This document shows positions 1 to 60,625 of a DNA stretch of 60,625 nucleotides, one piece after another. The position numbers were made by a program, and so were the translations under genes. The stretch comes from a virus: positions 1 through 60,625 of IMG/VR virus record IMGVR_UViG_3300048996_000177; one strand, written 5' to 3'. Below the pieces are notes generated by a model. It saw nothing but the letters and a program-made list of their open reading frames with translations. It had not been told where the DNA came from and did not search any database. Numbering within the stretch: position 1 is the first letter of the stretch; each line of letters opens with the position of its first letter.

Positions 1-145
1 GGGCTCTGGGATCGGGGTGGGGGGCTGGGAATGGTTTGGCGGTTCCTGATTCGGGACGGGCTGTTGCGGGGCTGGGACAGGTGGCGTCGGGAGTGGTGCA
101 GAAAAGGGGTGGGGCAAAGAAAGGGAAGAAACCGAGTGGGGGTAA
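1..145. repeat. Terminal repeat, left copy
   Basis: Identical to 60481-60625 except at one base (G at 19, C at 60499). One gene frame crosses the join without a break, so this is most simply the assembly overlap of a circular or circularly permuted molecule. The mismatch changes one codon (Trp here, Ser in the right copy). Confidence 0.9.
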
Positions 146-359
146 CGGGAGCTTGGAGTTTGCTAACAAGGGAGCTATCGACTATCGATCGAAGACGGAC
201 CGTAAGCTAAGGGCGATAGGTCGGGAAATGTCTACGTACCTTGGCGATGACGTATCCGTAGGTGGCGTGCGAGTATGCGCAGGCAAATGCAAACGAATCG
301 GGGAGTCCGACTGGATCTATTGCCCCAGGTGTGGTGGCCCGATGGCCGAAAGAGATTAG
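1..359 (+). CDS. C-terminal part of junction-spanning zinc-ribbon protein
   Basis: Continues the gene that starts at 60102; joined across the terminal repeat the protein has 245 residues. The middle is Gly/Lys-rich and low in complexity. The C-terminus has two paired cysteine sites, CAGKC and CPRCG, about 13 residues apart, which look like a zinc ribbon. I do not recognise the family. An internal TTG at 36 could be mistaken for a start, but the open frame and the downstream copy show the gene is longer. Confidence 0.8.
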   Translation, partial: ALGSGWGAGNGLAVPDSGRAVAGLGQVASGVVQKRGGAKKGKKPSGGNGSLEFANKGAIDYRSKTDRKLRAIGREMSTYLGDDVSVGGVRVCAGKCKRIGESDWIYCPRCGGPMAERD

Positions 360-385
360 ACGAAGTTTAAGAGATTGAGACGGGG

Positions 386-397
386 TACGATGACGGT
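386..397 (+). promoter_or_regulatory. Candidate leaderless promoter (-10 box)
   Basis: TACGAT at 386-391 is followed by 6 nt and then the ATG at 398, so transcription would start at about the A of the start codon. No clear -35 box is seen 16-18 nt upstream. The same spacing recurs before many genes in this genome. Confidence 0.5.
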
Positions 398-1123
398 ATG
401 AATCTTCTGCGGAATACCATCATCATTTTCCTGTGGCTGATCATCACGTTGGCCTTGGCGTTCACGGTTCCTCTGGCAGCTGCCATGTTCATGCTGACGA
501 CGGCCATCACATTGATTTTGCGCCCTGGTTTGGTCCGTATCGCCTTTGGAATGGATCGGCGACCGAATCCGCGTTCCACGGGGGGTTCGTCGACTGTGGG
601 CGAAATCAGGGGGCAAACAGGTGTCAACGTGATCGGCAACAACAACACGATTACGGTGAACCACATCAATCAACCCGCCTCCGATGGGGTCAGATATACC
701 GATGGCGGATGGGTTATTGGTCCGGGTCAAATGATCATGATGCCGCCAGATGCGACGTTCGGACGCACTGACGGCGGTCAATGGGTGCCAAAAGGCAACC
801 CGTATGACCCCGATTTCGGTCCGGGGTGGCGTGAGCTGGCCGACAATCGGGATGCCATCATTCGCATATATTCCGGGGGTGGGGTCGGGTCGATGGAGAC
901 GTCCGAACAACGTCGCGAACGCGAATGGCTGGCGGGAAAAGATATCGTCGATGCGGCCAAAAACATCGTGATTCCGGGCGATCGGCCACGGTTGGACGCT
1001 CGACTGCATACACAGCATCCAGAAATGGAATGTGCCATTTGTGGTGTGGAATTCATCGACCATGCATACGCCGATCACCCATGGGAAGAGATTCAGGAAG
1101 CGGGTTTCGAGAATGAAACGTAG
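398..1123 (+). CDS. Membrane protein with RHIM-like motif and zinc site
   Basis: 241 residues. Two hydrophobic segments (about 6-25 and 27-48) predict membrane insertion. Just after them comes VNVIGNNNTITVNHI, a short beta-type motif resembling the RHIM/bacterial amyloid signalling motif. The C-terminal part has a CAIC pair plus several His, possibly metal-binding. The start is supported by a TACGAT box 6 nt upstream and the lack of a ribosome binding site. The function is unknown; a similar motif occurs at about 5.75 kb. Confidence 0.75.
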   Translation: MNLLRNTIIIFLWLIITLALAFTVPLAAAMFMLTTAITLILRPGLVRIAFGMDRRPNPRSTGGSSTVGEIRGQTGVNVIGNNNTITVNHINQPASDGVRYTDGGWVIGPGQMIMMPPDATFGRTDGGQWVPKGNPYDPDFGPGWRELADNRDAIIRIYSGGGVGSMETSEQRREREWLAGKDIVDAAKNIVIPGDRPRLDARLHTQHPEMECAICGVEFIDHAYADHPWEEIQEAGFENET

Positions 1124-1352
1124 ATACGTGCAATGGCGGATGTGGGCATTTCTTGGCTCGCGGTTGTCGACGGCGATCGATCGGTGGCACAATCGACCCC
1201 GGCGCATACGGGTGCTGGTGTATGGCAACCCGGGATATGGCGCGGTACGATTCGTTAGAGGTCCGTTCGTAGAGATTACGGATAAAGATGGCGAAGCAAT
1301 GATCGAAGGATTGCAACGCGGATTGTGGTTGGAGAATAACGACGATGAGTGA
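1113..1352 (+). CDS. Small basic protein, unknown
   Basis: 79 residues, Arg/Trp-rich N-terminal half with a more ordinary C-terminal half. It overlaps the gene before by 11 nt and the one after by 8 nt, which fits translational coupling in a packed early operon. No family recognised. Confidence 0.65.
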   Translation: MKRRYVQWRMWAFLGSRLSTAIDRWHNRPRRIRVLVYGNPGYGAVRFVRGPFVEITDKDGEAMIEGLQRGLWLENNDDE

Positions 1353-1539
1353 TAAGCCGAATACCTGGAAAATGATTCGGGGGTTCGACAACGCACCGGC
1401 GTTGAGAGAATTCGTGGAAGCGTATCAACATGAATTCGAGAAGTTGATTGGTTGCGTGACGTTGCGCGCACAAGCGGAGATCGTTAGGTCCATTGTGGAC
1501 AAAGAAGTTGCACGATCGGAGAATAACGATGGTGAGTAA
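1345..1539 (+). CDS. Small protein, unknown
   Basis: 64 residues, probably helical. The start overlaps the end of the previous gene and its end overlaps the next start. No motif recognised. Confidence 0.6.
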   Translation: MSDKPNTWKMIRGFDNAPALREFVEAYQHEFEKLIGCVTLRAQAEIVRSIVDKEVARSENNDGE

Positions 1540-2284
1540 TCGATTCTTGGAACGGCACGCACGGCTGTTGCGGCGCATTCACATGGCCGCACACACGTGG
1601 GATGCCGACACCCTGGCGACGCACGTCAAGTGGATTCTGGACGCGGAACACGCCTATTGGTCCACCAAGCCCGCAGGTGATTCGGAAGAATGGCGCGATT
1701 ACGAAGACGCAGGTGTTGCGGACCGGCAGGGCCAATGGATGCAAAATAAGACCAAAGCAGATGATCATCCGTTCAAAGATATGCCGTTTAAAGGTATGCC
1801 GGTCGAAGAATTGCAACAATGGATTCAGAAGAATGGCCCCATCCCCGATGCTCTGGACCCGCGTCGTGCTGCATATCGCGGCGACACGCATCCACACCCG
1901 CTGGCCAAGTTTCACACGGGCAATGAACTGTCCACAGGGGACACATTTCCTCCATTCGTTCAGGCGCATCGCGATCCCGTGTCGGGTAAGCTCGTGCCGG
2001 ACATGCCGAACGTTCAAGACATGATGATGCGTTCATCATTCGGGGATGTGGTGAAGGCGGCCACACCCATCATTGATTATCTTCGATGCAATCCAATTCC
2101 TTTGATTCCCCGAGCACCATATGTCGAGGGATTGCGTCGACAGGTGTACGAAATGGGTGTGTGCCTATGCCCGTTGAATGCGACGCACAACAGAAAAGAC
2201 CACGATCAATTCCAGGATATGATCGCCATGGATCTGGACGAACAATATGCCGCCCGTGAACAATCAACATCAAAAGAGGAATAA
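1529..2284 (+). CDS. Hypothetical protein, 251 aa
   Basis: Starts at ATG 1529, overlapping the previous stop by 11 nt. The N-terminus is helical and His/Trp-rich. The middle repeats the phrase KDMPFKGMP. A late CLCP cysteine pair followed by NATHN resembles short motifs in actinophage proteins, but I cannot assign a family. The end is acidic. Confidence 0.7.
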   Translation: MVSNRFLERHARLLRRIHMAAHTWDADTLATHVKWILDAEHAYWSTKPAGDSEEWRDYEDAGVADRQGQWMQNKTKADDHPFKDMPFKGMPVEELQQWIQKNGPIPDALDPRRAAYRGDTHPHPLAKFHTGNELSTGDTFPPFVQAHRDPVSGKLVPDMPNVQDMMMRSSFGDVVKAATPIIDYLRCNPIPLIPRAPYVEGLRRQVYEMGVCLCPLNATHNRKDHDQFQDMIAMDLDEQYAAREQSTSKEE

Positions 2285-2287
2285 GAG

Positions 2288-2419
2288 TTGTCCATTGTGG
2301 ACTTGATCGGCACGGTATCTTTTGTGGCCGTGTCGATCGTGTCAGTCGTTGTACGATGTGTGCATCAAACGAAAGGGGTGAAGAATGGAAGACGTGTTAA
2401 TACCTCTTCCCGAAAATGA
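2288..2419 (+). CDS. Possible 43-aa membrane micropeptide
   Basis: TTG start 4 nt after the previous stop. Residues about 2-22 form one hydrophobic segment, then a basic tail. The last 35 nt overlap the next gene in another frame. Filling of the gap and the transmembrane pattern favour a real gene; the rare start and overlap argue for caution. Confidence 0.4.
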   Translation: MSIVDLIGTVSFVAVSIVSVVVRCVHQTKGVKNGRRVNTSSRK

Positions 2420-2516
2420 ATCACTCGGGATCTTCAATCGAATTCTGTCCGAAGTTCGGGGTCCCAAGCCCAAACCACCACCACGCAAACGTAAAGCTCC
2501 GGTGAAAAGGAAATGA
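2385..2516 (+). CDS. 43-aa Pro/Lys-rich small protein
   Basis: ATG 2385 follows a good ribosome binding site (GAAAGGGG) and the stop overlaps the next start as ATGA. The N-terminus is short and acidic; the last third is a proline stretch and basic tail (KPKPPPRKRKAPVKRK). Possibly nucleic-acid binding; function unknown. Confidence 0.6.
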   Translation: MEDVLIPLPENESLGIFNRILSEVRGPKPKPPPRKRKAPVKRK

Positions 2517-2701
2517 CCAAATTCGAGAAGTGCGTCGAGAGAGATTCCGGTGGAGGGGAATTACATTTTCGGGTGATGCCCGGACCTTGCGAAGGGAAAT
2601 TGTCGTTACGGGTGAATCCGTTTAAGTCCGAGATTCAAGGTAACGACACACCTGAATGGTTGTGCGACAAGCATTACCACGATTGGGCGGACGAGATTTG
2701 A
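2513..2701 (+). CDS. Small Cys/His protein, unknown
   Basis: 62 residues, coupled by an ATGA overlap with the gene before. Three Cys (near residues 7, 26 and 51) and a CDKHYHDW motif near the end suggest a metal site. No family recognised. Confidence 0.65.
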   Translation: MTKFEKCVERDSGGGELHFRVMPGPCEGKLSLRVNPFKSEIQGNDTPEWLCDKHYHDWADEI

Positions 2702-2898
2702 TGACCGAAGCCCTGATCAAGAATGGCATCACACGGTGCAACTGTGCATCCCGGGGGCAACCGTATGCCCGTCCCAACATCGCAGTTGGCCGTACGATCA
2801 CCTGCCGCGTCCATACCGCACGATGGATGTGGGACGGCGTGGCATTCATCCCGGATGGAACATATGGACATAAGAAGCCCGAACGATCTGCCGGGTAA
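2701..2898 (+). CDS. Small Cys-containing protein, unknown
   Basis: 65 residues; the start shares a base with the previous stop. A CNC pair near residue 13 and a further Cys-x-Val-His suggest metal binding. Function unknown. Confidence 0.6.
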   Translation: MTEALIKNGITRCNCASRGQPYARPNIAVGRTITCRVHTARWMWDGVAFIPDGTYGHKKPERSAG

Positions 2899-3307
2899 CG
2901 AAGGGTTGACGTGGTACCGCACCCCGGGTCTGTTCAAGATTCATTACGTGCCAAGGGGAACGTATGGACGGCGTAAGTACAAGACCATTGTGCACAGTAT
3001 TACCGGCGTCGAATGGCAATGCCGCATATCGTTGACCGGCCGTCTCAATACTCGCCCTATCCTAATTCCTAATGAAGATGGATCGAAGACCAAAGAATTG
3101 ATGTACACCGAAGACCAATACGACATCATCAGGTCGGTGGTGTGGAATATCCATCACAAACGCATTGGAATGACACACGCATTCCTTATTCTTCAATCGT
3201 TGGGTTGGACTCATCTTCCCGGACAAACTCCACTGTCCGTGGGTAAAATCGTCAAATGGTACGGAAATCACATCAGGTATAGAAGAAAAGGAATACTATG
3301 GCCATGA
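2864..3307 (+). CDS. Hypothetical protein, 147 aa
   Basis: Start placed at ATG 2864, which overlaps the end of the previous gene in another frame; ATG 2855 in the same frame is an alternative. Basic, with many aromatic residues. The C-terminal half (DQYDIIRSVVWNIHHKRIG and onward) could be a helix-turn-helix. No confident family. Confidence 0.6.
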   Translation: MDIRSPNDLPGNEGLTWYRTPGLFKIHYVPRGTYGRRKYKTIVHSITGVEWQCRISLTGRLNTRPILIPNEDGSKTKELMYTEDQYDIIRSVVWNIHHKRIGMTHAFLILQSLGWTHLPGQTPLSVGKIVKWYGNHIRYRRKGILWP

Positions 3308-3510
3308 ACATGAAAGTGGACGAACCCGTCCGCACGATCACGCTGGAACTGGACTCCACCACGGCCAAGGAAATGGCCGATTGGATCGCCGACGCGGGAG
3401 TGGCGTTGGGCAGTGGCAAGATCGGGAACAATCACGCGCCACACGAAATCAACGAGCTGTACGGCGCACTCGTGTCCATCGCCCAGAACCGTGGATATGG
3501 GGGTCACTGA
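3298..3510 (+). CDS. Small protein, unknown
   Basis: 70 residues; ATG 3298 overlaps the previous gene by 10 nt and follows AAAAGGA. Predicted mixed beta and helix. No motif recognised. Confidence 0.6.
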   Translation: MAMNMKVDEPVRTITLELDSTTAKEMADWIADAGVALGSGKIGNNHAPHEINELYGALVSIAQNRGYGGH

Positions 3511-3512
3511 TT

Positions 3513-4781
3513 ATGGCGGACAGGTCGGGAATGGATGATAAGGTGAGCGTTAGCATGTGGCGTCAGCGTGTTGGTCGGGCGTTGGGCCACGACGACGGGA
3601 AGATCCCCGACTGGGACGTATTGGTCCCACAGATCAAGAAATTGAAAGACCGCATGGCGATCAATGGTGTGTCCAGTGTGAACCCATCGATTCCCGGGAG
3701 TATTCGTAAGAAGTTGGCCATCGCATTGGGCAACGAGCTTTCATCCATCGGGTCAACCGACCTAATCCCCGACTGGAACACGTTGATCAAACAGGCCGAG
3801 AAGTTGGTCGAGACGATCAATGGTGGGCTGGGCAAGTGGGTCGAAGAATTGCGTGTTGCGCTGGAAATTCCCGCCGACGCACGCACCACGTGGGCCGATC
3901 TGATGCGTCAGGTTAAAGCGATGGTGGACGAACAGCCCATTGACATATCCCGGATTCGCATGGAATGGCGTAATCAACTGGCCGCCGCGTTGGGGATGGA
4001 CTTGACCAATGAGGCCATTCCCGATTTCGGGCATCTGGTGGACGAAGTGAAAGATATGCGGGAGATCCCGCGCACCGACCATTCCCATGTAGACTGCAAC
4101 GCGTCGTTCAATGAATTGCGCAGGCGTTCGGAATGGTTGATCGAACGAGCAAAACCAGACCCCATTCAAACCTATGAATGGACGACCGCTCGCAACAACT
4201 GGCGACGTCGGTATGGTGTGGAAGGACCCGTGCTCGGCGATAAACACCCCAAGCCGATGAAGGGACAAAGCACCGCATTGCACGAGGCCGTCGAACACAC
4301 TCAGTCGACATTGAAGTATATCCATGTTCGCACGTCGTCCGGTATTAACCTGCCCGGTCCCACGGTCAACATCCACCAGGCGATCGAATTCTACGTGCTG
4401 GAAAACGAAGACCTGGTCATCGAAGATTCCAGTGGCCCGATCGCCACATACAAACACGGTCATTGGGACACGGTGATGGTCGCGCCGGAGGGGTCCGACA
4501 TTTACGCGTTGGAATGCGACCACGATCCGGCTGACACCGAACCAACATCCACGGTTGATGGTTTCGGCCGCATGCCGTGGGAACGGACCGTACAGACGAT
4601 TTCAGACCCCGTTCCGCCCGGTTTGGTGGCCGACATCCAATCCGCCATCGCGGATGCCGACATGTTGCCGAAAAACACCAAGGCATGCAGGTGCGGATGG
4701 GCGATTCGGTCATATTCAACCTATGACTCAATGGAACGAGTGTGGACCAACGAAAATTGCCCGGTGCACGTTGGTCGTTAG
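3513..4781 (+). CDS. Protein with four tandem helical repeats and C-terminal zinc site
   Basis: 422 residues. The first about 190 residues hold four imperfect repeats of 40-50 residues, each of the pattern W/I-R-x2-L-x-x-ALG then IPDW/F-x2-L-x2-x-VK; the third has TTWADL in place of IPDW. The centre is a separate domain. The end has CRCGW ... CPVH, a likely zinc site. The repeats resemble no family I can name and may form a protein-binding scaffold. Confidence 0.75.
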   Translation: MADRSGMDDKVSVSMWRQRVGRALGHDDGKIPDWDVLVPQIKKLKDRMAINGVSSVNPSIPGSIRKKLAIALGNELSSIGSTDLIPDWNTLIKQAEKLVETINGGLGKWVEELRVALEIPADARTTWADLMRQVKAMVDEQPIDISRIRMEWRNQLAAALGMDLTNEAIPDFGHLVDEVKDMREIPRTDHSHVDCNASFNELRRRSEWLIERAKPDPIQTYEWTTARNNWRRRYGVEGPVLGDKHPKPMKGQSTALHEAVEHTQSTLKYIHVRTSSGINLPGPTVNIHQAIEFYVLENEDLVIEDSSGPIATYKHGHWDTVMVAPEGSDIYALECDHDPADTEPTSTVDGFGRMPWERTVQTISDPVPPGLVADIQSAIADADMLPKNTKACRCGWAIRSYSTYDSMERVWTNENCPVHVGR

Positions 4782-4787
4782 TCGTCA

Positions 4788-4799
4788 TATGGTGTGATC
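4788..4799 (+). promoter_or_regulatory. Candidate leaderless promoter (-10 box)
   Basis: TATGGT at 4788-4793, then 6 nt, then ATG 4800. No good -35 box. It lies in the gap between two genes and matches the -10-to-start spacing seen elsewhere in this genome. Confidence 0.45.
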
Positions 4800-5105
4800 A
4801 TGCGACGATCACAAAAGGATGCGGCGGCATCGGCGATGGTTAACTCTTCAACGACCACTGCCGGGCCGTCGCTTTTGCAGTCCATCGAATCGATATTGCA
4901 GAATGAATGTGTCAAATACATCGAGATGCGCCGTGAAGAAGATAATGGGTACAACGACTCGGCGTTGCGTGTGAAGATTGATATCAAACGCGGGGAAATC
5001 CGTGGGCTCGCACGGACAGTTGCAAAAATCCGTTTGCCGTACGAGGATCAAAAAGTCGTGACCAAACAAGTGGAAAAAGAATTCATCCGAAAGGCGAAAG
5101 AGTAA
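4800..5105 (+). CDS. Hypothetical helical protein, 101 aa
   Basis: Start at ATG 4800 is chosen because of the TATGGT box 6 nt upstream; a GTG at 4794 would lie before the predicted transcript start. Charged, helical C-terminal half. The stop overlaps the next ATG by one base. Confidence 0.65.
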   Translation: MRRSQKDAAASAMVNSSTTTAGPSLLQSIESILQNECVKYIEMRREEDNGYNDSALRVKIDIKRGEIRGLARTVAKIRLPYEDQKVVTKQVEKEFIRKAKE

Positions 5106-5434
5106 TGGCATCAATAGAAGAAAAAATCAGGGACCAGTTCACGGCGGCGGACGCCCTCCGTCGGGAAAAAGACCCCCGAACGGACCACGGCCCGTCTCAG
5201 ATCCAGCGGGACATGGAAATGGCCGAAAAAGAGAAGACGGACATCGAAGAAAAAATCGTGTCCATTCAGCGGAGTATGCAGTTGGAAATGGAACGGCTCG
5301 AATTGGAAGCCGAAGGGTTGCGTACCATCGCGTCCACGAAGATCCGTGCGGCCAACGAGATCCGCAAATTCCTGTACCCGCAATCTCAGGATGAAGGTAT
5401 CGCCGTTCCAGATGTACCTGCGGGGATTGTGTGA
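5105..5434 (+). CDS. Coiled-coil protein, unknown
   Basis: 109 residues with a long Glu/Lys-rich heptad region (about residues 30-85), a clear coiled coil. It overlaps its neighbours by one base on each side, so it is translationally coupled in the early operon. Confidence 0.65.
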   Translation: MASIEEKIRDQFTAADALRREKDPRTDHGPSQIQRDMEMAEKEKTDIEEKIVSIQRSMQLEMERLELEAEGLRTIASTKIRAANEIRKFLYPQSQDEGIAVPDVPAGIV

Positions 5435-5886
5435 TGAGTTACGACGACGATAGGCGCGCGGAAAAGCGGGCCAAGGCTTCCATCGGTATGACGACCATCT
5501 CCATCAACGAGTTGAATGAATTGCGGCGCAAGGCCGCATGGCACGACAACCACCCGGAGATCTCCGGTGTACCGGAGAATAAGTTCGAATCCGGTCTGCG
5601 GGAACTGATCAACAGTTATTCCAAGGAACAGGGTTCAAATACCCCGGACTTCGTGTTGGCGTCATACCTGGTCGCGTGTCTCGACACGTTCGACTACCAC
5701 GTGCGGTATCGGGCCGGTGTGGAAAACACGCCCATGCCGGGGGTGGATTTCGTTCCCGGTGTACAGATCGGTGATCACAACAACCAAGTGAACACGTTCA
5801 ACGATCCGGTTGGTGTGAAACGGTTCCACGAGTTCCGACCGCGCAACATCGGGAAGTCGAACGAACGTCGTCAGCCGAAGCCATGA
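5434..5886 (+). CDS. Protein with RHIM/amyloid-like motif
   Basis: 150 residues. The N-terminal half is helical with ISINELNELRRKAAW. Near the C-terminus is GVQIGDHNNQVNTF, which matches the RHIM-type core (hydrophobic-Q-hydrophobic-G-x-x-N) found in amyloid signalling proteins of animals, fungi and actinobacteria. The motif is visible; amyloid formation is inference. Starts with a one-base overlap (TGATG). Confidence 0.7.
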   Translation: MSYDDDRRAEKRAKASIGMTTISINELNELRRKAAWHDNHPEISGVPENKFESGLRELINSYSKEQGSNTPDFVLASYLVACLDTFDYHVRYRAGVENTPMPGVDFVPGVQIGDHNNQVNTFNDPVGVKRFHEFRPRNIGKSNERRQPKP

Positions 5887-6011
5887 TTCAATGTTGTCTA
5901 TCGGGACAATGGTGTCCATTCGGCTGCCACGCCGACCACGAAAACGATGACGAACCGGAGAGATTCGATGCCGAAGACGAAGTTGTCGAACAACAAACCC
6001 GACCCGAGTGA
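5883..6011 (+). CDS. 42-aa cysteine-rich small protein
   Basis: ATG overlaps the previous stop (ATGA) and fills the gap before the next gene, which it overlaps by 44 nt in another frame. The N-terminus has four Cys and two His (CC, WCPFGCHADH), a likely metal site, followed by an acidic tail. Moderate support because it is short. Confidence 0.5.
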   Translation: MIQCCLSGQWCPFGCHADHENDDEPERFDAEDEVVEQQTRPE

Positions 6012-6309
6012 CGAACCGGTTTCCCAGTTGCAACGTGCCTTTCTGATTTCGGGTACGTACAGGTGTGGCACGGGGTCGGTCATCCCATCACGGGATATGT
6101 CGCACGCGGTAACCGAATTTCTGGACACGTGCGATGTGGACCCCGGCATGATCATGTCGTATACTCAGTCGTATTTCATCCGCCCTGAAACGGTCGCGTT
6201 GAAAGACGTATGGCTGGCCACGGGTGATGAAGAACGTGCCAATTTGGCCCGTGCGTTTCCTGAAATCGCTACGGCCATTTCGGTTCTCGTGGGTGGCGAC
6301 GAAGGGTGA
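5968..6309 (+). CDS. Hypothetical protein, 113 aa
   Basis: Start ATG 5968 is preferred over ATG 5947 because CGGAGAG lies 6 nt before it. Helical; no family recognised. The stop overlaps the next start (GTGA). Confidence 0.6.
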   Translation: MPKTKLSNNKPDPSDEPVSQLQRAFLISGTYRCGTGSVIPSRDMSHAVTEFLDTCDVDPGMIMSYTQSYFIRPETVALKDVWLATGDEERANLARAFPEIATAISVLVGGDEG

Positions 6310-6686
6310 AAGACGCGGATCGTGAATTGCTGGCTGGTGTAGGCGCAAAGCTTGATGAATTGCGTCGGGCTCTCCGTGCCCATGCCGCTTCGTACCATCA
6401 GATCCGTAAATTGCAACAATCCCTCAACGACGATTATTTTGACCTCGTCGTGCGCGTTACGGGTGAAGATCCCGCCGAATTGGAACACCGATCCGGTGCC
6501 ACACCTGGGGCATTCAAGGAAGGCAACGAATATGGGCGGATCAAGAAAGAAGAATCGGACGAAGAAAAAGTTTCGACTCCCCACCCTCGTTCCTCAAAAC
6601 CCCGGGATCCGGGCGGTAAGTATGTTCGACATGGAATGTCCTGTGTGTCACAGACCGGGGATTCCAATCCGATCACCGAAAGGTGA
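6306..6686 (+). CDS. Hypothetical helical protein, 126 aa
   Basis: GTG start coupled to the previous stop. The first 75 residues look like helical protein (LDELRRALRAHAASYHQI). The last 45 residues are charged and overlap another plausible gene in a different frame, so the tail may be less constrained. Function unknown. Confidence 0.55.
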   Translation: MKDADRELLAGVGAKLDELRRALRAHAASYHQIRKLQQSLNDDYFDLVVRVTGEDPAELEHRSGATPGAFKEGNEYGRIKKEESDEEKVSTPHPRSSKPRDPGGKYVRHGMSCVSQTGDSNPITER

Positions 6687-6960
6687 TTCGATCATGCATG
6701 CGGGCCGGGCGGTTCGATGCCGGATGGAAGAAGGAACAGATGGGGCTGAAACGGTCCGTGCGTGGCTGGATGGAATCCATGGGGCTACGTACTCCGCCGA
6801 CAACATTTCAACGGCGACAGACGAATCTGGACGGTACGATCACGACCGGACACCCGACTGGTGGGACACGGACGGGGGCAACCAAGCGATCGGGCACCCA
6901 GTCGACTGGACGGACCCGGCAATCCAAAGTGGACATGACCCGGCCTACCGGGATCGGTAA
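6532..6960 (+). CDS. Hypothetical protein with CPVC motif
   Basis: 142 residues from ATG 6532, which follows GGAAGG; ATG 6622 (MFDMECPVCH) is an alternative start that would reduce the long overlap with the preceding gene. Contains CPVCH and a later Cys, perhaps a partial zinc site. The C-terminal part is acidic with WWDTDGG. Codons end mostly in G or C as elsewhere. Confidence 0.55.
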   Translation: MGGSRKKNRTKKKFRLPTLVPQNPGIRAVSMFDMECPVCHRPGIPIRSPKGDSIMHAGRAVRCRMEEGTDGAETVRAWLDGIHGATYSADNISTATDESGRYDHDRTPDWWDTDGGNQAIGHPVDWTDPAIQSGHDPAYRDR

Positions 6961-7039
6961 GGCGATACCGCAAATCGAAGTGCCGGTGTCACAGATGCCG
7001 CCCGAGTTCGATTACGACGAAGGGAATCCGCCGTCATGA
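6935..7039 (+). CDS. 34-aa small protein
   Basis: Short reading frame linking the preceding gene (26-nt overlap) to the next (ATGA overlap). Ends in an acidic stretch (PPEFDYDEGNPPS). The same frame is open back to 6683, but that upstream part overlaps a better coding frame. Weak support. Confidence 0.4.
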   Translation: MTRPTGIGKAIPQIEVPVSQMPPEFDYDEGNPPS

Positions 7040-7239
7040 AACGCTCGATCTTCGATAGGTTCACGGAGTGGTGGTACGGGCGCGAGTCGCGGAAGCGGAA
7101 GTATTGTTTCCACCATGACATCGGAGGAAACCCTGCGAACACTCGTCCGGCGCATTCATTCATCCATCAGGAGTTGATCGACACGGGAATGCGGAAGTTG
7201 TATTCGTGCAGTAAATGCGGGAAGGTATGGATCATATGA
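7036..7239 (+). CDS. Small zinc-ribbon-like protein
   Basis: 67 residues, coupled by ATGA on both sides. Ends in YSCSKCGKVW, a typical half zinc ribbon, with an earlier CFHH that may supply the other ligands. Function unknown. Confidence 0.65.
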   Translation: MKRSIFDRFTEWWYGRESRKRKYCFHHDIGGNPANTRPAHSFIHQELIDTGMRKLYSCSKCGKVWII

Positions 7240-7469
7240 GTACGTATGAACCCCCATTCCGGGGAAAGGCAAAAGGTAGCGGATCGGAATTCAACCGCAT
7301 GCCGAATATGACGCCGGAATTATTACAGGTATCTCGGGTTCCCGTTGGTGCGCCGGAAGCGTGCATGCGGGTGGTTCGAAAGAATATGGATGACATTGAC
7401 GCGGATGTGATCATCGAAATGCTGGGTTTGCAAGGAATGGTGGATGCAAACTCGTTATTGACCGATTGA
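7236..7469 (+). CDS. Small protein, unknown; last gene of left operon
   Basis: 77 residues from ATG 7236 (ATGA overlap). No recognised motif. It is followed 17 nt later by a strong intrinsic terminator, so it ends the left operon. Confidence 0.65.
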   Translation: MSTYEPPFRGKAKGSGSEFNRMPNMTPELLQVSRVPVGAPEACMRVVRKNMDDIDADVIIEMLGLQGMVDANSLLTD

Positions 7470-7486
7470 TCAACATGTGATATGGG

Positions 7487-7520
7487 ACCCCCGGTGAGTT
7501 ATTCCGTTGCCGGGGGTTTC
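7487..7520 (+). terminator. Intrinsic terminator of left operon
   Basis: Perfect stem CCCCCGG/CCGGGGG (7488-7494 with 7510-7516) with a 15-nt loop and a short T run after it. Placed between the left operon and the packaging/structural promoter. Confidence 0.7.
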
Positions 7521-7562
7521 CGCATGTCAACCGTATGATCAAAATCTCCACGGATACGCCAG

Positions 7563-7598
7563 TTGACACAGGAATAGTTTTATCCGTACATTGTGTAC
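7563..7598 (+). promoter_or_regulatory. Structural-operon promoter with overlapping operator-like palindrome
   Basis: TTGACA at 7563-7568, 18-nt spacer, TACATT at 7587-7592. The inverted repeat GTACA-TTG-TGTAC at 7586-7598 covers the -10 box, where a repressor or activator could act. It is the best match to a vegetative promoter ahead of the packaging and head genes. A hairpin CTTTCG/CGAAAG lies further down in the leader, at about 7685-7702. Confidence 0.65.
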
Positions 7599-7708
7599 AG
7601 TCGCCACGAAGTCGGTCCACGCGACGTTCGGATGTTCATGGCTGCCCGTCCGGGCGTTGAAAATCCAGGACCGTTTCGTGGCGGCTTTCGTCAGTGGCGA
7701 AAGGGGGC

Positions 7709-8239
7709 ATGATGCCCGTTACACGTGGTGGACGTGTGAAGTCGAATAACCCGAATGCTGTACGGCAAAGAATCCGTAATGCAAAAGGTAATTTGAACGA
7801 AGATATTGAAGCATTGTATGGAAAGCCATTATCAGAATGGGATTTCCAGGAATTGCAGTGTGGCAAGCCCCGCAACAAAGACGGCAAGGTTTCCCGAAAG
7901 GGAAAGAAACCGAAATGGATTTCTCCGGCAATGGCACAGGAAGCCATGCGCCGGTTGGCGTCCATGACGTCGGAAGAGGTTGGCAAATACGCCGGTGAAG
8001 CTGTCGCCACGATGGTGGATCTGATGCAGAATGCCAACGTCGAGATCGTTCGATTCCAGGCCGCACAATACGTGTTGAATCAGATCATGGGTATGCCAAC
8101 GATTCGTACCGAAGGCACCGTAGATGTGAATGTCCACGCATTCCTGGCGGACGTAATCCGCAACCCGGATGGTGTGGAACACCCTGTCATTGAAGGCACG
8201 TACACGGTCGAGGAAGAAGAAGACGATGACGACGAATGA
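7709..8239 (+). CDS. Putative terminase small subunit
   Basis: 176 residues from ATG 7709, after GAAAGGGGG. It is called from position (first gene of the packaging operon, just before the large terminase) and build: basic N-terminal DNA-contacting part, helical centre (MAQEAMRRLASMTSEEVGKY and onward), acidic tail. The AQYVLNQIMGMP stretch recalls phage small terminases. Direct homology is not certain; it could be another DNA-packaging accessory protein. Confidence 0.55.
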   Translation: MMPVTRGGRVKSNNPNAVRQRIRNAKGNLNEDIEALYGKPLSEWDFQELQCGKPRNKDGKVSRKGKKPKWISPAMAQEAMRRLASMTSEEVGKYAGEAVATMVDLMQNANVEIVRFQAAQYVLNQIMGMPTIRTEGTVDVNVHAFLADVIRNPDGVEHPVIEGTYTVEEEEDDDDE

Positions 8240-8429
8240 CGATGGGCAAACACCTCCGCCGGTGACCGAAGGAATGGCCGCCGACCCCAAGTTCAAGATT
8301 GGGCAAACGGTAACCGTGGCAGAATCCACGTGGAAGGCAACGATCATCGGATATGACATGATTCTCGTTCCGAACGTTCGGTATGACGACGGGTCGACTG
8401 ACCACGTGCTGGAACGGGATCTGTCGTGA
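8226..8429 (+). CDS. Small KOW/SH3-like protein, unknown
   Basis: 67 residues, overlapping the previous gene. The core FKIGQTVTVAE ... YDDGSTDHVLERDL looks like a small beta-barrel (SH3/KOW type). Function unknown. Confidence 0.6.
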   Translation: MTTNDDGQTPPPVTEGMAADPKFKIGQTVTVAESTWKATIIGYDMILVPNVRYDDGSTDHVLERDLS

Positions 8430-8716
8430 GTGACCAATCATCCGTGTGTACGACATGCGGCAACACGGCGGAATGGCACCGGATTAACAACCCGCGTCAC
8501 CGGTTCTCGGCGGTCAATGATGGCCTGAATACGTTCGCACCGGAGGATTCCACACCGGACAGTCGGGTTGTGCCCATGACGATGCCGTTCGATCCCGTAC
8601 TGCGCATGGCGTTGATTGACAAGGGTGTTATCACCGTCGCCGATCTGGACGCGGCGGACGCGAAAATCAAACACCTGACGGGTGGGTTGACTGATGGTAG
8701 AACGGAAACGCGTTAA
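8426..8716 (+). CDS. Small protein with CxxC motif, unknown
   Basis: 96 residues, GTG start overlapping the previous stop (GTGA). CTTCG near residue 8 followed by H and HR may bind zinc. The C-terminal half is helical. Confidence 0.6.
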   Translation: MSDQSSVCTTCGNTAEWHRINNPRHRFSAVNDGLNTFAPEDSTPDSRVVPMTMPFDPVLRMALIDKGVITVADLDAADAKIKHLTGGLTDGRTETR

Positions 8717-8942
8717 TGGCCGGGATCAATACGGCAACCTGACATCCAGTGCCAAGATCGAATCGGGCACCGAATACGGCGGTGTGGACGGCGTGATTCA
8801 GCCGCCCCCGCATGTGGCGAATTCCCGGGAAATGCTGATGCAGGTTTACCAAACCGATCCGGCAGCCGGGGCAATCAAATACCTGGATGGGCACACGGAT
8901 GCTGAGCATCAGCCCATTCCGGAGACCAAGAAAATCGTTTAG
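8694..8942 (+). CDS. Small protein, unknown
   Basis: 82 residues, starts inside the end of the previous gene. Polar, no clear fold. Lies directly upstream of the large terminase. Confidence 0.6.
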   Translation: MVERKRVNGRDQYGNLTSSAKIESGTEYGGVDGVIQPPPHVANSREMLMQVYQTDPAAGAIKYLDGHTDAEHQPIPETKKIV

Positions 8943-8966
8943 TACCAACCGTCAGAGGCGGATGCA

Positions 8967-10352
8967 ATGGCCGGGGTGTTTGATAAAGGCGCATATTTCG
9001 ACAAGATGAATTACCATCCACACCCCGGGCAGACCGAATTTCATAACTGCGTCAAGCGATTCCGTGTTGCACCCAATGGTCGTCGTTTCGGTAAGACGAT
9101 GATGGGTGCATACGAAGTCGAACCAACGGCATTCACCGTGTCGAAGCACATCACCGGTGGTGCGCAGATGGGATGGATTTGCGGTCCTCAATATTCTGAT
9201 GCGGAAAAAGAATTCAAGATCGTTTATGATGATTTCCGTAAGATTGGGATCGACAAAGAATCCATCAAATTCCAGAACAATGTCGACAATGGACAGATGA
9301 AAATCGTCACCAACTGGGGTTTTGAGCTGGTATGTAAATCGGCCAAGCACCCCGAAACATTGGTTGGTGACGGGCTTGATTTCGTGTTGATGGTCGAGGC
9401 CGGTCGACACAAAAGACGTACCTGGGCACAGTACATTCGCCCGACGTTGTCTGATAAAAAGGGTTGGGCAGCGTTTACCGGTGTGCCAGAAGGTAAATCG
9501 GAAAATTCGCTGTTGTATTCGCTGTTCAACCGGGGTCGTGACCCGAAGTTCCCATCATGGTGGAGTCAGAGGTTCCCCAGTTGGAGCAATACGGTCATTT
9601 TCCCGGGTGGACGGCAAGACCCGGAAATTGTTGAAGCTGCAGCCGATTTGACCGAAGATGAATTCAATCGCCAGTACGGCGCGCAGTTCGTCGATAAAGT
9701 CGGTGCGGTAATGCAGGAATGGGATGACGATATCCACCTGGGTACGTTTCCCTACAATCCCGCATGGCCTTTGTACATGGCGATTGACTATGGGTTCACC
9801 AACCCTTTCGTGGTGTTATTCATTCAGGTGGATGAATGGGGTCGCGTATACGTGATCAAAGAAGATCGGTGGACACAGGTTGATACCGTACAGGTCGCAC
9901 GAAATCTGTTGGAAATGTACCCGTCGTATGCATCACCGCTGATCTCGAAATGCGTTCGCATGTACCCGGATCCGGCAGAGCCGGACGACACGATGACCAT
10001 GTCAAACGCATTGAAGATTCCGGCGATGAAGAACACGGGCGGGGAATTGAAAACCCGACTGGCGTTAATCCGCCAGGCGTTGAAGACAAAACCCGAACAC
10101 GTCCCAGTGGGACACCCGGACAGACAACCCGGTTTGTTCATTGATCGATCGTGCGAAACGTTGGCCTGGGAAATGCGTGAAGGTTATCGATGGCCTGAAA
10201 CGCGATCCGAGGTCCGATCCGATTCAGAACACCCGATGGATAAAGATAACCACGGGACCGAAGCATTGGGGCGGTTCATGCGTGGTTATTTCGGCATCCC
10301 CGGAGAAACCATGACCCAGCGCCGGACACGACAGAGTAAGGGGTTGGGATGA
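8967..10352 (+). CDS. terL: Terminase large subunit
   Basis: 461 residues, the ATP-driven motor and nuclease that packs DNA into the prohead. Walker A variant APNGRRFGKT at about residues 33-42, Walker B-like DFVLMVEAG at about 137. The RNase H-type nuclease opens with AIDYGFTNP at about 272, and the late Asp is in the KDNHGTEALGRF region. Length is typical. It overlaps the portal gene by 4 nt. The acid after Walker B appears as MVE rather than the usual DE. Confidence 0.92.
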   Translation: MAGVFDKGAYFDKMNYHPHPGQTEFHNCVKRFRVAPNGRRFGKTMMGAYEVEPTAFTVSKHITGGAQMGWICGPQYSDAEKEFKIVYDDFRKIGIDKESIKFQNNVDNGQMKIVTNWGFELVCKSAKHPETLVGDGLDFVLMVEAGRHKRRTWAQYIRPTLSDKKGWAAFTGVPEGKSENSLLYSLFNRGRDPKFPSWWSQRFPSWSNTVIFPGGRQDPEIVEAAADLTEDEFNRQYGAQFVDKVGAVMQEWDDDIHLGTFPYNPAWPLYMAIDYGFTNPFVVLFIQVDEWGRVYVIKEDRWTQVDTVQVARNLLEMYPSYASPLISKCVRMYPDPAEPDDTMTMSNALKIPAMKNTGGELKTRLALIRQALKTKPEHVPVGHPDRQPGLFIDRSCETLAWEMREGYRWPETRSEVRSDSEHPMDKDNHGTEALGRFMRGYFGIPGETMTQRRTRQSKGLG

Positions 10353-11863
10353 CCGCGCCGTTCACGCCGTATTCAACGCTGAAGCCGATGATGCCCGCGA
10401 CGTTACCGTCATGGGTGCCGGATGAACTGGACAAGCAACGCATCGTTTCGTACCAGTTGTACGAACAGATTTATTGGAACGTTCCCGAGACGTTCAAAAT
10501 GGTGGCACGTGGCACCGAAGACAAACCCATCTATTTGCCCACAGCCAAGACGATCATCGAGACGATGAACCGGTTCACGGCGACGGACATGTCGGTGCGG
10601 TGTGGAGCCACGTTGTTGGACCCGGCCATAGAGGCCGATCGGACCGCCTATCAGGAAATCTGGGACGGTTTATTCGCCCGTGAACGGTTTTGGTCCAAAT
10701 TCACATCGAACAAACGCTACGGGCTAATCAGGGGTGATTGGTTGTGGTACATCATCGCCGACCCGTTGAAGCCCGAAGGCACGCGGATTTCGATCCGCAC
10801 GCTGGATCCCGCATCGTATTTTCCGATCTGGGACCCCGACGACATTGACCGGATCATCGGATGCCACATCGTTGATCAGATTAACAACGAAAAAGGCGAT
10901 GCGATCATTCGCCGGACGACGTACATCAAGCCCGGTGTGGCCGGTCGGAACGACGGTCAATGGATCACGAAAGAAATCGCCGAATTCGAGGTTGATGACT
11001 GGGGTGGTCCGAAGTCCAAGCCATTGCGCCAACTTAGCCCACTGACGGAAATCCCGGGTATCTCCAATCTGCCGGTGTACCACATCAAGAATTTTGATGA
11101 ACCGGCCAACCCGTTCGGATCTTCCGAAATGCGTGGATATGAACGGATCATCGCGGCGTGCAACCAGGCCATTTCGGATGAAGAATTGGCATTGGCGTTG
11201 GAAGGTTTGGGCATGTATTGGACGGATGCTCCTCCTCCCACCGATGACGCGGGCAACATTCTGAATTGGAACCTGGGACCGGGTCGTATGACGGAACTTC
11301 CCCCGGGCCACACCATGAACCGGTTGTCCGGCGTGTCATCGGTGTCGTCATCCCAGGACCACATCGCTTTCCTGATTTCGCAATTGCGTCAGGGTTCGGC
11401 CACACCGGATGTCGCAGTGGGTTCGGTGGACGTGTCGATCGCTGAATCGGGGATTGCGCTGGCATTGAAGTTCGCGCCGATCATCGCGCACAGTGGTGAA
11501 AAAGATGTATCGATCAAAGAAGTAATGTCGCAGATGTTTTACGACATCCAGAATCAATGGTTGCCCGTGTTCGAGAGTGTCAGCATTACTGGTGTCAAAG
11601 TGGAACCGGTATTTGGTGACAAGATCCCCACTGACCGTGCGGCAACGTTTGCCGAGTTGCAAGCCATGTTCGATCGCAACATCATTTCTGCCGCGTATTA
11701 TCGGTCAGAGGCCGAAAAATTGGGGTACGTATTCCCCGAGAGTTTGGAAGGCGACATCACAAAGGAATTGGCTGCGCGTGCATTGGCGGCTGATCCATTC
11801 GGTGACCGATTGGCAAATGAAGGCGGAGGCGGTGTTGACGATGGCACAGGGGAAACCCAGTAA
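10349..11863 (+). CDS. Portal protein
   Basis: 504 residues, follows the terminase with an ATGA overlap. Size, position and pattern (N-terminal clip/stem region, central helices, acidic Gly-rich C-terminus) fit the SPP1/HK97-type portal that forms the dodecameric DNA channel at one vertex. A tiny basic gene starts inside its 3' end. Confidence 0.85.
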   Translation: MTAPFTPYSTLKPMMPATLPSWVPDELDKQRIVSYQLYEQIYWNVPETFKMVARGTEDKPIYLPTAKTIIETMNRFTATDMSVRCGATLLDPAIEADRTAYQEIWDGLFARERFWSKFTSNKRYGLIRGDWLWYIIADPLKPEGTRISIRTLDPASYFPIWDPDDIDRIIGCHIVDQINNEKGDAIIRRTTYIKPGVAGRNDGQWITKEIAEFEVDDWGGPKSKPLRQLSPLTEIPGISNLPVYHIKNFDEPANPFGSSEMRGYERIIAACNQAISDEELALALEGLGMYWTDAPPPTDDAGNILNWNLGPGRMTELPPGHTMNRLSGVSSVSSSQDHIAFLISQLRQGSATPDVAVGSVDVSIAESGIALALKFAPIIAHSGEKDVSIKEVMSQMFYDIQNQWLPVFESVSITGVKVEPVFGDKIPTDRAATFAELQAMFDRNIISAAYYRSEAEKLGYVFPESLEGDITKELAARALAADPFGDRLANEGGGGVDDGTGETQ

Positions 11864-11915
11864 GGGAACGCCGAAGGACAAGCGTTTGAAGCGCAATAAG
11901 CGGGGTAAGAAGTAA
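11841..11915 (+). CDS. 24-aa highly basic peptide
   Basis: ATG 11841 lies inside the portal 3' end; 11 of 24 residues are Lys or Arg. Coupled to the next tiny gene by a one-base overlap. Small basic peptides at this position could bind DNA or head proteins, but function is unknown. Confidence 0.5.
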   Translation: MAQGKPSKGTPKDKRLKRNKRGKK

Positions 11916-12034
11916 TGGCACGCGCAGTAGCGGCGACGGGTAAACGGCTTCCGTCGTCCAAAGCCAAGCCCCGATGGGATTCGTCGAACGCGTTTATCAA
12001 CCCGGGCCGCCCGATCCCACGTAAGCCATATTGA
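11915..12034 (+). CDS. 39-aa basic peptide
   Basis: Starts on the last base of the previous stop and ends on the first base of the next start. Basic, with RPIPRKPY at the end. The precise one-base junctions on both sides support a real gene. Confidence 0.55.
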   Translation: MARAVAATGKRLPSSKAKPRWDSSNAFINPGRPIPRKPY

Positions 12035-12957
12035 TGGGACGCCGTATTCTGTCGGCCGCAACGAAAGCGAAAATCTCCGCATCGTTGAAAGGCAATAAGA
12101 ACGCGTACAGCGGTGGTCCCAAACGGGTCAACAAACCCCGGAAGCCGTTGTCCACACGGCAAAAGGTCGCGAATATCAACGCAGCGGCCAAGAAAAAGAA
12201 AATGACGTTGTCGCCCGACCAGATCGAGCGCCGACGAAAAGTCGCGCAGCGATTGCGTGGCATCGCCCGACAGGAAGAAGCGGGAATTTCCCCCGCCCAT
12301 TCCAAGCCCATTCCGAAACCGAATCGTCCAGATCCGGCGGATACCGAACGCGAGGAAATTCGTGTTCGTGTCCGGGGTCAGATTAAGGGCGCGACGGTAA
12401 AGAACAACAAGGGTCCCATGCATCTGGGGTCCGGGGATCAGTTCAACAACGGCGTCAAACAGCCCAAGTCCGGCACCAATTCGAAAGCCAAGAAGGTGGC
12501 CAAGAACAATTCGGGTAATACCGTGGTCGTCGGCAACAAGAATGGATCGACAACGGTTATCCACACCGACGCAAATACAACGGTGATCGTTAACCGGAGT
12601 AAGTCGGCCACGGTGGCTAAACCCAAAACCACGACTGGTGAAACCAGCGCCCAGTGGCGTCAACGGAATCCCGAGGTGGTAAGCGCGGCAGAACAGAAAG
12701 CCGCATCCCGGGCGAAGCCCCCGGCCGACCCGTTGGCCAAGCATGGCAATCCGAAGCCATTGCCCACGGCAAGTGCATTGCGGTCATTGAGCACTGATGA
12801 TTTGCAAGACCGGATTGCCAAGTCGACCAATGCATCGGAAACCAAGAAGTTGGTTAACGAGTTTAACCTTCGGATGGGCATCACGTACGAACCGATGAAA
12901 CGCCGTCCTCCACGGAATGCAACGAAGATTCCGAAGAAGCGGCGCACGACAAACTGA
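12034..12957 (+). CDS. Basic head-region protein with NUMOD3-like N-terminus
   Basis: 307 residues. The N-terminus ILSAATKAKISASLKGNKN matches the NUMOD3 DNA-binding motif usually attached to homing nucleases, but no nuclease domain follows. The middle contains GNTVVVGNKNGSTTVIH, a beta-rich Asn/Gly run resembling the motifs at about 0.6 and 5.75 kb. Very Lys/Arg/Pro-rich overall. It lies between portal and Mu F-like genes, so it may be an internal head protein. Confidence 0.65.
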   Translation: MGRRILSAATKAKISASLKGNKNAYSGGPKRVNKPRKPLSTRQKVANINAAAKKKKMTLSPDQIERRRKVAQRLRGIARQEEAGISPAHSKPIPKPNRPDPADTEREEIRVRVRGQIKGATVKNNKGPMHLGSGDQFNNGVKQPKSGTNSKAKKVAKNNSGNTVVVGNKNGSTTVIHTDANTTVIVNRSKSATVAKPKTTTGETSAQWRQRNPEVVSAAEQKAASRAKPPADPLAKHGNPKPLPTASALRSLSTDDLQDRIAKSTNASETKKLVNEFNLRMGITYEPMKRRPPRNATKIPKKRRTTN

Positions 12958-12970
12958 TCGGGGGTGTGGA

Positions 12971-13855
12971 ATGGCGGCTGAACCTGATCGTGATCCGTTG
13001 ATCAAATACGTGGCATTGCAAGTCAAGATGGATGCGCGTATGCGACGACTGTTGGTGGAAGCAGCCATTACCACAGCCCGGAAAATCATCAAACTGGGTT
13101 CCACACCCGGGGTTGGTGCGCGGACGCGTGAAGCCCAGTTGGCGATGTATTTGCAGTATTTGAAAGAGGACCAGGAAGAATTGTGGACCAACACAATTCA
13201 GCCATTGATCGAATCGTATTTTCCAAAGGCGAACGCAACCGCAGAATCGGCCGCCGAATACATCGATCAGGTGTTACGGTCGGCAGTTGGAGAGAAAACG
13301 GCGGCGGGGCTGTTGGAAGGCATCCGGGTCCAAGCAAAAATAGCATCGCAGTTCGACATGGATTCACGCGTCCAACGGTTATCCGGGCGGGTGTGGAAGA
13401 ACGCGGCAATCAACACCGCGAGAATCCAGAGAATCGTACAGAAACATTTGATCACCGGAACGGTGGATCCACGCGAGTTGGCGAACGATGTCAAGCGGTT
13501 CATCGATCCCGGTACCCCTGGCGGCGTGTCATACGCGGCAATGCGTCTGGCACGTACGGAAATCAACGGGGCATTTCATGACCGGCAACGGACCATCGCG
13601 GAAGAACGTCCGTGGGTTAAGGCGGTCAAATGGAACCTGTCCAAATCCCATCCCACACCGGACATCTGTGATCAATACGCACGTGATCATAGCCCGGGGT
13701 TCAACCGGGGTGAGTACATCCCGGAAGAAATGCCGGATAAACCCCATCCACAGTGTTTGTGTTGGCAGACATACGTGTTGCCATCGGACCGCGCGATGGT
13801 GGACATATTCCGGGCGCAACTTGGAAAGGCCCCATTGGTCCGAAAGGCGGCGTGA
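12971..13855 (+). CDS. Mu F-like minor head protein
   Basis: 294 residues. The C-terminal half shows the Mu F/SPP1 gp7 pattern: RLARTEINGAFHDRQR, then W-x-K-A-VKWNLSKSHPTPDICDQYA and the closing PHPQCLCW. Such proteins sit near the portal and assist head assembly or DNA entry. ATG 12971 follows a GGGGTGTGGA ribosome binding site. Confidence 0.85.
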   Translation: MAAEPDRDPLIKYVALQVKMDARMRRLLVEAAITTARKIIKLGSTPGVGARTREAQLAMYLQYLKEDQEELWTNTIQPLIESYFPKANATAESAAEYIDQVLRSAVGEKTAAGLLEGIRVQAKIASQFDMDSRVQRLSGRVWKNAAINTARIQRIVQKHLITGTVDPRELANDVKRFIDPGTPGGVSYAAMRLARTEINGAFHDRQRTIAEERPWVKAVKWNLSKSHPTPDICDQYARDHSPGFNRGEYIPEEMPDKPHPQCLCWQTYVLPSDRAMVDIFRAQLGKAPLVRKAA

Positions 13856-14040
13856 TGGTCAGTTCGAAAGGTGGCAAGGCCGGGTTCGTTTACAAGAACC
13901 GACAAGATGTATACCGCGCGTTGCGACGTGAAGGTAAATCGAAAACCGTCGCTGCGAAAATCGCGAATGCAGGACACACCAAAATGGGACGCAAGAATAT
14001 GGCCAAAAAGGCCGCGCGTACCCGGAAGATCAAGCGGTAA
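13855..14040 (+). CDS. Small conserved basic protein (VYRALRR/AAKIANAG type)
   Basis: 61 residues starting one base inside the previous stop. The pattern (VYRALRREGKSKTVAAKIANAGHT, basic end) is one I associate with short actinobacterial and phage proteins of unknown role. Likely helix-hairpin-helix and nucleic-acid binding. Confidence 0.7.
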   Translation: MVSSKGGKAGFVYKNRQDVYRALRREGKSKTVAAKIANAGHTKMGRKNMAKKAARTRKIKR

Positions 14041-14080
14041 TCCCCAGCGGGGAACTGGCCAGAGGCCACAACGAAAGGGC

Positions 14081-14734
14081 ATGACGATGGGCGACACGCA
14101 GGATAACAACGGGACCGGCGGAGACGGCGGTACGGGAACTGGTGATAACGGGGGTTCCACGGGTACCGCCGATACCACCAAGACCGGCGACACGGGCACA
14201 CAGGGCACCGGAAATGGCACGGATTCGACCGGTACCGCCGATGCCGTTTCCCGGGCCGACTACGACGCGTTGATGAAGCGTATGCAGGCCGCTGATCGTC
14301 GTGCGCAAGCCGAGGAAAACGCCCGAAAGGCGTTGGAGGACAAGGACAAGTCGGAAGCGGAATTGGCCAAGCAACGGGCCGCCGAAGCGGAAACCAAGCT
14401 CGCGGAAATGGCCCAGGATCGCAAGAACGACAAGTTGTTGAACGCGTTCCTGTCCGACACTTCTGTCGGGTGGCACAATTCCACTGACGCATTCAATCTT
14501 CTCCGCACTTCGTTCATGGATGGTGTGGAGGTGGACGACGCGGGTGTTGTCACGGGACTGGGACCGGCGATCAAGAAGTTGGCCAAGGATCGTGAATACC
14601 TCGTCAAACCCGCCGGAACGTCGGAGGCGACCGGCAACGCCCAGAACGGGAACCGCAAGGGCTCGGATGGGAAAGACACGCAAAAGGATAAAGAGGAAAT
14701 GCAGAAGCGTTTCCCCGCTGCATTCGGATTCTGA
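14081..14734 (+). CDS. Scaffolding protein
   Basis: 217 residues. Gly/Thr-rich disordered N-terminus, long charged coiled coil at about 60-115 (ADYDALMKRMQAADRRAQAEE and onward), and a basic C-terminal end, as in gp20-type phage scaffolds that guide capsid assembly. It lies just before the capsid genes. Starts at ATG 14081 after CGAAAGGG; ATG 14087 is an alternative. Confidence 0.8.
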   Translation: MTMGDTQDNNGTGGDGGTGTGDNGGSTGTADTTKTGDTGTQGTGNGTDSTGTADAVSRADYDALMKRMQAADRRAQAEENARKALEDKDKSEAELAKQRAAEAETKLAEMAQDRKNDKLLNAFLSDTSVGWHNSTDAFNLLRTSFMDGVEVDDAGVVTGLGPAIKKLAKDREYLVKPAGTSEATGNAQNGNRKGSDGKDTQKDKEEMQKRFPAAFGF

Positions 14735-14767
14735 CCGTTTACGGTCGCCTTCGGAAAGGAAAAGTGA

Positions 14768-15217
14768 ATGACCCGTATTGACAAGGTCGAACCGGGAGCG
14801 GGCAATTTCCGCGCACCGATCGACGTCAACTTCGCGTACACGGCGAACCTGCCGGACATGGCACACGCGGATCTGAACAAAATGATCTGTGTGTCGCTCA
14901 ACGCCAACGGCCGTGTGGTTCGGACCACTCCGCTGGCATCGCCCACTGGGCTCGTCGGCGTGATTTGCCTCGGGGAGCCGGTCAAGGCCGGTTTTGTCGT
15001 GGATGTCATGCAGACGGCGGAGTTGGTGGAATTCACCCTGTTCGGGGGCGGGGCTGCGGCATCCGGTACCCCGTACTTCTCCAACGCGGACGGTGCCGGT
15101 GGCTATTCGCCCGGCCTCACTCCCGGTGCGACCATCGCGCGACTCGGCCACACGGTCGAAGCGACGCGGTTCATCCTTCGTCTCAACGCGGGCCTCGGCG
15201 CTCGCGCTGCGGCGTAA
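14768..15217 (+). CDS. Putative capsid decoration/stabilisation protein
   Basis: 149 residues, beta-rich, Gly/Ala-rich end. It has a GAGNFRAPIDVNF opening and a GLVGVICLGEPVKAG core like DUF2190-type capsid decoration proteins, and sits just before the major capsid gene. RBS GGAAAGGAAAAG. Role inferred. Confidence 0.6.
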   Translation: MTRIDKVEPGAGNFRAPIDVNFAYTANLPDMAHADLNKMICVSLNANGRVVRTTPLASPTGLVGVICLGEPVKAGFVVDVMQTAELVEFTLFGGGAAASGTPYFSNADGAGGYSPGLTPGATIARLGHTVEATRFILRLNAGLGARAAA

Positions 15218-15242
15218 TCGATACAGGAAGGGAGGATAGGCA

Positions 15243-16379
15243 ATGGGACAGGGATTCAATCAGCACGGCGATATCCTGGATCGTACCAAGGATGGCCGTG
15301 AACTCAACGGTCTGTGGGCGGATTACCAGGCGGTGCTCGCGGATTACAACGCGCAGCGTCAGACGTTGGTCAACTTCCTCACCGTTCCCGTGACGGAGCC
15401 GATTGTTTCGGTTCCGATCATCGGCAAGGGCGGGTCGTTCGAAAAGGCGTCGGAGTACGGTGTTCCGAAGGGAATCCGGCCGGGCGTCAACTTCTACGAC
15501 ATGGGAATGCCGTTCGAATGGTTCGACCTGGCCGCGCGTTTCACGTGGATGTTCCTCGCGGACGCGAACCAGGCCCAGGTCGACGCGGTACAGAATGCCG
15601 CGATCGAAGCGGATTCTCAGCTGCTGTTCAACAACGTCATGCAGCGGGTTTTTGACCCGACGAACAGCCCGGCCCTCATTTCCGGCAACCCGTACACCGT
15701 GTACGGATTCTGGAATGCGGACGGGACCGTTCCTCCGCCGTACCGCACGTCGACGTTCCTGGGATCCCACACCCACTACACGACGACCAATGGTGCGACG
15801 TTGGAAGCGTCGGATCTCGATGATCTGATCGAGAACGTCACGGAGCACGGGTACACCAAGGCGTTGGGGTACCGGATCGTCGTCATGATCAACAAGGCCC
15901 AGGCGCCGGTCATCCGATCCTTCCGCTCCGCTGCGTCGAACACCGTGCCCGGTACCGTGGATGCCACGCACGCGGACTGGGACTTCATTCCGGCCCAGGG
16001 TACGAACTCCACGCTGATGCCGCGTGAAGTGGTGTTGCTCGGTGGTCAGCCCGCACCGACGCTCAATGGGTTGACGATCATCGGTTCGTACGGTGACGCG
16101 CTGATCGCCCAGGACGATTACATTCCGGCGGGATATCTGTTCTGTTTCGCCACGGGTGGACCGGCCAACCTGCAAAACCCGATCGGTATCCGCCAGCACA
16201 GCAATCCTGCGTTGCAGGGCATGCGGTTGGTCAAGGGCCCGAACCCGGATTACCCGCTGATCGATTCGTACTACATCCGGGGCTTCGGTCTCGGTGTTCG
16301 TCAGCGTGGTGCGGCTGCGGTCATGCAGGTCGTCGTCGGTACCACGTACACTCCGCCCGCCGATTACGTCGCGATCTGA
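15243..16379 (+). CDS. Major capsid protein
   Basis: 378 residues, HK97-fold type by size, order (scaffold, decoration, capsid) and late beta-rich P-domain-like end. RBS GGGAGG. Codon use is the most biased toward C/G third positions in the genome (for example GTC, GCG, CTC), as expected for the most abundant virion protein. Confidence 0.88.
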   Translation: MGQGFNQHGDILDRTKDGRELNGLWADYQAVLADYNAQRQTLVNFLTVPVTEPIVSVPIIGKGGSFEKASEYGVPKGIRPGVNFYDMGMPFEWFDLAARFTWMFLADANQAQVDAVQNAAIEADSQLLFNNVMQRVFDPTNSPALISGNPYTVYGFWNADGTVPPPYRTSTFLGSHTHYTTTNGATLEASDLDDLIENVTEHGYTKALGYRIVVMINKAQAPVIRSFRSAASNTVPGTVDATHADWDFIPAQGTNSTLMPREVVLLGGQPAPTLNGLTIIGSYGDALIAQDDYIPAGYLFCFATGGPANLQNPIGIRQHSNPALQGMRLVKGPNPDYPLIDSYYIRGFGLGVRQRGAAAVMQVVVGTTYTPPADYVAI

Positions 16380-16395
16380 TAAGGAGGTATGAATT

Positions 16396-16806
16396 ATGGC
16401 CGAAGGCGAATTCTGGAAAGGCCACGAACTCACCACTCCGATCAGTGACGAACTTCGTGCGGAACTGACGGCCCGGTCGAAGGATACATTGATCCAACGA
16501 CTGGACAAGGAAGCGGCCAACAAGGCGCACCGGGAATCGTTGCTGTCGCAGGAATCCGACGACGACGACACTGGTGACGGGGTCGAGTCCGAAGAGGACA
16601 CCGACGAGGGCGAAGAGGAAACCGAGGAAGTCCCGTACGACAAGTGGACCAACGCGGAACTCATCGCCGAAATCGACGACCGCAACGAATCCCGTGTGGA
16701 GGCGGGTCTCGAACCGCTTCCGAACAAGGGGAAAAAGCCCGAGCTGGTCGCGACGTTGGAAGCGGATGACGCCGAAGACGACGACGAGTCGGAAGAAAAC
16801 GAGTAA
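16396..16806 (+). CDS. Acidic protein with SAP/Rho-N-like motif
   Basis: 136 residues. A long acidic stretch (about 45-80) precedes WTNAELIAEIDDRN ... GKKPELVATLEAD, a short two-helix motif of the SAP/Rho-N/HeH type often found after phage capsid genes. RBS AAGGAGG. Perhaps a head-completion or internal protein; role not established. Confidence 0.65.
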   Translation: MAEGEFWKGHELTTPISDELRAELTARSKDTLIQRLDKEAANKAHRESLLSQESDDDDTGDGVESEEDTDEGEEETEEVPYDKWTNAELIAEIDDRNESRVEAGLEPLPNKGKKPELVATLEADDAEDDDESEENE

Positions 16807-16915
16807 CACCCCATGATGCGATTGGGGGGTCTGATTGTGTCTGTGCCGTTCCCCGACCGGTATTGCCACATGACGACCCCCCGACCGTGTTTACAGCCCC
16901 CATTGGAGCGTTCAG

Positions 16916-18076
16916 ATGATTGGTTTGTACGGTCCCGAAACCATCCAATGGGCCACGGGTGGAATCGGACGATTCATGCTGTGCCATGTGTATCTGCCCG
17001 GTACATCGACACACGCCCAACTGTTCGCGGATCCCAACGGGCTCGAACCGATCGAAAATCCCATTTCGTCTGATCAATACGGACGACTGACTTTTTACGC
17101 CACGCTCGGAACATACGACTTGGCCATCGGTGTGGCATCGATGGAAATCGATATCACCACCGTGTCTGGCGGGGGGATCACAACACTAAACGAGTTGGAC
17201 GACGTCATCACGACCGGGGCCACAAACGGTCAGGTGTTGTCCTTCCGGTTGTCGGACGGAAAGTGGGTCCCGGCAACGGTTTCTGGTGGTGGCGGGTCGG
17301 TATCGTGGACGGACATCCTTGACAAGCCTACCGTGTTCACACCCGCAACCCACACCCACGTGACGACCGACATCACGGGATTCCAGGCGGCAGTCGACGC
17401 ACGTGTGCAGTTGATTGTGGATACGGCACCGGCGGCACTCGACACGTTGAACGAACTGGCAGCGGCTATCGGTGATGATGCGAACTTCGCGGGAACGGTC
17501 ACCACGGCGCTGGCGGGCAAACAAGCCGCCGGTGATTACGCTACGAACACCGCGTTGACCAACGGGCTGGCAACCAAACAGCCGACTGGATCATATGCCA
17601 CAACCGGGCAGTTGGCCGCAAAAGCGAATGTCCCGATCATCCGCGATGCGTACGTGACCAATTTCGCAGAAACGCTGATCCCGGATACCGGTGGGGTGTG
17701 GACGATCTTCGCCGGATTCCCGACGTTGTCCATTCCTGCGGCTGTCGGCGATTCCATTATGTTCGATTTCTCCGGCCTGAAAAAGGATCCGGGGTCGGTA
17801 TTGGATGTTGCTCTGGTATCCGGTGGAGTGATCAAGAAGTATGTGTCATCCGGGTCGGCAACACCCGCGTTTGACGGAGATGTGGGTTGGGCCAGTGCAA
17901 CATATCTGGGTAAATCATCGGCTCACCGAATCCTAATCGGTGGGGGTGACCTCGACGGCGGCAATGCGGTGTTTGCGTTGGTATCAAAGCTTTCCCCGTT
18001 AAACGCGGGGACGATCCAAGGCACAATCAACTACCCGTTCTATTGGGTGGCAACGAATCTGGGGGTGGTCGGGTAA
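16916..18076 (+). CDS. Putative head fibre or decoration protein
   Basis: 386 residues. Beta-rich start, Gly-rich linker at about 118-125, then a repeat like those in phage tail fibres (FTPATHTH ... LDTLNELAAAIGDD ... ALAGK). The C-terminal half is a separate beta domain. Because it lies between capsid and connector genes rather than with the tail tip, a capsid-attached fibre is more likely than a tail fibre. Confidence 0.65.
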   Translation: MIGLYGPETIQWATGGIGRFMLCHVYLPGTSTHAQLFADPNGLEPIENPISSDQYGRLTFYATLGTYDLAIGVASMEIDITTVSGGGITTLNELDDVITTGATNGQVLSFRLSDGKWVPATVSGGGGSVSWTDILDKPTVFTPATHTHVTTDITGFQAAVDARVQLIVDTAPAALDTLNELAAAIGDDANFAGTVTTALAGKQAAGDYATNTALTNGLATKQPTGSYATTGQLAAKANVPIIRDAYVTNFAETLIPDTGGVWTIFAGFPTLSIPAAVGDSIMFDFSGLKKDPGSVLDVALVSGGVIKKYVSSGSATPAFDGDVGWASATYLGKSSAHRILIGGGDLDGGNAVFALVSKLSPLNAGTIQGTINYPFYWVATNLGVVG

Positions 18077-18387
18077 TGGCAACGCAAGCCGAAATCGACA
18101 CACTCCGCGCGTTGGTGCCGGAAACGGAATTGAGTGACACCGAACTTGGGTTGATTCTTGACGCGTCGGATTGCCTCAACCAAGCCGCCGGTAAGTTGTG
18201 GGGTCAATTGGCCGGTGGGTACGCCGGGCTGGTCAATATCAGCGAGGCGGGTTCGTCGCGGTCAATGGGCGACTTGCATAAAAACGCCTTGTCCATGTCG
18301 TCGTATTACTTCGGACTCGGATGCCCGGGTGTGGACCCCACACCGAATACGGGCCGTACCCAGACTCGGGCGATTGAGAGGTTGTAA
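18076..18387 (+). CDS. Head-to-tail adaptor
   Basis: 103 residues, all-helical (SDTELGLILDASDCLNQAAG). Size and position first after the head genes fit the connector adaptor (HK97 gp6/SPP1 gp15 type). Shares one base with its neighbours on both sides. Confidence 0.65.
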   Translation: MATQAEIDTLRALVPETELSDTELGLILDASDCLNQAAGKLWGQLAGGYAGLVNISEAGSSRSMGDLHKNALSMSSYYFGLGCPGVDPTPNTGRTQTRAIERL

Positions 18388-18803
18388 TGCCGATCATCCC
18401 CGACCCGGATCCGATTGACGCCGGAATCGAACGGGCCCGTCAAGTTGAATTGCGATTTCAGCGGTTTAACACCAAGTCGTTCATCGCGTGGCATCCGACC
18501 GATATCCGACTAATCCCCCGTACAGCGGTGAAAACCGGGTCTGGTACAAAGTGGACGGACGGGCCACCTCGTCCCCTGCAAAGGTTCCGATTGATCCCAC
18601 AGTCCGAAACCACACCGCCGTTTGCGTTGGAAGATGGGACCGAACGCGTCATTTCGTTTGTCCTGTTGGGATTGTTCGACGCGGAGATGTTCGTCCATGA
18701 CTACTGGCGGGATTCGATGGGGTTCCGGTATGAAATCCTGAATGTCACAGCCGAAAATGGTTATGAGACAAAGGGATTGATCGAAAAACACGGGGCGGTG
18801 TGA
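18387..18803 (+). CDS. Head-to-tail stopper
   Basis: 138 residues, beta-rich. Second connector gene, between adaptor and tail-completion genes; the size fits SPP1 gp16-type stoppers that close the channel after packaging. Assignment mainly by order. Confidence 0.6.
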   Translation: MPIIPDPDPIDAGIERARQVELRFQRFNTKSFIAWHPTDIRLIPRTAVKTGSGTKWTDGPPRPLQRFRLIPQSETTPPFALEDGTERVISFVLLGLFDAEMFVHDYWRDSMGFRYEILNVTAENGYETKGLIEKHGAV

Positions 18804-19150
18804 TGGCACGCCGGGTGATCATCTCGGATACCATCAGTCCACACCTGGCGGTGTTTGATGAACAGATCATGGGCGTAGTTGAACAGATATTCCAGTATTT
18901 CGAATCCGTGTCGGAAACCGAAATGAAGACCGGAGCACGGTGGACCGACCGGACTGGTGTGGCCCGATCGGGACTTGTGTCCACATCGGATCGGTCTGGC
19001 AACGAATTCACGTTGCATTTCGCTTCGATGGCGTCGTATGGGATTTGGCTGGAAATTCGGTGGTCGGGTAAATACGCCATCGTCGGTCCGGTTATGTCCC
19101 AGATCGGACCCCGGTTGGCCCAGATGATCGCCGAGACGGCATTGCCGTAG
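18803..19150 (+). CDS. HK97 gp10-like tail completion protein
   Basis: 115 residues. Pattern of the HK97 gp10 family: helical start, TGVARSGLVS, then SYGIWLEIRWSGKYAIVGPVM. ATG 18803 overlaps the previous stop by one base; a GTG at 18800 is in frame but less likely. Confidence 0.7.
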   Translation: MARRVIISDTISPHLAVFDEQIMGVVEQIFQYFESVSETEMKTGARWTDRTGVARSGLVSTSDRSGNEFTLHFASMASYGIWLEIRWSGKYAIVGPVMSQIGPRLAQMIAETALP

Positions 19151-19164
19151 GAATGGGGGTGGCC

Positions 19165-19569
19165 ATGTCGTTGCGCAATTATCTGTTTGATATCGCGAAA
19201 AACGACAGCGTGTTGAATTCACTTGGCCTCAACGCGACGTCCATGTTCACATCGAATGACAAGGACACCCCGCAAGTCCGCCCGTTTCTGGTATTCCGAT
19301 GGGGGGCTACGAATCCCGGTTTGTCAGTGGTGAACCAGCGAACGTTGCGGGTGTGGGTGCATGACGAACCTTCCGATTACACCAACATCGACATGGCGCT
19401 GAAACGTCTTCAAACGATTTTTTTGCCGTTGATGGCGGTTCCGGTGTCCCCATCGGGTCAATGGGTGTCACAGATCGAATGGACGGGCGATTCCGACGAT
19501 CTGGACGATGACATCCAACAAACCATCACCCGATGGACCGAATTCCAGATAACGGGGTCGGCCGTATGA
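19165..19569 (+). CDS. Tail terminator protein
   Basis: 134 residues from ATG 19165; in-frame ATG 19153 is possible. The helix-beta pattern and position before the tail tube gene fit tail terminator proteins, which cap the tail tube and join it to the head. Confidence 0.65.
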   Translation: MSLRNYLFDIAKNDSVLNSLGLNATSMFTSNDKDTPQVRPFLVFRWGATNPGLSVVNQRTLRVWVHDEPSDYTNIDMALKRLQTIFLPLMAVPVSPSGQWVSQIEWTGDSDDLDDDIQQTITRWTEFQITGSAV

Positions 19570-19754
19570 CTGACTTACGTTGCCCCTCCAAACTTCACGG
19601 CGTGCTGGATAACCAGTTTATCGACGTGAAATGTTCCTCCCGGTTTTGCGGCGCACAGCCGGGTGTGGTGATCATTCACCGTTTCAGTGCTGTTGATGGA
19701 AGTTTCATCGACACATTCCGTTATCGAGATTTTGTAGGAGGGAAGAAAACATGA
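19566..19754 (+). CDS. Small zinc-finger protein (Com-like)
   Basis: 62 residues, ATGA-coupled on both sides. CPSKLHG ... VKCSSRFCG with HR after it gives four potential ligands, similar to Mu Com, a translational activator. Role here is unknown. Confidence 0.65.
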   Translation: MTDLRCPSKLHGVLDNQFIDVKCSSRFCGAQPGVVIIHRFSAVDGSFIDTFRYRDFVGGKKT

Positions 19755-20626
19755 GTGATCCCCTACCCACGGCGCTCCCGTATGGACTCCGGGATATCAA
19801 ACTCACGCCGTACACCGACGCGACGAATACCGCGTTGGGAACTCCGGTGGACCTTCCCGTTTCGCGGACGTTGTCATTCAGCGAAACGGAAGAATTCAGC
19901 ACGTTGGAAGGTGACGACGAAACGGCGGCCACCCACGGTGCCGGTGCGATCGTCGAGTGGGAACTCGAATCCGGCGGTATTTCGTTGCAGGCGTGGGCGG
20001 TCCTCTCCGGGGCAACGTACACCGGCGGCGCATCGCGTCGGACGATCAAGAAGAATGTCTCGCAGCAGCGAGGTTCGTTCAAGATCGAGGGCCAGATCAT
20101 TTCCGATTCCGGTGGCGACATCCACTGTGAAATCTTCCGGGCCAAGTGCAACGATTCGCTGGATGGCGAATTCTCGTACGGCAACTTCATGCTGACGAAC
20201 TGCTCCGGTGTGGGCTACGGCTCGCAAATGGTTGTCGCGACCGGCGACCCGGATACCGCTGTGGCACTCGGTGACCTGTACCGGTTCACCCAGAATGGCA
20301 CGGTTACCACGATCAACGCGGGTGTCGCTCCGCCGGTCGGGTTGTCGTCCGGTGCGGTCACGGCAACTACGGTCGCGCTCGACTGGGAACCCCCACTGTC
20401 GGGACCGGCACCGGATGCATACCGCGTGTACCAGCGGGTATGGACTGCGGGCGGTACCAACCCATGGGTCGCATCCACGACCACCCCGACCAACGGCACG
20501 AACACGACCACGGCGGCATCGGTCACCGGATTGACCACGGCGACGCATTACGAATTCGTCGTGCGTGCCATCAAGACGTTGATCGAATCGCCCAACTCCA
20601 ACGCGGACGACGCTACCACGTCGTAG
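19751..20626 (+). CDS. Major tail (tube) protein with C-terminal fibronectin III domain
   Basis: 291 residues. Residues 1-190 are the beta-rich tail-tube domain. From about 195 a typical fibronectin type III domain follows (PPVGLSSGAVTATTVALDW ... YRVYQRVW ... VTGLTTATHYEFVVRAI). Such domains decorate the outside of tails in many phages and may bind sugars on the host. RBS TAGGAGGG. Confidence 0.88.
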   Translation: MSDPLPTALPYGLRDIKLTPYTDATNTALGTPVDLPVSRTLSFSETEEFSTLEGDDETAATHGAGAIVEWELESGGISLQAWAVLSGATYTGGASRRTIKKNVSQQRGSFKIEGQIISDSGGDIHCEIFRAKCNDSLDGEFSYGNFMLTNCSGVGYGSQMVVATGDPDTAVALGDLYRFTQNGTVTTINAGVAPPVGLSSGAVTATTVALDWEPPLSGPAPDAYRVYQRVWTAGGTNPWVASTTTPTNGTNTTTAASVTGLTTATHYEFVVRAIKTLIESPNSNADDATTS

Positions 20627-20666
20627 TTCGCCCGACCATTCGTTAACCGGATTTTAGGAGCACGAG

Positions 20667-21242
20667 ATGCCATCCACCAACACCCCCAACGCTTATGGCG
20701 CGGGATGGAAGAAGTCCAAGGCCGAAGCGTATATCGACTTGGAATGCCCCACCGGAACGTGGTGCCAGATTCGTAAACCGAATCCCCGTGCACTCGTCAC
20801 CCTCGGATTTCTGGACCGACTGGATACGTTGAATGGCGTTATCCAGTCGAAGCACATCAAGCGCGTGAAGGGCGAAGCCAAGATCGACACCACGTCGTTG
20901 ATCAAGGACCCCACGTCGCTGATGGGAATGCTTGAACTTGCCGATCGGGTTGTGGAATACGTCGTGATTCAGCCGACTGTCCAACGCCCGTACGTGTCCA
21001 CCGGTGTGGACGGCGAAGGCAACCCCACCGAACGTCAATTGCGGGGAGACGAGCGCGACGACGAGGTCATTTACACGGATGAACTCGACGACGCAGATAA
21101 AATGTTCATTTTCTCGTTGTCGGCGGGTGGTGACCCCGACCTGGCCACGTTTCGTAAACTCTATAACGAATCTGCTGCAAATCTGGGGAATGTCGAACAA
21201 GTGGCGGGTTCGTCCAAGCGAGTTGCTGTCCGTCGAAAATGA
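20667..21242 (+). CDS. Tail assembly chaperone (G part)
   Basis: 191 residues. It lies between the tail tube and tape measure genes, where G/T-type chaperones are found. They coat the tape measure during tail assembly. RBS TAGGAGCACGAG. A longer fusion product is expected through a frameshift near the 3' end (see next entry). Confidence 0.82.
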   Translation: MPSTNTPNAYGAGWKKSKAEAYIDLECPTGTWCQIRKPNPRALVTLGFLDRLDTLNGVIQSKHIKRVKGEAKIDTTSLIKDPTSLMGMLELADRVVEYVVIQPTVQRPYVSTGVDGEGNPTERQLRGDERDDEVIYTDELDDADKMFIFSLSAGGDPDLATFRKLYNESAANLGNVEQVAGSSKRVAVRRK

Positions 21243-21459
21243 CGCGGCTGCATTTTATTTCGACCGGGCGGTTTACACCTTCGGGGTGACGTTCGACGCG
21301 GACATGGAAGAAGCCACCAAGTCCAAAGGTAAAAAACCCGACACCCCAGAACAAACGAAACGCAAACAGGAAAATCGTTTGGCCAAATGGCTGGACGATG
21401 GTTCCACACCCAGAGCGGCGCAACCGAAACGATTCCGGGATCCAGCGGCCGAAATGTAA
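21190..21459 (+). CDS. Tail assembly chaperone T part, made by frameshift
   Basis: The overlapping frame contains WRVRPSELLSVENDAAAFYF, the conserved start of T-type chaperones, before the G stop at 21240. A fusion therefore needs a shift into this frame upstream. The frame relation is +1 (or -2). The best candidate is CTG GGG A at 21183-21189, giving ...NLG-MSNKWRVRPSELL. Internal initiation at ATG 21190 is a less likely alternative. Confidence 0.75.
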   Translation: MSNKWRVRPSELLSVENDAAAFYFDRAVYTFGVTFDADMEEATKSKGKKPDTPEQTKRKQENRLAKWLDDGSTPRAAQPKRFRDPAAEM

Positions 21460-21471
21460 GGGAGGGGTGAG

Positions 21472-24402
21472 ATGGCACGTCGTTATGACCTTGGAACGGT
21501 AGTTGGAAAGATCATTTTCAATTACGATGATAGGGGCACAACCAAATCTCAAAAAGATTTGGATGCCATGAAGAACAAGGCGGAGACATTCGCCAAAAGT
21601 TTTGATGCCGCATCCAAGAGCATGGGACGTTCCGCCCTCGGGGCTGCGAAAACATTTGCGGTTACCGCCGTTGCATTGGCCAGTGTTTCCGCAGCCGGTC
21701 AAGGTCTCGTGGCGGTTGGTGCGTGGTTGGCCGCTGCATCACAAGCCGCCGTTGTATTGCCCGGTGTCTTGGCCGCTGCGGGAACGGCGATGGTTGTCGC
21801 CAAACTGGGTGCCGATGGAATCAAAAAAGCGATGGAAGGCATTAAGCCGGTCGTCGATGATTTGAAGAAATCAGTATCGGCCACGTTTGAAAAAGGTTTG
21901 GCTCCGGCCGTTAAAAACTTGAACCAGATTGTCCCGCAATTGAAGACACGGTTGTTGGGTGTGGCACAAGCCATGTCCCAAGCGGCCGTGTCATTCACCG
22001 AGATGTTGAAGCAAAAATCGCAAGTCAACAGTTTGAATGCGATTATCAACGCTACCGAAGGAACAGTCCGAAATGTGGGAAGGGCATTGGCTCCATTGGG
22101 CCAGGCGTTTCTTGACATCGCATCGGTGGGTGCGAACATGTTTCGGGGATGGACCGAAGGGGCAGGTGCAGCGGCACAGGGATTCGCCGATTTCATCCAT
22201 GAAGCGAAAGCATCCGGTCAGATTGCGGAATGGATCCAGACTGGTGTGGATGCGTTCAAATCGTTGGGTGCAATCGTTGTACAGGTTGCCGGAATCATCG
22301 CGGCGGTTGTAAAGGGATTCGCATCGGCCGGAACCACGATCGGCGCGCCGTTGGTGGAGACATTGCGGCAGATCAACGCGTTTTTGTCCGGCATTGAAGG
22401 ACAATCGATCCTGAAATCGCTGGCCACATCGCTGGGTGAAATCGGTTCAGTTGTGTCCACGGTCTTGCTGGCCGCATTGAAGGCGGTAGCTCCATTGTTG
22501 CCGCCGCTGCTGGACGCGTTCGCGAAGTTGGCCACACAGGCATTGCCGTTGATCGTATCGGCGATTCAATTCCTGGCTCCGGTGCTGTTGAACATCGCGA
22601 ATTACATCCAACAGAACATTGACTGGATCGGTCCGTTGGTCATTGCGTTGGGTGCGTGGGCAGCGGCGCAATGGGCCCTCAACATCGCGCTGAATGCCAA
22701 CCCCATCGGTTTGGTGGTATTGGCCATCGCGGCATTGGTCGCCATCGCAGCCACGATCATCACGTACTGGGAACCGATCTCCGGTTTCTTCATCGACTTG
22801 TGGAACACCATCTGGAAGTGGACGTCCGATCGAATCACGGACATCTGGAATTTCATCAAGTCGGTGTTCGGTGCGATTGGTGATTACTTTTCCAGTGTCG
22901 GTGCGGCATGGTCGAAAGTGTTTTCGGATGTCGGCGATAAGATCAAGGCCGCATGGAATGGCATTGGCGATTTCTTCTCGTCCATTGGTCAGGCCATTGT
23001 GGACGGTATCGGTGCGGCCATCGACTGGCTCAAATCGGTACCGGAAACGGTCGGTAATTTCTTGGCGTCGCTCCCGGCTATCGTCGGTAACGCGTTCAAA
23101 TGGGCGATGACCGAAGGTTTGCACGCGTTGTCCGAAGGAATTCAGTGGATCATCGCGGCATCCATCGCGTTGCCATTGCGACTTGGTGAAATCATCATCG
23201 GCTTGGGCGTCCAGTTGTATACGTGGATGAAAGCAGCATGGACGGCCGCGCAAACGGCAGTATCCGAAGCGTTCATTGCGTTGATTGCATGGATTGTCCA
23301 GTTGCCCGATATGATCCTCACCGCGTTGGTTAACTTCGGCACGATGATTTCCGATTGGGCAACGTCCACATGGGAATCCGCACGACTGGCCGTTGTGCAG
23401 AAGGTATCCGAATTGTTGGTGTGGATCAGCGAATTGCCGGGCAAAATCATTCTGGCGGTTGCGCAATTCCTGGACATGATCGTCACATGGGCTCGCGACA
23501 CGTGGGAAGCCATGAAGACCACGGCCATTAACAAGGGCGCGGAATTCTTGGTATGGGTGTCACAACTGCCCGGCAAAATCATGGATTGGTTGAAGCGGAC
23601 CGTATCCGATCTGGGTGATTTGGCCAGCCGTTCATGGACCGCATTCAAAGATCGTGCCCAAGCAGCCGGTGACCTGATGTTGCAATGGGTTAAAGGCATC
23701 CCGGGCTGGATCATGGATCGGTTGGGCGACCTCGGAAATCTGTTGGTGAACGCCGGTAAGGCAATCATCAATGGTTTGTTGAACGGCATCAAGGCGGCAG
23801 CCAACGGATTGTTTAGTTGGGTTGGTGGCATCGCCGATAAGATCCGTTCATTGAAGGGTCCATTGTCATACGACAAAATCCTGTTGGTCGACGCCGGTAC
23901 TGCGATCATGGGCGGGTTGTTGAATGGACTGCAATCCGGGTACCAGAAGGTTCAATCGTTCGTTGGCGGTGTGGCGAACAACATTCAAGATATGATGGAC
24001 CCGAACAAGATGATTACTCCGATGGGTTCAGCGGCAAAAGAAATTTTGAACGCACTGCAACAAGGTGCGACGGTATATGAAGATTTGTCGTTTAAGGGAA
24101 TGTCGAGTCAAGGTTCGGCATTCAATGACCAATTAGCGGCAGATTTTTACAAGCAAACCGGATCAAGTTCTTCCGGTAGCCAAGGGATTGACATGTCCCA
24201 GTTGACCCCATGGCTGGAACAAGTCATTGCGAACGAAACGAAAACCCAGCCGGTGTTGCCGACCAATGCGGGAACGGTATCCATTTCAGCCGTTAACCTG
24301 TACGTCACCGGAAACCTTGATCCGACCAATCCGGTTCAATGGCGTAAGGCCATGGACGAAATCCAGAACGGCATCAACAACGTAATCCGGGGGAGGCAGT
24401 AA
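21472..24402 (+). CDS. Tape measure protein
   Basis: 976 residues, the longest protein. Ala/Ile/Trp-rich helices, several hydrophobic stretches (for example around 60-105 and 390-430), and repeated W-x-LPG-K segments in the second half. It sets tail length and may help DNA cross the membrane. RBS GGGAGGGG. Its length predicts a tail of roughly 145 nm using the usual 0.15 nm per residue. Confidence 0.92.
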   Translation: MARRYDLGTVVGKIIFNYDDRGTTKSQKDLDAMKNKAETFAKSFDAASKSMGRSALGAAKTFAVTAVALASVSAAGQGLVAVGAWLAAASQAAVVLPGVLAAAGTAMVVAKLGADGIKKAMEGIKPVVDDLKKSVSATFEKGLAPAVKNLNQIVPQLKTRLLGVAQAMSQAAVSFTEMLKQKSQVNSLNAIINATEGTVRNVGRALAPLGQAFLDIASVGANMFRGWTEGAGAAAQGFADFIHEAKASGQIAEWIQTGVDAFKSLGAIVVQVAGIIAAVVKGFASAGTTIGAPLVETLRQINAFLSGIEGQSILKSLATSLGEIGSVVSTVLLAALKAVAPLLPPLLDAFAKLATQALPLIVSAIQFLAPVLLNIANYIQQNIDWIGPLVIALGAWAAAQWALNIALNANPIGLVVLAIAALVAIAATIITYWEPISGFFIDLWNTIWKWTSDRITDIWNFIKSVFGAIGDYFSSVGAAWSKVFSDVGDKIKAAWNGIGDFFSSIGQAIVDGIGAAIDWLKSVPETVGNFLASLPAIVGNAFKWAMTEGLHALSEGIQWIIAASIALPLRLGEIIIGLGVQLYTWMKAAWTAAQTAVSEAFIALIAWIVQLPDMILTALVNFGTMISDWATSTWESARLAVVQKVSELLVWISELPGKIILAVAQFLDMIVTWARDTWEAMKTTAINKGAEFLVWVSQLPGKIMDWLKRTVSDLGDLASRSWTAFKDRAQAAGDLMLQWVKGIPGWIMDRLGDLGNLLVNAGKAIINGLLNGIKAAANGLFSWVGGIADKIRSLKGPLSYDKILLVDAGTAIMGGLLNGLQSGYQKVQSFVGGVANNIQDMMDPNKMITPMGSAAKEILNALQQGATVYEDLSFKGMSSQGSAFNDQLAADFYKQTGSSSSGSQGIDMSQLTPWLEQVIANETKTQPVLPTNAGTVSISAVNLYVTGNLDPTNPVQWRKAMDEIQNGINNVIRGRQ

Positions 24403-25607
24403 TGGCCACGTTCCACACCATCCGGGTTGGTCGGTTGACGTTGCGCGAGGATTTCAGTGTCCAGGAATCGGCGGATCGGTCAATGTCGTTGACCGGCCAC
24501 GAATCCATGGGAACCCGTGGCCAGCGGACAAAGGTTCAAGTGGAACAACGTCGCGACGATATTCTGTCCCTCATCGGACAGTTCGTCGCGATCGCATTCA
24601 CGGACAAACCCCACCTGAATGGGTTCTACTGGATCACGGACGCATCGGCCGAAATCACCCGGTGGGATGAAGAAGGATTGTCGATGCTCGGATGGACATT
24701 GTCAGCCCAGCGGGTTGGTGTGTCCGATGAGATCGACATTGAATCCCGATTGTCCGGTGCGATCACTCGGCAAAATGATTTCACGGCCATCGGGAAACGT
24801 CCGCACGCTCCGGCGGTAAACCACAACGTCTATTCGGCGGGTTCGACGATCCCCACGTTTACTAGCCGAACCGGCACCGATGGTGTGGTCAAGGTGTATC
24901 AAAACCTGGCCCAGGGCATCAATCCCCGATGGGGAATCACGGTGACCGATTATGAAAAAGGCCGGGTCCGGTTCATCGACCACAATGGACTCGAACGAAC
25001 GGGTGTGTCATATGACACGGACCCGACGAACTGGGAACTCTCCAATTCGTTGATCCGGCTCAAACCCATCGGTGTGGCCGGAACGTTTGACCTGTCGGTG
25101 TGGCAATCCGGTGCATGGGTATCCCGGACATGGGATCTTCTGTATTCAACCGGTCCCGCGTTGTCCATGGGGTTCGCTGATTATGTGACCGTTTTGGACA
25201 ACAACTATGAATCGGTATCTGTCCGGCTGACCAAAAATCTGTCACCATCCGGCCGAATGACGGTTGACCTGACGTTGAACCGGGGATCGTCGATCGTTGA
25301 GGTGTACATCCAACACCAGTTCGGCACCACGCTGGCGTTGAAACGGGCCACGGTCGTGGCTGGCACGTCCACACCCGGGTATGTCTCGCAAACCACAGCG
25401 GATGGTGCGGGCATGAAAACGATTGTGGGGTCTGCACGGACGTTCACGGCCGATGCACCCAACCATGGGATATCCAAGGCCGCTACGGCGACGCTGGACG
25501 CCTTTATCGGGGTGTGCATGTCGGCATCGGCGGGTGATTTACCGGCCGACGTGTACACCTCGTACATTGGTGCCCCATCGGAATTGGTACAGGGGGTGCG
25601 AAAGTAA
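24402..25607 (+). CDS. Distal tail / minor tail protein
   Basis: 401 residues, directly after the tape measure and overlapping it by one base, the position of the distal tail protein. The N-terminal about 110 residues fit the Dit-like part (VEQRRDDILSLIGQFV). The C-terminal part is a beta-rich, possibly carbohydrate-binding extension. Confidence 0.7.
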   Translation: MATFHTIRVGRLTLREDFSVQESADRSMSLTGHESMGTRGQRTKVQVEQRRDDILSLIGQFVAIAFTDKPHLNGFYWITDASAEITRWDEEGLSMLGWTLSAQRVGVSDEIDIESRLSGAITRQNDFTAIGKRPHAPAVNHNVYSAGSTIPTFTSRTGTDGVVKVYQNLAQGINPRWGITVTDYEKGRVRFIDHNGLERTGVSYDTDPTNWELSNSLIRLKPIGVAGTFDLSVWQSGAWVSRTWDLLYSTGPALSMGFADYVTVLDNNYESVSVRLTKNLSPSGRMTVDLTLNRGSSIVEVYIQHQFGTTLALKRATVVAGTSTPGYVSQTTADGAGMKTIVGSARTFTADAPNHGISKAATATLDAFIGVCMSASAGDLPADVYTSYIGAPSELVQGVRK

Positions 25608-28402
25608 TGTCAGTAACAGAAACATTGCGCGGACTGGGTGATTGGTCGGTGACGTTGAAAGACGTTCCGGCCGATATCCAGGATGCGTTGCAGTATTACG
25701 GTCACATCGCCGTCCACACCGGCCGGGTCGATTACCGGAAACAAGGCGATGGCGCGCTCACGTCGTCGCGATACACCGGTGTGTTGCGCCGCAAGGAATT
25801 GAACGATGATGCGCTGGTAATCGGCGGTCCCGGGATGGCGATGTGGCTGGGTGACGAGGATCAAAAGGGAAAGACCATTGAAACCCTTTTGACCATCACC
25901 GCTCAGACATTTGAGAACACGATCCGGGCGTTGTTGCCCACCCCGTCCGTTATTGAAGGTACGTTGTTCAATATCGGCGGGTCGCCGTTTACCGGCACGT
26001 TCCAGTTCATGTCACCACGTGAAGCGATCGATTACGTTACCCAGACAATGGGTGCGGAATGGCGAGTCAACGGTGACGGTACGTTGGATGCCGGGCTGGT
26101 GTCGGATTTGTTCCGCGTGAACCCGAAAACCATCATCGACCGGAAACTGTCCGGTGTGGACATGGCGTTGAAGGGGTTTTTGGGATCGGCCAAAACCGAT
26201 CAGGACGTCGAAGATTTCACCACTCGTGTGTTGCTGTTGGCATCGGGTGTGGAGGGGTCAGTCGTCACAGCCACGGCGGATATCGCTGTCGGGTTGAACC
26301 CGTACAAAGACATTCGCGGCAATGCCATTAAGATGTCTCGGATCGTATCGGAATCGGCTACTGACCCGACGAATGCCCCGGCCCGAGCGCAATTGCAGTT
26401 GAACCGGTTTTCTGATACCCGCGATGCGATGACGCTGGATTCGGAAGATTACGATATCAAAGGCGATTTGGTCGTCGGCGATTACATGTGGGTGCATGAT
26501 CCTGAAATTGACCTGGTCGACGGCGCCAACGAAGTTAAATTCCGGGGCAAGAAGTTAAACCCGATGAAACTCCGTTTGACGGAAATGACGTGGCCGGTCA
26601 AATCGCGGTATTCGGTCGGATTCCGAAACTCGTCCACTGGGGTGTGGTATAACCTCACCGATTATTTCGAGCCAGAAACCGGATCGTCTACGCTGATCGT
26701 TGGTGGTTATTCTCGTTCGTTGACCGGTGGCGGCGCGGATGGTGGCGCTGGGGGATCCCGGCCGTTGCCCAACACGTCCATCCCGGGCATCCCGGTGTGG
26801 AATCAGCCGTTTATCCAATCGGTGTATCAATCTCCGCTAAATGGTGATACCAAAGCGCAAGTACAGTTGAAGTGGTCTCGTCCAAACAATGTGGACGGAA
26901 CGACAATTACTGATGGGGATCATTACGAAGTTCGTTGGCGTAATGCAACCTCACCATTGTTTCCTTCGACGCATGCACAACTATCTGTATTTACTCATGC
27001 ACAGATTACGGCGTCCGGTGGAACGCATGCACAACCCATTCAATACCCGGTAGGTCCGTGGAATTACGCTTTTGTACCATGGTCGGAATTGACGTATCTG
27101 TTACAGGAATTGTCACCGAACATGCCGTATGAGGCACAAATTCGTGCGGTAGATGGTGCGGTACCACCGAATCCCGGTGATTGGTCGTTGGCGGCTGGAT
27201 TCCAAACGTTAGGTGATACGCTGGGTCCGGCCACCCCTGCCCCACCCGAGGTATATGCGTCACGTATCGCTGTACAGATTGTGCACCATTTGGGGCGATC
27301 TGATGGTGGAACATATAACCTTGATGCGGACTTGCACCATTTTGAAGTCCACGGTTCATATGAACCGAATTTCGAACCGACTGGTTTGACTTTGCTGGGT
27401 AAGATCATTGCCAACTATGGGATGATTACCAGTCAGATTCCGGCTGTGGGTTCCATTCAGGTGGAAAGCACAGTTCCCACATATTTTAAAGTGATAGCCG
27501 TCGATAATGCGGGAAATACATCGGCCCCATCAGTTGCCGTTGAACAGACGGCATTGTTGATTGACAACGCTCATATTTCGGACTTGACCGTATCCAAGGT
27601 GTCGGCCGGTGTTATCCAATCTGACTGGCTTTTGGGTGCGAATATTCGTACGGGTGTGACCGGTGCACGGGTGCAATTGAACTTTGCCGGATTGCAGGCA
27701 TTCAACGCGGCCAATGTTCAAACGATGAGTGTTGATTCCGCAACGGGGGATTTCGATACGATCGGGTCCATTCGATCAGGAGCGTCGGGGATTCGAGTAG
27801 AGGTAAATCCGAAGGCGGGGGCCTATCTTCCAGAAATTCGAATGTTCCCGAGCACGGGGTCTTCATTTGCCGTGATCAACTCGGTGAACGCAGGAAGTTT
27901 TGCTGGTATCGGTGTAAACTCGGGATCTACTGACGGTATTACCCAGTCCACAATGTACTGTTCTCCTTCCTCTGCATTTATCGGTCGAGGAACCGTTGGT
28001 GGTCCCGCTCCTATAAGGGGGGGATTTTTCAACGGGGATGACGTTAACGGAAGGATCGGTTATCTTTTCCCCGGGGGTAACGAAGCATTTTTTAATGCTG
28101 GGTCTGATCGTCGAATTGGATTCAAGGGAGTGTTTTTCCGAGGCGCCGGATTTGGGTCACAGCAAGCTTTGGTAACCGATTTTGTAGATGACAACAGTTT
28201 CGCTATCGTTGCCATGGCGTACGGAGCAACCATGCAAGACGTTGTCCAACCGTTCGTTGCCTTTTGCAGTGCAGGCGGTACGGACAATAGAAATGCCGTG
28301 CATGTGTCGGGATTGAGTCAAACGGGTTTGGCTATTGCCACGCAATGGAATACTTCTGGGCCAGCGGGTCGATTTAGTTATCTCATGATTCAGTCGGGAT
28401 AG
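25607..28402 (+). CDS. Tail tip protein with C-terminal receptor-binding region
   Basis: 931 residues. The first about 370 residues resemble tail-tip/tail-associated proteins. A fibronectin III-like domain follows (about 405-525, with THAQ written three times within it), then a second beta domain and a Gly/Ser-rich, variable end. From about 26,850 on, third codon positions become poorer in G and C than in the neighbours, which suggests that the C-terminal half was acquired. Confidence 0.75.
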   Translation: MSVTETLRGLGDWSVTLKDVPADIQDALQYYGHIAVHTGRVDYRKQGDGALTSSRYTGVLRRKELNDDALVIGGPGMAMWLGDEDQKGKTIETLLTITAQTFENTIRALLPTPSVIEGTLFNIGGSPFTGTFQFMSPREAIDYVTQTMGAEWRVNGDGTLDAGLVSDLFRVNPKTIIDRKLSGVDMALKGFLGSAKTDQDVEDFTTRVLLLASGVEGSVVTATADIAVGLNPYKDIRGNAIKMSRIVSESATDPTNAPARAQLQLNRFSDTRDAMTLDSEDYDIKGDLVVGDYMWVHDPEIDLVDGANEVKFRGKKLNPMKLRLTEMTWPVKSRYSVGFRNSSTGVWYNLTDYFEPETGSSTLIVGGYSRSLTGGGADGGAGGSRPLPNTSIPGIPVWNQPFIQSVYQSPLNGDTKAQVQLKWSRPNNVDGTTITDGDHYEVRWRNATSPLFPSTHAQLSVFTHAQITASGGTHAQPIQYPVGPWNYAFVPWSELTYLLQELSPNMPYEAQIRAVDGAVPPNPGDWSLAAGFQTLGDTLGPATPAPPEVYASRIAVQIVHHLGRSDGGTYNLDADLHHFEVHGSYEPNFEPTGLTLLGKIIANYGMITSQIPAVGSIQVESTVPTYFKVIAVDNAGNTSAPSVAVEQTALLIDNAHISDLTVSKVSAGVIQSDWLLGANIRTGVTGARVQLNFAGLQAFNAANVQTMSVDSATGDFDTIGSIRSGASGIRVEVNPKAGAYLPEIRMFPSTGSSFAVINSVNAGSFAGIGVNSGSTDGITQSTMYCSPSSAFIGRGTVGGPAPIRGGFFNGDDVNGRIGYLFPGGNEAFFNAGSDRRIGFKGVFFRGAGFGSQQALVTDFVDDNSFAIVAMAYGATMQDVVQPFVAFCSAGGTDNRNAVHVSGLSQTGLAIATQWNTSGPAGRFSYLMIQSG

Positions 28403-28409
28403 GGGAAAA

Positions 28410-28919
28410 ATGAGAATCATCATCACGGATGCATCTAAAGATGAAGAACTAAATCGATGGATGATCCGTTGGGAAGAACACCGGGATGATGGTTTTATTC
28501 AACCGGTCAGCTTGGCAATCCCATTGGACACCATGGAGTGGCGCGCAGCGGAGTACAACATTCCAGCTTCGGATATCAACACATTGATTGATATCGTGAT
28601 TTGCGAGCGTTACCTTCCTCCCGCAGTTATCGAGGGGGAAAATGGGCTATTCAACGCGCCTGACATCGCCACTGCCCGGGAAACCTATCTTGCTGCGATC
28701 GCCGAAGTGAAAATGAAATATCGGATATCCACTCGGGTTAAAGGTGGACCCTTGGATGTGGTGCGTTCATTGGCCGATCACAACCCAGAACGACTGGCCA
28801 TTAAAGGCATGAACGTAATTCTTGCTCGGCACAACCGGGGATCACAGAAATTGGATCCGGCGGTCCACTCGGTTTTGGCAAGTATCCAAGAATTGCTTGT
28901 CGTCACGGAAGGCAAATAG
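28410..28919 (+). CDS. Hypothetical tail-region protein, 169 aa
   Basis: Between the tail tip gene and another minor tail gene. Helical with no recognised domain. It may be a tail-fibre assembly factor by position, but this is a guess. RBS AGGGGAAA. Confidence 0.65.
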   Translation: MRIIITDASKDEELNRWMIRWEEHRDDGFIQPVSLAIPLDTMEWRAAEYNIPASDINTLIDIVICERYLPPAVIEGENGLFNAPDIATARETYLAAIAEVKMKYRISTRVKGGPLDVVRSLADHNPERLAIKGMNVILARHNRGSQKLDPAVHSVLASIQELLVVTEGK

Positions 28920-28920
28920 T

Positions 28921-29766
28921 ATGGCAACCGTTACGCCGAGGTTAGGGCTTACAAAACCGCTGACGAGTGAACTGTATGATGTTGGGGTTCCGAACGCCAA
29001 CATGGATTTGATTGACACATATATCGACCGAGTATGTACCAAGGCAACACGACCATCCACTGCGTGGATCGGATTGCGGGTGTGGGAAACCGACACGGCC
29101 GCTATGATCGTGTGCACCGGTGTGGGGCCAATCGTATGGCGATACATCACCATCCCCGTGGTGGCCAATGCAGCCGGTCGGAATGCGCTATCCCCGGTCC
29201 ACACCGGAATGACGTGCACACGGGCGGACAAAGGGTGGACGGAGGTTTACGACGGTACCGCGTGGCGCACGGTCGGCACGGTTGCTGTTGCTGCCGGTAC
29301 GGAGATCACGCATCCATATGTCGACCAGCAAGTCATGTTGTTGGCTGACCATCGTTCTTATCGATGGACGGGTTCGGCATGGGTTCCTATTCAAGGAACA
29401 CGAATTCTTGGTGGACAGCTTGCTTCCGATTTAGGCTTGGCGGGTTTGGTTGATGCCCCCGGTTGCACCACAGGCGCATTCACGATGCTTGTAGCTGGTA
29501 CAGCGGTGGCAACAATAGACGTGGCCGCCAATACGGTAAGTGGTAACTATGCCCAAGGGCATTTGAATATTGATGGGGCTAACCATGCGGTTATGGCCCA
29601 AGCATCACAGTCGGGGCTGGCCCCGGGGCATGCGTCAAAAACGGTGGGCCCCATCGCGTTGGCGGCGGGAAGCCATACGATCAAAATGCAACTCGTCAAC
29701 TCGGGGGGAGCGACAACGGTCAAGGCGTTTTCAACCCGGATATCTGTGACGATCGTTGAGGGTTAG
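28921..29766 (+). CDS. Minor tail / fibre protein
   Basis: 281 residues from ATG 28921. The N-terminal opening TPRLGLTKPLTSELYDVGVPN and WRYITIPVV belong to a pattern seen in phage tail appendages. The last half is a beta-rich, Gly-rich domain likely to face the host surface. Confidence 0.7.
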   Translation: MATVTPRLGLTKPLTSELYDVGVPNANMDLIDTYIDRVCTKATRPSTAWIGLRVWETDTAAMIVCTGVGPIVWRYITIPVVANAAGRNALSPVHTGMTCTRADKGWTEVYDGTAWRTVGTVAVAAGTEITHPYVDQQVMLLADHRSYRWTGSAWVPIQGTRILGGQLASDLGLAGLVDAPGCTTGAFTMLVAGTAVATIDVAANTVSGNYAQGHLNIDGANHAVMAQASQSGLAPGHASKTVGPIALAAGSHTIKMQLVNSGGATTVKAFSTRISVTIVEG

Positions 29767-29795
29767 AACCGGGGGGTTCGTGGAAAGGTTGGCCC

Positions 29796-30173
29796 ATGTT
29801 GGATGGAATTACGGCTGGCCAGGCAATCGGATTCGGTGTACCCGGGTCGATCATCATGGCGATTCTCGGTTGGCTGACAAAGTCGTATTTCGAAAACCGA
29901 AAGGATAAACGTGAGGATACGAAGACCGAACGTGAATCGGAATCCGGCATCGTGGAAACCACCGGCGCAACATTGCAGATCGTCCGTGGTGAGATTACGT
30001 ATTTGGCTGCCCAATTGATCGCTTTACGTACAGAGAATGAACAACAAGCGAAGCTGATCAAAAAACAAGCGGAGAAAATCGAAACATGTGCGTCAACCGA
30101 ACGGCAGTTAAATGCCCGGTTGTCCGCATTGGAAGCGGAAAACGCAACCCTGCGTCTCGGCACGGGAAGTTGA
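29796..30173 (+). CDS. Membrane-anchored coiled-coil protein of lysis region
   Basis: 125 residues: one transmembrane segment (about 8-27), then a long coiled coil. RBS GGAAAGG. Its place just before the lysin group suggests a role in lysis, for example a holin partner or spanin-like protein, but no family is recognised. Confidence 0.65.
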   Translation: MLDGITAGQAIGFGVPGSIIMAILGWLTKSYFENRKDKREDTKTERESESGIVETTGATLQIVRGEITYLAAQLIALRTENEQQAKLIKKQAEKIETCASTERQLNARLSALEAENATLRLGTGS

Positions 30174-30179
30174 ACCCCT

Positions 30180-31124
30180 ATGACACAACCGGAGAAAGAA
30201 TCCATCCAGAGGGTGGAAACCGCATTGGCGGACGTCGAGGTTCAAACCCGGGACCTGCCGACGCGGCATGAAGTCAATCGTGCGGTTACAGAAACCAAAC
30301 GATCAAGTCACGCGGCAATCGCCATCAGTACCGTCATCGCCATCATGGTTGCGGTGTTCGGTGTGGTGATTGGGATCCACAACGCCAGAGATAACGCGGC
30401 CATCGAGGCCCGGACGGCATTGAATGACCAATCCATTAAATCTCTCAATGATGCGAATACATTATTGCGAAATGCTGGACTGCCCCAAGTCCCCGTACCG
30501 CAGAATGGTGATGCAGTTACAACGGCAAACGCAATAGCACAAGCGGCAGCCGCGTTGGTACTCGCCGACCCCCGTTTTGCCGGATTGACGTTGGCGGATC
30601 TTCGTCGGCAGGTGGACGACTATTTCCGTGAACATCCGTTGCCGGAAGGGCAAAAGCCCACACCGGACCAAGTCATTCAAGCGGTTACTACCATATGCTC
30701 GGATGGCGCGTGCAAAGGCCGTCCCCCCACACCAGCCGAAATAGCATCGGCCGTATCGGCGTATTGTGCTAATGACGCATGCCGGGGTGAACCCGGACCC
30801 GGTCCGACCCAATCCCAGATAGACGCGTCGGTGGATCGGTATTGCGGACAGTCACCCAGTCCGTGTGCATCCACCGTTCCCGGACCACAAGGACCGCAAG
30901 GACAACAGGGTCAACCCGGGGTTGCCGGTCAACCGGGCCGTGATGCACCTCGACCCACTGGAACAGCGGGGTTCCTTACCGACCCGGAAACGGGGGATTG
31001 CCTGTATGTGGTCCCATATGATGATGGATCACAGGTCGTGGCTCGAACGCAGCCGGGGTTTTGCGAAACACCGCCGGAACCGACCACGTCCACACCCACC
31101 CCATTGCCAACGGAAGGGAATTGA
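30180..31124 (+). CDS. Membrane protein with Cys repeats and collagen-like segment
   Basis: 314 residues. One transmembrane segment (about 45-66) and a long outer part. About 150-225 holds three repeats with pattern P-x-x-I-x2-AV-x3-C-x-x-x-AC, six Cys in all, which could form disulfides outside the cell. Then a collagen-like run (PGPQGPQGQQGQPG) and a Pro/Thr tail. Located in the lysis cassette; role unknown. Confidence 0.7.
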   Translation: MTQPEKESIQRVETALADVEVQTRDLPTRHEVNRAVTETKRSSHAAIAISTVIAIMVAVFGVVIGIHNARDNAAIEARTALNDQSIKSLNDANTLLRNAGLPQVPVPQNGDAVTTANAIAQAAAALVLADPRFAGLTLADLRRQVDDYFREHPLPEGQKPTPDQVIQAVTTICSDGACKGRPPTPAEIASAVSAYCANDACRGEPGPGPTQSQIDASVDRYCGQSPSPCASTVPGPQGPQGQQGQPGVAGQPGRDAPRPTGTAGFLTDPETGDCLYVVPYDDGSQVVARTQPGFCETPPEPTTSTPTPLPTEGN

Positions 31125-31126
31125 CC

Positions 31127-32008
31127 ATGAGTGAAGGTGTTGACCTTTACGGTCTGTATAACAAGGTCACGGACTGGAACAAAGTCAAGGAATCCGGGAT
31201 CGACTTCGCATGGGTGAAGTTGTCCGATGGTGAAACCAACCGTGACGATTACGGATACGTGTCGGCGGGCAATGCCCACGGGCTCGTGATGGGCGGCTAC
31301 CACTACGCGCAGCCCGGCAACGCCATTTCGCAAGCCAACCGGCTGATTGACCGATGTGAGCTGTATGGGGCCACCCAGTTGGCTCCGGCTCTGGATATCG
31401 AAACCCCGTTCGTACCGGGGCAAGATGCGATCAATTTCTCCATCCGATTTCTCAATCAGCTCATTGCCCGGGGTCACACCCCGTGCATCTATGCCAACAA
31501 TTCAATGCTGGCGGGAATCCTCCCGGCAGTACGGAAGGCCGTTCCCACGGTGAAGGTGTGGGCGGCTCGATACGGCGGCACGGTGACCGTTCCCCACGAC
31601 GTCCACCAATACACGTCAACAGGCCGCGTGAACGGGATCTCCGGGGACGTGGACCGCAACCGTGGGGACATCATCCGAAATACGCTCCGGTGGCCGCAGA
31701 AGCCCATTCAGCCGGTCGACAACGAAGATGGAGACGATATGATTCTGCCCGCAGGTGATAACATCATTCGGCAGGTTCCCGTTGATGGGAAGGAAATGCT
31801 GTTCATCGCGGTTTCCGATCAGGCGATCATTCACGATGTCGCATGCATCACGGACAACCGCGAGGACGGACAGCCGGGTTACGTCGGCATGGACCCGATC
31901 CGCGAAATCAACCCGCACGAGCCCGGCCCGATCCACATCAACCCCGGGTGCCGTGTTGCGGCGTTGCGGTACTCCTGCCCATCACCGATGACGGTATGGG
32001 TCCAGTAG
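31127..32008 (+). CDS. Endolysin, GH25 lysozyme (muramidase)
   Basis: 293 residues. Glycoside hydrolase family 25 fold: GVDLYGLYNKVTDWNKVK start, VKLSDGE, GGYHYA, and the catalytic PALDIETP (Asp and Glu). It cuts the glycan strands of peptidoglycan. The last about 80 residues are a separate domain likely to bind the wall. No LysB-type esterase is found anywhere in the genome. Confidence 0.88.
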   Translation: MSEGVDLYGLYNKVTDWNKVKESGIDFAWVKLSDGETNRDDYGYVSAGNAHGLVMGGYHYAQPGNAISQANRLIDRCELYGATQLAPALDIETPFVPGQDAINFSIRFLNQLIARGHTPCIYANNSMLAGILPAVRKAVPTVKVWAARYGGTVTVPHDVHQYTSTGRVNGISGDVDRNRGDIIRNTLRWPQKPIQPVDNEDGDDMILPAGDNIIRQVPVDGKEMLFIAVSDQAIIHDVACITDNREDGQPGYVGMDPIREINPHEPGPIHINPGCRVAALRYSCPSPMTVWVQ

Positions 32009-32029
32009 ATAATGGGAAAGGAAACGAAC

Positions 32030-32392
32030 ATGGGTAAGCTTTGGGCAGCAGTTGTCGCGACGATCGTCCAGGTAATCATCGGTGTCACGACCGATGGTGA
32101 TTTCTCCAACCTGGAAATGCTCGTCGTGCTCATCGCGTTCGTGAACGCGGTACTGGTCGGCATCGTGCCGAACCTCACGGCGGGTGTGGCCAAATACGCC
32201 AAGCTGGCATGCACGGTCGCAGCGGCGGCGTTGATTCTCGCGGTCAACCTGTGGGCGGACGGCACGTTGTCCACACAGGACTGGTTGCAGATCGGCCTGG
32301 CGATTTTGACGGCCGCCGGTGTCGTCGGGTTCCCGTCCCCGCAGTATTCCACACGCCCGGTTGTCGTGCCGGTGCGATCGGTCGACGCATAA
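32030..32392 (+). CDS. Holin
   Basis: 120 residues from ATG 32030, preferred over ATG 32012 because GGGAAAGGA lies before it. Three to four hydrophobic segments (about 5-20, 25-50, 58-78, 88-105). Follows the lysin gene. Likely the pore-former that times lysis. Confidence 0.75.
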   Translation: MGKLWAAVVATIVQVIIGVTTDGDFSNLEMLVVLIAFVNAVLVGIVPNLTAGVAKYAKLACTVAAAALILAVNLWADGTLSTQDWLQIGLAILTAAGVVGFPSPQYSTRPVVVPVRSVDA

Positions 32393-32397
32393 TCTGA

Positions 32398-32460
32398 CGC
32401 ACCAATTTATCGTTTGCACGGGCAAATTGTTTTTATCTGATGTATTGATAAATTGGTGCG
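32398..32460. repeat. Perfect 14-bp inverted repeat
   Basis: CGCACCAATTTATC at 32398-32411 matches GATAAATTGGTGCG at 32447-32460, with a 35-nt loop. The right arm overlaps the possible -35 box TTGATA. It could be a binding site for a dimeric regulator or an RNA hairpin ending the late transcript; there is no T run. Confidence 0.75.
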
Positions 32461-32474
32461 GTTGTGTGTACGAT
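32445..32474 (+). promoter_or_regulatory. Candidate promoter
   Basis: TTGATA (32445-32450), 18 nt, TACGAT (32469-32474). It is followed within 200 nt by a terminator and no gene, so any transcript would be a short RNA or an attenuated leader. Confidence 0.4.
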
Positions 32475-32617
32475 TGTAAGCATCCGGCCCTACCGGTATG
32501 CGGGCCTGCCTACACTCGTCCCCCCATATATAACCCTATGTATCGTGGGGTAGGCGTTTCCGATTGATGTGATACCCATGTTACACCTTTTGTGTGTCAC
32601 ACCCCCACGTAGGCATC

Positions 32618-32677
32618 AAAAAATGATCCCCCCGGCTACGTCCCATTTTTACGGGAAAAGTCGGGGGGATTTTTTTG
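32618..32677 (+). terminator. Strong intrinsic terminator
   Basis: Stem ATCCCCCCGGCT (32626-32637) with AGTCGGGGGGAT (32659-32670), then seven T. A run of A before the left arm would give a T run on the other strand, so it may work both ways. Confidence 0.8.
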
Positions 32678-32711
32678 TAGACATCCGTGGGAGACGATTT
32701 ACATTAGGGGA
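32678..32711 (+). promoter_or_regulatory. Candidate leaderless promoter
   Basis: TAGACA (32678-32683), 16 nt, TACATT (32700-32705), 6 nt, ATG 32712. It begins right after the terminator. Confidence 0.6.
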
Positions 32712-32921
32712 ATGCCAAACAGAACAGGTACCCGCCACGAAATCAAAACGGCCAAAAGAGAAGAAGCCAAAGAGCGACAAGAAATGAGTTCGTACATCAC
32801 CGCGTCACGGGCTCGTGCCCGATTCGTTGAACTGGGGCAGCGGTCCGAATTCACCACCAATCAGTGGATGTCCGATTCGTTCATCAACCAAACCTGGAAA
32901 ACCTTCGTCAAATCGCTGTAA
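32712..32921 (+). CDS. Small basic helical protein
   Basis: 69 residues, rich in Lys/Arg/Glu in the first half. The start is supported by the -10 box 6 nt upstream. Single-gene unit between a terminator and the next promoter. Function unknown. Confidence 0.6.
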   Translation: MPNRTGTRHEIKTAKREEAKERQEMSSYITASRARARFVELGQRSEFTTNQWMSDSFINQTWKTFVKSL

Positions 32922-32931
32922 ACTCACGCTT

Positions 32932-32961
32932 TTGACGTTGGCTGACGAACAGCCGTACGTT
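32932..32961 (+). promoter_or_regulatory. Candidate promoter
   Basis: TTGACG (32932-32937), 18 nt, TACGTT (32956-32961). The start codon is 30 nt further with a GGAAGGG site, so this one gives a normal leader. Confidence 0.55.
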
Positions 32962-32991
32962 CCGCTGACCACACCAACTTGGAAGGGAAAC

Positions 32992-33546
32992 ATGACCATG
33001 CGACGCATCGCGACCGGGTTCGCCATCATCGTGGCGATGATGTCATTCGGGGGTGTGGCGTATGCACAGGAATCCACAACCCCACCCACGACGATCGAAA
33101 CGACCACCCCGTCTGCCGAACAACCCACCACCACACCGGTGCCTACGACCGAAACCCCGGACGCGGGTGTGGAATCCTCGACGAACCCGGCCACCATCGA
33201 ACCCCGGGGAACCACACGGGCGGTCACGATCGCGCCGCCGGTGGAAACCCCCGTGGTCACATCCACAACGTCTGTGACGGCCGCCCAACGATCCACGGCC
33301 GTGGTGGCGCCGGTCGCGGTCACGGGGTCAACCACGTCCACCACATATGACGAGTTTGTGGCCACCCCGCACAATGTGATGCCGATGGGTGTGGTAAACC
33401 GGTCGTTGGACGCGCCAACGGGTTTTGTCGGCGTGCTGGCCAAACCATGGGTGGGATGGGGTTTGGGCATGTCCATTCTCGTATTCTTCATTGGACTGGG
33501 AATGGTCTTATTCAATTGGCGGGGGACCGGCTCAACTCACGATTGA
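32992..33546 (+). CDS. Secreted, membrane-anchored Thr/Pro-rich protein
   Basis: 184 residues. N-terminal signal peptide (RR, hydrophobic core, cut after AYA at about 27). Then about 85 residues very rich in Thr, Pro and Ser, mucin-like. A C-terminal transmembrane segment (about 152-174) follows and a short polar tail. The topology predicts a stalk outside the host membrane, possibly glycosylated. Own promoter. Could block superinfection; not shown. Confidence 0.75.
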   Translation: MTMRRIATGFAIIVAMMSFGGVAYAQESTTPPTTIETTTPSAEQPTTTPVPTTETPDAGVESSTNPATIEPRGTTRAVTIAPPVETPVVTSTTSVTAAQRSTAVVAPVAVTGSTTSTTYDEFVATPHNVMPMGVVNRSLDAPTGFVGVLAKPWVGWGLGMSILVFFIGLGMVLFNWRGTGSTHD

Positions 33547-33572
33547 CACAAAATGATCAGCCCGTATATGTT
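33543..33572 (+). promoter_or_regulatory. Candidate promoter
   Basis: TTGACA (33543-33548), 18 nt, TATGTT (33567-33572), overlapping the end of the preceding gene. Drives the charged winged-helix-like protein downstream. Confidence 0.6.
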
Positions 33573-33627
33573 GGACTGGACCTTGAATGAACCTCCGTCC
33601 ACAATGCACCGAAGAATGGAAAATCCG

Positions 33628-34419
33628 ATGGCACCGAAGAAGACCAAGAAGGTCGCCCCGAAGAAGACCAAGCCGGTCAACGACGAAATCGACGACCTGG
33701 AACTGGACGACATCGAGGTCGACGAACCGGCCGAAGAGGAACCGAAGCCCAAGCCCCGCAAAAAGAAGGCGGCCAAGGCGAAGGCACCGGAGCCGGTCGA
33801 CGAGGACGACGATGACGCGGAGGACGAGGATGACGAACCCGCCCCCGTGAAGAAGACCACGCGGAAGTCGGCCACGAAGTCCAAGGGCCGCAAGGCGAAG
33901 GTCGTCGAACCGGACGAGGACGATGAGTCCGAAGAGGACGATGACGAAGCGGAGGAAGAAGCCCCCGCCAAGAAGTCGAAGAAGTCCGCCGCGAAGAAGA
34001 CCCCGCCGAAGCGTGAGGCGATCGAATTCGGAACGGCGTGGCTGGTCGCGCTGGTCGCGGAAAAGACCGGAAAGCCGTACACCGCATTCGATCTGCGGGC
34101 GTTGCTCCGCAAGCTCGCCAAGGCGGGCAAGATCGACCGTGTCGTGGGTGAGGATCGGGCACGGTACGAATTCACCGGGCCGAAGGATCCCATCGTCAAG
34201 ATGATCGTCGACATGGTGAAGAACGGCGACGTCGAAAAGGGCAAGAAGGAAGCCATCGACAAGCTGAAGACATCGGCGGCCAAGAAGAAGAAGGCGAAGG
34301 ACGACGACGAACCTCCGGCGGCCAAGTCGAAGAAGTCCAAGAAGGCCAAGCCGGAGCCCGAGCCGGAAGAGGATGACGAGGAAGTCGACGACGAGGATTT
34401 CGACGACCTCGACGACTAA
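33628..34419 (+). CDS. Winged-helix-like protein with long charged arms
   Basis: 263 residues from ATG 33628 (in-frame ATGs at 33604 and 33616 are alternatives). A central folded part (about 130-205; FGTAWLVALVAEKTGKPYTA) looks like a small DNA-binding domain. It is flanked by arms of alternating Lys-rich and Asp/Glu-rich blocks, with PAKKSKK motifs and an acidic end (FDDLDD). Suggests a nucleoid- or histone-like protein. The arms resemble the tail of the single-strand-binding-type protein at 52.9 kb. Confidence 0.7.
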   Translation: MAPKKTKKVAPKKTKPVNDEIDDLELDDIEVDEPAEEEPKPKPRKKKAAKAKAPEPVDEDDDDAEDEDDEPAPVKKTTRKSATKSKGRKAKVVEPDEDDESEEDDDEAEEEAPAKKSKKSAAKKTPPKREAIEFGTAWLVALVAEKTGKPYTAFDLRALLRKLAKAGKIDRVVGEDRARYEFTGPKDPIVKMIVDMVKNGDVEKGKKEAIDKLKTSAAKKKKAKDDDEPPAAKSKKSKKAKPEPEPEEDDEEVDDEDFDDLDD

Positions 34420-34420
34420 C

Positions 34421-34457
34421 TTCTGTATGACGTAAAACATCGATCCGTCATACAGAA
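34421..34457. repeat. Perfect 12-bp inverted repeat
   Basis: TTCTGTATGACG (34421-34432) and CGTCATACAGAA (34446-34457) with a 13-nt loop, beginning two bases after a stop codon. It may be an RNA hairpin protecting the mRNA end or an operator; a terminator follows at once. Confidence 0.75.
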
Positions 34458-34461
34458 TCGG

Positions 34462-34493
34462 AAAGGGTCATCCATTCGTGGGTGGCCCTTTTC
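34462..34493 (+). terminator. Intrinsic terminator
   Basis: Stem AAAGGGTCATCC with GGGTGGCCCTTT (two G-T pairs), 6-nt loop, ending in TTTT. Confidence 0.7.
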
Positions 34494-34516
34494 GTCAGTC
34501 GTGGGACAATAGACGT

Positions 34517-34960
34517 ATGACTGATGATAAAGAAATCATGAAGGAATTGTCGGAACTCCGGGAATGGCGACGTGTGCTGCCCAACACCGCGTCCACACCG
34601 AAGGAAATGAACAATCGGCTGCGTCAACTCGCGGATGAATCTCTGGCCGCACAACGGCGAATCAACGGGTTGGTTGCGGACAACGAAACGCTCCGTACGC
34701 GTCTGAATGACATGACGGGCCGGGTTCGGTTGGCGGAATCCCGGGTGGGGGATTTGTGCCGTCAGATTGACGTACAGGTCGAGCAACGGCAATGGTGGTC
34801 CGGGGTGGCCCGTGCGTATGCGCGCAAACAGACCGTGACGCGGATCGTTGCCCGGGTGTTGGGTGGCGCAGCATCGACGCGGCAACGGCGAATCACCGAC
34901 CTGCAACGCACGATCGACGCGTTGATCCCAGACGATGTGACGAAGGCCACAGACGGTTGA
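34517..34960 (+). CDS. Coiled-coil protein, unknown
   Basis: 147 residues from ATG 34517. Helical throughout, with a coiled coil at about 40-95 and a basic C-terminal third. GACAAT lies 6 nt before the start, a weak version of the leaderless arrangement. Function unknown. Confidence 0.65.
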   Translation: MTDDKEIMKELSELREWRRVLPNTASTPKEMNNRLRQLADESLAAQRRINGLVADNETLRTRLNDMTGRVRLAESRVGDLCRQIDVQVEQRQWWSGVARAYARKQTVTRIVARVLGGAASTRQRRITDLQRTIDALIPDDVTKATDG

Positions 34961-34999
34961 GGTTGACACGGCCTGCCGTCCTAATGGAAGGTAGGTCCC

Positions 35000-35263
35000 A
35001 TGACACACCGACTCGCACAACTAACGTTCATGGTCCTCGCCATTGGCTTCATCATGGCGAAACCGCTTCCGTTGATCCAGATGGTGTCCGGGGCGGTCAC
35101 GCCCAACGGGGGGATCCCGGTGTCCGGCCAATTCAACGCGGCAGACATGATCATGGCGGGGGTGTGGATCGTCGCCACGTACGCCGCGTTCATGTGGATG
35201 TGGTTCGCCAACCGGGCGCGCAACCGTCGGATCCGCCGTCAGGCGACCGTTACCAAGGCGTGA
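35000..35263 (+). CDS. Two-pass membrane protein
   Basis: 87 residues with two transmembrane segments (about 6-30 and 48-70) and a basic tail. RBS GGAAGGTAGG. A TTGACA at 34962-34967 may be the -35 box of its promoter, but no matching -10 is clear. Confidence 0.65.
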   Translation: MTHRLAQLTFMVLAIGFIMAKPLPLIQMVSGAVTPNGGIPVSGQFNAADMIMAGVWIVATYAAFMWMWFANRARNRRIRRQATVTKA

Positions 35264-35275
35264 CCGACGAAACCT

Positions 35276-35304
35276 TTGACAACACCTACCCCCAGGGATA
35301 TATT
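35276..35304 (+). promoter_or_regulatory. Leaderless promoter, near-consensus
   Basis: TTGACA (35276-35281), 17 nt, TATATT (35299-35304), 6 nt, ATG 35311. The best -35/-10 match in the window, with the start codon at the predicted transcription start. Confidence 0.8.
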
Positions 35305-35310
35305 CGTCTT

Positions 35311-35550
35311 ATGGAAAACAACGTGAACGCCACCAACGCCCGCCGCCCCCGCCGCATGACCGGCACCGACCACGGTCGTCGTTACAACATGGTTCAAATC
35401 GAAAACGTCGTCACCGGCGCGAACATGGGCCACCGGACGTTCGACCGGATCGAAACCGTTCCGGGCAACGACAACGTGTGGGACGTCGTGTATGGCGACG
35501 GCATCCGGTACACCGAAACCCGTGGCGCATGGGTCCGCATTTACGCCTGA
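35311..35550 (+). CDS. Small basic protein, likely leaderless mRNA
   Basis: 79 residues. Basic N-terminus (RRPRRMTGTDHGRR) and a beta-rich remainder. No ribosome binding site; the promoter ends 6 nt before the ATG. Strong promoter suggests high early expression. Function unknown. Confidence 0.7.
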   Translation: MENNVNATNARRPRRMTGTDHGRRYNMVQIENVVTGANMGHRTFDRIETVPGNDNVWDVVYGDGIRYTETRGAWVRIYA

Positions 35551-35583
35551 CGCACGATCGTTACAAAACCTGGGGTCAAAAAC

Positions 35584-35613
35584 CTGACGAAACGCCTGAC
35601 GGACGGGTAGGGT
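35584..35613 (+). promoter_or_regulatory. Leaderless promoter (CTGACG/TAGGGT type)
   Basis: CTGACG (35584-35589), 18 nt, TAGGGT (35608-35613), 6 nt, ATG 35620. The same two boxes with the same spacing occur at 38298-38327. Confidence 0.65.
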
Positions 35614-35619
35614 AGGCAT

Positions 35620-36093
35620 ATGACGAACGCACGGATCAACCACACGGGCCACAACCACCCCGCGACCCCGGCCGGTCGGGCCGCATGCCGGGCACACGTG
35701 GCGACATTCGCACCGACGCCCGATCACAATCCCATCGAATGGGCGTTGGACCGGGTTGTGTCGCGAAACCTGGATGAACCTACCGTTGCGGGTCGCCCGT
35801 TGACCACCGTCGATGAAATCCTGGACCAATTGGTTGGGTTGGACGCGTCCACATCCACCGGGTATGCGGTCACCGAATTGGCCACCCCGGGCCGCGATTA
35901 CATCGGCCGGAATTGCAAAACGGGTGTTCGGGTGTCGGTGCGGTTGGCGGATTCCGCCGGATGGACGATCGCGACGTTGGCCAACGCATCCGACGTGGAC
36001 GTCGCCCGGTGGGGTGTGGTGACCCCGGACCACGTGTTGGTTCGCACCGCGAATGGAAACCTGTTCGAGGTTTCCCCGGACCGGATCCGGTGA
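35620..36093 (+). CDS. Protein with CxH...CR-type motif
   Basis: 157 residues. The N-terminus has HNHPATPAGRAACRAH, one of four copies in this genome of a motif [CH]-x-H-x2-[ST]-x3-R-x2-C-R. The rest is a beta-rich domain (VSVRLADSAGWTIATLAN). No ribosome binding site; leaderless promoter. Function unknown. Confidence 0.7.
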   Translation: MTNARINHTGHNHPATPAGRAACRAHVATFAPTPDHNPIEWALDRVVSRNLDEPTVAGRPLTTVDEILDQLVGLDASTSTGYAVTELATPGRDYIGRNCKTGVRVSVRLADSAGWTIATLANASDVDVARWGVVTPDHVLVRTANGNLFEVSPDRIR

Positions 36094-36194
36094 TCGTCGC
36101 GTACGGGATCCCGTGGTTGACCATCGCCGGGTTCGCCGTCGTATTCCTCATCGGTTTGTTGACCACATTCACCCGCACGGATTGGAAAATCTGA
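36090..36194 (+). CDS. 34-aa single-pass membrane peptide
   Basis: GTG start overlapping the previous stop (GTGA). Nearly the whole peptide is one hydrophobic segment (about 9-26). It ends one base before the next gene. Confidence 0.55.
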   Translation: MIVAYGIPWLTIAGFAVVFLIGLLTTFTRTDWKI

Positions 36195-36195
36195 C

Positions 36196-36474
36196 ATGAC
36201 ATCGACCGTCACCATCCCCCCGGCAACCACGTCCGCAAAACTGTCGCCCATCATGACAAAACTGTTGCGGCACATCGTCATCGCGACCCCCCTCCCGGAA
36301 ACGGCATTGCCCGCCGGTGTACACCTGAACACCATGGATTGGTCGTCCAAAACCATCAACGCGTTGGTGCGACGGGGATTCATCATCGTGTTGGGCCGCG
36401 CGGAATGGGGTGCCATCGTTGTCGACGTGACCGAATCTGGCATCGAATGGGTGGTTGAAAACCTGGCCGATTGA
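36196..36474 (+). CDS. Small possible winged-helix protein
   Basis: 92 residues. The SSKTINALVRRGFIIVLG region followed by a beta hairpin looks like a winged helix. Preceded closely by the membrane peptide. Regulatory role is possible but unproven. Confidence 0.6.
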   Translation: MTSTVTIPPATTSAKLSPIMTKLLRHIVIATPLPETALPAGVHLNTMDWSSKTINALVRRGFIIVLGRAEWGAIVVDVTESGIEWVVENLAD

Positions 36475-36482
36475 CCGATGTT

Positions 36483-36510
36483 TTGCCGGGTGGCGGTGAT
36501 GTGATACCGT
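36483..36510 (+). promoter_or_regulatory. Candidate promoter
   Basis: TTGCCG (36483-36488), 16 nt, TACCGT (36505-36510); a normal leader with GGGAAGG precedes ATG 36557. Confidence 0.4.
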
Positions 36511-36556
36511 CATCCGGCATTTCGTTAATACCACACAAAACTGGGAAGGTTTTGGT

Positions 36557-36982
36557 ATGAACACATCTGATGTTGCCGAACGCTTGAACACCACACCGAA
36601 AACCCTGCGACGATTCCTCCGTGGCGATGCCACGTACGCGAACGCGGGATCTGGCGGAAAATACGATTTCCAGGAATGCGACATGCCGACCCTGGCCAAA
36701 CGGTTCGGCAAATGGTCGTCGAAATCTCGCACCACCCCGGAAAAATCGGCCGACGTGTCCACACCGCGCCGTGTCCGGGAGGTTCGTGATTCTGTGGATG
36801 ACGCGGTGAACGTTCACGTCGTCCGCACGGCCGATCCTCGCACACGGGCCCAAATCCGAAAGCTCGCGGCGGAACGTGATCAACATCTGCGGCAATTGAT
36901 GATCGATGCGGGTCTGCACATTTCCCAAACCGGTGTCGCCAAGAAAAACAACCCCCGTTCCTACGCGAAGGTGGATGCGTGA
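36557..36982 (+). CDS. Helix-turn-helix DNA-binding protein
   Basis: 141 residues. The start NTSDVAERLNTTPKTLRRFL is a clear helix-turn-helix of the kind seen in phage regulators. A basic linker and a second helical region follow, ending in KNNPRSYAKVDA. RBS GGGAAGG. Possibly a transcription regulator of the accessory region. Confidence 0.7.
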   Translation: MNTSDVAERLNTTPKTLRRFLRGDATYANAGSGGKYDFQECDMPTLAKRFGKWSSKSRTTPEKSADVSTPRRVREVRDSVDDAVNVHVVRTADPRTRAQIRKLAAERDQHLRQLMIDAGLHISQTGVAKKNNPRSYAKVDA

Positions 36983-37488
36983 TGGCTATGCTCATTTCCT
37001 GGGGAATCGTATTCCTCATCATCGCGGCCATCTATACGGACAATATCGTGTGGGCGGTTCGTGATCTGTTCGGCGGGTTGGCAAATGTGCGTATGCCGTT
37101 CCTGGCGGTGTTCGACCAAATCCCGGTAATTCTCCGCGCGTTCGCCAACCTGGTATATGTCGTGGGGGTGTGGATATGGGCCCACATTCTGGACGCGTAC
37201 ATGATGGCCGTGGGCGGCTGGGTGGCCCGGTGGCTGGATTATGGTGAGGAGGGCCGCCGCCACCGGCGCCGGAATGGGGATGATGTCGTCACGGTGGCGT
37301 ACCTATTGACCGGGTTGGACCGGGAACACCCTTATATCGTGCCGACGCGGCATTCGGCGGACCGGTCGGTGGAGGATGACGCGGAGGGGGACATATCGCG
37401 ATGGAATGGGGCTGACGACGAATTCGCGGAATTACTCCACGATATGAACCTTGCGGGTGTGGGCGCTCATGGCGACGCATCCCTGTAA
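36982..37488 (+). CDS. Membrane protein with acidic cytoplasmic tail
   Basis: 168 residues. Two to three hydrophobic segments (about 3-20, 50-75, 78-92), then a basic stretch (EEGRRHRRRNG) and an acidic tail. Starts on the last base of the previous stop. Function unknown. Confidence 0.65.
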   Translation: MAMLISWGIVFLIIAAIYTDNIVWAVRDLFGGLANVRMPFLAVFDQIPVILRAFANLVYVVGVWIWAHILDAYMMAVGGWVARWLDYGEEGRRHRRRNGDDVVTVAYLLTGLDREHPYIVPTRHSADRSVEDDAEGDISRWNGADDEFAELLHDMNLAGVGAHGDASL

Positions 37489-37798
37489 AACCTGCGGGCA
37501 ATGCCGCGCCAAAATGGGGTCTGACGAATGCTCCGTATGTTTTCTGATCCGGGTATTGGCCCAAGAACACGCGGATGGTGAACATACACGGCCGAACGCG
37601 TCCTGTATGGACTGTACACGCGTTGCCGACGCCATCGAGGCCCAACGACCCAAACGCCCGACGCGAAGGCGGCAGATTCGCGCACAGACGGGGAAACCGG
37701 GCAACCGGGCGAACCCGTTGGACCACTCCCAATGTGATCATGAGAAATCACCGAAAGCTCGTGCGGCGTGTCGGAAGGCGAATGCATCGTCCGTCTGA
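37469..37798 (+). CDS. Zinc-binding protein with CxH...CR motif
   Basis: 109 residues from ATG 37469. The first half has CKTCGQC, CSVC and CMDC, enough for zinc sites. The end carries CDHEKSPKARAACRKA, a copy of the motif shared with three other proteins here. Overlaps the previous gene by 20 nt. Confidence 0.65.
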   Translation: MATHPCKTCGQCRAKMGSDECSVCFLIRVLAQEHADGEHTRPNASCMDCTRVADAIEAQRPKRPTRRRQIRAQTGKPGNRANPLDHSQCDHEKSPKARAACRKANASSV

Positions 37799-37804
37799 TA
37801 TGAT
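37796..37804 (+). promoter_or_regulatory. Candidate extended -10 promoter
   Basis: TGA followed by TATGAT (37799-37804), an extended -10 element. A GGAAGG site and ATG 37847 follow, so the transcript has a normal leader. Confidence 0.45.
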
Positions 37805-37846
37805 TCGTGGGGTACGGATCGAACAAACCGGAAGGTGTTCAACGAA

Positions 37847-38080
37847 ATGCGAAAACTGGGAATCATCATTGCGGCGGTTGCCCTGACGTTCGGGGCGGCG
37901 GCGTGTGACAACAACGACGGAAACGTCTATTCGAAAACGCTTGTCAAGTCATCCGGCAACGTCGTGATCAAGGTGCACGTCGGTACCGCACCGGACCGGT
38001 ACAAGGAATTCACGCACACGGCCCGTGAAGCGGCCAAATGCGACGTCGGTTCCGCGTACCCCGCATGCCTGACCAAATAA
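37847..38080 (+). CDS. Phage-encoded lipoprotein
   Basis: 77 residues. Signal peptide of the lipoprotein type: MRK, hydrophobic core, lipobox FGAAAC with Cys at about 20. The mature part is about 57 residues with two more Cys near the end (C-x8-C). Own promoter and RBS GGAAGG. Lipoproteins made by phages can block DNA entry by related phages; this role is inferred. Confidence 0.8.
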   Translation: MRKLGIIIAAVALTFGAAACDNNDGNVYSKTLVKSSGNVVIKVHVGTAPDRYKEFTHTAREAAKCDVGSAYPACLTK

Positions 38081-38297
38081 TTGGGTTGATCCCGGTCGGG
38101 TGACGGCCGGGTTCCCCATGCACGGAGGGCCCCCATTCGATTACATCGGGTGGGGGTCTGTGCCAGTCGTTAGACGGATGCCGCCCATACGCAGGTGTGG
38201 ACCGGTTGACCATACCTAGGGTTCAGCTCCCGATAACGCTGTCACACAACGCCAGCTAAGGCGTTACCAACCTGTGAGAAGATTTCTTCGAAAAAAC
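38081..38297. other. Non-coding gap with hairpins
   Basis: Holds several possible stems: CCCGG/CCGGG (about 38092-38113, probable end of the lipoprotein transcript), CCCCCA/TGGGGG (about 38131-38157) and AACGCC/GGCGTT (38248-38253 with 38260-38265). The word TACCTAGGGTT here recurs at about 38,917. No reading frame supported; a small RNA is possible. Confidence 0.4.
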
Positions 38298-38327
38298 CTG
38301 ACGTATGACAGATCCGGAGGGTAGGGT
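38298..38327 (+). promoter_or_regulatory. Promoter (CTGACG/TAGGGT type)
   Basis: CTGACG (38298-38303), 18 nt, TAGGGT (38322-38327). Same boxes and spacer as at 35584-35613. Here the next in-frame ATG is at 38368, so a short leader is expected. Confidence 0.55.
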
Positions 38328-38367
38328 TGTGTCAACACCGCAACAACGACCCGAACGGACGGCCATC

Positions 38368-38802
38368 ATGTCGGACACCACCACTTGCACCCACGAACTC
38401 GGCGACTACGACGAAACCTGTCCGACATGTGTGGCGCTGGCGGCCACGATGAATGACGAAAGTGTCACCGAAATCGTCGTCACCACGTCGACCGGGCGGA
38501 AAAACTTCACCCACGGTGATTGCGTTCACGATCGCACCCCGGCCGGGCGTGCGTTGTGCCGGGCGGCCGGTGGCCCGGAGGCGTACGCCGTGATCCACGG
38601 TTCGCGCAACGATGGTCGGGTGGCCGCCATGCCGACCCACGCCCGGGTGTCTGCCAATGCGGCGGCCGTCCACCGGTTGGGCACCGAAACCAACGCGGGG
38701 TTCCCCGTGTGCGGCACGACCAAATTCAACCCGGACACGGCGATCATGGTTGACGGCCCGACCACATGCAAAAACTGCATCAAAACGGAAAACGCTGCCT
38801 GA
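38368..38802 (+). CDS. Zinc-binding protein with CxH...CR motif
   Basis: 144 residues from ATG 38368; GTG 38329 and ATG 38305 are in frame but lie at or before the promoter. CTHE ... CPTC near the start, CVHDRTPAGRALCRAAGG in the centre (the shared motif) and CGTTKF ... CKNC near the end. At least three metal sites possible. Ends in a terminator. Confidence 0.65.
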   Translation: MSDTTTCTHELGDYDETCPTCVALAATMNDESVTEIVVTTSTGRKNFTHGDCVHDRTPAGRALCRAAGGPEAYAVIHGSRNDGRVAAMPTHARVSANAAAVHRLGTETNAGFPVCGTTKFNPDTAIMVDGPTTCKNCIKTENAA

Positions 38803-38803
38803 C

Positions 38804-38850
38804 GGAAAACCAACCACCTGGCCGGTTCGCCGGTTGGGGGTTTTCCTTGA
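38804..38850 (+). terminator. Intrinsic terminator
   Basis: GGAAAACC (38804-38811) pairs with GGTTTTCC (38839-38846), enclosing an inner hairpin of GGCCGG/CCGGTT; TTGATCC follows. Confidence 0.6.
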
Positions 38851-38924
38851 TCCTAATATTTGCATGTGCAACTGGCGTTGTACGCCTCCGTACGGGGTTG
38901 CGCCTCAGAAATTGGTACCTAGGG

Positions 38925-38953
38925 TTGGCGCGGCTCCACACCTGCCGTATACG
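38925..38953 (+). promoter_or_regulatory. Candidate leaderless promoter
   Basis: TTGGCG (38925-38930), 17 nt, TATACG (38948-38953), then 8 nt to ATG 38962. Confidence 0.5.
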
Positions 38954-38961
38954 GTCGTTTC

Positions 38962-39468
38962 ATGGCCCAAATGATGAAACTCTTGGTCCCCCCGACGTGG
39001 GACGAATTGATGGATGACGACGTGTACCGGACGTACGTCCGCCGACGTCCCAGATTGCCCGTGAACGTCGATCGTGGCGAACCGTGGTTGGTGGTCGCCC
39101 GACGATTCCCGGATACGGACAGACCATTGTGGGGTCTGAAACGGTTCGATGATTACGCCGACGCGTACCGGTTCGTGCGGGAAAAGCTCCGTGGTGAATT
39201 GTTCGAGGATATGGCGATCGTGTCCCGACCGAAACTCTGGAAACCGCCGGTGGGGTTCCGGTGGAACCAATCCAAATTCGGTTGGTGTGGAAGGTGTCGT
39301 CGGCCGTCCGTGTTCACGCACGTCACCAAACACCATGCCTTACGCGGGGCTCCCGTGTTGGCGACGGAAGACGGCAATCGGTGTCATTATTGTGGGGCAC
39401 GGGAAATATTCGCCTCCCGGCAATTCCGCCCCCGGAAAGCACCCGTAAAAGCACCCGTAAAGGAATAA
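38962..39468 (+). CDS. Protein with zinc-ribbon-like C-terminal half
   Basis: 168 residues. First half basic and aromatic (PTWDELMDDDVYRTYVRRRP). Second half has CGRC and CHYC about 40 residues apart, a zinc-ribbon pattern. Basic Pro/Lys end. Function unknown. Confidence 0.65.
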   Translation: MAQMMKLLVPPTWDELMDDDVYRTYVRRRPRLPVNVDRGEPWLVVARRFPDTDRPLWGLKRFDDYADAYRFVREKLRGELFEDMAIVSRPKLWKPPVGFRWNQSKFGWCGRCRRPSVFTHVTKHHALRGAPVLATEDGNRCHYCGAREIFASRQFRPRKAPVKAPVKE

Positions 39469-39472
39469 GCCG

Positions 39473-39712
39473 ATGACCCGTCATACCTTGGCCACGGACC
39501 TGAAAAACGCCATCGCGAAGGAAGATGAAGAATCCGCACAAATGACCGGTGACGGGAACCCGTTGTTCGGCCATATGCCGGAAACGGCTGCCGCGTTGCG
39601 GATATTCATCGAGTCGTGGCATGGTCATCTATTGGATGTAACAACCCGAAAAAATTGCCGGTGTCTCATGTGCGGGACCGGCCGAATGATGTTGGAGGAA
39701 TTTCATGGGTGA
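39473..39712 (+). CDS. Small protein with CRCLMC motif
   Basis: 79 residues, RBS AAAGGAA. C-terminal CRCLMCG may bind metal. Overlaps the next gene by 8 nt. Function unknown. Confidence 0.6.
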   Translation: MTRHTLATDLKNAIAKEDEESAQMTGDGNPLFGHMPETAAALRIFIESWHGHLLDVTTRKNCRCLMCGTGRMMLEEFHG

Positions 39713-40097
39713 CAAAAAGAACTGGGTTCGCGTGTCGGCACTGCGGGCGGCGTGCGCATCGGCTTACGATTCGGTGACGTACGCTGACATGCCATTCGAC
39801 GTGGAAGGTGTAGACGCACAACAGACGTCGCGGATCCTGGATCGGGCAGCCGTGTTCGCGGAATGGCTGGCGCGGGAATCGACCGACGACGACCCGGCCG
39901 ACGACCCGGACGGATTCGAGGGTTCATCGTATTACGCCGAACCGGGTGAACGTGTTCTGGTGTATGGGGATTTCTCCGGTGAGATCGGCATGCGAGTCCA
40001 CACCTGTTCCAATGACCGGTGTTCATGGGGTGTGACGGATTACACCGACGCTGCCAACGAGGCGTTCAGGGGACACACATGCGGTCATACGGGATGA
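39705..40097 (+). CDS. Hypothetical protein, 130 aa
   Basis: Helical first half, acidic middle, then HTCSNDRCSWG and a final HTCGHTG, a possible zinc site. RBS TTGGAGGAA. Coupled to the next gene (ATGA). Confidence 0.6.
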   Translation: MGDKKNWVRVSALRAACASAYDSVTYADMPFDVEGVDAQQTSRILDRAAVFAEWLARESTDDDPADDPDGFEGSSYYAEPGERVLVYGDFSGEIGMRVHTCSNDRCSWGVTDYTDAANEAFRGHTCGHTG

Positions 40098-40276
40098 GTG
40101 ACGAGGCAGTTGGTGCGACGGCAGAAATGATGTCGGAGCAAATGACGATGTTGGAGGCGTTGCATGAGATTGCGATGTCGTCTCCGGACGCCGAAATGGT
40201 ACGGGTGGCTATGTCTGCGTTGACCCGTACGGAGGCGGGTGTTAATTACTTGCGATTGCACCCGCTGACACTATGA
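40094..40276 (+). CDS. Small helical protein, unknown
   Basis: 60 residues, ATGA overlap at both ends, Met-rich helices. Coupled into the start of the replication operon. Confidence 0.6.
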   Translation: MSDEAVGATAEMMSEQMTMLEALHEIAMSSPDAEMVRVAMSALTRTEAGVNYLRLHPLTL

Positions 40277-40491
40277 CGCGAACCCCCAAATCTCGACGGC
40301 GGCCTAAATGTGTCCCCACGTGCGATCGACGGAAGTTTCATCGATCGCCGTTGGGGGACCAGGTTAAAGTTCGAGATCATCGAGTTGTGAACATTACGGC
40401 ACATTACTGTCCAATATGTAAGGCAAAATGGAGCCGTATTGCGACAACCATTCAAGATGACATTATAGTCGAATGGCAAAAGGTTGCATGA
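40273..40491 (+). CDS. Small Cys-containing basic protein
   Basis: 72 residues. CVPTC, H and CPIC make a plausible zinc finger. Directly precedes the helicase without a gap, so a DNA-related role is possible. Confidence 0.6.
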   Translation: MTRTPKSRRRPKCVPTCDRRKFHRSPLGDQVKVRDHRVVNITAHYCPICKAKWSRIATTIQDDIIVEWQKVA

Positions 40492-41997
40492 ATGAAATAC
40501 CGGTGGAAGACAAAACCGTATAAGCATCAGGTGCGCGCCGTTCGAACCTTGTTACGAAATGGGTTCGGCGGCGCGTTGTTGATGGAGCCTCGAACGGGCA
40601 AGACGAAAACGGCTATTGATTGGATGTCCATTCTGGCGCAACAAGGAAAGATTGATCGTGCGGTCGTCATGTGCCCTGCACGGGTCGTGGACGTGTGGGT
40701 GGATGAATTCCACCGGCATTCCCCGTTGAACGTCCACACGCACGTCTGGGACGCCAAAGCACGTAAATCCGCACCACTCCCTCGGGTGTCATCGGCGTAT
40801 GACCTCACGGTGATTATCGTGAACTACAACGCGTTTGCCACACCGGGCAAGCGGTTGACATCTGGCCGACGATCCAAAGCCAATGGGCGATTCAAGTTCC
40901 GGGCGGAAATCAACAAGTGGTTGAAAACTGGGAAAACCGGCGCGGCATGCGCGTTGGATGAAAGCCACAAGATCAAGAGTCCATCGGGTAAAGCGGCCAA
41001 CATGGTGGTGTCCATGGGAAAGATGTTCCCGTATCGCCTGTTAATGACCGGTACACCGGTGACAAAAGCCAAACGGATTCATGATCTGTACATGCAGTGG
41101 AAATTCTTGAACCCGACGCGGTTGGACAATCTGGGGTTGCACACGGTCGAGGACGTCAAGAATTTCACCGGGGTGTGGACAGACCGTAACGGATACAAAC
41201 AATGGCTCCGTGGACGTGATGAAAACCTGGGGAAGCTGACCCGGGCCATTCACCAGGATTCTTTCGCTGTCCGTAGATCAGAATGTTTCGATCTCCCCCC
41301 ACGGGACCTTCAACATATCTGGGTGGATTTGTCTCCAAAAACCGCACGGTTGTACGACAAGATCGCCACCGAAATGGTAGCGGAAATCGAGCATGCCAAG
41401 CGAACCCATACAGTCGAAGCGTCCATCAAATTGGTACAGGGATTGCGATTACGGCAGATCACCGGCGGCGTGGCAACCACCGATGAGGGTAAGCTCATCC
41501 GTGTCGGACGTGAGAAGTTAATCGCGTTGGAGGAGTTGCTGGACGAGATTATTGAGCATGATGAGAAAGTAGTCATCGCCGCACATTTCAAAGCTGATTT
41601 GAATAGCATTGCCAAATTGACCCGTAAGTTAAAGATGCCCACGTTTGAATTGCGCGGAGGCATCAAACGGGAAGAAGCGACGATGAACATCAAGCGGTTC
41701 AAGAATTTGGATGGGGCTGGGGCATTCGTCATGCAACCCCAGGCTGGTGCGTTGGGTATTGACCTGTCAACGTCCAGCCGGATTATTTGGTACAGCGTGA
41801 CGCCGTCGTGGGTGGACTGGACACAATGCAACGACAGGATTGCACTGTCCAAAGTGTCCACCACCGAGACGTACATCATGGCGCGCGGGACGATTGACAA
41901 GATTCAATACGACGCATTGCAAGACGACACTGATGTTGCGAAAATGATTACCGATCGGCCGGAACGAATTCTTCGCCGGACTCGAAAATTGCCTTAA
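40492..41997 (+). CDS. SNF2-type DNA helicase/translocase
   Basis: 501 residues. Superfamily 2 motifs in order: Q-like YKHQVRAV, Walker A MEPRTGKTKTA (about 32-42), DESHKIKS in place of DEAH (about 160), LMTGTPVTK (about 183), and late motifs GIDLSTSSR and QCNDRIAL (the Q-x2-G-R-x-x-R equivalent). The size and motifs fit phage SNF2-like proteins acting in replication or repair. Confidence 0.88.
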   Translation: MKYRWKTKPYKHQVRAVRTLLRNGFGGALLMEPRTGKTKTAIDWMSILAQQGKIDRAVVMCPARVVDVWVDEFHRHSPLNVHTHVWDAKARKSAPLPRVSSAYDLTVIIVNYNAFATPGKRLTSGRRSKANGRFKFRAEINKWLKTGKTGAACALDESHKIKSPSGKAANMVVSMGKMFPYRLLMTGTPVTKAKRIHDLYMQWKFLNPTRLDNLGLHTVEDVKNFTGVWTDRNGYKQWLRGRDENLGKLTRAIHQDSFAVRRSECFDLPPRDLQHIWVDLSPKTARLYDKIATEMVAEIEHAKRTHTVEASIKLVQGLRLRQITGGVATTDEGKLIRVGREKLIALEELLDEIIEHDEKVVIAAHFKADLNSIAKLTRKLKMPTFELRGGIKREEATMNIKRFKNLDGAGAFVMQPQAGALGIDLSTSSRIIWYSVTPSWVDWTQCNDRIALSKVSTTETYIMARGTIDKIQYDALQDDTDVAKMITDRPERILRRTRKLP

Positions 41998-42018
41998 TAA
42001 AACACCCATTGGTATGAT
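41989..42018 (+). promoter_or_regulatory. Candidate promoter
   Basis: TTGCCT (41989-41994), 18 nt, TATGAT (42013-42018). A very short leader to ATG 42033. It would give the nucleotide-metabolism group its own promoter. Confidence 0.45.
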
Positions 42019-42032
42019 ACAAATTGATACGA

Positions 42033-42617
42033 ATGGAGGCGATTAAAATCATCATAGTTGAGGGACCGGATGGTGCAGGGAAAACAACCCTGATCAATAA
42101 AATGGTGCATACGCTCAACCTTCCGGTCCACGCACGGTCGGCCAATTCGGACGGGTCGGCCACCCAATCCACAGAAGGCAGTCGGGGGGCAAATTTATCG
42201 TTATGGGCGTACAACGACGTGACGACACAACTGAATCAGCCCACATCCATTTACGATCGGCATTGTCTGATCTCGGAGTTCGTTTATGGTCCAATTCTCC
42301 GGGCTCATGTGCCCGTCGAAATGACTGGACCGGCAACGAGGTTATTGATCCAGATGTTGGCGAAACAGGTGTTGGTGGTGTATTGCCGTCCCCCGAATGA
42401 AAACCTCGTCATCAACTGCCGGAAAACACCCCAGCCCATTCCACACCTGAATGACCAGAACAATGTGTTGAAGGTGGCCGCCGGTTATGACGCGTGGCGG
42501 GTGAATTGGATGGGTCAGTCCACAATGTTCGATTACACCAACCCGAACGACTTCGCGTCGGTCATGTCCGCGTGCCGCCTGCACATCGCCCATTTCGAGA
42601 ACATGAGGAAATCATGA
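42033..42617 (+). CDS. Thymidylate/deoxynucleoside monophosphate kinase-like protein
   Basis: 194 residues. P-loop VEGPDGAGKTTLI at about residues 9-21 and the DRH motif (YDRHCLISEFVYG at about 75-87) are those of thymidylate-kinase-like enzymes, which phosphorylate dNMPs. Next to MazG- and TS-like genes, it may accept an unusual dNMP, like T4 dNMP kinase. A TTG at 42024 is another possible start. Confidence 0.8.
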   Translation: MEAIKIIIVEGPDGAGKTTLINKMVHTLNLPVHARSANSDGSATQSTEGSRGANLSLWAYNDVTTQLNQPTSIYDRHCLISEFVYGPILRAHVPVEMTGPATRLLIQMLAKQVLVVYCRPPNENLVINCRKTPQPIPHLNDQNNVLKVAAGYDAWRVNWMGQSTMFDYTNPNDFASVMSACRLHIAHFENMRKS

Positions 42618-43141
42618 CGGTAGTTAGTTGCCCCAGTAATTGCAAGGTGTCGGCCCAGCATTTTCACAAGGATGGGAAAACTGTGTGGGGCAACCCACCA
42701 TATGAAGAATCCACCCTGGCGCGCGTGCAGCGGGAATCGGGGGAGTGGCGACAGATCGCATATCCGACCACGGCCACCCCGGAATTGCAAGCGTTGGGTA
42801 TGGCGGAAGAAGTGGGGGAGGTGTGTCACGCGGTGTTGAAAAACATCCAGCAAATTCGGGGGTACAACGGGGAAAAGACCATCGCGGAAGTGGGTGACGG
42901 GCTGGCCGACACAATCATCTACGCGTGTGGGGTGGCTACGGCATTCGGTATCGACCTGGACGCCGAATTGGCGCGGGTGTGGAACCACGTCCGGGATCGC
43001 AACATCACGCAAGGATCCATGGGCAGTGGCAATACCAAATGCCCCCGGTGTGAATCCCCGGAGTCGAAGTTGCATCCAGCGGTTCAATTCGAGGGTGAAG
43101 TTCAGCCGTGTCCCCACGAGTTTCACAAGTCCGCCGAATGA
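42614..43141 (+). CDS. MazG-fold nucleotide pyrophosphohydrolase
   Basis: 175 residues from ATG 42614 (ATGA overlap). Metal-binding motifs of the all-alpha NTP pyrophosphatases: MAEEVGEVCHA (about 66-76) and EVGDGLADTIIYA (about 95-107). A C-terminal CPRCESPESKLHP zinc-ribbon-like part is an unusual addition. Converts dNTPs to dNMPs; T4 dCTPase belongs to the same broad fold. Confidence 0.82.
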   Translation: MTVVSCPSNCKVSAQHFHKDGKTVWGNPPYEESTLARVQRESGEWRQIAYPTTATPELQALGMAEEVGEVCHAVLKNIQQIRGYNGEKTIAEVGDGLADTIIYACGVATAFGIDLDAELARVWNHVRDRNITQGSMGSGNTKCPRCESPESKLHPAVQFEGEVQPCPHEFHKSAE

Positions 43142-44079
43142 TCAACGCGCTGGGATTTGCCACGGCCAATGACGCACATGAAGGCATGTGCAACAAGCTG
43201 ATGTTTGGCGAGAAATGGGGACGAGATTACGACTGGTCGCAAGGGACCGAAGTCGGATTGCACAATGTCGTCATCGGTGCGGATCGGTTCGACTGGGAAT
43301 ACGATCTGAAACGGCTGTGGATGGCCAAGTCCCGGTGGAACATGATGGTGCGGCAATACCTGGACCCGGATGCGGTTGAGGATTGGTTTGCGAAGATCGA
43401 GGATCGATTGGTGGGTAAAGGACGTGGGATTGCTGTTCTACGCACCAAATTGGTGCAAGGCAAAGGAACCGGGCGCGGTGTGCGTCGCCGGTGGGGATCG
43501 TGCATGCTCTCCATGTCATATCGCACCAATCCCATTCCGACCATCACCCTTCATTCGAGGACCACGTATTTCGGGTATCTCGCGGCTATGGACATCACGG
43601 TTGCCCACGTCCTTGCTCGATACATTTCTACGATTGTCGGTATCGATCCGGCGGAAATGAATTTCGTCTGGAATCTGGAACTGGCGCAATTCCACGGGTT
43701 CCGGTCATTGGCGTGGCCGTTGGGTAACCCGGATATCCGTGAACAGATGGACGACGATGTCCACACCCACAAGACGTTTCCAGCTAAACCGCCAAAGGGC
43801 CAACTCCATCTCCCGGTTGCCGGTGGTTACCGAAAGGCGTTGGATGGATATGCACGCCTGATGAAATCGGACCTGGAAAACAAGCTGTATGGGGACGAGT
43901 CATTCTCATCATTCGCGCGGGTACGCCGCCGGTATCACGCTGAAGTTCATGGACCGGAATTCGCCGCACAATTTGAAGGTGGTACGCGTAACAAAGGGGG
44001 ACACAACATGTTCACCCCACTTCCACACCTCCATTCGTCCACATTGGACTTGACACCCATCGGATTTGAGGAATTATAG
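43138..44079 (+). CDS. Diverged thymidylate-synthase-fold protein 1
   Basis: 313 residues, ATGA-coupled to the MazG gene. The central part aligns by eye with ThyA from the catalytic cysteine (RRWGSCMLSMSY), through L-H-S-R (the phosphate-binding Arg) to AAMDITVAHVLA, where Asp replaces the Asn of FNI in ThyA. A later W-x-L-x2-AQFH resembles the ThyA end of the active site. Asp at this place is the mark of dCMP/CMP hydroxymethylases. Family assignment is my alignment and moderate. Confidence 0.6.
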   Translation: MINALGFATANDAHEGMCNKLMFGEKWGRDYDWSQGTEVGLHNVVIGADRFDWEYDLKRLWMAKSRWNMMVRQYLDPDAVEDWFAKIEDRLVGKGRGIAVLRTKLVQGKGTGRGVRRRWGSCMLSMSYRTNPIPTITLHSRTTYFGYLAAMDITVAHVLARYISTIVGIDPAEMNFVWNLELAQFHGFRSLAWPLGNPDIREQMDDDVHTHKTFPAKPPKGQLHLPVAGGYRKALDGYARLMKSDLENKLYGDESFSSFARVRRRYHAEVHGPEFAAQFEGGTRNKGGHNMFTPLPHLHSSTLDLTPIGFEEL

Positions 44080-44472
44080 ATGTCCAACGAATTGACCGAA
44101 GCCGAAGTTGGTAGAACGCTGCGTTTCGTCCAGCGCGGGATGACCAACGAAGAAATCGGCTTCCAGTTACACATCGGTACCACGGCAGTAAAAAACCGGC
44201 TGTCCAAGTTGATGGCCCGGTATGGGTGCCGCAATCGTACCGAACTGGTTCAAGCCGCGATGTCCCGTGGTTTGTTGTCGGACCCGACCATTACGGTGAA
44301 CACCGGTCGGCACAGCAACGGCCAGTATTTTGTCGTCGTGATCACGCCCGGCCGGGAAGACACCGTGGCCAGTTGGTGTTCCAAGGCCGATGCCGACATG
44401 TTGGCATGTGCATTGCGGGGATACCTCAATGCGTCCACCATCACCGATTGGCGGAAGGCACGGGGAAACTGA
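44080..44472 (+). CDS. LuxR-type helix-turn-helix protein
   Basis: 130 residues. The N-terminal 65 residues are a GerE/LuxR DNA-binding domain (LTEAEVGRTLRFVQRGMTNE, IGTTAVKNRLSKLM, GCRNRTELVQAAM). The C-terminal domain is unknown. It sits between the two TS-like genes without gaps, so it may control this group. Confidence 0.8.
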   Translation: MSNELTEAEVGRTLRFVQRGMTNEEIGFQLHIGTTAVKNRLSKLMARYGCRNRTELVQAAMSRGLLSDPTITVNTGRHSNGQYFVVVITPGREDTVASWCSKADADMLACALRGYLNASTITDWRKARGN

Positions 44473-44473
44473 A

Positions 44474-45409
44474 ATGTTCGCATTTTTCGGGGCCAACACT
44501 ATCATGGAACTGGAACCTAACGTCGGTGATTGGACCGAGCACATTGACCGACTGCGGAAAGCGTTGCGGGATGCGCCGCTGGTCGAACGCGGACGGGTAC
44601 ACGCACAGGATGTATCCAGCGACCCCTCATTTGGCACGTATGAGCTTGCCAACATCGTCGTGACATATCCGGTGCCGACATACGTTCGATCGTTACAGGC
44701 GCATATGAGCCCCAATTTGCCATGGGCCGAAGACCACTTTGCCGAACGGGTGGGTGGGGAGCCGTTGAACCCCGCACCCAGTGAAGCGTGGTGGCCGTAC
44801 AAAAAAGATGGCAATGCGGCGCACAAGGACGGCGAGAAATTCAGCCACACGTACCCGGAACGCATGTGGCCGACGACGGCTAACACCGGGTGGATGTGGG
44901 ATAACGACAATGGTTCCACGCCTGTCATGGAATTGGAATCCAGCGGTCAGGGATGGGTGTGGAAAGGAACAGACACCGTCGTTGATTTCCAGGCGGTGGG
45001 GTACAAGCGGGCCCGACGACACGGTATTCGATACGACTATGGTGATTTGAATGCAGTGGTTGATCTCCTATCCCGCGACATTCATACTCGTCAGGCGTAT
45101 CTACCCATTTGGTTCCCAGAAGATACAGGCGCAATTGAAGGTCAGCGTGTCCCATGTAGTTTGGGATACCACTTCATCAAACGTGGGAATCAGATTGATT
45201 GTCAATACTTCATGCGGTCATGCGACTTTTTCCGACATTACGTTGACGACGCATATATGGCTGCACGGCTCCTGCAATGGGTGGTACGCCACACCCGCGA
45301 GTCCAATCCACAACTGGTAAGGGATGGATTGTCAACGGGTAATCTGACGATGTTCATTTCCAACCTCCACGCTTTTGTCGGCGATGAATATCTGTTGAAC
45401 GGAGAATGA
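44474..45409 (+). CDS. Thymidylate-synthase-fold protein 2, dCMP hydroxymethylase-like
   Basis: 311 residues. Clear ThyA-type active site: RQAYLPIWFPED, catalytic RVPCSLGYHF (Cys at about 227), and exactly 20 residues later MRSCDFF, as in E. coli ThyA Cys146 to Arg166-Asp169. Counting on, the Asn177 place is Asp (HYVDDAYMA). In T4 dCMP hydroxymethylase this Asp selects cytosine. A separate ThyX makes dTMP here, so a modified-base role is likely. Confidence 0.75.
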   Translation: MFAFFGANTIMELEPNVGDWTEHIDRLRKALRDAPLVERGRVHAQDVSSDPSFGTYELANIVVTYPVPTYVRSLQAHMSPNLPWAEDHFAERVGGEPLNPAPSEAWWPYKKDGNAAHKDGEKFSHTYPERMWPTTANTGWMWDNDNGSTPVMELESSGQGWVWKGTDTVVDFQAVGYKRARRHGIRYDYGDLNAVVDLLSRDIHTRQAYLPIWFPEDTGAIEGQRVPCSLGYHFIKRGNQIDCQYFMRSCDFFRHYVDDAYMAARLLQWVVRHTRESNPQLVRDGLSTGNLTMFISNLHAFVGDEYLLNGE

Positions 45410-45675
45410 TGGATACTGAATCCGATCGGGAAGCTGAGGCGGAATTCCGTCCACACCTGACGAAGTATTTAGCGGCCACTGGACAGCTTCGGGACAACCA
45501 CTTGTTGATGCACTACGGTGTTCTTCACGTCGCCGTAGCGATGGATGCAGATGCCGAACACACCGTTGGATTTATCCCTGATTCCGACTGGCCATACGCA
45601 TATCAATTGGGAGCGTTACAATACGCGCTTACGGTCCACAAGGGACAGATCGTTCGAGATGGTGATGAACTTTGA
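45406..45675 (+). CDS. Small protein, unknown
   Basis: 89 residues, ATGA overlap with the TS-like gene and TTGA overlap with the deaminase. No motif recognised; conserved coupling suggests a role with its neighbours. Confidence 0.6.
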   Translation: MMDTESDREAEAEFRPHLTKYLAATGQLRDNHLLMHYGVLHVAVAMDADAEHTVGFIPDSDWPYAYQLGALQYALTVHKGQIVRDGDEL

Positions 45676-46094
45676 CCAGAACCAGTCGGGACCAGATGTT
45701 GATGGATATGGCGTTCATCGTGGCCGCGCGTGGTACATGTTCGCGGTTGCAGGTGGGCGCTGTGGTGTCCATGGACGGCCGTGTGTTGTCATCGGGGTAC
45801 AACGGCGCACCGGCGGGTTTCGACCACTGTATGCACAGTCCAGCCCAAGATATGCCGTGCACGCAAGCGGTTCACGCAGAAGCCAATGCGATCGTGTTCG
45901 CCGCACGGCACGGTGTGGCAACCGGCGAAGCTATTCTCCACACCACACATCTGCCGTGTCCCGCATGCGCCCGGTTAATCATCAATGCGGGGATCCGCGT
46001 GGTGACATGGCAAGAACCATTTCGGAATGATTTTGGACTGGAACTATTAGAACGTGGAGGAGTTGAGTGGTATCAGCACCCCAGAACCGGATAA
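45672..46094 (+). CDS. Deoxycytidylate deaminase
   Basis: 140 residues. Zinc-dependent cytidine/dCMP deaminase: QVGAVVSMDGRVLSSGYNG, the catalytic HAEANAI (His, Glu) and PCPACARLI (two Cys ligands). Converts dCMP to dUMP, the substrate of ThyX. TTG 45672 overlaps the previous stop; ATG 45696 is an alternative but would cut into the fold. Confidence 0.92.
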   Translation: MTRTSRDQMLMDMAFIVAARGTCSRLQVGAVVSMDGRVLSSGYNGAPAGFDHCMHSPAQDMPCTQAVHAEANAIVFAARHGVATGEAILHTTHLPCPACARLIINAGIRVVTWQEPFRNDFGLELLERGGVEWYQHPRTG

Positions 46095-46263
46095 ACACAT
46101 AGATTGTGACATGTGTTTGCAAGAACCCGCGACAGTTGGTGATCGTTGTCAGCCGTGTCACGATTACGTTGAATGGTGGGATTCATTGACCCCCGATCAG
46201 AAACGGGCCGAGGATCACATGATCGCAGAACACGTGCAACGAGATATTGAGGGAAGGCAATAA
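46054..46263 (+). CDS. Small zinc-finger-like protein
   Basis: About 69 residues; the start is unsure (GTG 46054 or TTG 46063). CDMCLQEP ... CQPCHDY forms a likely zinc site, then an acidic helical end. Overlaps the deaminase end and shares one base with the next gene. Confidence 0.6.
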   Translation: MEELSGISTPEPDKHIDCDMCLQEPATVGDRCQPCHDYVEWWDSLTPDQKRAEDHMIAEHVQRDIEGRQ

Positions 46264-46358
46264 TGACCATAGCATATGTCCTCATAGGTTTATCGGTCGT
46301 CATCGGTTGTGTTGCGGGCGGAATCATGGGCCGTTTTCTTTTCAGGCGGAACCGATGA
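46263..46358 (+). CDS. 31-aa membrane micropeptide 1
   Basis: ATG shares a base with the previous stop. One hydrophobic segment (about 3-22) and an Arg-rich end (GRFLFRRNR). First of three tandem membrane peptides joined by overlaps. Confidence 0.6.
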   Translation: MTIAYVLIGLSVVIGCVAGGIMGRFLFRRNR

Positions 46359-46453
46359 CCGAGACGATGGTCAGGACAATCGTTAGCGGTGTTATTTTCT
46401 TGGCCATAATCGCGGCGATTGTAACCGTGATTTATTTCATTTCGAGGAATTGA
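46355..46453 (+). CDS. 32-aa membrane micropeptide 2
   Basis: ATGA overlap with peptide 1. Begins MTETMVR, then one long hydrophobic segment (about 9-29). The next peptide starts with the nearly identical MTETVVR. Confidence 0.6.
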   Translation: MTETMVRTIVSGVIFLAIIAAIVTVIYFISRN

Positions 46454-46557
46454 TGACCGAAACGGTGGTTCGTGAATTTCTGTTCGGATTGGGCGGAATT
46501 GCTATTGGTGTGATTCTCGGCTGCGTCATCTTGTGGGTTTGTTTCGGAAGGAAATGA
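46453..46557 (+). CDS. 34-aa membrane micropeptide 3
   Basis: Shares one base with peptide 2. MTETVVREF then a Gly/Ile/Val-rich membrane segment (about 11-31). The matching N-terminus suggests that peptides 2 and 3 arose by duplication. Confidence 0.6.
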   Translation: MTETVVREFLFGLGGIAIGVILGCVILWVCFGRK

Positions 46558-46562
46558 TAAAT

Positions 46563-49130
46563 ATGTCGGTGGGAAACCCCCGGATTGAGTTGGCAGTCCG
46601 CAATGCCGCGTGTACCGCGTGCAAGATGTATGTACAAGCCGATGGTGCAGATAGATGTGTGACGGCGAGCGGAAATTCAAAAGCCGATATTCTGGTGGTT
46701 TCCAAATCACCGTTGGGTGAACGAGGCAAAAAAGAGATCGTCACGTATTTGCAGCGGGCTGGTTTTGACTTGAACCAGTTCGCGTTCACCGGTGCGATCA
46801 AGTGTTTGGTGTGGGATCTAATCCCCGGCCGTAATGATTTGAAAGCATGCAAGGATTATTTGGACGCGGAGATTGAATTCATCCGTCCCAAATGGATTCT
46901 GGCGTTGGGTAACGAAGCGTTGTCATCCACGGCGGGCAAGTCCGGGATCATGAAACATCGAGCGGCGGTGTACACCCGCAAAGACGGCGTCAAAGTGATG
47001 GCTACCGTATCTCCCGCATCGGTGTACCGCAACCCCGGCCAGAAATCCGGGTTCGAGGCGGATCTGGAATACTTCAAACGGCTGACCGATGGTACCCAAG
47101 CTGATTTGAATCTCGAACCCACACCCGATCAATACCACGTGGTCGATGACAAAGAATCCATTCGCCAGATGATTTGGCGGTTGGAAAACGCCATGGCGGT
47201 GTCGTACGACATCGAGTCGAACGGGTTCGATGAATTCAAACCTGAATCACGAATGGTATCGTTGGCGGCAACCATCGAGTGGACCGATCCCAAGACCGCA
47301 CAGACGTTTTTAGACGTGTTTGCGGTGCCATTGTGGCATCCCGAATCGGTATGGCGGACGTCGTGGAAACGCGTGCTAGCAATCCTTGCGCCGTACCTGG
47401 TCAAGGTGAAACATCGCATTGCCCACAATGGCAAGTTTGACGGCCGGTGGATGCATGAATTCGGCATCGCCATTGACGAGACGTTCGACACGATGTTGGC
47501 TCTGCATCTGTTGGATGAAAACCGCCCCAAAGGATTGAAACCCGCAGCCCGCGTGATGCTGGGTGTGGAGCCATGGGCGATCGACACGAAGGATTTGGCA
47601 TCCACACCCATCGTGGAAGTGTTGTGGTACAACGCCTTGGACACGTGGTATACGTTCGGGTTGCGCAACATTCTTCGTGAACAGTTGTTGGAAAAGCCCC
47701 GGTTGGCCAAGCTATTCCAGCACATCATCATGCCCGCCTCGAACACGTTGGTTCACGTGGAACGCCGTGGGGTGTGGACAGACAAAGCCAAGCTCATGAA
47801 ACATTGGGCGATCGCACAGTCCGAATTGGAACGGGTCGATACTCAACTTCGTGCATGGGTGCCGGGAGACCACCCGTTCAAGAAGATCAAGAAACGTCGT
47901 GGCGGAGCGGTTGAGGTTATTGACGGCATTAACTTCAATCCGTCGAATTTTGCTCGGTGGTTTTTGTTTGATCATTTGGAAATGCCAATCATGGAACGGG
48001 GTAAGGACAAGCCGGATGGTTCTCCCGGTGACCCGTCAATGAAAGAATCCGTGTTGTTGGATTTGCAGGAACAGACCAACCACGAAGTCATCAACCTGAT
48101 GTTGGAACGGACGAAGTGGGAAAAATACACGTCGTCATTCTTCTCCGCATACGCCGAGCAAATTGGGGACGATGACCGAATCCACACCACATTTAAACTG
48201 ACGGGGACAGTAACAGGTAGATTGTCATCGGGCAAAGGTGACGAGGAGAAGGTTACGGCGAAGGTCCAGAACCGTGGTGTGAATATGCAACAGGTGCCGC
48301 GTGACGCATTCGTGCGTGGTATCTTCGGTGCGCCACCATCGTGGTATTTCGTGGAATTCGACTTCTCGCAAATTGAGTTGCGAGTGGCTGCATTCCTCGC
48401 TGGTGAACGAAATATGCTCCATTTGTACGCCAACGGAATCGACATTCACATGGCGATGGCCATGCGGATGACCGGCAAACCGGCCAGCGCCGTCACAAAG
48501 GAAGAACGTAAAAAGGCCAAGGCCGTGAACTTCGGATTCTTGTATGGGATGGGGTGGCGCAAATTCATCTCGACTGCATGGTCGACATACGGTGTGCGTG
48601 TTACCGAAGAGGAAGCCAAGGCATTCCGCAAAACATTCTTCGATGAATTCCCGTTGCTCATGAAATGGCATGCCGCGCAACGGCGCATTGCCCACAAACA
48701 CGGGTTCGTGTCTTCGCCGCTTGGTCGCGTGCGACACCTCCCGGACATCCACTCCCGTGACAAGGGTGTGGCCGCCGAAGCCGAACGTCAGGCCATCAAT
48801 TCACCGGTCCAGTCGTTCGCGTCGGATATGGCGTTGTGGTCGATGGTCATCGTGGATCGCAAGTTCAAGAAAATGGGATTGCAAGCCCGTGCGATCGGTA
48901 CCGTGCATGATGCGGTGAACTATGAAATCCCCAAGGAAGAATTGGCTGTGGCGTTGCCGATCATCAAGGACGTCATGGAGAATTTGCCGTTGCAAGAGGT
49001 ATTCGGCATTGACCTGACGGTACCGATCGTGGCCGATTGCAAGGTTGGCACACGCTGGGGTGGCGCGACGGAAATCAGCCCCGAGTCCGTATACGATTGG
49101 GACGATTCGTTGTTGGCGACGATTGGATGA
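46563..49130 (+). CDS. Family A DNA polymerase with N-terminal Fe-S UDG-like domain
   Basis: 855 residues. Residues 1-180 match family 4 uracil-DNA glycosylases: four cluster cysteines (17, 20, 81, 96) and IEFIRPKWILALGNEAL are kept. The two catalytic motifs differ, SKSPLG for GEAPG and SPA for HPA. Residues about 200-370 are a 3'-5' exonuclease (DIESNG at 216). The polymerase follows, with FDFSQIELR at about 600 and VHDAV at about 783. ATG 46563 fits GGAAGGA; ATG 46554 is possible. Confidence 0.92.
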   Translation: MSVGNPRIELAVRNAACTACKMYVQADGADRCVTASGNSKADILVVSKSPLGERGKKEIVTYLQRAGFDLNQFAFTGAIKCLVWDLIPGRNDLKACKDYLDAEIEFIRPKWILALGNEALSSTAGKSGIMKHRAAVYTRKDGVKVMATVSPASVYRNPGQKSGFEADLEYFKRLTDGTQADLNLEPTPDQYHVVDDKESIRQMIWRLENAMAVSYDIESNGFDEFKPESRMVSLAATIEWTDPKTAQTFLDVFAVPLWHPESVWRTSWKRVLAILAPYLVKVKHRIAHNGKFDGRWMHEFGIAIDETFDTMLALHLLDENRPKGLKPAARVMLGVEPWAIDTKDLASTPIVEVLWYNALDTWYTFGLRNILREQLLEKPRLAKLFQHIIMPASNTLVHVERRGVWTDKAKLMKHWAIAQSELERVDTQLRAWVPGDHPFKKIKKRRGGAVEVIDGINFNPSNFARWFLFDHLEMPIMERGKDKPDGSPGDPSMKESVLLDLQEQTNHEVINLMLERTKWEKYTSSFFSAYAEQIGDDDRIHTTFKLTGTVTGRLSSGKGDEEKVTAKVQNRGVNMQQVPRDAFVRGIFGAPPSWYFVEFDFSQIELRVAAFLAGERNMLHLYANGIDIHMAMAMRMTGKPASAVTKEERKKAKAVNFGFLYGMGWRKFISTAWSTYGVRVTEEEAKAFRKTFFDEFPLLMKWHAAQRRIAHKHGFVSSPLGRVRHLPDIHSRDKGVAAEAERQAINSPVQSFASDMALWSMVIVDRKFKKMGLQARAIGTVHDAVNYEIPKEELAVALPIIKDVMENLPLQEVFGIDLTVPIVADCKVGTRWGGATEISPESVYDWDDSLLATIG

Positions 49131-49321
49131 TGATGAAGATACGGACGTTCCCCATGCGGAGCAACACCACGCGGGTGTGGAGATTCCAGTGGGCGGTGAA
49201 AGGTGGCGGACCCGTATTGAAATCGGAATCCAAGTGGTGGCGTCACCTGTCCGGTATTGTCATCAACCACGGCAGTCGGCACACCGTCATCATGTGGCGA
49301 AATTGGGAAGGGGTAATCTGA
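49127..49321 (+). CDS. Small basic protein, unknown
   Basis: 64 residues, ATGA overlap with the polymerase gene and one-base overlap with the next. Trp/Arg-rich and basic. Function unknown. Confidence 0.6.
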   Translation: MMMKIRTFPMRSNTTRVWRFQWAVKGGGPVLKSESKWWRHLSGIVINHGSRHTVIMWRNWEGVI

Positions 49322-49599
49322 TGAATGACCAGTGGGCGATGAAAAAACTGGTGTTGATCGTGGACGGGCTGATTGGCGCGGTCAACGAATTGGCGTTGCA
49401 GGCGGCTGCGGAACACGACATCGAAACCGGGGTGGCATCGACGTACATGGAGTGCGTACAGGACGAACTGGACTCCGTACGGTCCTATTTGGGCGCGCGG
49501 TCGTGGGATGAAATGTACCCCGTACAGCCGCCCATACCGCAACGACACGTTCCGCCACACCTGCGGACACGCGGGCGATTCCCATGGCGTCGTTCGTGA
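49321..49599 (+). CDS. Small protein, unknown
   Basis: 92 residues. Helical N-terminal 60 residues, Pro/Arg-rich end overlapping the next gene by 16 nt. No family recognised. Confidence 0.55.
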   Translation: MNDQWAMKKLVLIVDGLIGAVNELALQAAAEHDIETGVASTYMECVQDELDSVRSYLGARSWDEMYPVQPPIPQRHVPPHLRTRGRFPWRRS

Positions 49600-50645
49600 C
49601 GGCGCTTTACGTGACGGATGAAGGTCAGTCCGTCGTCACACATTCAATGATCAAGTCCGCCCGCGACTGCATGAATATGACCAAGTACAAATACGCGGAA
49701 CGGTTGAAACCGAAATCCGAACAGGGTCCGTTGAAACGCGGGAAGTGGATCCACGCGTTGTTGGAAGTTCATTATACCGGCGGGGATTGGCGAGACGAAC
49801 ACAAGAAATGGGTCAAGCAATACAAGTCGTTGTTCGAAGAAGAACAGGACAAGTTGGGGCCATTACCCGAGATGATTGAACAGATCATGCGTGGGTATTT
49901 TTGGCATTACAAGAACGATGAAGATTGGATCGTTCATGAAACAGAATTCACCGTTGAGGCGGAATTCCCCGACGGTACCTTATACCGTGGACGGGTGGAC
50001 AACCTGGTTGAAACCCGATATGGGCTCTACCTTGTTGATCACAAGTCACACAATTACCTGCCCGGATCCACACATCGGTTGCTTGACGCACAGTCGGTGC
50101 TTTACATCTGGGCCGCCCGAAAGATGAGGATTCCCGTCAAGGGGTTCATCTGGAATTACATTCGTGCGAAGCCGCAGGCCAAATGGCGTTTCAAGCAGAA
50201 TGGAGAATTGTACGCCAACATCGGCGAGACGGATTTCCCCACAGCCGTGGCATCGTTGAAAGCGGCCGGGAAAAATTACAAGGATCCACAGTGGCGTGAT
50301 CGGTTGTTGGCATTGCAGAAGATGCGGTACAAAAAGGACGCCATACAGATGTCCCCATTTTTCCGGCGCGAGACGTTGGAAAAAGACAACGACTTGATCC
50401 GGGAAATCCTCGCGTCGGCGATCCGCACAGCCAACACGTTGAACACCTACGATTTCGACGCGCCGGGTGTGGAACGGAATCCCGGTCGTAGGTGTGAATG
50501 GGGGTGCTCGTACACCAATCTGTGCACAACTGAATTGTTGGGGGGTAATGCCGATATGGTGCGGAAACGTGAGTTTAAAATCGGTGACCCCATGGCGTAT
50601 TACCAGGATTCAAAAGACGAAGGCGGGGAGGATCGTTTTGGGTAA
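49584..50645 (+). CDS. Cas4/RecB-type exonuclease with Fe-S site
   Basis: 353 residues of the PD-(D/E)xK superfamily: GKWIHALLE, HETEFTVE, GRVDNLVE ... YLVDHKSHN, then QSVLYIWA. One Cys near the N-terminus (RDCMN) and three near the end (CEWGCSYTNLC) match the four Fe-S ligands of Cas4/AddB-like nucleases. No CRISPR genes are near, so it is likely a recombination or repair exonuclease. Confidence 0.85.
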   Translation: MASFVTALYVTDEGQSVVTHSMIKSARDCMNMTKYKYAERLKPKSEQGPLKRGKWIHALLEVHYTGGDWRDEHKKWVKQYKSLFEEEQDKLGPLPEMIEQIMRGYFWHYKNDEDWIVHETEFTVEAEFPDGTLYRGRVDNLVETRYGLYLVDHKSHNYLPGSTHRLLDAQSVLYIWAARKMRIPVKGFIWNYIRAKPQAKWRFKQNGELYANIGETDFPTAVASLKAAGKNYKDPQWRDRLLALQKMRYKKDAIQMSPFFRRETLEKDNDLIREILASAIRTANTLNTYDFDAPGVERNPGRRCEWGCSYTNLCTTELLGGNADMVRKREFKIGDPMAYYQDSKDEGGEDRFG

Positions 50646-50973
50646 CATGCGTTGTCGGTCAGTATCCGAAATGACCGCCCGGTCCATCGCCAATTTCTGG
50701 TCCCATGTGGACAAGACCGACGAGTGTTGGTTGTGGACGGCTTCAGTTTTTGTTGCAAATGGATACGGGCAATTCAAAGGTGGCCCGTCCACACGGGCAC
50801 ATCGGGTTGCGTGGGAATTGGTTAAGGGCCCATGTCCCAAACCTCCATTGGAGCCGAACCACAAATGCCGTGTGCGACGATGTGTCAACCCGGATCACAT
50901 CGAATGGGTAACCCATAAGGAAAATTTGGAATACGCGAACAGGGTACGAAACGAACTGGGACAATACGTTTAG
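50638..50973 (+). CDS. HNH endonuclease, free-standing
   Basis: 111 residues from TTG 50638, which follows GGGGAGG; ATG 50647 is an alternative. Motifs of the HNH_3 type: CWLWTA, GYGQFK, RAHRVAWEL, and PNHKCRVRRCVNPDHI. Such genes often spread as homing endonucleases between replication genes, and it interrupts an otherwise tightly coupled order here. Confidence 0.85.
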   Translation: MGNMRCRSVSEMTARSIANFWSHVDKTDECWLWTASVFVANGYGQFKGGPSTRAHRVAWELVKGPCPKPPLEPNHKCRVRRCVNPDHIEWVTHKENLEYANRVRNELGQYV

Positions 50974-50998
50974 TAGACCGGAAAGACGAGAAAGAAGA

Positions 50999-51235
50999 AT
51001 GAGCCAACAGTATTTGATCGTGGCCGTCATCGAAGTAGATGAGCCGCAACTGTCCAACATCGTTGCCGCGTCGTCATATGTCGAACGATTGCTCATGGGC
51101 GACGGCACGATCATCAATCGGTGCAAGGTGATCGCAACTGATGAAACAGCCGGGAAGGTGATTTCGTGGGGGGAGAATGACGACCGCATATTCACTGCCA
51201 ATCCGATTCTCCCCGAAATGGGGTACAACACCTGA
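50999..51235 (+). CDS. Small protein, unknown
   Basis: 78 residues, RBS AAAGAAG. Beta-rich start (YLIVAVIEVDEPQLSN). Shares one base with the thyX start. Confidence 0.6.
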   Translation: MSQQYLIVAVIEVDEPQLSNIVAASSYVERLLMGDGTIINRCKVIATDETAGKVISWGENDDRIFTANPILPEMGYNT

Positions 51236-52014
51236 TGGATGTCACCCTGGTTGCCCACACCGTCCTGTCCGAAGATATTACGAGCACCCACATCAGCAGC
51301 GCCATCGAACGATGGATGGCCCCGGTGGATGGTAAAACCCGGTCTATCGCGGACTACGATTATGACGCGGATGTGTTGGCCGAGTTCGCCGGACGTTCGT
51401 GTTATCAGTCGTTCAACCGGCCGAATCCGAAGACTGCCGCCAACAATGATTACCTGGCACACATTCTCGAATCGGCGCACGAATCGGTTCTGGAACACGC
51501 GTCGGCTACGTTCTACGTGACGGGTGTGTCGCGGTCACTCACGCATGAATTGATCCGTCACCGGCACTTGTCATATTCCGAGTTGTCCCAACGGTTCGTG
51601 GACATCGCACCGTCCAAAGAGAACAAGGCCGGTATGGCGTGGATCGTGCCATCCGGGTTAAACGTGACCGACGACCATGAAGTCATCCGGCCCATCACGG
51701 CGGTGCTGAACGACATCGTAACGCCCCTTTACCGGTCGATGGTGGAATCGTTGATGAGTCGTGGGAAAACGCGTAAGGAAGCGCGTCAGGCCGCGCGTGC
51801 CGTCATGCCGAACATGATGGAAACCAGAATTGTCGTCACGGGCAACATGCGGGCGTGGCGGGATGTGATCAAGAAGCGATACCACGTGGCGGCAGACGCG
51901 GAAATTCGGGAGTTTGCAAAGATCGTTTTGAATGAATTACGATCGATTGCGCCGAACACATTCCAGGATATGCCACACGAGCCATTCGGTTCGATGGAAA
52001 AGGGAAAGGGGTGA
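51235..52014 (+). CDS. thyX: Flavin-dependent thymidylate synthase
   Basis: 259 residues. The ThyX signature RHRHLSYSELSQRF (RHR-x2-S-x2-x-S-x-R type) at about 102-115, plus HASATFYVTG and NMRAWRDVI. Makes dTMP from dUMP with FAD and folate. Its presence makes the two TS-fold proteins upstream redundant for thymidine synthesis. Confidence 0.95.
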   Translation: MDVTLVAHTVLSEDITSTHISSAIERWMAPVDGKTRSIADYDYDADVLAEFAGRSCYQSFNRPNPKTAANNDYLAHILESAHESVLEHASATFYVTGVSRSLTHELIRHRHLSYSELSQRFVDIAPSKENKAGMAWIVPSGLNVTDDHEVIRPITAVLNDIVTPLYRSMVESLMSRGKTRKEARQAARAVMPNMMETRIVVTGNMRAWRDVIKKRYHVAADAEIREFAKIVLNELRSIAPNTFQDMPHEPFGSMEKGKG

Positions 52015-52017
52015 CGA

Positions 52018-52881
52018 ATGGCGGCTAAACCGGTGCGGTCGTCGGCGTCGAAAAAGTCATCGTCGTCCGGCAAAGATTACGAAGCGATCGCACGGAAGTA
52101 CATCACCACACCGACCGAAAAAGGTGAAACCCGAAAATTGCCTCGAATTCTGGTTTATGGCCGGAACAAAAAGGGAAAGACGACGTTCATGTCGTCGGCA
52201 CCGAATGTTCTGATCATCGACCCGGAAGAGGGTACCGATGAATTGACCAAGAAGAATCCCAAGGTGTGGCCGGTCGATTCATGGGAAGACTTGGACAACG
52301 TTTACAAATACCTGAAACTGGGGACACACCCGTACGAATGGGTTGCCTTGGACGGCATGACGAAGATCCACAACATGGCATTGCGGTGGGTTATGAATCA
52401 GGCCGAAGAACAGGATTTGGACCGGAAGCCCGGGCTGGTGCAACAACGGGACTACGGACGTGCGGGTGAAATGACGAAAGGGCTGTTGTGGAATTTCCAT
52501 AACCTCCCGATCGGGGTCATTTTCTCGGCACAGGAACGTGTGGTCCAACCGGAATTCGCCGACGATGCCGATGCCGAAATGGAGGATGCGGCGGCGGCAT
52601 ATGTGCCTGATTTGCCCGCTGGCGCACGATCCACGTTGAATTCGATCGTCGGCATCATCGGACGGATTTACATCGTCAGAGGGGATTTCAAGGTCCGTAA
52701 CAAAAAAACGGGCAAGGTTGAATTACGGGAAGGTACGTTGCAGCGCCGGTTGTGGCTGGAACCGAACGCGGCATACGACACCGGGTACAGGTCGGAATAT
52801 GAATTGCCGCCATTCATTCCGAATCCGACCGTACCCAAACTGGTAAACCTGATCCGTACCGGATCGGTAAAGGGAGTATAA
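52018..52881 (+). CDS. RecA-like AAA ATPase (Sak4 type)
   Basis: 287 residues. Basic disordered start, Walker A VYGRNKKGKTTF at about 44-55, Walker B-like YEWVALDGM at about 103-111. The pattern is that of phage Sak4/AAA_24 proteins, which act with a single-strand-binding protein in annealing or recombination; such a protein is next in line. Confidence 0.82.
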   Translation: MAAKPVRSSASKKSSSSGKDYEAIARKYITTPTEKGETRKLPRILVYGRNKKGKTTFMSSAPNVLIIDPEEGTDELTKKNPKVWPVDSWEDLDNVYKYLKLGTHPYEWVALDGMTKIHNMALRWVMNQAEEQDLDRKPGLVQQRDYGRAGEMTKGLLWNFHNLPIGVIFSAQERVVQPEFADDADAEMEDAAAAYVPDLPAGARSTLNSIVGIIGRIYIVRGDFKVRNKKTGKVELREGTLQRRLWLEPNAAYDTGYRSEYELPPFIPNPTVPKLVNLIRTGSVKGV

Positions 52882-52885
52882 GCAC

Positions 52886-53653
52886 ATGGCATCAGAGTTG
52901 AAGCGCGCCAAAGCCAAGGTCATGGACATGACCGACGTCAAGGAACGCGGTCCGTTCAACCCGGTCCGACAGGAATCCGGGGATTACCTGGCGAAGATCG
53001 TCGACGTGTTCGAAACCGACAGCAAGGCGGGTGACCCGATGTGGGTTTTCGCCGTGCAACTGGACGAGCAGAAGTCGGCCGTATACCCGATGTACTGCCT
53101 GTTGAACCCGGACAACTTCTGGAAGATCCGAATGATGTGCGTGGCCACAGGAATGGCCATTCCGAAGAAGCGCATCAAAATCGAACCGGCCAAGCTGATC
53201 GGAAAGATGATCGGCATTTCGTTGGAAGACGACGAATACGACGGCAAAATGAAGTCCGTCATCGACAAGGCATTCCCCAAGTCCGAACTGGGCGGGAAGG
53301 CCGACGACGAAGACATCGACGATGATGACGTTGATGACGAGGATGAAGACGACGACGAGCCGGAACCGCCCAAGAAGTCGAAAAAGGCACCGGCCAAGAA
53401 ATCGAAGAAAAAGGCCGCTCCTGTCGAGGAAGATGACGACGAGGATGAGGACGAAGAAGACGACGATGAGGATGACGAGGACGAAGAGGAAGAAGTCCCC
53501 GTCAAGAAAAAGGCCGCCGGAAAAAAGGTGAAGGGATCGACCAAGGTTCCCGCCAAAAAGGCCAAGGCCAAAAAGAAGGCCAAGGTCGAAGACGACGACG
53601 ATGACGATGTGGATGACGACGACCTCGATGAACTCGACGTTGACGACATTTAA
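52886..53653 (+). CDS. Single-strand-binding-like protein with long charged tail
   Basis: 255 residues. The first 130 residues fit the DUF669-like, SSB-type proteins that partner phage Sak4 ATPases. The second half is an unusually long tail of Asp/Glu blocks and Lys blocks (PAKKSKK), ending in acidic LDELDVDDI like SSB tips that recruit partners. The tail resembles the arms of the protein at 33.6 kb. RBS AAGGGAG. Confidence 0.75.
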   Translation: MASELKRAKAKVMDMTDVKERGPFNPVRQESGDYLAKIVDVFETDSKAGDPMWVFAVQLDEQKSAVYPMYCLLNPDNFWKIRMMCVATGMAIPKKRIKIEPAKLIGKMIGISLEDDEYDGKMKSVIDKAFPKSELGGKADDEDIDDDDVDDEDEDDDEPEPPKKSKKAPAKKSKKKAAPVEEDDDEDEDEEDDDEDDEDEEEEVPVKKKAAGKKVKGSTKVPAKKAKAKKKAKVEDDDDDDVDDDDLDELDVDDI

Positions 53654-53787
53654 TCCCATCGGGTAACGTCCATTATGTACGGCGGTTTCATCCCGTTGAC
53701 ACACAATAGAATCCCCCTTTGACCCGTATTTAGTCGGATACGGATCTAACCCCCGGTCGATTCTCCCCCCGCATCGGCCGGACGGAG

Positions 53788-53840
53788 TGCCCCATCGTTG
53801 CCGTTTTCCTTCCCAGTTTTTCGGCGATGGTGGGGCATTT
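53788..53840 (+). terminator. Possible terminator hairpin
   Basis: TGCCCCATCG (53788-53797) with CGATGGTGGGGCA (53825-53837), with a bulge, and an inner GCCG/CGGC stem. Only a short T run follows. It lies between the SSB-like and nuclease genes; the same gap has TTGACA at 53696 and TTGACC at 53719 without clear -10 boxes. Confidence 0.4.
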
Positions 53841-53869
53841 CCACACCCAAATGAGTTTTGGAGACAATG

Positions 53870-54259
53870 ATGGCCGGGCCCGAGACGAGAATTGTCGCGT
53901 CGATCAAAAAGGAATTGAAGGCGCGAGGTGCATTCTGTTTCAAGGTACACGGATCAGAACATATGATGGCGGGTTTGCCCGATCTGATCGTGTGCTACAA
54001 AGGATTATTCATCGGATTGGAGGTGAAAACCCCGGTGGGTGTGGTGTCGGCGGTCCAGCATTACGTGCATGGGCAAATCCGATCGCCCGGCGCGGATGGC
54101 ATCGCAGAGGTGGTCACATCGGCCGCTGAGGTCGTGGCCATATTGAATCGGGTCGATGTGTACGCGGCGGCCGTATCGCGCGGCACAGGGCCAATCAGGC
54201 GTCATTTGGCGTTGTGGCGTGATCGCAATAAAAAAGCCACCCCGAAGGGTGGCCAGTGA
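53870..54259 (+). CDS. VRR-NUC nuclease (Holliday junction resolvase-like)
   Basis: 129 residues from ATG 53870, 6 nt after GGAG. VRR-NUC pattern: EHMMAGLPDLIVCYKG then FIGLEVKTPVGVVSAVQ, giving the PD...E-x-K nuclease core. Such stand-alone phage nucleases resolve branched DNA before packaging. Its 3' end carries the terminator for the facing genes. Confidence 0.85.
   Translation: MAGPETRIVASIKKELKARGAFCFKVHGSEHMMAGLPDLIVCYKGLFIGLEVKTPVGVVSAVQHYVHGQIRSPGADGIAEVVTSAAEVVAILNRVDVYAAAVSRGTGPIRRHLALWRDRNKKATPKGGQ
54227..54254 (-). terminator. Intrinsic terminator of leftward genes
   Basis: On the minus strand: GCCACCC/GGGTGGC stem with a 4-nt loop, then TTTTTTATT. It lies inside the 3' end of the facing nuclease gene, separating the two converging transcripts. 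Confidence 0.85.
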
Positions 54260-54272
54260 CGACGATCGGGGG

Positions 54273-55358
54273 TTACCCGTTGGCCGCGCGGTACGCGGAT
54301 CGGCATGCCGTACGCGCCGATGTGGTGGATGGGTGGGTGCACGCCGCATGCGACAGGCGTCCGTTGACCATCGCGGGACCGCCATCGGTGGGTGTGGAAT
54401 CCAACCGCCCAACCGGGGGGACGGCGTCGGCAACGATTTTAATGGCGTTGATCAGATCCACGATTTCGGATGCACGGCGGGGGGTGGCGTCACGGGCGAC
54501 AACCAGGTTTCGCAACCCGATCCATGAATCGACGTCAACCCCGGCGTCGTTCAAGCTTTTGATCAGGTTGTCGACAACCACGATGTTCGGGTCGAAATCC
54601 TCGACGCGGGTGGTGGGTTCCGGGGTGTTGTCCGCGACCGTGGAGGTTTCGATTTCGGCATTGGTGCGGGGGGCATCATCGGTGCGGGTCAGGCGTCCCC
54701 CGCAAATCGGGCCGATGCCCGCGTCGATCGATTCCGGGTTGGTCAGGGTCCGTCCGCACATCATGCACCGGCCCGTCCGGCGACCGAACGCGGCAGCGAT
54801 TTCATACGACACCACGTCGTCCGACGACAGGTTTTTGACCACACCTGGGGTGTACACCCATTCGCCCGTGGCCGGGTCCAATACGACCGCGTACGGTTTG
54901 CCGGACGTCCGCGAGATTTTGACGCGGGCAACGGTGTCGTCGTACGTGTAAAAACCTTCCGCGATGACGCGACCCCGGGTGATCGGTTTCGCGGGGTTGA
55001 CCGTGCGCACGATGTTGGTGCCCGGGATGTTGCGCGTCACCGGTGCGTCATCCACCGGGGTGATTTTGGTCATTTTGACCGGACGGGATTTGCCCGTGGA
55101 TTTGCGTCCCGTGGACGCCGGTTTGGTTTCCCCGCCCAATTTGATGCCGCCGTTGGCCATGGCACCGGCCGACGACAACGGGCCGTCGTATGTGGCGGCG
55201 CATTTGTTCGCCACGGTCGCCCGTTGGGCCGGTGTGGTGTCGCGTGATGCGAATTCGGCCACCATGCCAGGGTTGGTGCGATCGTAGGCGTTGATCAACG
55301 CCTTGGTGGTCAAGTGCTCGTACCCAGTACGGGTGTTGGTGCCGCGTGTCGTCGTCAT
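54273..55358 (-). CDS. DUF6011-like zinc protein with CxH...CR motif
   Basis: 361 residues from ATG 55358, with a TACGAT box 6 nt upstream. A DUF6011-type zinc motif, GRCMMCGRTLTNPES ... GIGPICGG, lies at about 190-220. The extreme C-terminus is CTHPSTTSARTACRSAYRA, the motif shared with three rightward genes. Basic linker regions between. Function unknown. Confidence 0.7.
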   Translation of the reverse strand: MTTTRGTNTRTGYEHLTTKALINAYDRTNPGMVAEFASRDTTPAQRATVANKCAATYDGPLSSAGAMANGGIKLGGETKPASTGRKSTGKSRPVKMTKITPVDDAPVTRNIPGTNIVRTVNPAKPITRGRVIAEGFYTYDDTVARVKISRTSGKPYAVVLDPATGEWVYTPGVVKNLSSDDVVSYEIAAAFGRRTGRCMMCGRTLTNPESIDAGIGPICGGRLTRTDDAPRTNAEIETSTVADNTPEPTTRVEDFDPNIVVVDNLIKSLNDAGVDVDSWIGLRNLVVARDATPRRASEIVDLINAIKIVADAVPPVGRLDSTPTDGGPAMVNGRLSHAACTHPSTTSARTACRSAYRAANG

Positions 55359-55364
55359 GCGACG

Positions 55365-55370
55365 ATCGTA
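55365..55370 (-). promoter_or_regulatory. Candidate leaderless promoter (-10 box)
   Basis: TACGAT on the minus strand, 6 nt before ATG 55358, just after a terminator. The -35 box is weak. Confidence 0.5.
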
Positions 55371-55392
55371 AGGCATTTTGAAGATCCAACTG

Positions 55393-55425
55393 GAAAAATG
55401 ACCCCACACCCCGCAAGGTGTGAGG
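55393..55425 (-). terminator. Intrinsic terminator
   Basis: Minus strand stem CCTCACACC/GGTGTGGGG with a 6-nt loop, then TCATTTTT. Ends the 85-residue gene upstream. Confidence 0.7.
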
Positions 55426-55442
55426 CCATCGTTATCAACCGG

Positions 55443-55700
55443 TTAGGTCATGTCGAACCCCCGTTCGATCGCCGTCACCATGTCGAACGTGGCGTTAGGG
55501 CCGGTGATGGACGGGTGACGGGCGATCATGCCCGCGAACACGTCGTACACGGCCGACATGGCCGCACCGTGGTCCACCAATGTGCCGTGCCCCAACGCGG
55601 CGGACGACCACATCAACAGGGTATTCGGTCCGTCCACACCCAACGCCTTGGCGACCGTGACGGCGGTGTGGGCCAAGAGTTCAATCGATTCGATGTTCAT
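55443..55700 (-). CDS. Small protein, unknown
   Basis: 85 residues from ATG 55700; ATG 55712 is also in frame but a TATGGT box 7 nt before 55700 favours the shorter form. Helical, no motif. It has its own promoter and terminator. Confidence 0.6.
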   Translation of the reverse strand: MNIESIELLAHTAVTVAKALGVDGPNTLLMWSSAALGHGTLVDHGAAMSAVYDVFAGMIARHPSITGPNATFDMVTAIERGFDMT

Positions 55701-55707
55701 AGATTTC

Positions 55708-55713
55708 ACCATA
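55708..55713 (-). promoter_or_regulatory. Candidate leaderless promoter (-10 box)
   Basis: TATGGT on the minus strand, then 7 nt, then ATG 55700. Weak -35 region. Confidence 0.4.
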
Positions 55714-55719
55714 TCCCGA

Positions 55720-56454
55720 TCAGGATTCGATGTGTCTGCGGGTGTCCCCACCAACGCGGGTGTTGCCGATGTCGGCCCGGTTGCCCGCACGGTATCCGGC
55801 GGTCACCCCATCGCGAGAATTCACCGAAGTGTTTTTGTATACGGCCCGGTTGGACACGATACCGGCTGTTGCGGTTTCATAATGGCGTTGGACCATTTCC
55901 CCCCGATCCCGTACGACCAGGGCCGCACCGACCGTTTCAGACACGTTTTTGGACCGTGCATGGCGCAACCGGTCCAATACCCGGCCGACATATCCGTGGG
56001 CGAACGAAACCTTCCACGCACGGGCGTTGTCAGACCCGATGTATTCGCGCCAATCGACGTCCATGTGGTTGGCCAATTGCAATTCGATGGAGGTATACAT
56101 TTGCTGGACGAACGCGATATCTGATTCGAATCCCCACAGACCCATGAACGACCGGTCGGCCGCCAAGGTGGGACGGACGTTGTACAGGAATGCCAGACCC
56201 GTCATCAATTCGCGGCGAGCTTTGATATACGGTGCGTTTTTCATCCGCAGAACCATGACGTTGGTGAACATTTCTTCCGGCGCGTGGTTCGAACCCGCCG
56301 CCGCGCGGATTTGCGCGTCAGAAATCGTCATCGACAATTGCAATTCGGAAGCTTTGGCCAGGTAATTGGCGGCCATTTCCTCCGTAATGCCGGGATCTTC
56401 CGCCATCGCCAGGAGTTTGGCGATTTTGGACGCGTAATCGTGAGGTTTGGTCAT
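55720..56454 (-). CDS. DUF2786-domain protein
   Basis: 244 residues from ATG 56454 (GTG 56463 overlapping the previous stop is an alternative). The start YASKIAKLLAMAEDPGITEE and ANYLAKASELQ is the DUF2786 motif common in actinobacterial and phage proteins of unknown role. The rest is helical, with a Gly/Arg-rich end. Confidence 0.75.
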   Translation of the reverse strand: MTKPHDYASKIAKLLAMAEDPGITEEMAANYLAKASELQLSMTISDAQIRAAAGSNHAPEEMFTNVMVLRMKNAPYIKARRELMTGLAFLYNVRPTLAADRSFMGLWGFESDIAFVQQMYTSIELQLANHMDVDWREYIGSDNARAWKVSFAHGYVGRVLDRLRHARSKNVSETVGAALVVRDRGEMVQRHYETATAGIVSNRAVYKNTSVNSRDGVTAGYRAGNRADIGNTRVGGDTRRHIES

Positions 56455-56459
56455 GGTCG

Positions 56460-56939
56460 TCACACGTCCCGATCGTTGGTGGTGGCGATGGTCAACAGGT
56501 GTGGGATTGGTGTGGTGTACGTGGCCGACACGCGCCATTCGGACACGTCACCCGGGTTGTTTTCGTACGGGTTGCGCCACCGGACGATGGCCACGTCGTC
56601 GCCGTCGATGGTGTCGAACCAGACATCGGTTTTGTTGTCGCGGGACCGGTACACGATGTCCGCGCGGTAATCGTCGACCGGACGGAACCCGGACGTCGTC
56701 AGGTATGACGCGAACAGGTTTCGGGCGGATTCGTCGTCCACCGGCCGGATCGTGGCGGGCAGGGTTCGTACGGGTCCGGGTCGATAATCGGCGCAATCCC
56801 GTTGATGCCGAATGACCGGCGGACGACCCGAATACGATCGGGCGGGACGGCCACATTCGGTGCACGTGGCGGGTGTGGGACGGGGGAACATCGGTTGCGG
56901 GGTGGTGAACCGCATCGGTGGGACGTCGTCGGATTTCAT
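56460..56939 (-). CDS. Hypothetical protein with CxxC motif
   Basis: 159 residues; ATG 56939 chosen because GGAGG lies 7 nt upstream. CTECGRP and a later RHQRDC give a possible zinc site. The C-terminal part is beta-rich. Function unknown. Confidence 0.65.
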   Translation of the reverse strand: MKSDDVPPMRFTTPQPMFPRPTPATCTECGRPARSYSGRPPVIRHQRDCADYRPGPVRTLPATIRPVDDESARNLFASYLTTSGFRPVDDYRADIVYRSRDNKTDVWFDTIDGDDVAIVRWRNPYENNPGDVSEWRVSATYTTPIPHLLTIATTNDRDV

Positions 56940-57003
56940 TGGTTTACCTCCACGTCGTCGACCCATGTTTTGGGTTCGAATTTCAGGATTTCGTCGGTGG
57001 GTG

Positions 57004-57030
57004 GGGGCGGCCGATCGTGAACCGCCCCCG
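57004..57030 (-). terminator. Possible terminator hairpin
   Basis: GGGGGCGG/CCGCCCCC stem of 8 bp with an 11-nt loop just after the stop of the gene at 57039. There is no T run, so it may only protect the mRNA end. Confidence 0.35.
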
Positions 57031-57038
57031 TGGGTGGA

Positions 57039-57389
57039 TTATTCGTCGTCGTCGTCGGTGCAACCATCGGGGAATTCGGTGTGTTCGTCGATGTCGTGCC
57101 CGCATTTCGGGCAAATGTCGAAATCCAACACCAACATGTCGTGCCCGGGGTTGGACAACATGGCGTTGATCATATCCGCCACCATGTGACCCAATTCGCC
57201 GATTTTCTCCAATTCGGACCGGTCACCATCGGGCATCATGTTGCGGACCGCGTCGTACATGTCATCGTACAAATCCTCGTCCGTGATGGACAACGCGATC
57301 ATGATTCCCCGGATACCGGTGATCGTGACGGCGTCCACCTGCGGAACGTTGGAAGGGAACGGCGGGAAGGTGGGGCGGGTATCGGTCAT
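57039..57389 (-). CDS. Acidic protein with C-terminal zinc motif
   Basis: 116 residues. Helical acidic core, then FDICPKCGHDIDEHTEF-type ending with a third Cys, a half zinc ribbon. Start fixed by a strong promoter 6 nt upstream and absence of a ribosome binding site. Confidence 0.7.
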   Translation of the reverse strand: MTDTRPTFPPFPSNVPQVDAVTITGIRGIMIALSITDEDLYDDMYDAVRNMMPDGDRSELEKIGELGHMVADMINAMLSNPGHDMLVLDFDICPKCGHDIDEHTEFPDGCTDDDDE

Positions 57390-57395
57390 ACGATG

Positions 57396-57424
57396 ATCTT
57401 AGACCCCAATCGACGTCGTGTCAG
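57396..57424 (-). promoter_or_regulatory. Leaderless promoter
   Basis: Minus strand: CTGACA (57424-57419), 17 nt, TAAGAT (57401-57396), 6 nt, ATG 57389. Confidence 0.7.
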
Positions 57425-57462
57425 GCGTTTTTCATGATCCATCTGGGGTTGTTATCAAGGCG

Positions 57463-59706
57463 TTACGTTGTCTGCCGTGCCCGTCGTCGTGGCCGTCGTG
57501 CCGCGCCATCGATTTCCACGGCGGTTGCGCGCCGCAACGTCCGTTCGCCGGTCGAACGTTTCCGGGTAGGTGTGGAGGTAACGTTGACCTGAGCCTGTTC
57601 GTGAATCGCACGCGTGAACACCTTGACCGACAAAAACGGCCTGGTGCGTTTGCCCGGATCCGGTGCACCTTCCACGACGTACCCGTGCAACACGAGTTGA
57701 TCAAGACATAATTTCGCCGATTGCGGGGATAGTGATCGACCGGTGGATTCTTTCACCTCACGGATGATTGCACGAACGCCTATCCCGTTATGGTTTTGTT
57801 CCAACACCTCGGAAATCTTTTCCATTGACGCAGCCATTTTTAATGGGGCTTCACGTTTAATCGCCTGTCCGTCCGGCAATGTCAATTCGTAATGCATGGT
57901 GGATGATAGGTCGGTCGGGTCGTCCACCCACACCGTGCGTTCCACGGCGAAATCTTCCGTCATCACCTCGTCGCCTTTAATCTCCCAATTCTGCAACACA
58001 ACGGTCTTTCGGGTGACCGGATCGCTGGATGACTTTTTAATCTCCACCGATATCAGGAATCGTCCCCATGCGGTCAGTCCCACACCGGACGTGCGGTTCG
58101 AGCCGGTCCCCGTGCCAGTCTTGTTCCAGTGATGGGAGATGATCAGCGCACAGTTGTACCGCTGGCACACTTCCTGGATCGGTTTCAACGCCTGGCCGAC
58201 GTCCGACAGCTTGGCGAAGTCCACACCCGATGCGGCCAGATAAAACGGGTCGATGATGCACAGGACGGCTTTCGTCGTGCGGATCTTTTCTTCCAATTCA
58301 AGAATATGATCTTCATCTTTGACCTGTGGCACCGATAACAGGATATGGAGTGGGAGGCGGTCAATTTGTTTTTCGGTCAACCCTTTGGCTCGGGCGATGG
58401 CGTCGATCCGCCGGACTTGCTTTCGTTCGGATCCTTCACCAAGACAGAGAATTACGTCGCCTTGGAAATTGCACTCAAACCGGTCCATCCATTTCGTGCC
58501 CGATGCCGCGCTGATGCCCGCGTCCAGCATCACCAACGACTTCCCCGCTTTGTCTTCTGCCGCCAACATCCCGTAATCACCTTCTGCGATGATCCCGTCA
58601 AACAGGTATCGGGGTGTGGGAGCGTTGGCCACACGTTGCCGCATCTGCCGGTACCCGACGAAATTCAGTTCCGCCTGGTCGCTGCCGTCGTCGGCTTCAT
58701 CGAACGTGGGTTCCGTGGCGGATGACGGTTGTTTCGGCCCGTTCGCTTTCAGCCAGATTCGTTCGACGTCGTTACTGATGCGCCAATCACTGCCCCATTT
58801 ATCTATTGCGGCAGGGAACGTGCGGACCAGCGCATGAGTGTTTTCCCGTGTGACGCCTTGTTCTTTACACGTGCTGACCAATTCGTAAATGGCATCACTG
58901 CGGGAATACGTGGTGCTGCCCGGTGTGGCGTGATTGTTGAACGCCTTACGTACGGGCTTGGGCAATGATTTGATGGGAGGTGCGGGGTGACTGGACGATA
59001 CCGACGACGCACTGCCGTCTGATATCGCTTCTGCCGCTTCTTTTTTGAACACCGACCACGCGATATTCGTCATGTCCGTCAGCCGGTCCACGACGGTTTT
59101 AGCCCGCGCTGGGCGGCGTGAACCGATGGACTTCAACGTCACGTTTTTCGGGACGGTGGTTTTCCAGTTCAACGTTCCTGGCAATCGCAACAGGTCGTTT
59201 TCAGCGATCTTGGTATCCGCGCCCAACGCTTCTTTCAACGCCCGGCACATCGCTTGGTGGTTTGCCGCATTGACCGGTTTGGCCAATTCTATGTATACGT
59301 GCCGGTGCCCGTCTGACCCGGACAGCACCGTCATGGCCCCCAGCGCGTTGATCCGGTCGATTTGTGCGTCTGTCGGGGGATGGTCGACGTCGGCCCACAC
59401 CCACCACAGCGGTGCGTTCGTACCCGCTTTCCGGGATGGTGTGGACCGCAATGCCGGGTTGATGAAAACCTCTACGTTCTCCGGCCGTGTCTCGGGGTTA
59501 TTGACCAATTCATCGATCTCCCCCAACATGTCGTCCTTGTCCTGCGGCCATGCGTAATATCGTTCCCGGAAATCGCCTTTGCGGAATCGCGGTTTCGTCG
59601 TCCGGGGATTGTGGCCGAACGCCATAGCGACGAATCCTTCACGAGTGCCGAACAACCGCGATAGGAAATACGACGCTGTGTCCAAATCAAATCTGTCCTC
59701 ATTCAT
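57463..59706 (-). CDS. Primase-helicase (PrimPol plus RepA-like ATPase)
   Basis: 747 residues from ATG 59706. N-terminal primase-polymerase domain with WVWADVDHP (Asp106, Asp108) and GHRHVYIEL. The centre is a RecA-type ATPase: LAAEDKAGKSLVML Walker A, LCIIDPFYLAASGVDF Walker B, then IISHHWNKTGTG. A winged-helix-like part and basic tail (RRPRRRARQTT) follow. Likely starts phage replication; it reads away from the TGTGAC-rich region. Confidence 0.88.
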   Translation of the reverse strand: MNEDRFDLDTASYFLSRLFGTREGFVAMAFGHNPRTTKPRFRKGDFRERYYAWPQDKDDMLGEIDELVNNPETRPENVEVFINPALRSTPSRKAGTNAPLWWVWADVDHPPTDAQIDRINALGAMTVLSGSDGHRHVYIELAKPVNAANHQAMCRALKEALGADTKIAENDLLRLPGTLNWKTTVPKNVTLKSIGSRRPARAKTVVDRLTDMTNIAWSVFKKEAAEAISDGSASSVSSSHPAPPIKSLPKPVRKAFNNHATPGSTTYSRSDAIYELVSTCKEQGVTRENTHALVRTFPAAIDKWGSDWRISNDVERIWLKANGPKQPSSATEPTFDEADDGSDQAELNFVGYRQMRQRVANAPTPRYLFDGIIAEGDYGMLAAEDKAGKSLVMLDAGISAASGTKWMDRFECNFQGDVILCLGEGSERKQVRRIDAIARAKGLTEKQIDRLPLHILLSVPQVKDEDHILELEEKIRTTKAVLCIIDPFYLAASGVDFAKLSDVGQALKPIQEVCQRYNCALIISHHWNKTGTGTGSNRTSGVGLTAWGRFLISVEIKKSSSDPVTRKTVVLQNWEIKGDEVMTEDFAVERTVWVDDPTDLSSTMHYELTLPDGQAIKREAPLKMAASMEKISEVLEQNHNGIGVRAIIREVKESTGRSLSPQSAKLCLDQLVLHGYVVEGAPDPGKRTRPFLSVKVFTRAIHEQAQVNVTSTPTRKRSTGERTLRRATAVEIDGAARRPRRRARQTT

Positions 59707-59713
59707 GTCACGT

Positions 59714-59742
59714 AATGTATAACGTGAGAAATTTAAAGACAA
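59714..59742 (-). promoter_or_regulatory. Leaderless promoter of primase-helicase
   Basis: Minus strand: TTGTCT (59742-59737), 17 nt, TACATT (59719-59714), 7 nt, ATG 59706. Confidence 0.65.
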
Positions 59743-59756
59743 AATGTTGTTGGAGT

Positions 59757-59768
59757 CGTGAATTCACG
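59757..59768. promoter_or_regulatory. Perfect 12-bp palindrome, operator-like
   Basis: CGTGAATTCACG, 15 bp upstream of the -35 box of the primase promoter. A likely site for a dimeric regulator. Confidence 0.55.
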
Positions 59769-59770
59769 TC

Positions 59771-60043
59771 TGATGTGACATGGGGTGTGACCCCGTTGAT
59801 GTGACAATTACACGTTGACATGCGGATTCATTACTTTTTACCATCTGACGGGTGGATGGTGTGACATTCATGTGACTATTGGACATCAGATGTTGGGGTT
59901 GTCTGGCGGGGGTGACATTAGGATGTGGACGCATATGGGTGGGTCGGTGGGAGGGTGGGGTTGTAAACCCCCCCGGACACATAGCGGCACACCCCCGCAC
60001 ACGTATAGAAAACGATCCGTACCGACGCAGGGTTTGGTGTGAC
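59771..60043. repeat. TGTGAC repeat cluster (iteron-like)
   Basis: TGTGAC at 59774, 59786, 59800, 59860, 59871 and 60038 and the related GGTGACATT at 59911. Two copies read TGATGTGACA (59771-59780, 59797-59806), 26 bp apart. All point the same way. Such arrays often bind an initiator or repressor. Confidence 0.6.
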
Positions 60044-60101
60044 GTGGGAGCCGTGGTTGGGTGTGGACATGCCAAATGATGTCGAAAGTGAGTGATTGGT
60101 C

Positions 60102-60625
60102 ATGAGTGACAAGGGTTTCGATGTGCCGGTGTTCGACAACGATTGGACCGGGATGGGGCTGGTGGGTGACGGACCGGTCAAGGGTTCGTCGGTGAAGCGC
60201 GAGACGATCGTGACGGATGGCGGGAATTCATTGAAGGTGCCAGACGGGTATGCGTCGCACGCTGTCGGCGATGGTGGGGTGGGTGGGCCGAAAGATTTCG
60301 CGGAATCGAATCGGCTGGACGAGGCGGCACGGGTTAGTGGTGTGAAGAAAAAGGAAATCGCTGGGCTGGCGGATTCGCGGCATGGGCTGTCGCTGGATGA
60401 ATTGCTGATGGTTCTGCGGTATTTGCCGAAAGGGTTCCTCGGGCTGTACATGGCCCTGATTGACCGGGGTGTGGGTGAACGGGCTCTGGGATCGGGGTCG
60501 GGGGCTGGGAATGGTTTGGCGGTTCCTGATTCGGGACGGGCTGTTGCGGGGCTGGGACAGGTGGCGTCGGGAGTGGTGCAGAAAAGGGGTGGGGCAAAGA
60601 AAGGGAAGAAACCGAGTGGGGGTAA
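60102..60625 (+). CDS. N-terminal part of junction-spanning protein
   Basis: Starts at ATG 60102 after GAAAGTGAG and is open to the end of the window; it continues at base 146 of the left end to the stop at 357-359, giving 245 residues. An acidic/Gly-rich start, then a helical part (SRHGLSLDELLMVLRYLP), then the Gly/Lys linker and zinc ribbon. First rightward gene after the control region. Function unknown. Confidence 0.75.
   Translation, partial: MSDKGFDVPVFDNDWTGMGLVGDGPVKGSSVKRETIVTDGGNSLKVPDGYASHAVGDGGVGGPKDFAESNRLDEAARVSGVKKKEIAGLADSRHGLSLDELLMVLRYLPKGFLGLYMALIDRGVGERALGSGSGAGNGLAVPDSGRAVAGLGQVASGVVQKRGGAKKGKKPSGG
60481..60625. repeat. Terminal repeat, right copy
   Basis: Copy of bases 1-145 with one mismatch (C at 60499). 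See the left copy. Confidence 0.9.

Follow-up and report, generated by a model that had tools for sequence, protein, structure and literature searches.

How a phage would express genes whose start codons stand directly behind a promoter-like hexamer, with little sign of a ribosome-binding site between the two, is the question raised by ten genes in the 60,625 nt of viral DNA that were analysed here in full (IMG/VR record IMGVR_UViG_3300048996_000177, hereafter the window). On the sequence evidence, the ten positions very probably mark ordinary actinobacterial sigma-A promoters whose transcripts begin at the A of the ATG and so lack a leader. Starts with a box at 6-7 nt account for about a tenth of the window genes; the feature is real and widespread in actinobacterial phages, and its density in the window is typical of the group. 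The window comprises all or most of the genome of an actinobacterial siphophage. Its MCP matches almost exclusively named phages of Mycobacterium, Gordonia, Microbacterium, Arthrobacter and similar genera, the best being Arthrobacter phage Wollypog (50%), and it is from these relatives that we infer the host phylum. The first 25 kb have no close DNA relatives among named phages, a scan of viral contigs with the window primase returned no relative, and bacterial genomes scanned with the terminase yielded neither a prophage nor a relative, and hence no host.

Bacterial leaderless genes have a published signature, a TANNNT motif some 12 nt ahead of the start codon (PMC3160421), and for translation in mycobacteria it is enough that the mRNA begins with ATG or GTG (PMC4633059). 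Read directly from the sequence, all ten positions singled out by the initial annotation have a TANNNT before an ATG, with a spacer of 6 nt in eight cases and 7 nt in two (Table 1), and the leaderless reading proposed there remains the best one. The upper end of the 6-8 nt range then given applies only to a TATACG at 38962, which overlaps the TACGGT at 6 nt. Good -35 elements had also been proposed for several sites, at 16-18 nt. A TTGAC-like hexamer 16-19 nt before the -10 is clear at three (strong at 35311 only, good at 57389 and 35620), fair at 32712, 38962 and 59706, and weak or absent at 398, 4800, 55358 and 55700. The reported lack of a ribosome-binding site agrees with a median anti-SD energy of -3.8 at the ten sites, as against -3.9 for shuffled sequence and -6.0 for the other starts, the exceptions being 398 and 35620, where G-rich stretches could pair with the anti-SD. 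A pyrimidine occupies position -1 at nine of the ten sites and at 23 of 73 other starts (P 6e-4).

Table 1. Predicted leaderless promoters, the genes behind them and neighbouring hairpins in the window (ranks are those of a promoter model among 4789 RTG codons)
Feature	Coordinates	Strand	Remarks
TACGAT box (386-391), 6 nt, ATG 398; 241-aa orphan gene	386..400	+	Weak -35; rank 15
TATGGT box (4788-4793), 6 nt, ATG 4800; 101-aa gene	4788..4802	+	Weak -35; rank 7
Terminator hairpin with a tail of seven T, immediately upstream of the 32712 promoter	32625..32675	+	-30.8 kcal/mol, z -4.9
TAGACA, 16 nt, TACATT, 6 nt, ATG 32712; 69-aa gene	32678..32714	+	Rank 356
TTGACA, 17 nt, TATATT, 6 nt, ATG 35311; 79-aa gene (35311-35550)	35276..35313	+	Rank 1
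CTGACG, 18 nt, TAGGGT, 6 nt, ATG 35620; 157-aa gene	35584..35622	+	Rank 3
Terminator-like hairpin upstream of the 38962 promoter	38803..38848	+	-24.3 kcal/mol, z -2.5
TACGGT, 6 nt, ATG 38962; TTGGCG upstream at a long 19-nt spacing	38950..38964	+	Rank 8
168-aa gene of the phrog_13148 family, cysteine-rich	38962..39468	+	Conserved leaderless gene (predicted)
361-aa gene with DUF6011; TACGAT, 6 nt, ATG 55358	54273..55358	-	
85-aa gene; TATGGT, 7 nt, ATG 55700	55443..55700	-	Codon score 31.7; rank 2
116-aa gene; CTGACA, 17 nt, TAAGAT, 6 nt, ATG 57389	57039..57389	-	Rank 5
747-aa RecA-like/primase-helicase gene; TTGTCT, 17 nt, TACATT, 7 nt, ATG 59706	57463..59706	-	Rank 65

The sites differ in quality. 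The promoter at 35311 is the best in the window and the sole exact match in a scan of it (reversed control 0). A promoter model trained only on other phages and applied to the window's 4789 RTG codons places the ten at ranks 1, 2, 3, 5, 7, 8, 15, 23, 65 and 356, eight of them in the top 25, although this supports the reading without testing it independently, since TANNNT has a heavy weight in the model. A simple sigma-70 scan is uninformative by itself (7 found against 3.4 expected, and 2 against 3.3 in a second run). The gene at 4800 has an alternative GTG start at 4794 and is the least certain among the sites on the structural side. Sites 32712 and 59706, which score lowest, could be chance matches or belong to leadered genes: an AGGGGA that could serve as a short SD precedes the ATG at 32712, and the orthologue of 59706 in a related genome (G001, below) has no box, which counts against a leaderless reading. 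The gene at 55358 has a single homologue among the related loci described below (L057 8969), which is likewise of leaderless type, with a TTGACA.

First to be weighed is that the boxes are chance matches, the genes being transcribed from promoters further upstream and translated through ribosome sites that are weak or coupled. TANNNT is a permissive motif, chance alone should give about one match at 6-7 nt in 82 starts and account for about one of the ten sites, and some window sites have no -35. The enrichment nevertheless withstands unbiased start calling. Window genes were called from codon usage alone, upstream signals being unused in choosing the 82 starts, and among these TANNNT lies at a distance (d) of 6 nt in six cases and of 7 nt in two, while no other distance between 0 and 21 has more than one (Poisson P 7.8e-7 for the eight at d=6-7, from an empirical background of 0.35 per distance). 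A first-order Markov null gave a mean of 1.2 and a maximum of 6 in 4000 runs, never reaching 8; a mononucleotide shuffle, which disregards the rarity of TA, gave a mean of 1.95 (P 0.0017, window alone). The count per distance against shuffled sequence that the initial annotation had proposed thus peaks where it should, and its view that the exact spacing is hard to explain by chance is upheld. There is no TANNNT peak over all 2371 ATGs of the window taken together (12 at d=6), which means that the signal belongs to gene starts. Three of the ten sites (35311, 55700 and 4800) are absent from the called starts. The start called near ATG 4800 is GTG 4794, 6 nt away, and 35311 is a real start by codon score: its frame is negative upstream of about 35194, the coding signal begins at about 35224-35311, and the frame 35000-35263 stops just upstream of the promoter. 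A TANNNT at exactly d=22 was also seen in four called starts of the window; these are possibly promoters with short SD leaders and possibly chance.

The same base-exact distance recurs in relatives, which speaks further against chance. In an uncultured relative of 58.9 kb with 71% capsid identity (G001, IMGVR_UViG_3300045996_001882), TANNNT stands at d=6 in 14 and at d=7 in 3 of 87 starts, and at no more than one start at any other distance up to 39 nt (Poisson P 1e-20). Most of its boxed starts are on the right arm, behind TTGCG or TTGACA boxes. That arm (L013, about 49.4-57.1 kb of the record) carries a series of small genes, almost all of which have a -35/-10 of their own and a predicted leaderless start, and the promoter sequences are alike: TGTTG ... 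TAGAGTTCTGGCATG. We considered whether these genes are orthologues of the boxed genes of the window and rejected it, as only 38962 is confidently shared. A further 58 related phage loci found through the helicase, with 1216 starts, have TANNNT at d=6 in 49 cases, at d=5 in 6 and at d=7 in 7; control patterns containing A/T have no comparable one-base peak at d=6 in these loci.

Two other promoter signals accompany the box, although the pooled d=6 set was picked for TANNNT alone. TTG[AC] occurs at -37 to -32 in 30 of 63 boxed starts as against 41 of 1225 others (P 5e-24), the TTG(A/C) element sitting 17-18 nt before the -10, and a pyrimidine is found at -1 in 57 of 63 as against 559 of 1225 (P 5e-13). 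For the phage group as a whole, then, a TTGAC-like -35 is clearly present. SD-like motifs precede 23% of the pooled d=6 starts and 54% of the others, and 25% and 8%, respectively, have a divergent neighbour. With these unselected signals, a distance that is the same to the base in the window, G001 and the 58 loci, and the boxes kept by orthologues of 38962 despite differing upstream sequences (below), we regard a chance origin of the set as improbable.

Real promoters with short leaders, in which translation truly begins at an in-frame codon further on or the +1 is at another position, are a similarly slight prospect. Some of the genes do have a later in-frame ATG or GTG, with nearby alternatives at 4800 and 32712, and the 32.4-39 kb region also has promoters that feed leadered, SD-bearing genes (TATGAT near 37799, then GGAAGG and an ATG). 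Against this, SD-like signals are absent, 66 of the 69 pooled d=6 starts have ATG as the first codon at exactly 6 nt (68 have ATG or GTG), and all ten window sites use ATG. It is the exact 6 nt spacing, together with the -35 and the pyrimidine at -1, that points to a +1 at the A of the ATG. That the box is instead the binding site of a phage regulator resembling TANNNT, and not a -10 element, is very improbable: repeated operators at gene starts are frequent in phages, but the bases flanking TANNNT vary between sites, the -35 spacing of 16-19 nt is promoter-like and the motif is the published actinobacterial -10.

The family of the gene at 38962, phrog_13148, provides the clearest view of how such a start is conserved. 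TANNNT at 6-7 nt is kept in 20 of its 25 members among the loci (two of which, L018 and L077, are the same phage), and the five without a box count against it. All ten named phages examined have it (NoShow, JacoRen57, Lauer, Cozz, Nibbles, Muddy, Zuko, Orla, Gibbous and GTE2), spanning Mycobacterium, Gordonia and Streptomyces hosts, and both the box and its distance persist where the sequences upstream have diverged. Family alignments begin within a few codons of the boxed ATG in nearly all members, which also argues against a later start. In most of the Gordonia and Mycobacterium phages the gene is back to back with a RecA-like/primase gene homologous to that at 59706. Four deposited starts seem, from the sequence, to miss the conserved TANNNT-6/7-ATG start: NoShow gp61 (L075) and JacoRen57 gp50 (L078) are late by 87 and 101 codons, Muddy gp53 (L127) starts 13 codons late at a TTG, and the start of Lauer gp55 (L076) is an ATG inside the -10 box. 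One might go further and suppose that actinophages as a group have been selected to express genes without leaders, and that genes of the phrog_13148 type depend on leaderless translation, for instance to be made while 70S or altered ribosomes prevail; this we consider unlikely, but if true the exact architecture would be kept for that purpose across phages of Mycobacterium, Gordonia and Streptomyces.

Other genes use the box more sporadically. The DNA polymerase gene is boxed in 10 of 45 relatives (L026, L039, L046, L051, L052, L053, L057, L061, L069 and L071); several of these genes begin 4-12 nt past the upstream gene, so that the promoter overlaps the end of that gene. The DNA polymerase of the window appears to be SD-led, with AAGGA preceding an ATG that follows closely on the called GTG 46533. 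Among fourteen phage genomes processed alike, boxed starts make up 5% in Giles, 9.8% in the window, 11.6% in NoShow, 12.2% in BiggityBass and 19.5% in G001. The controls lambda, T7 and SPbeta have no peak (none in lambda and T7, no excess over background in SPbeta); the actinophages Krampus and phiC31 also have none, which counts against the explanation favoured here. The figure of 9.8% is ordinary for the group and predicted leaderless promoters in phages have already been published (PMC4351075), and the suggestion that so concentrated a use deserves study was thus too strong.

Nor is the set genome-wide, as had been supposed. Eight of the ten sites fall in two blocks of mostly small genes, at 32.7-39.0 and 55.4-59.7 kb. 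None of the 25 called genes in the structural block (8.9-32.4 kb) and none of the 18 in the mostly replicative 40.5-54.3 kb has a box at 6-7 nt; boxed starts number 4 of 15 in 32.5-40 kb (one being a TTG at 32932, outside the ten), 3 of 6 in 54.3-60 kb and 1 of 17 in 0-8.9 kb. After start correction this becomes about 8 of 22 in the two blocks and 2 of 62 elsewhere (Fisher P 2e-4). The small genes of 32.4-39 kb are single units, as indicated by the hairpins and T runs just before the 32712 and 38962 promoters, the former hairpin having been missed by a simple terminator scan and found by folding energy and z. A very strong terminator-like hairpin also lies at 34455-34502 (-26.2 kcal/mol, z -6.7), just before gene 34517, whose ATG is preceded at 6 nt by an imperfect box, GACAAT. 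The product of 33628-34419, upstream of which is a TTGACA-18-TATGTT promoter at 33543, is lysine-rich with acidic repeats (KKTKK and DDDDE runs) and is reminiscent of a histone-like protein; its C-terminal part matches phrog_16498.

In the mechanism that we favour, leaderless transcription from sigma-A promoters, the phage would set a host-type promoter (TANNNT as -10, often with a TTGAC-like -35 at 16-19 nt) at about ten genes, such that the +1 lands on the A of the ATG and the mRNA begins with AUG. Host leaderless initiation would then translate this AUG-first mRNA without a Shine-Dalgarno sequence, and small, probably early or regulatory genes would become single transcription units turned on by unmodified host RNA polymerase. 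The feature is a known way of expressing genes, and phage annotation often misses such genes. It provides an inexpensive rule, exact to the base, for locating actinophage promoters, transcription units and true start codons, helpful where start calls based on ribosome sites fail, phage Muddy included, while the predicted leaderless start of phrog_13148, conserved over three host genera, is a ready test case for why phages use leaderless mRNA.

Single predicted leaderless cases in mycobacteriophages have been reported before. What appears to be new from these sequences is the base-exact peak over many actinophages, the conserved, putatively leaderless start of one family and the probable misannotation of starts in public databases; full-text literature searches found no survey of leaderless promoters across actinophages, which is not to say that none exists. 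The classical leaderless phage mRNA is that of lambda cI from PRM (PMC3160421, PMC4633059), but it is a single case in E. coli, and the lambda genome is without a TANNNT peak at 6-7 nt. Adephagia P90 is likewise a single predicted leaderless mycobacteriophage gene, part of a HicAB-like pair (PMC11373665), unlike the many genes of the window. A published system of another phylum is reported to share a promoter box adjoining the ORF, giving leaderless mRNA, while the relatives of the window phage infect Actinobacteria. Closer are the Cluster O mycobacteriophages (Corndog), with leaderless SigA promoters predicted at PL1, PR2 and PL2 (PMC4351075); there too, as here, the +1 of each phage sigma-A promoter would coincide with the first base of the start codon, although the promoters number three rather than about ten and belong to another phage lineage. 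The closest likeness is to the leaderless genes of Actinobacteria themselves (M. tuberculosis and Streptomyces), which share the -10 motif, the spacing, the preference for ATG and the missing SD (PMC3160421, PMC3898074, PMC4633059). Leaderless genes make up 26% of those with a primary start site in M. tuberculosis, where no conserved -35 was found, whereas the phage group has a recognisable TTGAC -35 at many sites. The share is also lower in the phages, 10-20% of starts as against 22-26% of the expressed bacterial genes whose start site has been mapped.

Follow-up and report, generated by a model that had tools for sequence, protein, structure and literature searches.

In the thymidylate synthase (TS) superfamily, an aspartate at the place of ThyA Asn177 marks the dCMP hydroxymethylase of phage T4 and related enzymes, and T4 uses a dCTPase, a dNMP kinase and a dCMP deaminase alongside this hydroxymethylase. 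Gene sets of this kind are already known from metagenomic DNA. The MetaGPA study (eLife 2021) tied TS domains with Asp177, PRA-PH, dCMP deaminase and MafB19-type deaminase domains, which co-occur, to modified-cytosine contigs and found that residue 147 also separates modified from unmodified contigs (PMC8670742). Here we describe a cassette at positions 42033–46094 of a virus of bacteria, IMG/VR virus record IMGVR_UViG_3300048996_000177 (positions 1–60,625, hereafter the window; 60,625 nt). It resembles the T4 hmC pathway, in which a pyrophosphatase (gp56), a dNMP kinase (gp1) and a dCMP deaminase (Cd) accompany gp42; unlike in T4, the genes stand in one run with that of the DNA polymerase PolA, an extra paralogue (TS1) is present and no glucosyltransferase was found. 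With the MetaGPA contigs it shares TS-Asp177, PRA-PH, dCMP deaminase and MafB19-type domains together with a changed position 147, and window proteins match all four corresponding Pfam families, that for TS slightly below the cut-off. Carbamoyltransferases are frequent on those contigs, whereas none was found among the window ORFs scanned, and the accessible text of that paper yielded no mention of a TS1-like partner (PMC8670742). New are this partner and the reach of the cassette into well-studied actinophages.

A first-pass annotation of the window had placed a dNMP-kinase-like protein, a MazG-fold protein, two TS-fold proteins and a dCMP deaminase within 4 kb, with ThyX about 5 kb further on. 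These genes were all recovered, each with a family or fold match, and all cassette genes are intact plus strand ORFs (Table 1). For TS2, an overlapping start at 44390 was rejected. The HTH gene was found in only one of 75 compared loci, that of the window, and the small protein downstream of TS2 had no homologue in the other compared loci carrying both TS1 and TS2.

Table 1. Genes of the cassette and linked genes in the window.
Feature	Position	Strand	Match
P-loop dNMP kinase (predicted)	42033–42617	+	phrog_761 'thymidylate kinase' E 3e-15
MazG/PRA-PH-fold all-alpha NTP pyrophosphohydrolase	42614–43141	+	PF01503 22.1 bits (cut-off 21.3); MazG E 1e-3
TS1, second TS-fold protein	43108–44079	+	phrog_13667 (function unassigned); AlphaFold and Foldseek
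LuxR/GerE-type HTH protein, between TS1 and TS2	44080–44472	+	PF00196 E 3e-7
TS2, predicted dCMP C5-modifying enzyme (hydroxymethylase type)	44474–45409	+	phrog_160 E 6e-27; Pfam TS just under cut-off
Small protein without assigned function, 3' of TS2	45406–45675	+	no Pfam or PHROG family match
dCMP deaminase	45672–46094	+	PF00383 E 5e-20; PF14437 E 4e-13; phrog_174 E 6e-46
Family A DNA polymerase (PolA), N-terminal uracil-DNA-glycosylase (UDG) domain	46533–49130	+	PF00476 E 4e-79; PF03167 E 9e-9
ThyX flavin-dependent thymidylate synthase	51235–52014	+	PF02511 E 2e-45

TS2 was aligned with ThyA, T4 gp42, RB69 ORF048c, SPO1 gp29, M6 gp58 and 77 TS2 homologues. The alignment pairs C228 (45155–45157) with ThyA C146, R248 (45215–45217) with R166, D251 with D169, D259 (45248–45250) with N177 and H299 with H207. 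The equivalents of Cys146 and Arg166 are kept in 77/77 homologues, and all 77 carry Asp at the 177 position, as do T4 gp42 and RB69 ORF048c, while ThyA, SPO1 gp29 and M6 gp58 have Asn. At position 147 every TS2 has Thr or Ser, T4 gp42 and RB69 Thr, ThyA His and the SPO1 and M6 proteins Asn; TS2 thus lacks the Asn177 and His147 of the dUMP enzyme ThyA. The SPO1 and M6 proteins likewise belong to the TS superfamily and to a phage base-modification setting, but their Asn177 and Asn147 make them dUMP type, unlike TS2, for which a role as dUMP hydroxymethylase was ruled out. By sequence, TS2 is closest in PDB to enzymes acting on cytidylates and to an engineered TS: profile searches gave MilA (E 1.6e-7), Lactobacillus casei TS N229D (E 2e-5) and T4 dCMP hydroxymethylase (E 2e-4). 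MilA (PDB 5jnh, 5b6d) differs in being a CMP hydroxymethylase; it acts on a ribonucleotide and belongs to an antibiotic pathway in Streptomyces.

T4 gp42 and TS2 are only 15–18% identical, yet Cys148, Arg168, Asp171, Asp179 and the Thr at the 147 place of gp42 all have counterparts in TS2. A difference concerns the ThyA-143 position, which is Asp in T4 gp42 (Asp145), SPO1 gp29 and M6 gp58 and Arg in all 77 TS2 sequences. As the D145N variant of gp42 is impaired (PMC6400193), hydroxymethyl chemistry is not assured by this comparison, and TS2 is therefore classed as working like a gp42-type hydroxymethylase rather than as one. Judged from the residues, Asp177 would select dCMP while leaving hydroxymethylation, hydroxylation and methylation undistinguished.

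TS1 has no Pfam match, and neither phmmer, hmmsearch against PDB nor hhalign against TS2 identified it as a TS by sequence; hhalign against a mixed TS profile gave a weak match in the same register as our residue assignment. Its AlphaFold model (pLDDT 93, pTM 0.91) was matched by Foldseek best to MilA (E 2.7e-7, probability 1.00) and also to the phage dCMP hydroxylase 9iqu (E 1e-6), and the TS2 model (pLDDT 84) to the TS fold with E 8e-10. Both proteins are thus predicted to adopt the TS superfamily fold, the matches resting on models with TM-scores of 0.3–0.6. In TS1, C132 (43501–43503), R151 (43558–43560) and D162 (43591–43593) correspond to ThyA C146, R166 and N177 with the TS spacing of 11 from Arg to Asp, and these three residues, Y84, G130 and F186 are invariant in 58/58 homologues. 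The same C/R/D set occurs in proteobacterial-phage copies, including the more distant ones of Serbin and PMBT14. Position 147 is Met, Leu or Ile, so that TS1 too departs from ThyA at both 177 and 147. The catalytic Cys noted at first pass in both proteins, and the Asp that residue counting had put at the Asn177 place, are therefore universal in the two families. Neither finding that would have contradicted the first-pass reading, an Asn at this site or a missing TS fold, was made. A counterpart of the catalytic ThyA Glu58 was not placeable by alignment in either protein.

The order kinase–MazG–TS1–TS2–deaminase–PolA was found in 66 of 75 distinct TS1+TS2 loci, and among the tracked genes TS1 lies directly 5' of TS2 in 74 of them; such conservation argues that the grouping is not due to chance. 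The kinase holds the same place in nearly all of these loci and PolA regularly follows the deaminase. The pyrophosphohydrolase position is annotated as dUTPase in many phages, and the Serbin protein matches PF08761 (dUTPase_2). Fusion of UDG to PolA also occurs in Huwbert, Zuko, Serbin and PMBT14 and was not detected in Tolls, NoShow and Muddy. The order is kept in actinobacterial as well as proteobacterial phages (Gordonia, Mycobacterium, Streptomyces, Microbacterium, Serratia and Pseudomonas), and about 100 records of isolated, sequenced phages contain the gene set, Gordonia cluster CT and, from Mycobacterium, Muddy and FF47 among them; its usual label is 'thymine synthesis' or 'hypothetical'. 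A bacterial origin was rejected: a scan of 84,980 genomes gave four contigs, all from metagenome-assembled genomes, and three of these carry TS1 together with further genes of the cassette.

With TS-Asp177 clustered with a pyrophosphohydrolase, a dNMP kinase and a dCMP deaminase, the segment is probably a cassette for cytosine modification at the nucleotide stage, its product most likely being 5-hydroxymethyl-dCMP and TS1 partnering TS2. We infer the following route. The MazG-type enzyme would convert dCTP and dUTP to dCMP and dUMP, the role of T4 gp56. In TS2, Cys228 would attack C6 and Asp259 protonate N3 of cytosine while C5 receives a C1 unit or oxygen. The kinase would raise the modified dCMP to the diphosphate, as T4 gp1 does, and the linked PolA would incorporate the modified dCTP, whereas leftover unmodified dCMP may be deaminated to dUMP for ThyX, the supplier of dTMP. 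Presumably, the phage would thereby evade host restriction and further defences directed at DNA. The T4-like reading of the first-pass annotation, here taken as modification of dCMP at C5 ahead of incorporation, is thus supported as a prediction by Asp177, Thr/Ser147, the TS fold, ThyX or ThyA beside TS2 and the published domain link (PMC8670742). Counting against it are the Arg at ThyA-143, the RB69-like Phe209 and C-terminus of TS2, the unplaced Glu58 and the lack, among the larger window ORFs scanned, of a glycosyl- or carbamoyltransferase for the modified base, frequent if not universal in such cassettes. Our literature search found no published nucleoside data for the DNA of any TS1-bearing phage.

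Production of 5-hydroxycytosine, with TS2 or TS1 acting as a flavin-dependent dCMP hydroxylase rather than a folate-dependent hydroxymethylase, is unlikely, though not negligible. The 5-hydroxy-dCMP synthases belong to the TS superfamily (PMC13390438), and that of RB69 and Mosigvirus (ORF048c/AfhB, PDB 9iqc/9iqu) shares with the cassette the TS fold, a PCT motif, Asp177 and a kinase gene nearby, and with TS2 also Thr147, Phe209 and a very short C-terminus. Among the top Foldseek matches of TS1, 9iqu reached a target-normalised TM of 0.59 against 0.43 for T4 dCMP hydroxymethylase (6l18), and the folate-binding Asp169 is replaced by Tyr or Glu in nearly all TS1. However, Asp169 is kept in 75/77 TS2, whereas RB69 has Asn, and the RB69 enzyme has other neighbours, including sugar-handling genes, of which none was found in the window.

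In the favoured hydroxymethyl-dCMP pathway, TS1 would be a divergent TS paralogue working with TS2, either forming a complex with it as a subunit or, as a second enzyme, itself modifying cytidylates at C5. Tentatively, and against our own leaning, the pair could form a heterodimer whose two active sites differ, or catalyse two consecutive C5 reactions, and so build a cytosine beyond the known single-enzyme pathways that fills the DNA of many actinophages so far read as unmodified. A non-catalytic TS1 that only stabilises TS2, as scaffold or regulator, would be compatible with the pathway and seems rather improbable. In its favour, TS1 always came together with TS2, contig ends aside, whereas 21 records carry only TS2; in addition, Gln/His stand in for the sugar-binding His207/Tyr209 in most TS1, and the Serbin copy has lost this pair. 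Yet a mere scaffold would not need the invariant Cys132, Arg151 and Asp162, kept even in the distant copies.

Xp12-like synthesis of 5-methyl-dCMP, in which N177D turns a normal TS into a dCMP methylase, is very unlikely. TS mutants N177D/N229D methylate dCMP, as cited in PMC8670742, and TS2 lacks the Asp143 of the three hydroxymethylases compared; against this, TS2 ends shortly past the His207 motif without the last part of ThyA, and its positions 147 and 165 go with T4 and RB69, not ThyA. Equally doubtful is ordinary pyrimidine salvage merely raising the dTTP pool, as this operon is interpreted in the paper on Gordonia phage Azira ('thymine synthesis'); annotations as dUTPase, deaminase, TMP kinase and TS suit a dTTP route (PMC10353413). 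ThyX and canonical ThyA are indeed both absent from many cassette phages, but every TS2 combines Asp177 with Thr/Ser147, and TS1 would be left unexplained. Moreover, ThyX is present in the window and 10 of 24 related records and canonical ThyA accompanies TS2 in five of seven large TS2-only records, directly adjoining it in Huwbert (with Asn177), so that TS2 is unneeded there as thymidylate synthase. Scans met no genes of a deazaguanine or 2-aminoadenine pathway, nor was a hypermodifying transferase among the window ORFs scanned.

Should the DNA of cassette phages hold modified cytosine, this would bear on their restriction resistance and on the modified-base-dependent defences of mycobacteria. 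Muddy has been used in therapy, and its engineering and therapeutic use would be concerned as well. About 100 cassette records are annotated as making thymine, and the phages exist in laboratory collections. TS1 would add a new branch to a long-known enzyme fold.

The first-pass annotation had placed an aspartate at the position of E. coli ThyA Asn177 in TS2, and this was borne out by an alignment of 77 TS2 sequences with E. coli ThyA, T4 gp42, M6 gp58 and SPO1 gp29: residue 177 (ThyA numbering) is Asp and residue 147 Thr or Ser in 77/77. The corresponding pair is Asp/Thr in T4 gp42 and in RB69 ORF048c, Asn/His in ThyA, and Asn/Asn in SPO1 gp29 and M6 gp58. In T4 gp42 it is Asp179 that recognises cytosine and protonates it; the substitution D179N almost abolishes activity (PMC6400193). 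According to MetaGPA, a survey of modified-cytosine contigs, positions 177 and 147 are the two best separators of thymidylate synthases (TS) of modified-cytosine from those of unmodified contigs (PMC8670742). In the PDB, the best profile matches of TS2 were MilA and the L. casei TS engineered to carry N229D.

The gene set proposed for this region (kinase, MazG, two TS-fold proteins, deaminase and ThyX) proved real by Pfam and PHROGs, with AlphaFold/Foldseek added for TS1, and the six-frame ORF list contains intact plus-strand ORFs at each place. The LuxR/GerE-type gene wedged between TS1 and TS2 was found in no other compared locus. The SNF2-type helicase lies directly upstream of the kinase, and actinophage versions have an annotated helicase near the same place.

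Genes of the cassette and other genes discussed
Feature	Position	Strand	Match
NUMOD3-motif protein, near portal gene	12031-12957
SNF2-type helicase	40492-41997
P-loop kinase	42033-42617	+	phrog_761, E 3e-15
MazG/PRA-PH protein	42614-43141	+	PF01503 above cut-off
TS1	43108-44079	+	phrog_13667, function unknown
LuxR/GerE-type HTH	44080-44472
TS2, TS-like	44474-45409	+	phrog_160, E 6e-27
dCMP deaminase	45672-46094	+	E 5e-20
PolA	46533-49130	+
HNH endonuclease, between nuclease and ThyX genes	50467-50973
ThyX	51235-52014	+	E 2e-45
Protein with very acidic, lysine-rich repeats in second half	52886-53653		phrog_14876 'DNA polymerase', phrog_3724

In T4, a pyrophosphatase empties the dCTP pool, a TS-type enzyme modifies dCMP, kinases form the triphosphate and a deaminase provides dUMP. 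By analogy, the cassette may follow the same steps, with substrates and product likewise predicted. The T4-like modified-pyrimidine pathway suggested earlier is supported, as a prediction, by Asp177 and Thr/Ser147 in all TS2 sequences. The first choice for the putative product would be hmC, because 75/77 TS2 sequences retain Asp169, which in TS faces folate. Two features of TS2 count against hmC, namely Arg at the place of ThyA-143, which is Asp in T4, SPO1 and M6, and a C-terminal end resembling the 5-hydroxy-dCMP synthase of RB69.

TS1 is not demonstrable as a TS by sequence alone, because phmmer, a PDB search with a 58-sequence profile and a profile-to-profile comparison with TS2 gave no matches; a Pfam search of the window ORFs gave none either. 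Structure prediction and comparison, the proposed check on TS1, did find a TS fold. For the AlphaFold model, built from an alignment of 58 viral homologues (mean pLDDT 93, pTM 0.91), the best 50 Foldseek matches listed from the PDB all belong to the TS superfamily, with MilA at the top (E 2.7e-7), phage dCMP hydroxylase 9iqu next (E 1e-6; target TM 0.59) and thymidylate synthases after. The TM-scores are modest, mostly 0.3-0.6, which makes TS1, as modelled, a divergent member of the superfamily. Six alignment columns are invariant, among them C132, R151 and D162, which correspond to C146, R166 and N177 of ThyA; the catalytic Cys and the Asp at 177 claimed for TS1 are both present. The R-to-D spacing is 11 in every aligned sequence, identical to that in TS. 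When the TS1 profile was compared with that of a small TS set, the three residues fell into register, at a probability of 1.7% that is non-significant by itself. All three are also kept in TS1 of Serbin and PMBT14 (proteobacterial phages) and of Manatee Spring phage. Since position 169 is mostly Tyr (Glu in these three) and positions 207/209 mostly Gln/His, TS1 is unlikely to be an ordinary folate enzyme. Two public records name its homologues 'pyrimidine hmase synthase'; no publication on TS1 was found in the open-licence literature searched.

The order kinase-MazG-TS1-TS2-deaminase-PolA recurs in Gordonia Tolls, Microbacterium Huwbert, Streptomyces Zuko, Mycobacterium NoShow and Muddy, Serratia Serbin and Pseudomonas PMBT14, in some phages with small additional genes. 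In Muddy (KF024728), TS1 is gp47 and, like the gene at the deaminase place, is labelled hypothetical; TS2 is gp46, labelled thymidylate synthase. PMC6884629 mentions a QueC-like protein in this phage. TS1 homologues occur in 85 actinophage records, and the Serbin query yielded 18 records, mostly of proteobacterial phages; TS2 homologues occur in 113. TS1 accompanies TS2 in 75/96 distinct TS2 loci. In 66 of these 75 all six genes stand in order; most of the others show part of this order, and some are truncated at a contig end. One contig, L097, carries two TS2-like genes (2-1824, 7944-8756), one adjoining TS1 and the other about 6 kb off.

No TS1 match was found in 21 TS2-only records of up to 219 kb, so TS2 can do without TS1; TS1 without TS2 was seen only at a contig end. 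ThyX is present in 10/24 TS1+TS2 records tested and in 0/21 TS2-only records, and canonical ThyA in 5/7 TS2-only records tested; in Huwbert it adjoins TS2. TS2-only contigs L071, L085, L092, L101, L104-L107, L113 and L119, several with a separate canonical ThyA, probably represent an additional group of phages with modified cytosine.

PolA of the window carries an N-terminal uracil-DNA-glycosylase (UDG) domain, as in Huwbert, Zuko, Serbin and PMBT14 (records L002, L003, L125, L126); none was detected on PolA of Tolls, NoShow and Muddy. Such a domain on a replicative polymerase next to a dCMP deaminase suggests uracil policing. The HNH and NUMOD3-motif proteins are likely homing endonucleases.

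For Gordonia phage Azira, this operon was published as 'thymine synthesis' (PMC10353413), a reading that Asp177 speaks against. No publication on modified cytosine in actinophages was found in the open-licence literature searched. Cytosine modification of the kind predicted here is already known from T4, RB69 and the MetaGPA contigs; the Pfam families TS, PRA-PH, PF00383 and PF14437, matched in the window, are also those named by MetaGPA. Against this known kind, TS1 is what is new in the cassette.

Follow-up and report, generated by a model that had tools for sequence, protein, structure and literature searches.

The 60,625-base virus record analysed here (the window) encodes, at coordinates 43138 to 44079 on the + strand, a 313-residue protein (counted from an ATG start) that we refer to as P0001 and that is a member of the thymidylate synthase (TS) superfamily. 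P0001 probably retains activity, with dCMP as its target and a changed cofactor site, and is not a dead partner, because its family has an invariant Tyr-Cys-Arg-Asp core, and it is the replacement of the residue at position 169 that points to the altered cofactor site. We consider it fairly probable that P0001 is catalytically competent, works on the cytosine side and not on dUMP, and is a second, separate enzyme within a cytosine-modifying operon. If true, P0001 represents a branch of a textbook superfamily in which the covalent catalyst has been kept and the cofactor side changed.

The reading frame first recognized from the sequence alone is real, with an alternative GTG start (43108) upstream of the ATG at 43138. 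This ATG overlaps the stop codon of a MazG/PRA-PH-like pyrophosphohydrolase gene (42494 to 43141; start uncertain) directly upstream, forming an ATGA junction, and a gene for a P-loop thymidylate-kinase-like nucleotide kinase (42024 to 42617; start uncertain) precedes it. The P0001 stop abuts a LuxR-type (GerE) HTH gene (44080 to 44472), which itself nearly abuts P0002 (44474 to 45409), a TS homologue of the dCMP type with equivalents of C146, R166, D169, D177, and H207. Because of these overlapping, abutting, or nearly abutting gene ends, the MazG-like gene, P0001, the LuxR-type gene, and P0002 look to be co-transcribed. To their right are genes for a dCMP deaminase (45672 to 46094), a DNA polymerase A with an N-terminal UDG-superfamily domain (46533 to 49130), and the flavin-dependent thymidylate synthase ThyX (51235 to 52014), all of them, like those already described, on the + strand. 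Domains of both the PF01503 and PF00383 kinds are present in this cassette, and no match to TAGT (PF20691) was found in the window. The LuxR-type gene is outside the conserved cassette gene set; at this spot phages Huwbert and Shrew carry different small hypothetical genes, so that it looks like an insertion point. The N-terminal uracil-DNA-glycosylase-superfamily domain is present on the cassette polymerase A in all four cases scanned (the window, L003, L008, and L009), and might scan the bases of a genome whose cytosine is altered.

Sequence searches place P0001 in a family of its own. Along its length it is matched by PHROG 13667, a group of unknown function (E 1.7e-85), and by no Pfam family at E 1; the thymidylate synthase family PF00303 is outside the 25 most widely shared of the 37 Pfam families matched among the 127 P0001-family members. 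When P0001 alone was compared with PDB sequences by phmmer the one match was a weak one to D-glycerate kinase (E 0.04), which was set aside, and a profile built from the family alignment (A4) gave no TS match in PDB sequences, just weak unrelated ones, the best with an E-value of 0.013.

The predicted structure is far more informative. An AlphaFold2 model computed from the 127-sequence alignment has a pLDDT of 95.5 and a pTM of 0.93, and the best 50 matches listed in a Foldseek comparison with the PDB are all TS-superfamily proteins. First among these is 9iqu, titled 'phage HY126 dCMP hydroxylase-AfhB' (E 7.7e-8), followed by MilA (1.5e-7) and 9iqc, 'Monooxygenase dependent on riboflavin with dCMP and FAD' (1.5e-6), and then by T4 dCMP hydroxymethylase and TS. 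VIA-align superimposes P0001 on 9iqu with a Z of 16.9 and an rmsd of 3.7 (187 aligned residues, 10% identity), with a Z of 16.6 for 9iqc, 15.8 for MilA (5b6e_B), and at most 12.7 for TS; since rows less than 1 Z apart count as tied, AfhB and 9iqc are level with MilA just under. The sequence-only reading had proposed a highly diverged TS fold, and the high-confidence model and its matches to TS-superfamily enzymes confirm it; no confident match to a non-TS fold was found among the PDB matches.

Profile comparisons point the same way with less force. Given no residue correspondences beforehand, hhalign places C122, R141, and D152 of P0001 opposite C228, R248, and D259 of the P0002 family (E 0.004, probability 8.4%), and also brings Cys, Arg, and Asp into register with the RB69 5-hydroxy-dCMP synthase group (E 0.0023, probability 12.7%), the E-values being modest and the probabilities low. 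These comparisons were uninformative with shallow alignments and improved with the 127 (A4) and 110 (A5) sequences used here. In a control in which columns were shuffled, scored over match columns only, the real score was equalled by none of 100 shuffles for the 5-hydroxy-dCMP synthases, 2 of 100 for the P0002 family, 5 of 100 for ThyA, and 25 of 100 for T4 gp42. Profile similarity alone is insufficient, and the case for homology is carried by the fold and the invariant core.

This core emerges from the alignment of P0001 with all 126 of its non-redundant relatives (A4; identity to P0001 down to 11%), in which Y74, C122, R141, and D152 are the sole invariant residues (each 127/127); G120 is present in 122 of the 127 rows. 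C122 (43501 to 43503), R141 (43558 to 43560), and D152 (43591 to 43593), all encoded on the + strand, are the equivalents of ThyA catalytic C146, R166, and N177, and Y74 (43357 to 43359, + strand) corresponds to ThyA Y94 by order, spacing, and secondary structure. The motifs that the sequence-only reading had likened to the ThyA core are present as G120-S-C122, L-H-S-R141, M-D152-I, and W178-x-L-x2-A-Q-F-H, and the likeness goes beyond chance in that C122, R141, and D152 are invariant and D152 follows R141 at a distance of 11 in all 127 rows; the fourth invariant residue, Y74, was absent from that motif list. The same distance of 11 separates R166 from N177 in ThyA and is found in 110/110 P0002-family rows, and C122 and R141 are 19 residues apart as compared to 20 in ThyA. 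An Asp at position 177 moves TS specificity from dUMP to dCMP, according to passages of PMC8670742. The earlier suggestion that one of the two TS-fold proteins might act on another nucleotide is supported, the dUMP/dCMP-selecting position being Asp in every P0001-family member, and the accompanying one of a non-catalytic partner is disfavoured, as the family holds the catalytic Cys and Tyr just as constant as the residues that bind substrate.

Position 169, at which an Asp binds folate in TS, is Tyr in 78, Glu in 45, Ser in three, and Leu in one of the 127 P0001-family rows, and Asp in none. By contrast, Asp is kept in 109 of 110 P0002-family rows (alignment A5, consisting of P0002 and 109 of its 144 relatives) and in 70 of 70 T4 gp42-type rows, the latter coming from 80 loci of which eight were left out (L250, and seven whose coordinates were clipped) and two of the remaining 72 were dropped for a stop in the translated stretch; the RB69-type rows have Asn (16/16). 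The folate-type pattern, as defined by these alignments, is kept by P0002 and not by P0001. A second difference is the segment from the second long strand to Y74, which is only ~23 residues in the P0001 model versus ~48 in ThyA.

P0001 relatives are widespread among phages. A tblastn search with P0001 identified them in 85 phage records, which by host name are 68 Gordonia, nine Mycobacterium, four Streptomyces, two Microbacterium, one Curtobacterium, and one Mycobacteroides, and a search with the Serbin protein identified 18 phage records, such that about 100 sequenced phages (85 + 18 records) carry a P0001-type gene, with hosts that include Serratia, Pseudomonas, and Yersinia. No relatives were found in plasmids, and one genome contig gave a match. 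Iterated HMM searches begun from either branch converge on the same 198 ORFs, none of which overlaps with the 219 TS-family ORFs. The relatives are mostly labelled hypothetical, amid a thymine-synthesis gene set. Among phages of other hosts, Serbin and PMBT14 carry a 'hypothetical protein' gene ahead of the TS homologue, and in MW202455 and in Yersinia phage P744 the corresponding gene is named 'pyrimidine hmase synthase'; these genes are P0001 relatives by hhalign profile comparison (E 9.5e-8, probability 94%). In L010 (MW202777.1) there is an unannotated P0001 relative at ~8154 to 8960, just upstream of a 'pyrimidine hmase' gene.

The genes flanking P0001 form a conserved operon. Queries from the P0001 family retrieved 124 environmental loci, of which 97 have the exact order kinase, MazG, P0001, TS, dCMP deaminase, and polymerase A, followed by Sak4 in 42 and not in the other 55. 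Counted individually, the kinase is present in 113 of the 124, MazG in 115, the deaminase in 116, the polymerase in 117, and TS in 121, and the three loci without TS (L147, L166, and L181) end at or within ~250 bases of the P0001-like ORF. In 190 of the 192 loci with both genes, among which some contigs were retrieved by two or more queries, the P0001 relative is upstream of TS on the same strand. It had been noted from the sequence that P0002, a LuxR-type gene, and ThyX accompany P0001 and that this is unusual for one phage; all three are present, but the pairing of P0001 with a TS homologue is not unusual, as it recurs as a fixed trait in at least two large phage groups.

The converse does not hold for P0002. 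Of 26 lone-TS loci, one (L073) was removed as its record held a P0001 relative, and the other 25 have a P0002-like TS and no P0001 on the whole contig; nearby they have a kinase in two, MazG in two, a deaminase in none, and polymerase A in two. Because of these 25 whole contigs, a P0002-like TS can exist alone, and P0001 goes with the full cassette. In two of the lone-TS loci listed (L046 and L084), the TS gene is followed by what by eye is a HAD-type 5'-nucleotidase and lacks the kinase, MazG, and deaminase set, possibly reflecting a different pathway. Glycosyltransferases were also compared between the 25 lone-TS contigs and 25 paired contigs hand-picked from the 124: PF00535 is found in nine and two, respectively, and PF13692 in none and one, but as every lone-TS contig with a match exceeds 69 kb, size confounds the comparison and we make no claim that the paired phages lack them.

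P0002 itself is a more conventional TS homologue. It matches PF00303 with an E-value of 7.6e-5, just under the cut-off, and PHROG 160 (thymidylate synthase) with 4.7e-27, and its model (pLDDT 89.2) matches TS, AfhB, and MilA about equally (Z 19.1 to 19.6). A proposal that a short C-terminus is common only to P0002 and AfhB was dropped, as T4 gp42 is short there too. Phage Huwbert (L003, 8983 to 12027) has three TS-superfamily genes close together: gp65 of the P0001 type, the P0002 homologue gp67, and gp68, a canonical ThyA (PF00303, E 3e-121) whose motif RSSDMFLGVPFNI contains Asn177. By sequence, dTMP is predicted to be supplied separately, by ThyX in the window and by the canonical ThyA in Huwbert. 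In passages of the announcements of Azira and Serbin, the cassette is taken to serve thymine or general nucleotide metabolism. A role in thymine synthesis is disfavoured, because the window has ThyX and Huwbert its own ThyA beside two proteins with Asp177.

From gene content and analogy, many phages seem to use a cassette predicted to alter the cytosine of their DNA. The MazG-like enzyme would cut dCTP to dCMP, P0002 and P0001 would modify C5 of dCMP by way of an adduct between the catalytic Cys and C6, the kinase and polymerase A would bring the modified nucleotide into DNA, and the dCMP deaminase and ThyX would turn leftover dCMP into dTMP. P0001 would be a separate second enzyme. The replacement of Asp169 and the shortness of the segment where the folate-binding helix of ThyA lies speak against a canonical folate enzyme, and P0001 may either oxidise C5 of dCMP as an AfhB-like enzyme or alter the nucleotide made by P0002. 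More tentatively, the two may act in tandem on nucleotide that is still free, with P0002 adding a one-carbon group to dCMP using folate, and P0001 re-forming the reactive C5-methylene for some other acceptor, or oxidising it. In such a tandem P0001 would keep the Cys-C6 chemistry and not the folate site, would start from the hydroxymethyl product, and the finished base would enter DNA through the co-inherited kinase and polymerase. If true, a branch of the TS superfamily that does without folate would complete the hypermodification of the base ahead of DNA synthesis.

It is possible, although we regard it as doubtful, that P0001 is instead an obligate partner of P0002 in a heteromeric TS-fold enzyme with shared sites that jointly makes one modified dCMP. 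A complex would fit the constant adjacency of the two genes, which overlap or touch, with TS present in 121/121 P0001-family loci that do not end at or within ~250 bases of the P0001-like ORF, and nearly always directly downstream. In TS dimers, arginines of the neighbouring subunit are lent to each active site. The R126 equivalent of P0002 (R206) is conserved in 110/110 rows, whereas at the Arg126/Arg127 position P0001 has R102, an Arg in 70 of 127 rows and in two of 45 in the second branch, and P0001 may need the arginine of P0002. However, a P0002-like TS was found without P0001 in 25 of the 26 whole contigs checked and can work alone, and no fusion was found, none of 221 sequences having an ORF that matches both families. 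Nor was there a sign of special co-evolution between P0001 and P0002 in distance correlations over 101 of the 124 loci, those with all six genes found. The partial correlation of P0001 with TS is 0.20 and 0.13 in the two branches and 0.15 in the whole, versus 0.37, 0.52, and 0.67, respectively, with PolA, although these values are a pointer only, as pairwise distances are non-independent, PolA contributes far more sites than the others, and phages may have exchanged TS. Because a P0002-like TS exists without P0001, and P0001 distances track PolA and not TS, a separate enzyme is favoured over a subunit. In the A3-type loci (L167 to L220) TS distances correlate only moderately (0.35 to 0.65) with the distances of adjacent genes, as would be seen if TS in this branch were swapped between phages more often than P0001, the kinase, and the polymerase.

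We find it unlikely that P0001 simply duplicates P0002 as a further folate-dependent hydroxymethylase or methylase of dCMP. It does have Asp177, the catalytic Cys, and the Arg as in T4 gp42 and MilA, and MilA is among its best structural matches, but Asp169 is absent throughout its family and retained in those of P0002 and T4 gp42, and the segment before Y74 is about half as long as in ThyA. It is similarly improbable that P0001 has lost its activity and serves to sense dCMP and control the cassette. The retained dCMP-binding residues, the lost cofactor-site features, and the adjoining LuxR-type gene in the window would suit such a role, but a site for binding only does not need both the nucleophilic Cys and the Tyr94 equivalent, which are unchanged in 127/127 members while nearly all else has changed.

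Among known enzymes, AfhB (9iqu and 9iqc) and the RB69-type 5-hydroxy-dCMP synthase resemble the separate dCMP-directed enzyme that we favour for P0001, with the TS fold, Cys, Arg, and Asp177, and with Asp169 replaced in both. They differ from it in having ~10% identity and, for the RB69 group, Asn at 169 instead of Tyr or Glu, and relative to AfhB, P0001 has a helical C-terminal extension and the short segment before Y74. The Mosigvirus 5-hodCMP synthase is described in PMC13390438 as a TS-superfamily enzyme with an activity distinct from that of the hydroxymethylase, and from its place and annotation we infer that RB69 ORF048c is this enzyme. MilA and T4 gp42, CMP and dCMP hydroxymethylases, share the fold and the dCMP-type Asp177, but T4-type proteins keep the Asp169 that P0001 does not, and P0002 is the closer counterpart of gp42. 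T4-type dCMP hydroxymethylases use folate, and the T4 cytosine-replacement set comprises a dCTPase, dCMP hydroxymethylase, dNMP kinase, dCMP deaminase, and polymerase; the operon parallels T4 gp56, gp42, gp1, and cd, with P0001 as an extra part. ThyA (PF00303) shares the order and spacing of Tyr94, Cys146, Arg166, and residue 177, but has Asn at 177 where P0001 has Asp, and P0001 has neither a PF00303 match nor Asp169.

No description of the P0001 family was found in the literature searched; Lee et al. 2025 (bioRxiv), reportedly on glycosylated 5-hydroxycytosine, and Mahler et al. 2025 are outside that literature and may describe the family. A remote likeness is already noted, in that two database records name relatives 'pyrimidine hmase synthase'; new relative to the literature searched are the core of four residues, the family's loss of Asp169, and the constant make-up of the operon. 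Asp177 marks TS genes on modified-cytosine contigs, which also carry PF01503 and PF00383, according to passages of PMC8670742. The MetaGPA neighbourhoods in these passages resemble the cassette in combining an Asp177 TS with a PF01503 pyrophosphohydrolase and a PF00383 deaminase, but include a carbamoyltransferase, and the passages make no mention of a second TS-fold gene. If the cassette replaces cytosine, it would give rise to an uncharted DNA modification, with a bearing on restriction, CRISPR, sequencing, and phage engineering.

Two loci, L109 and L169, have two P0001-family copies each, and all four copies keep the Tyr-Cys-Arg-Asp core. In L169 the copies flank TS, with one on each side.
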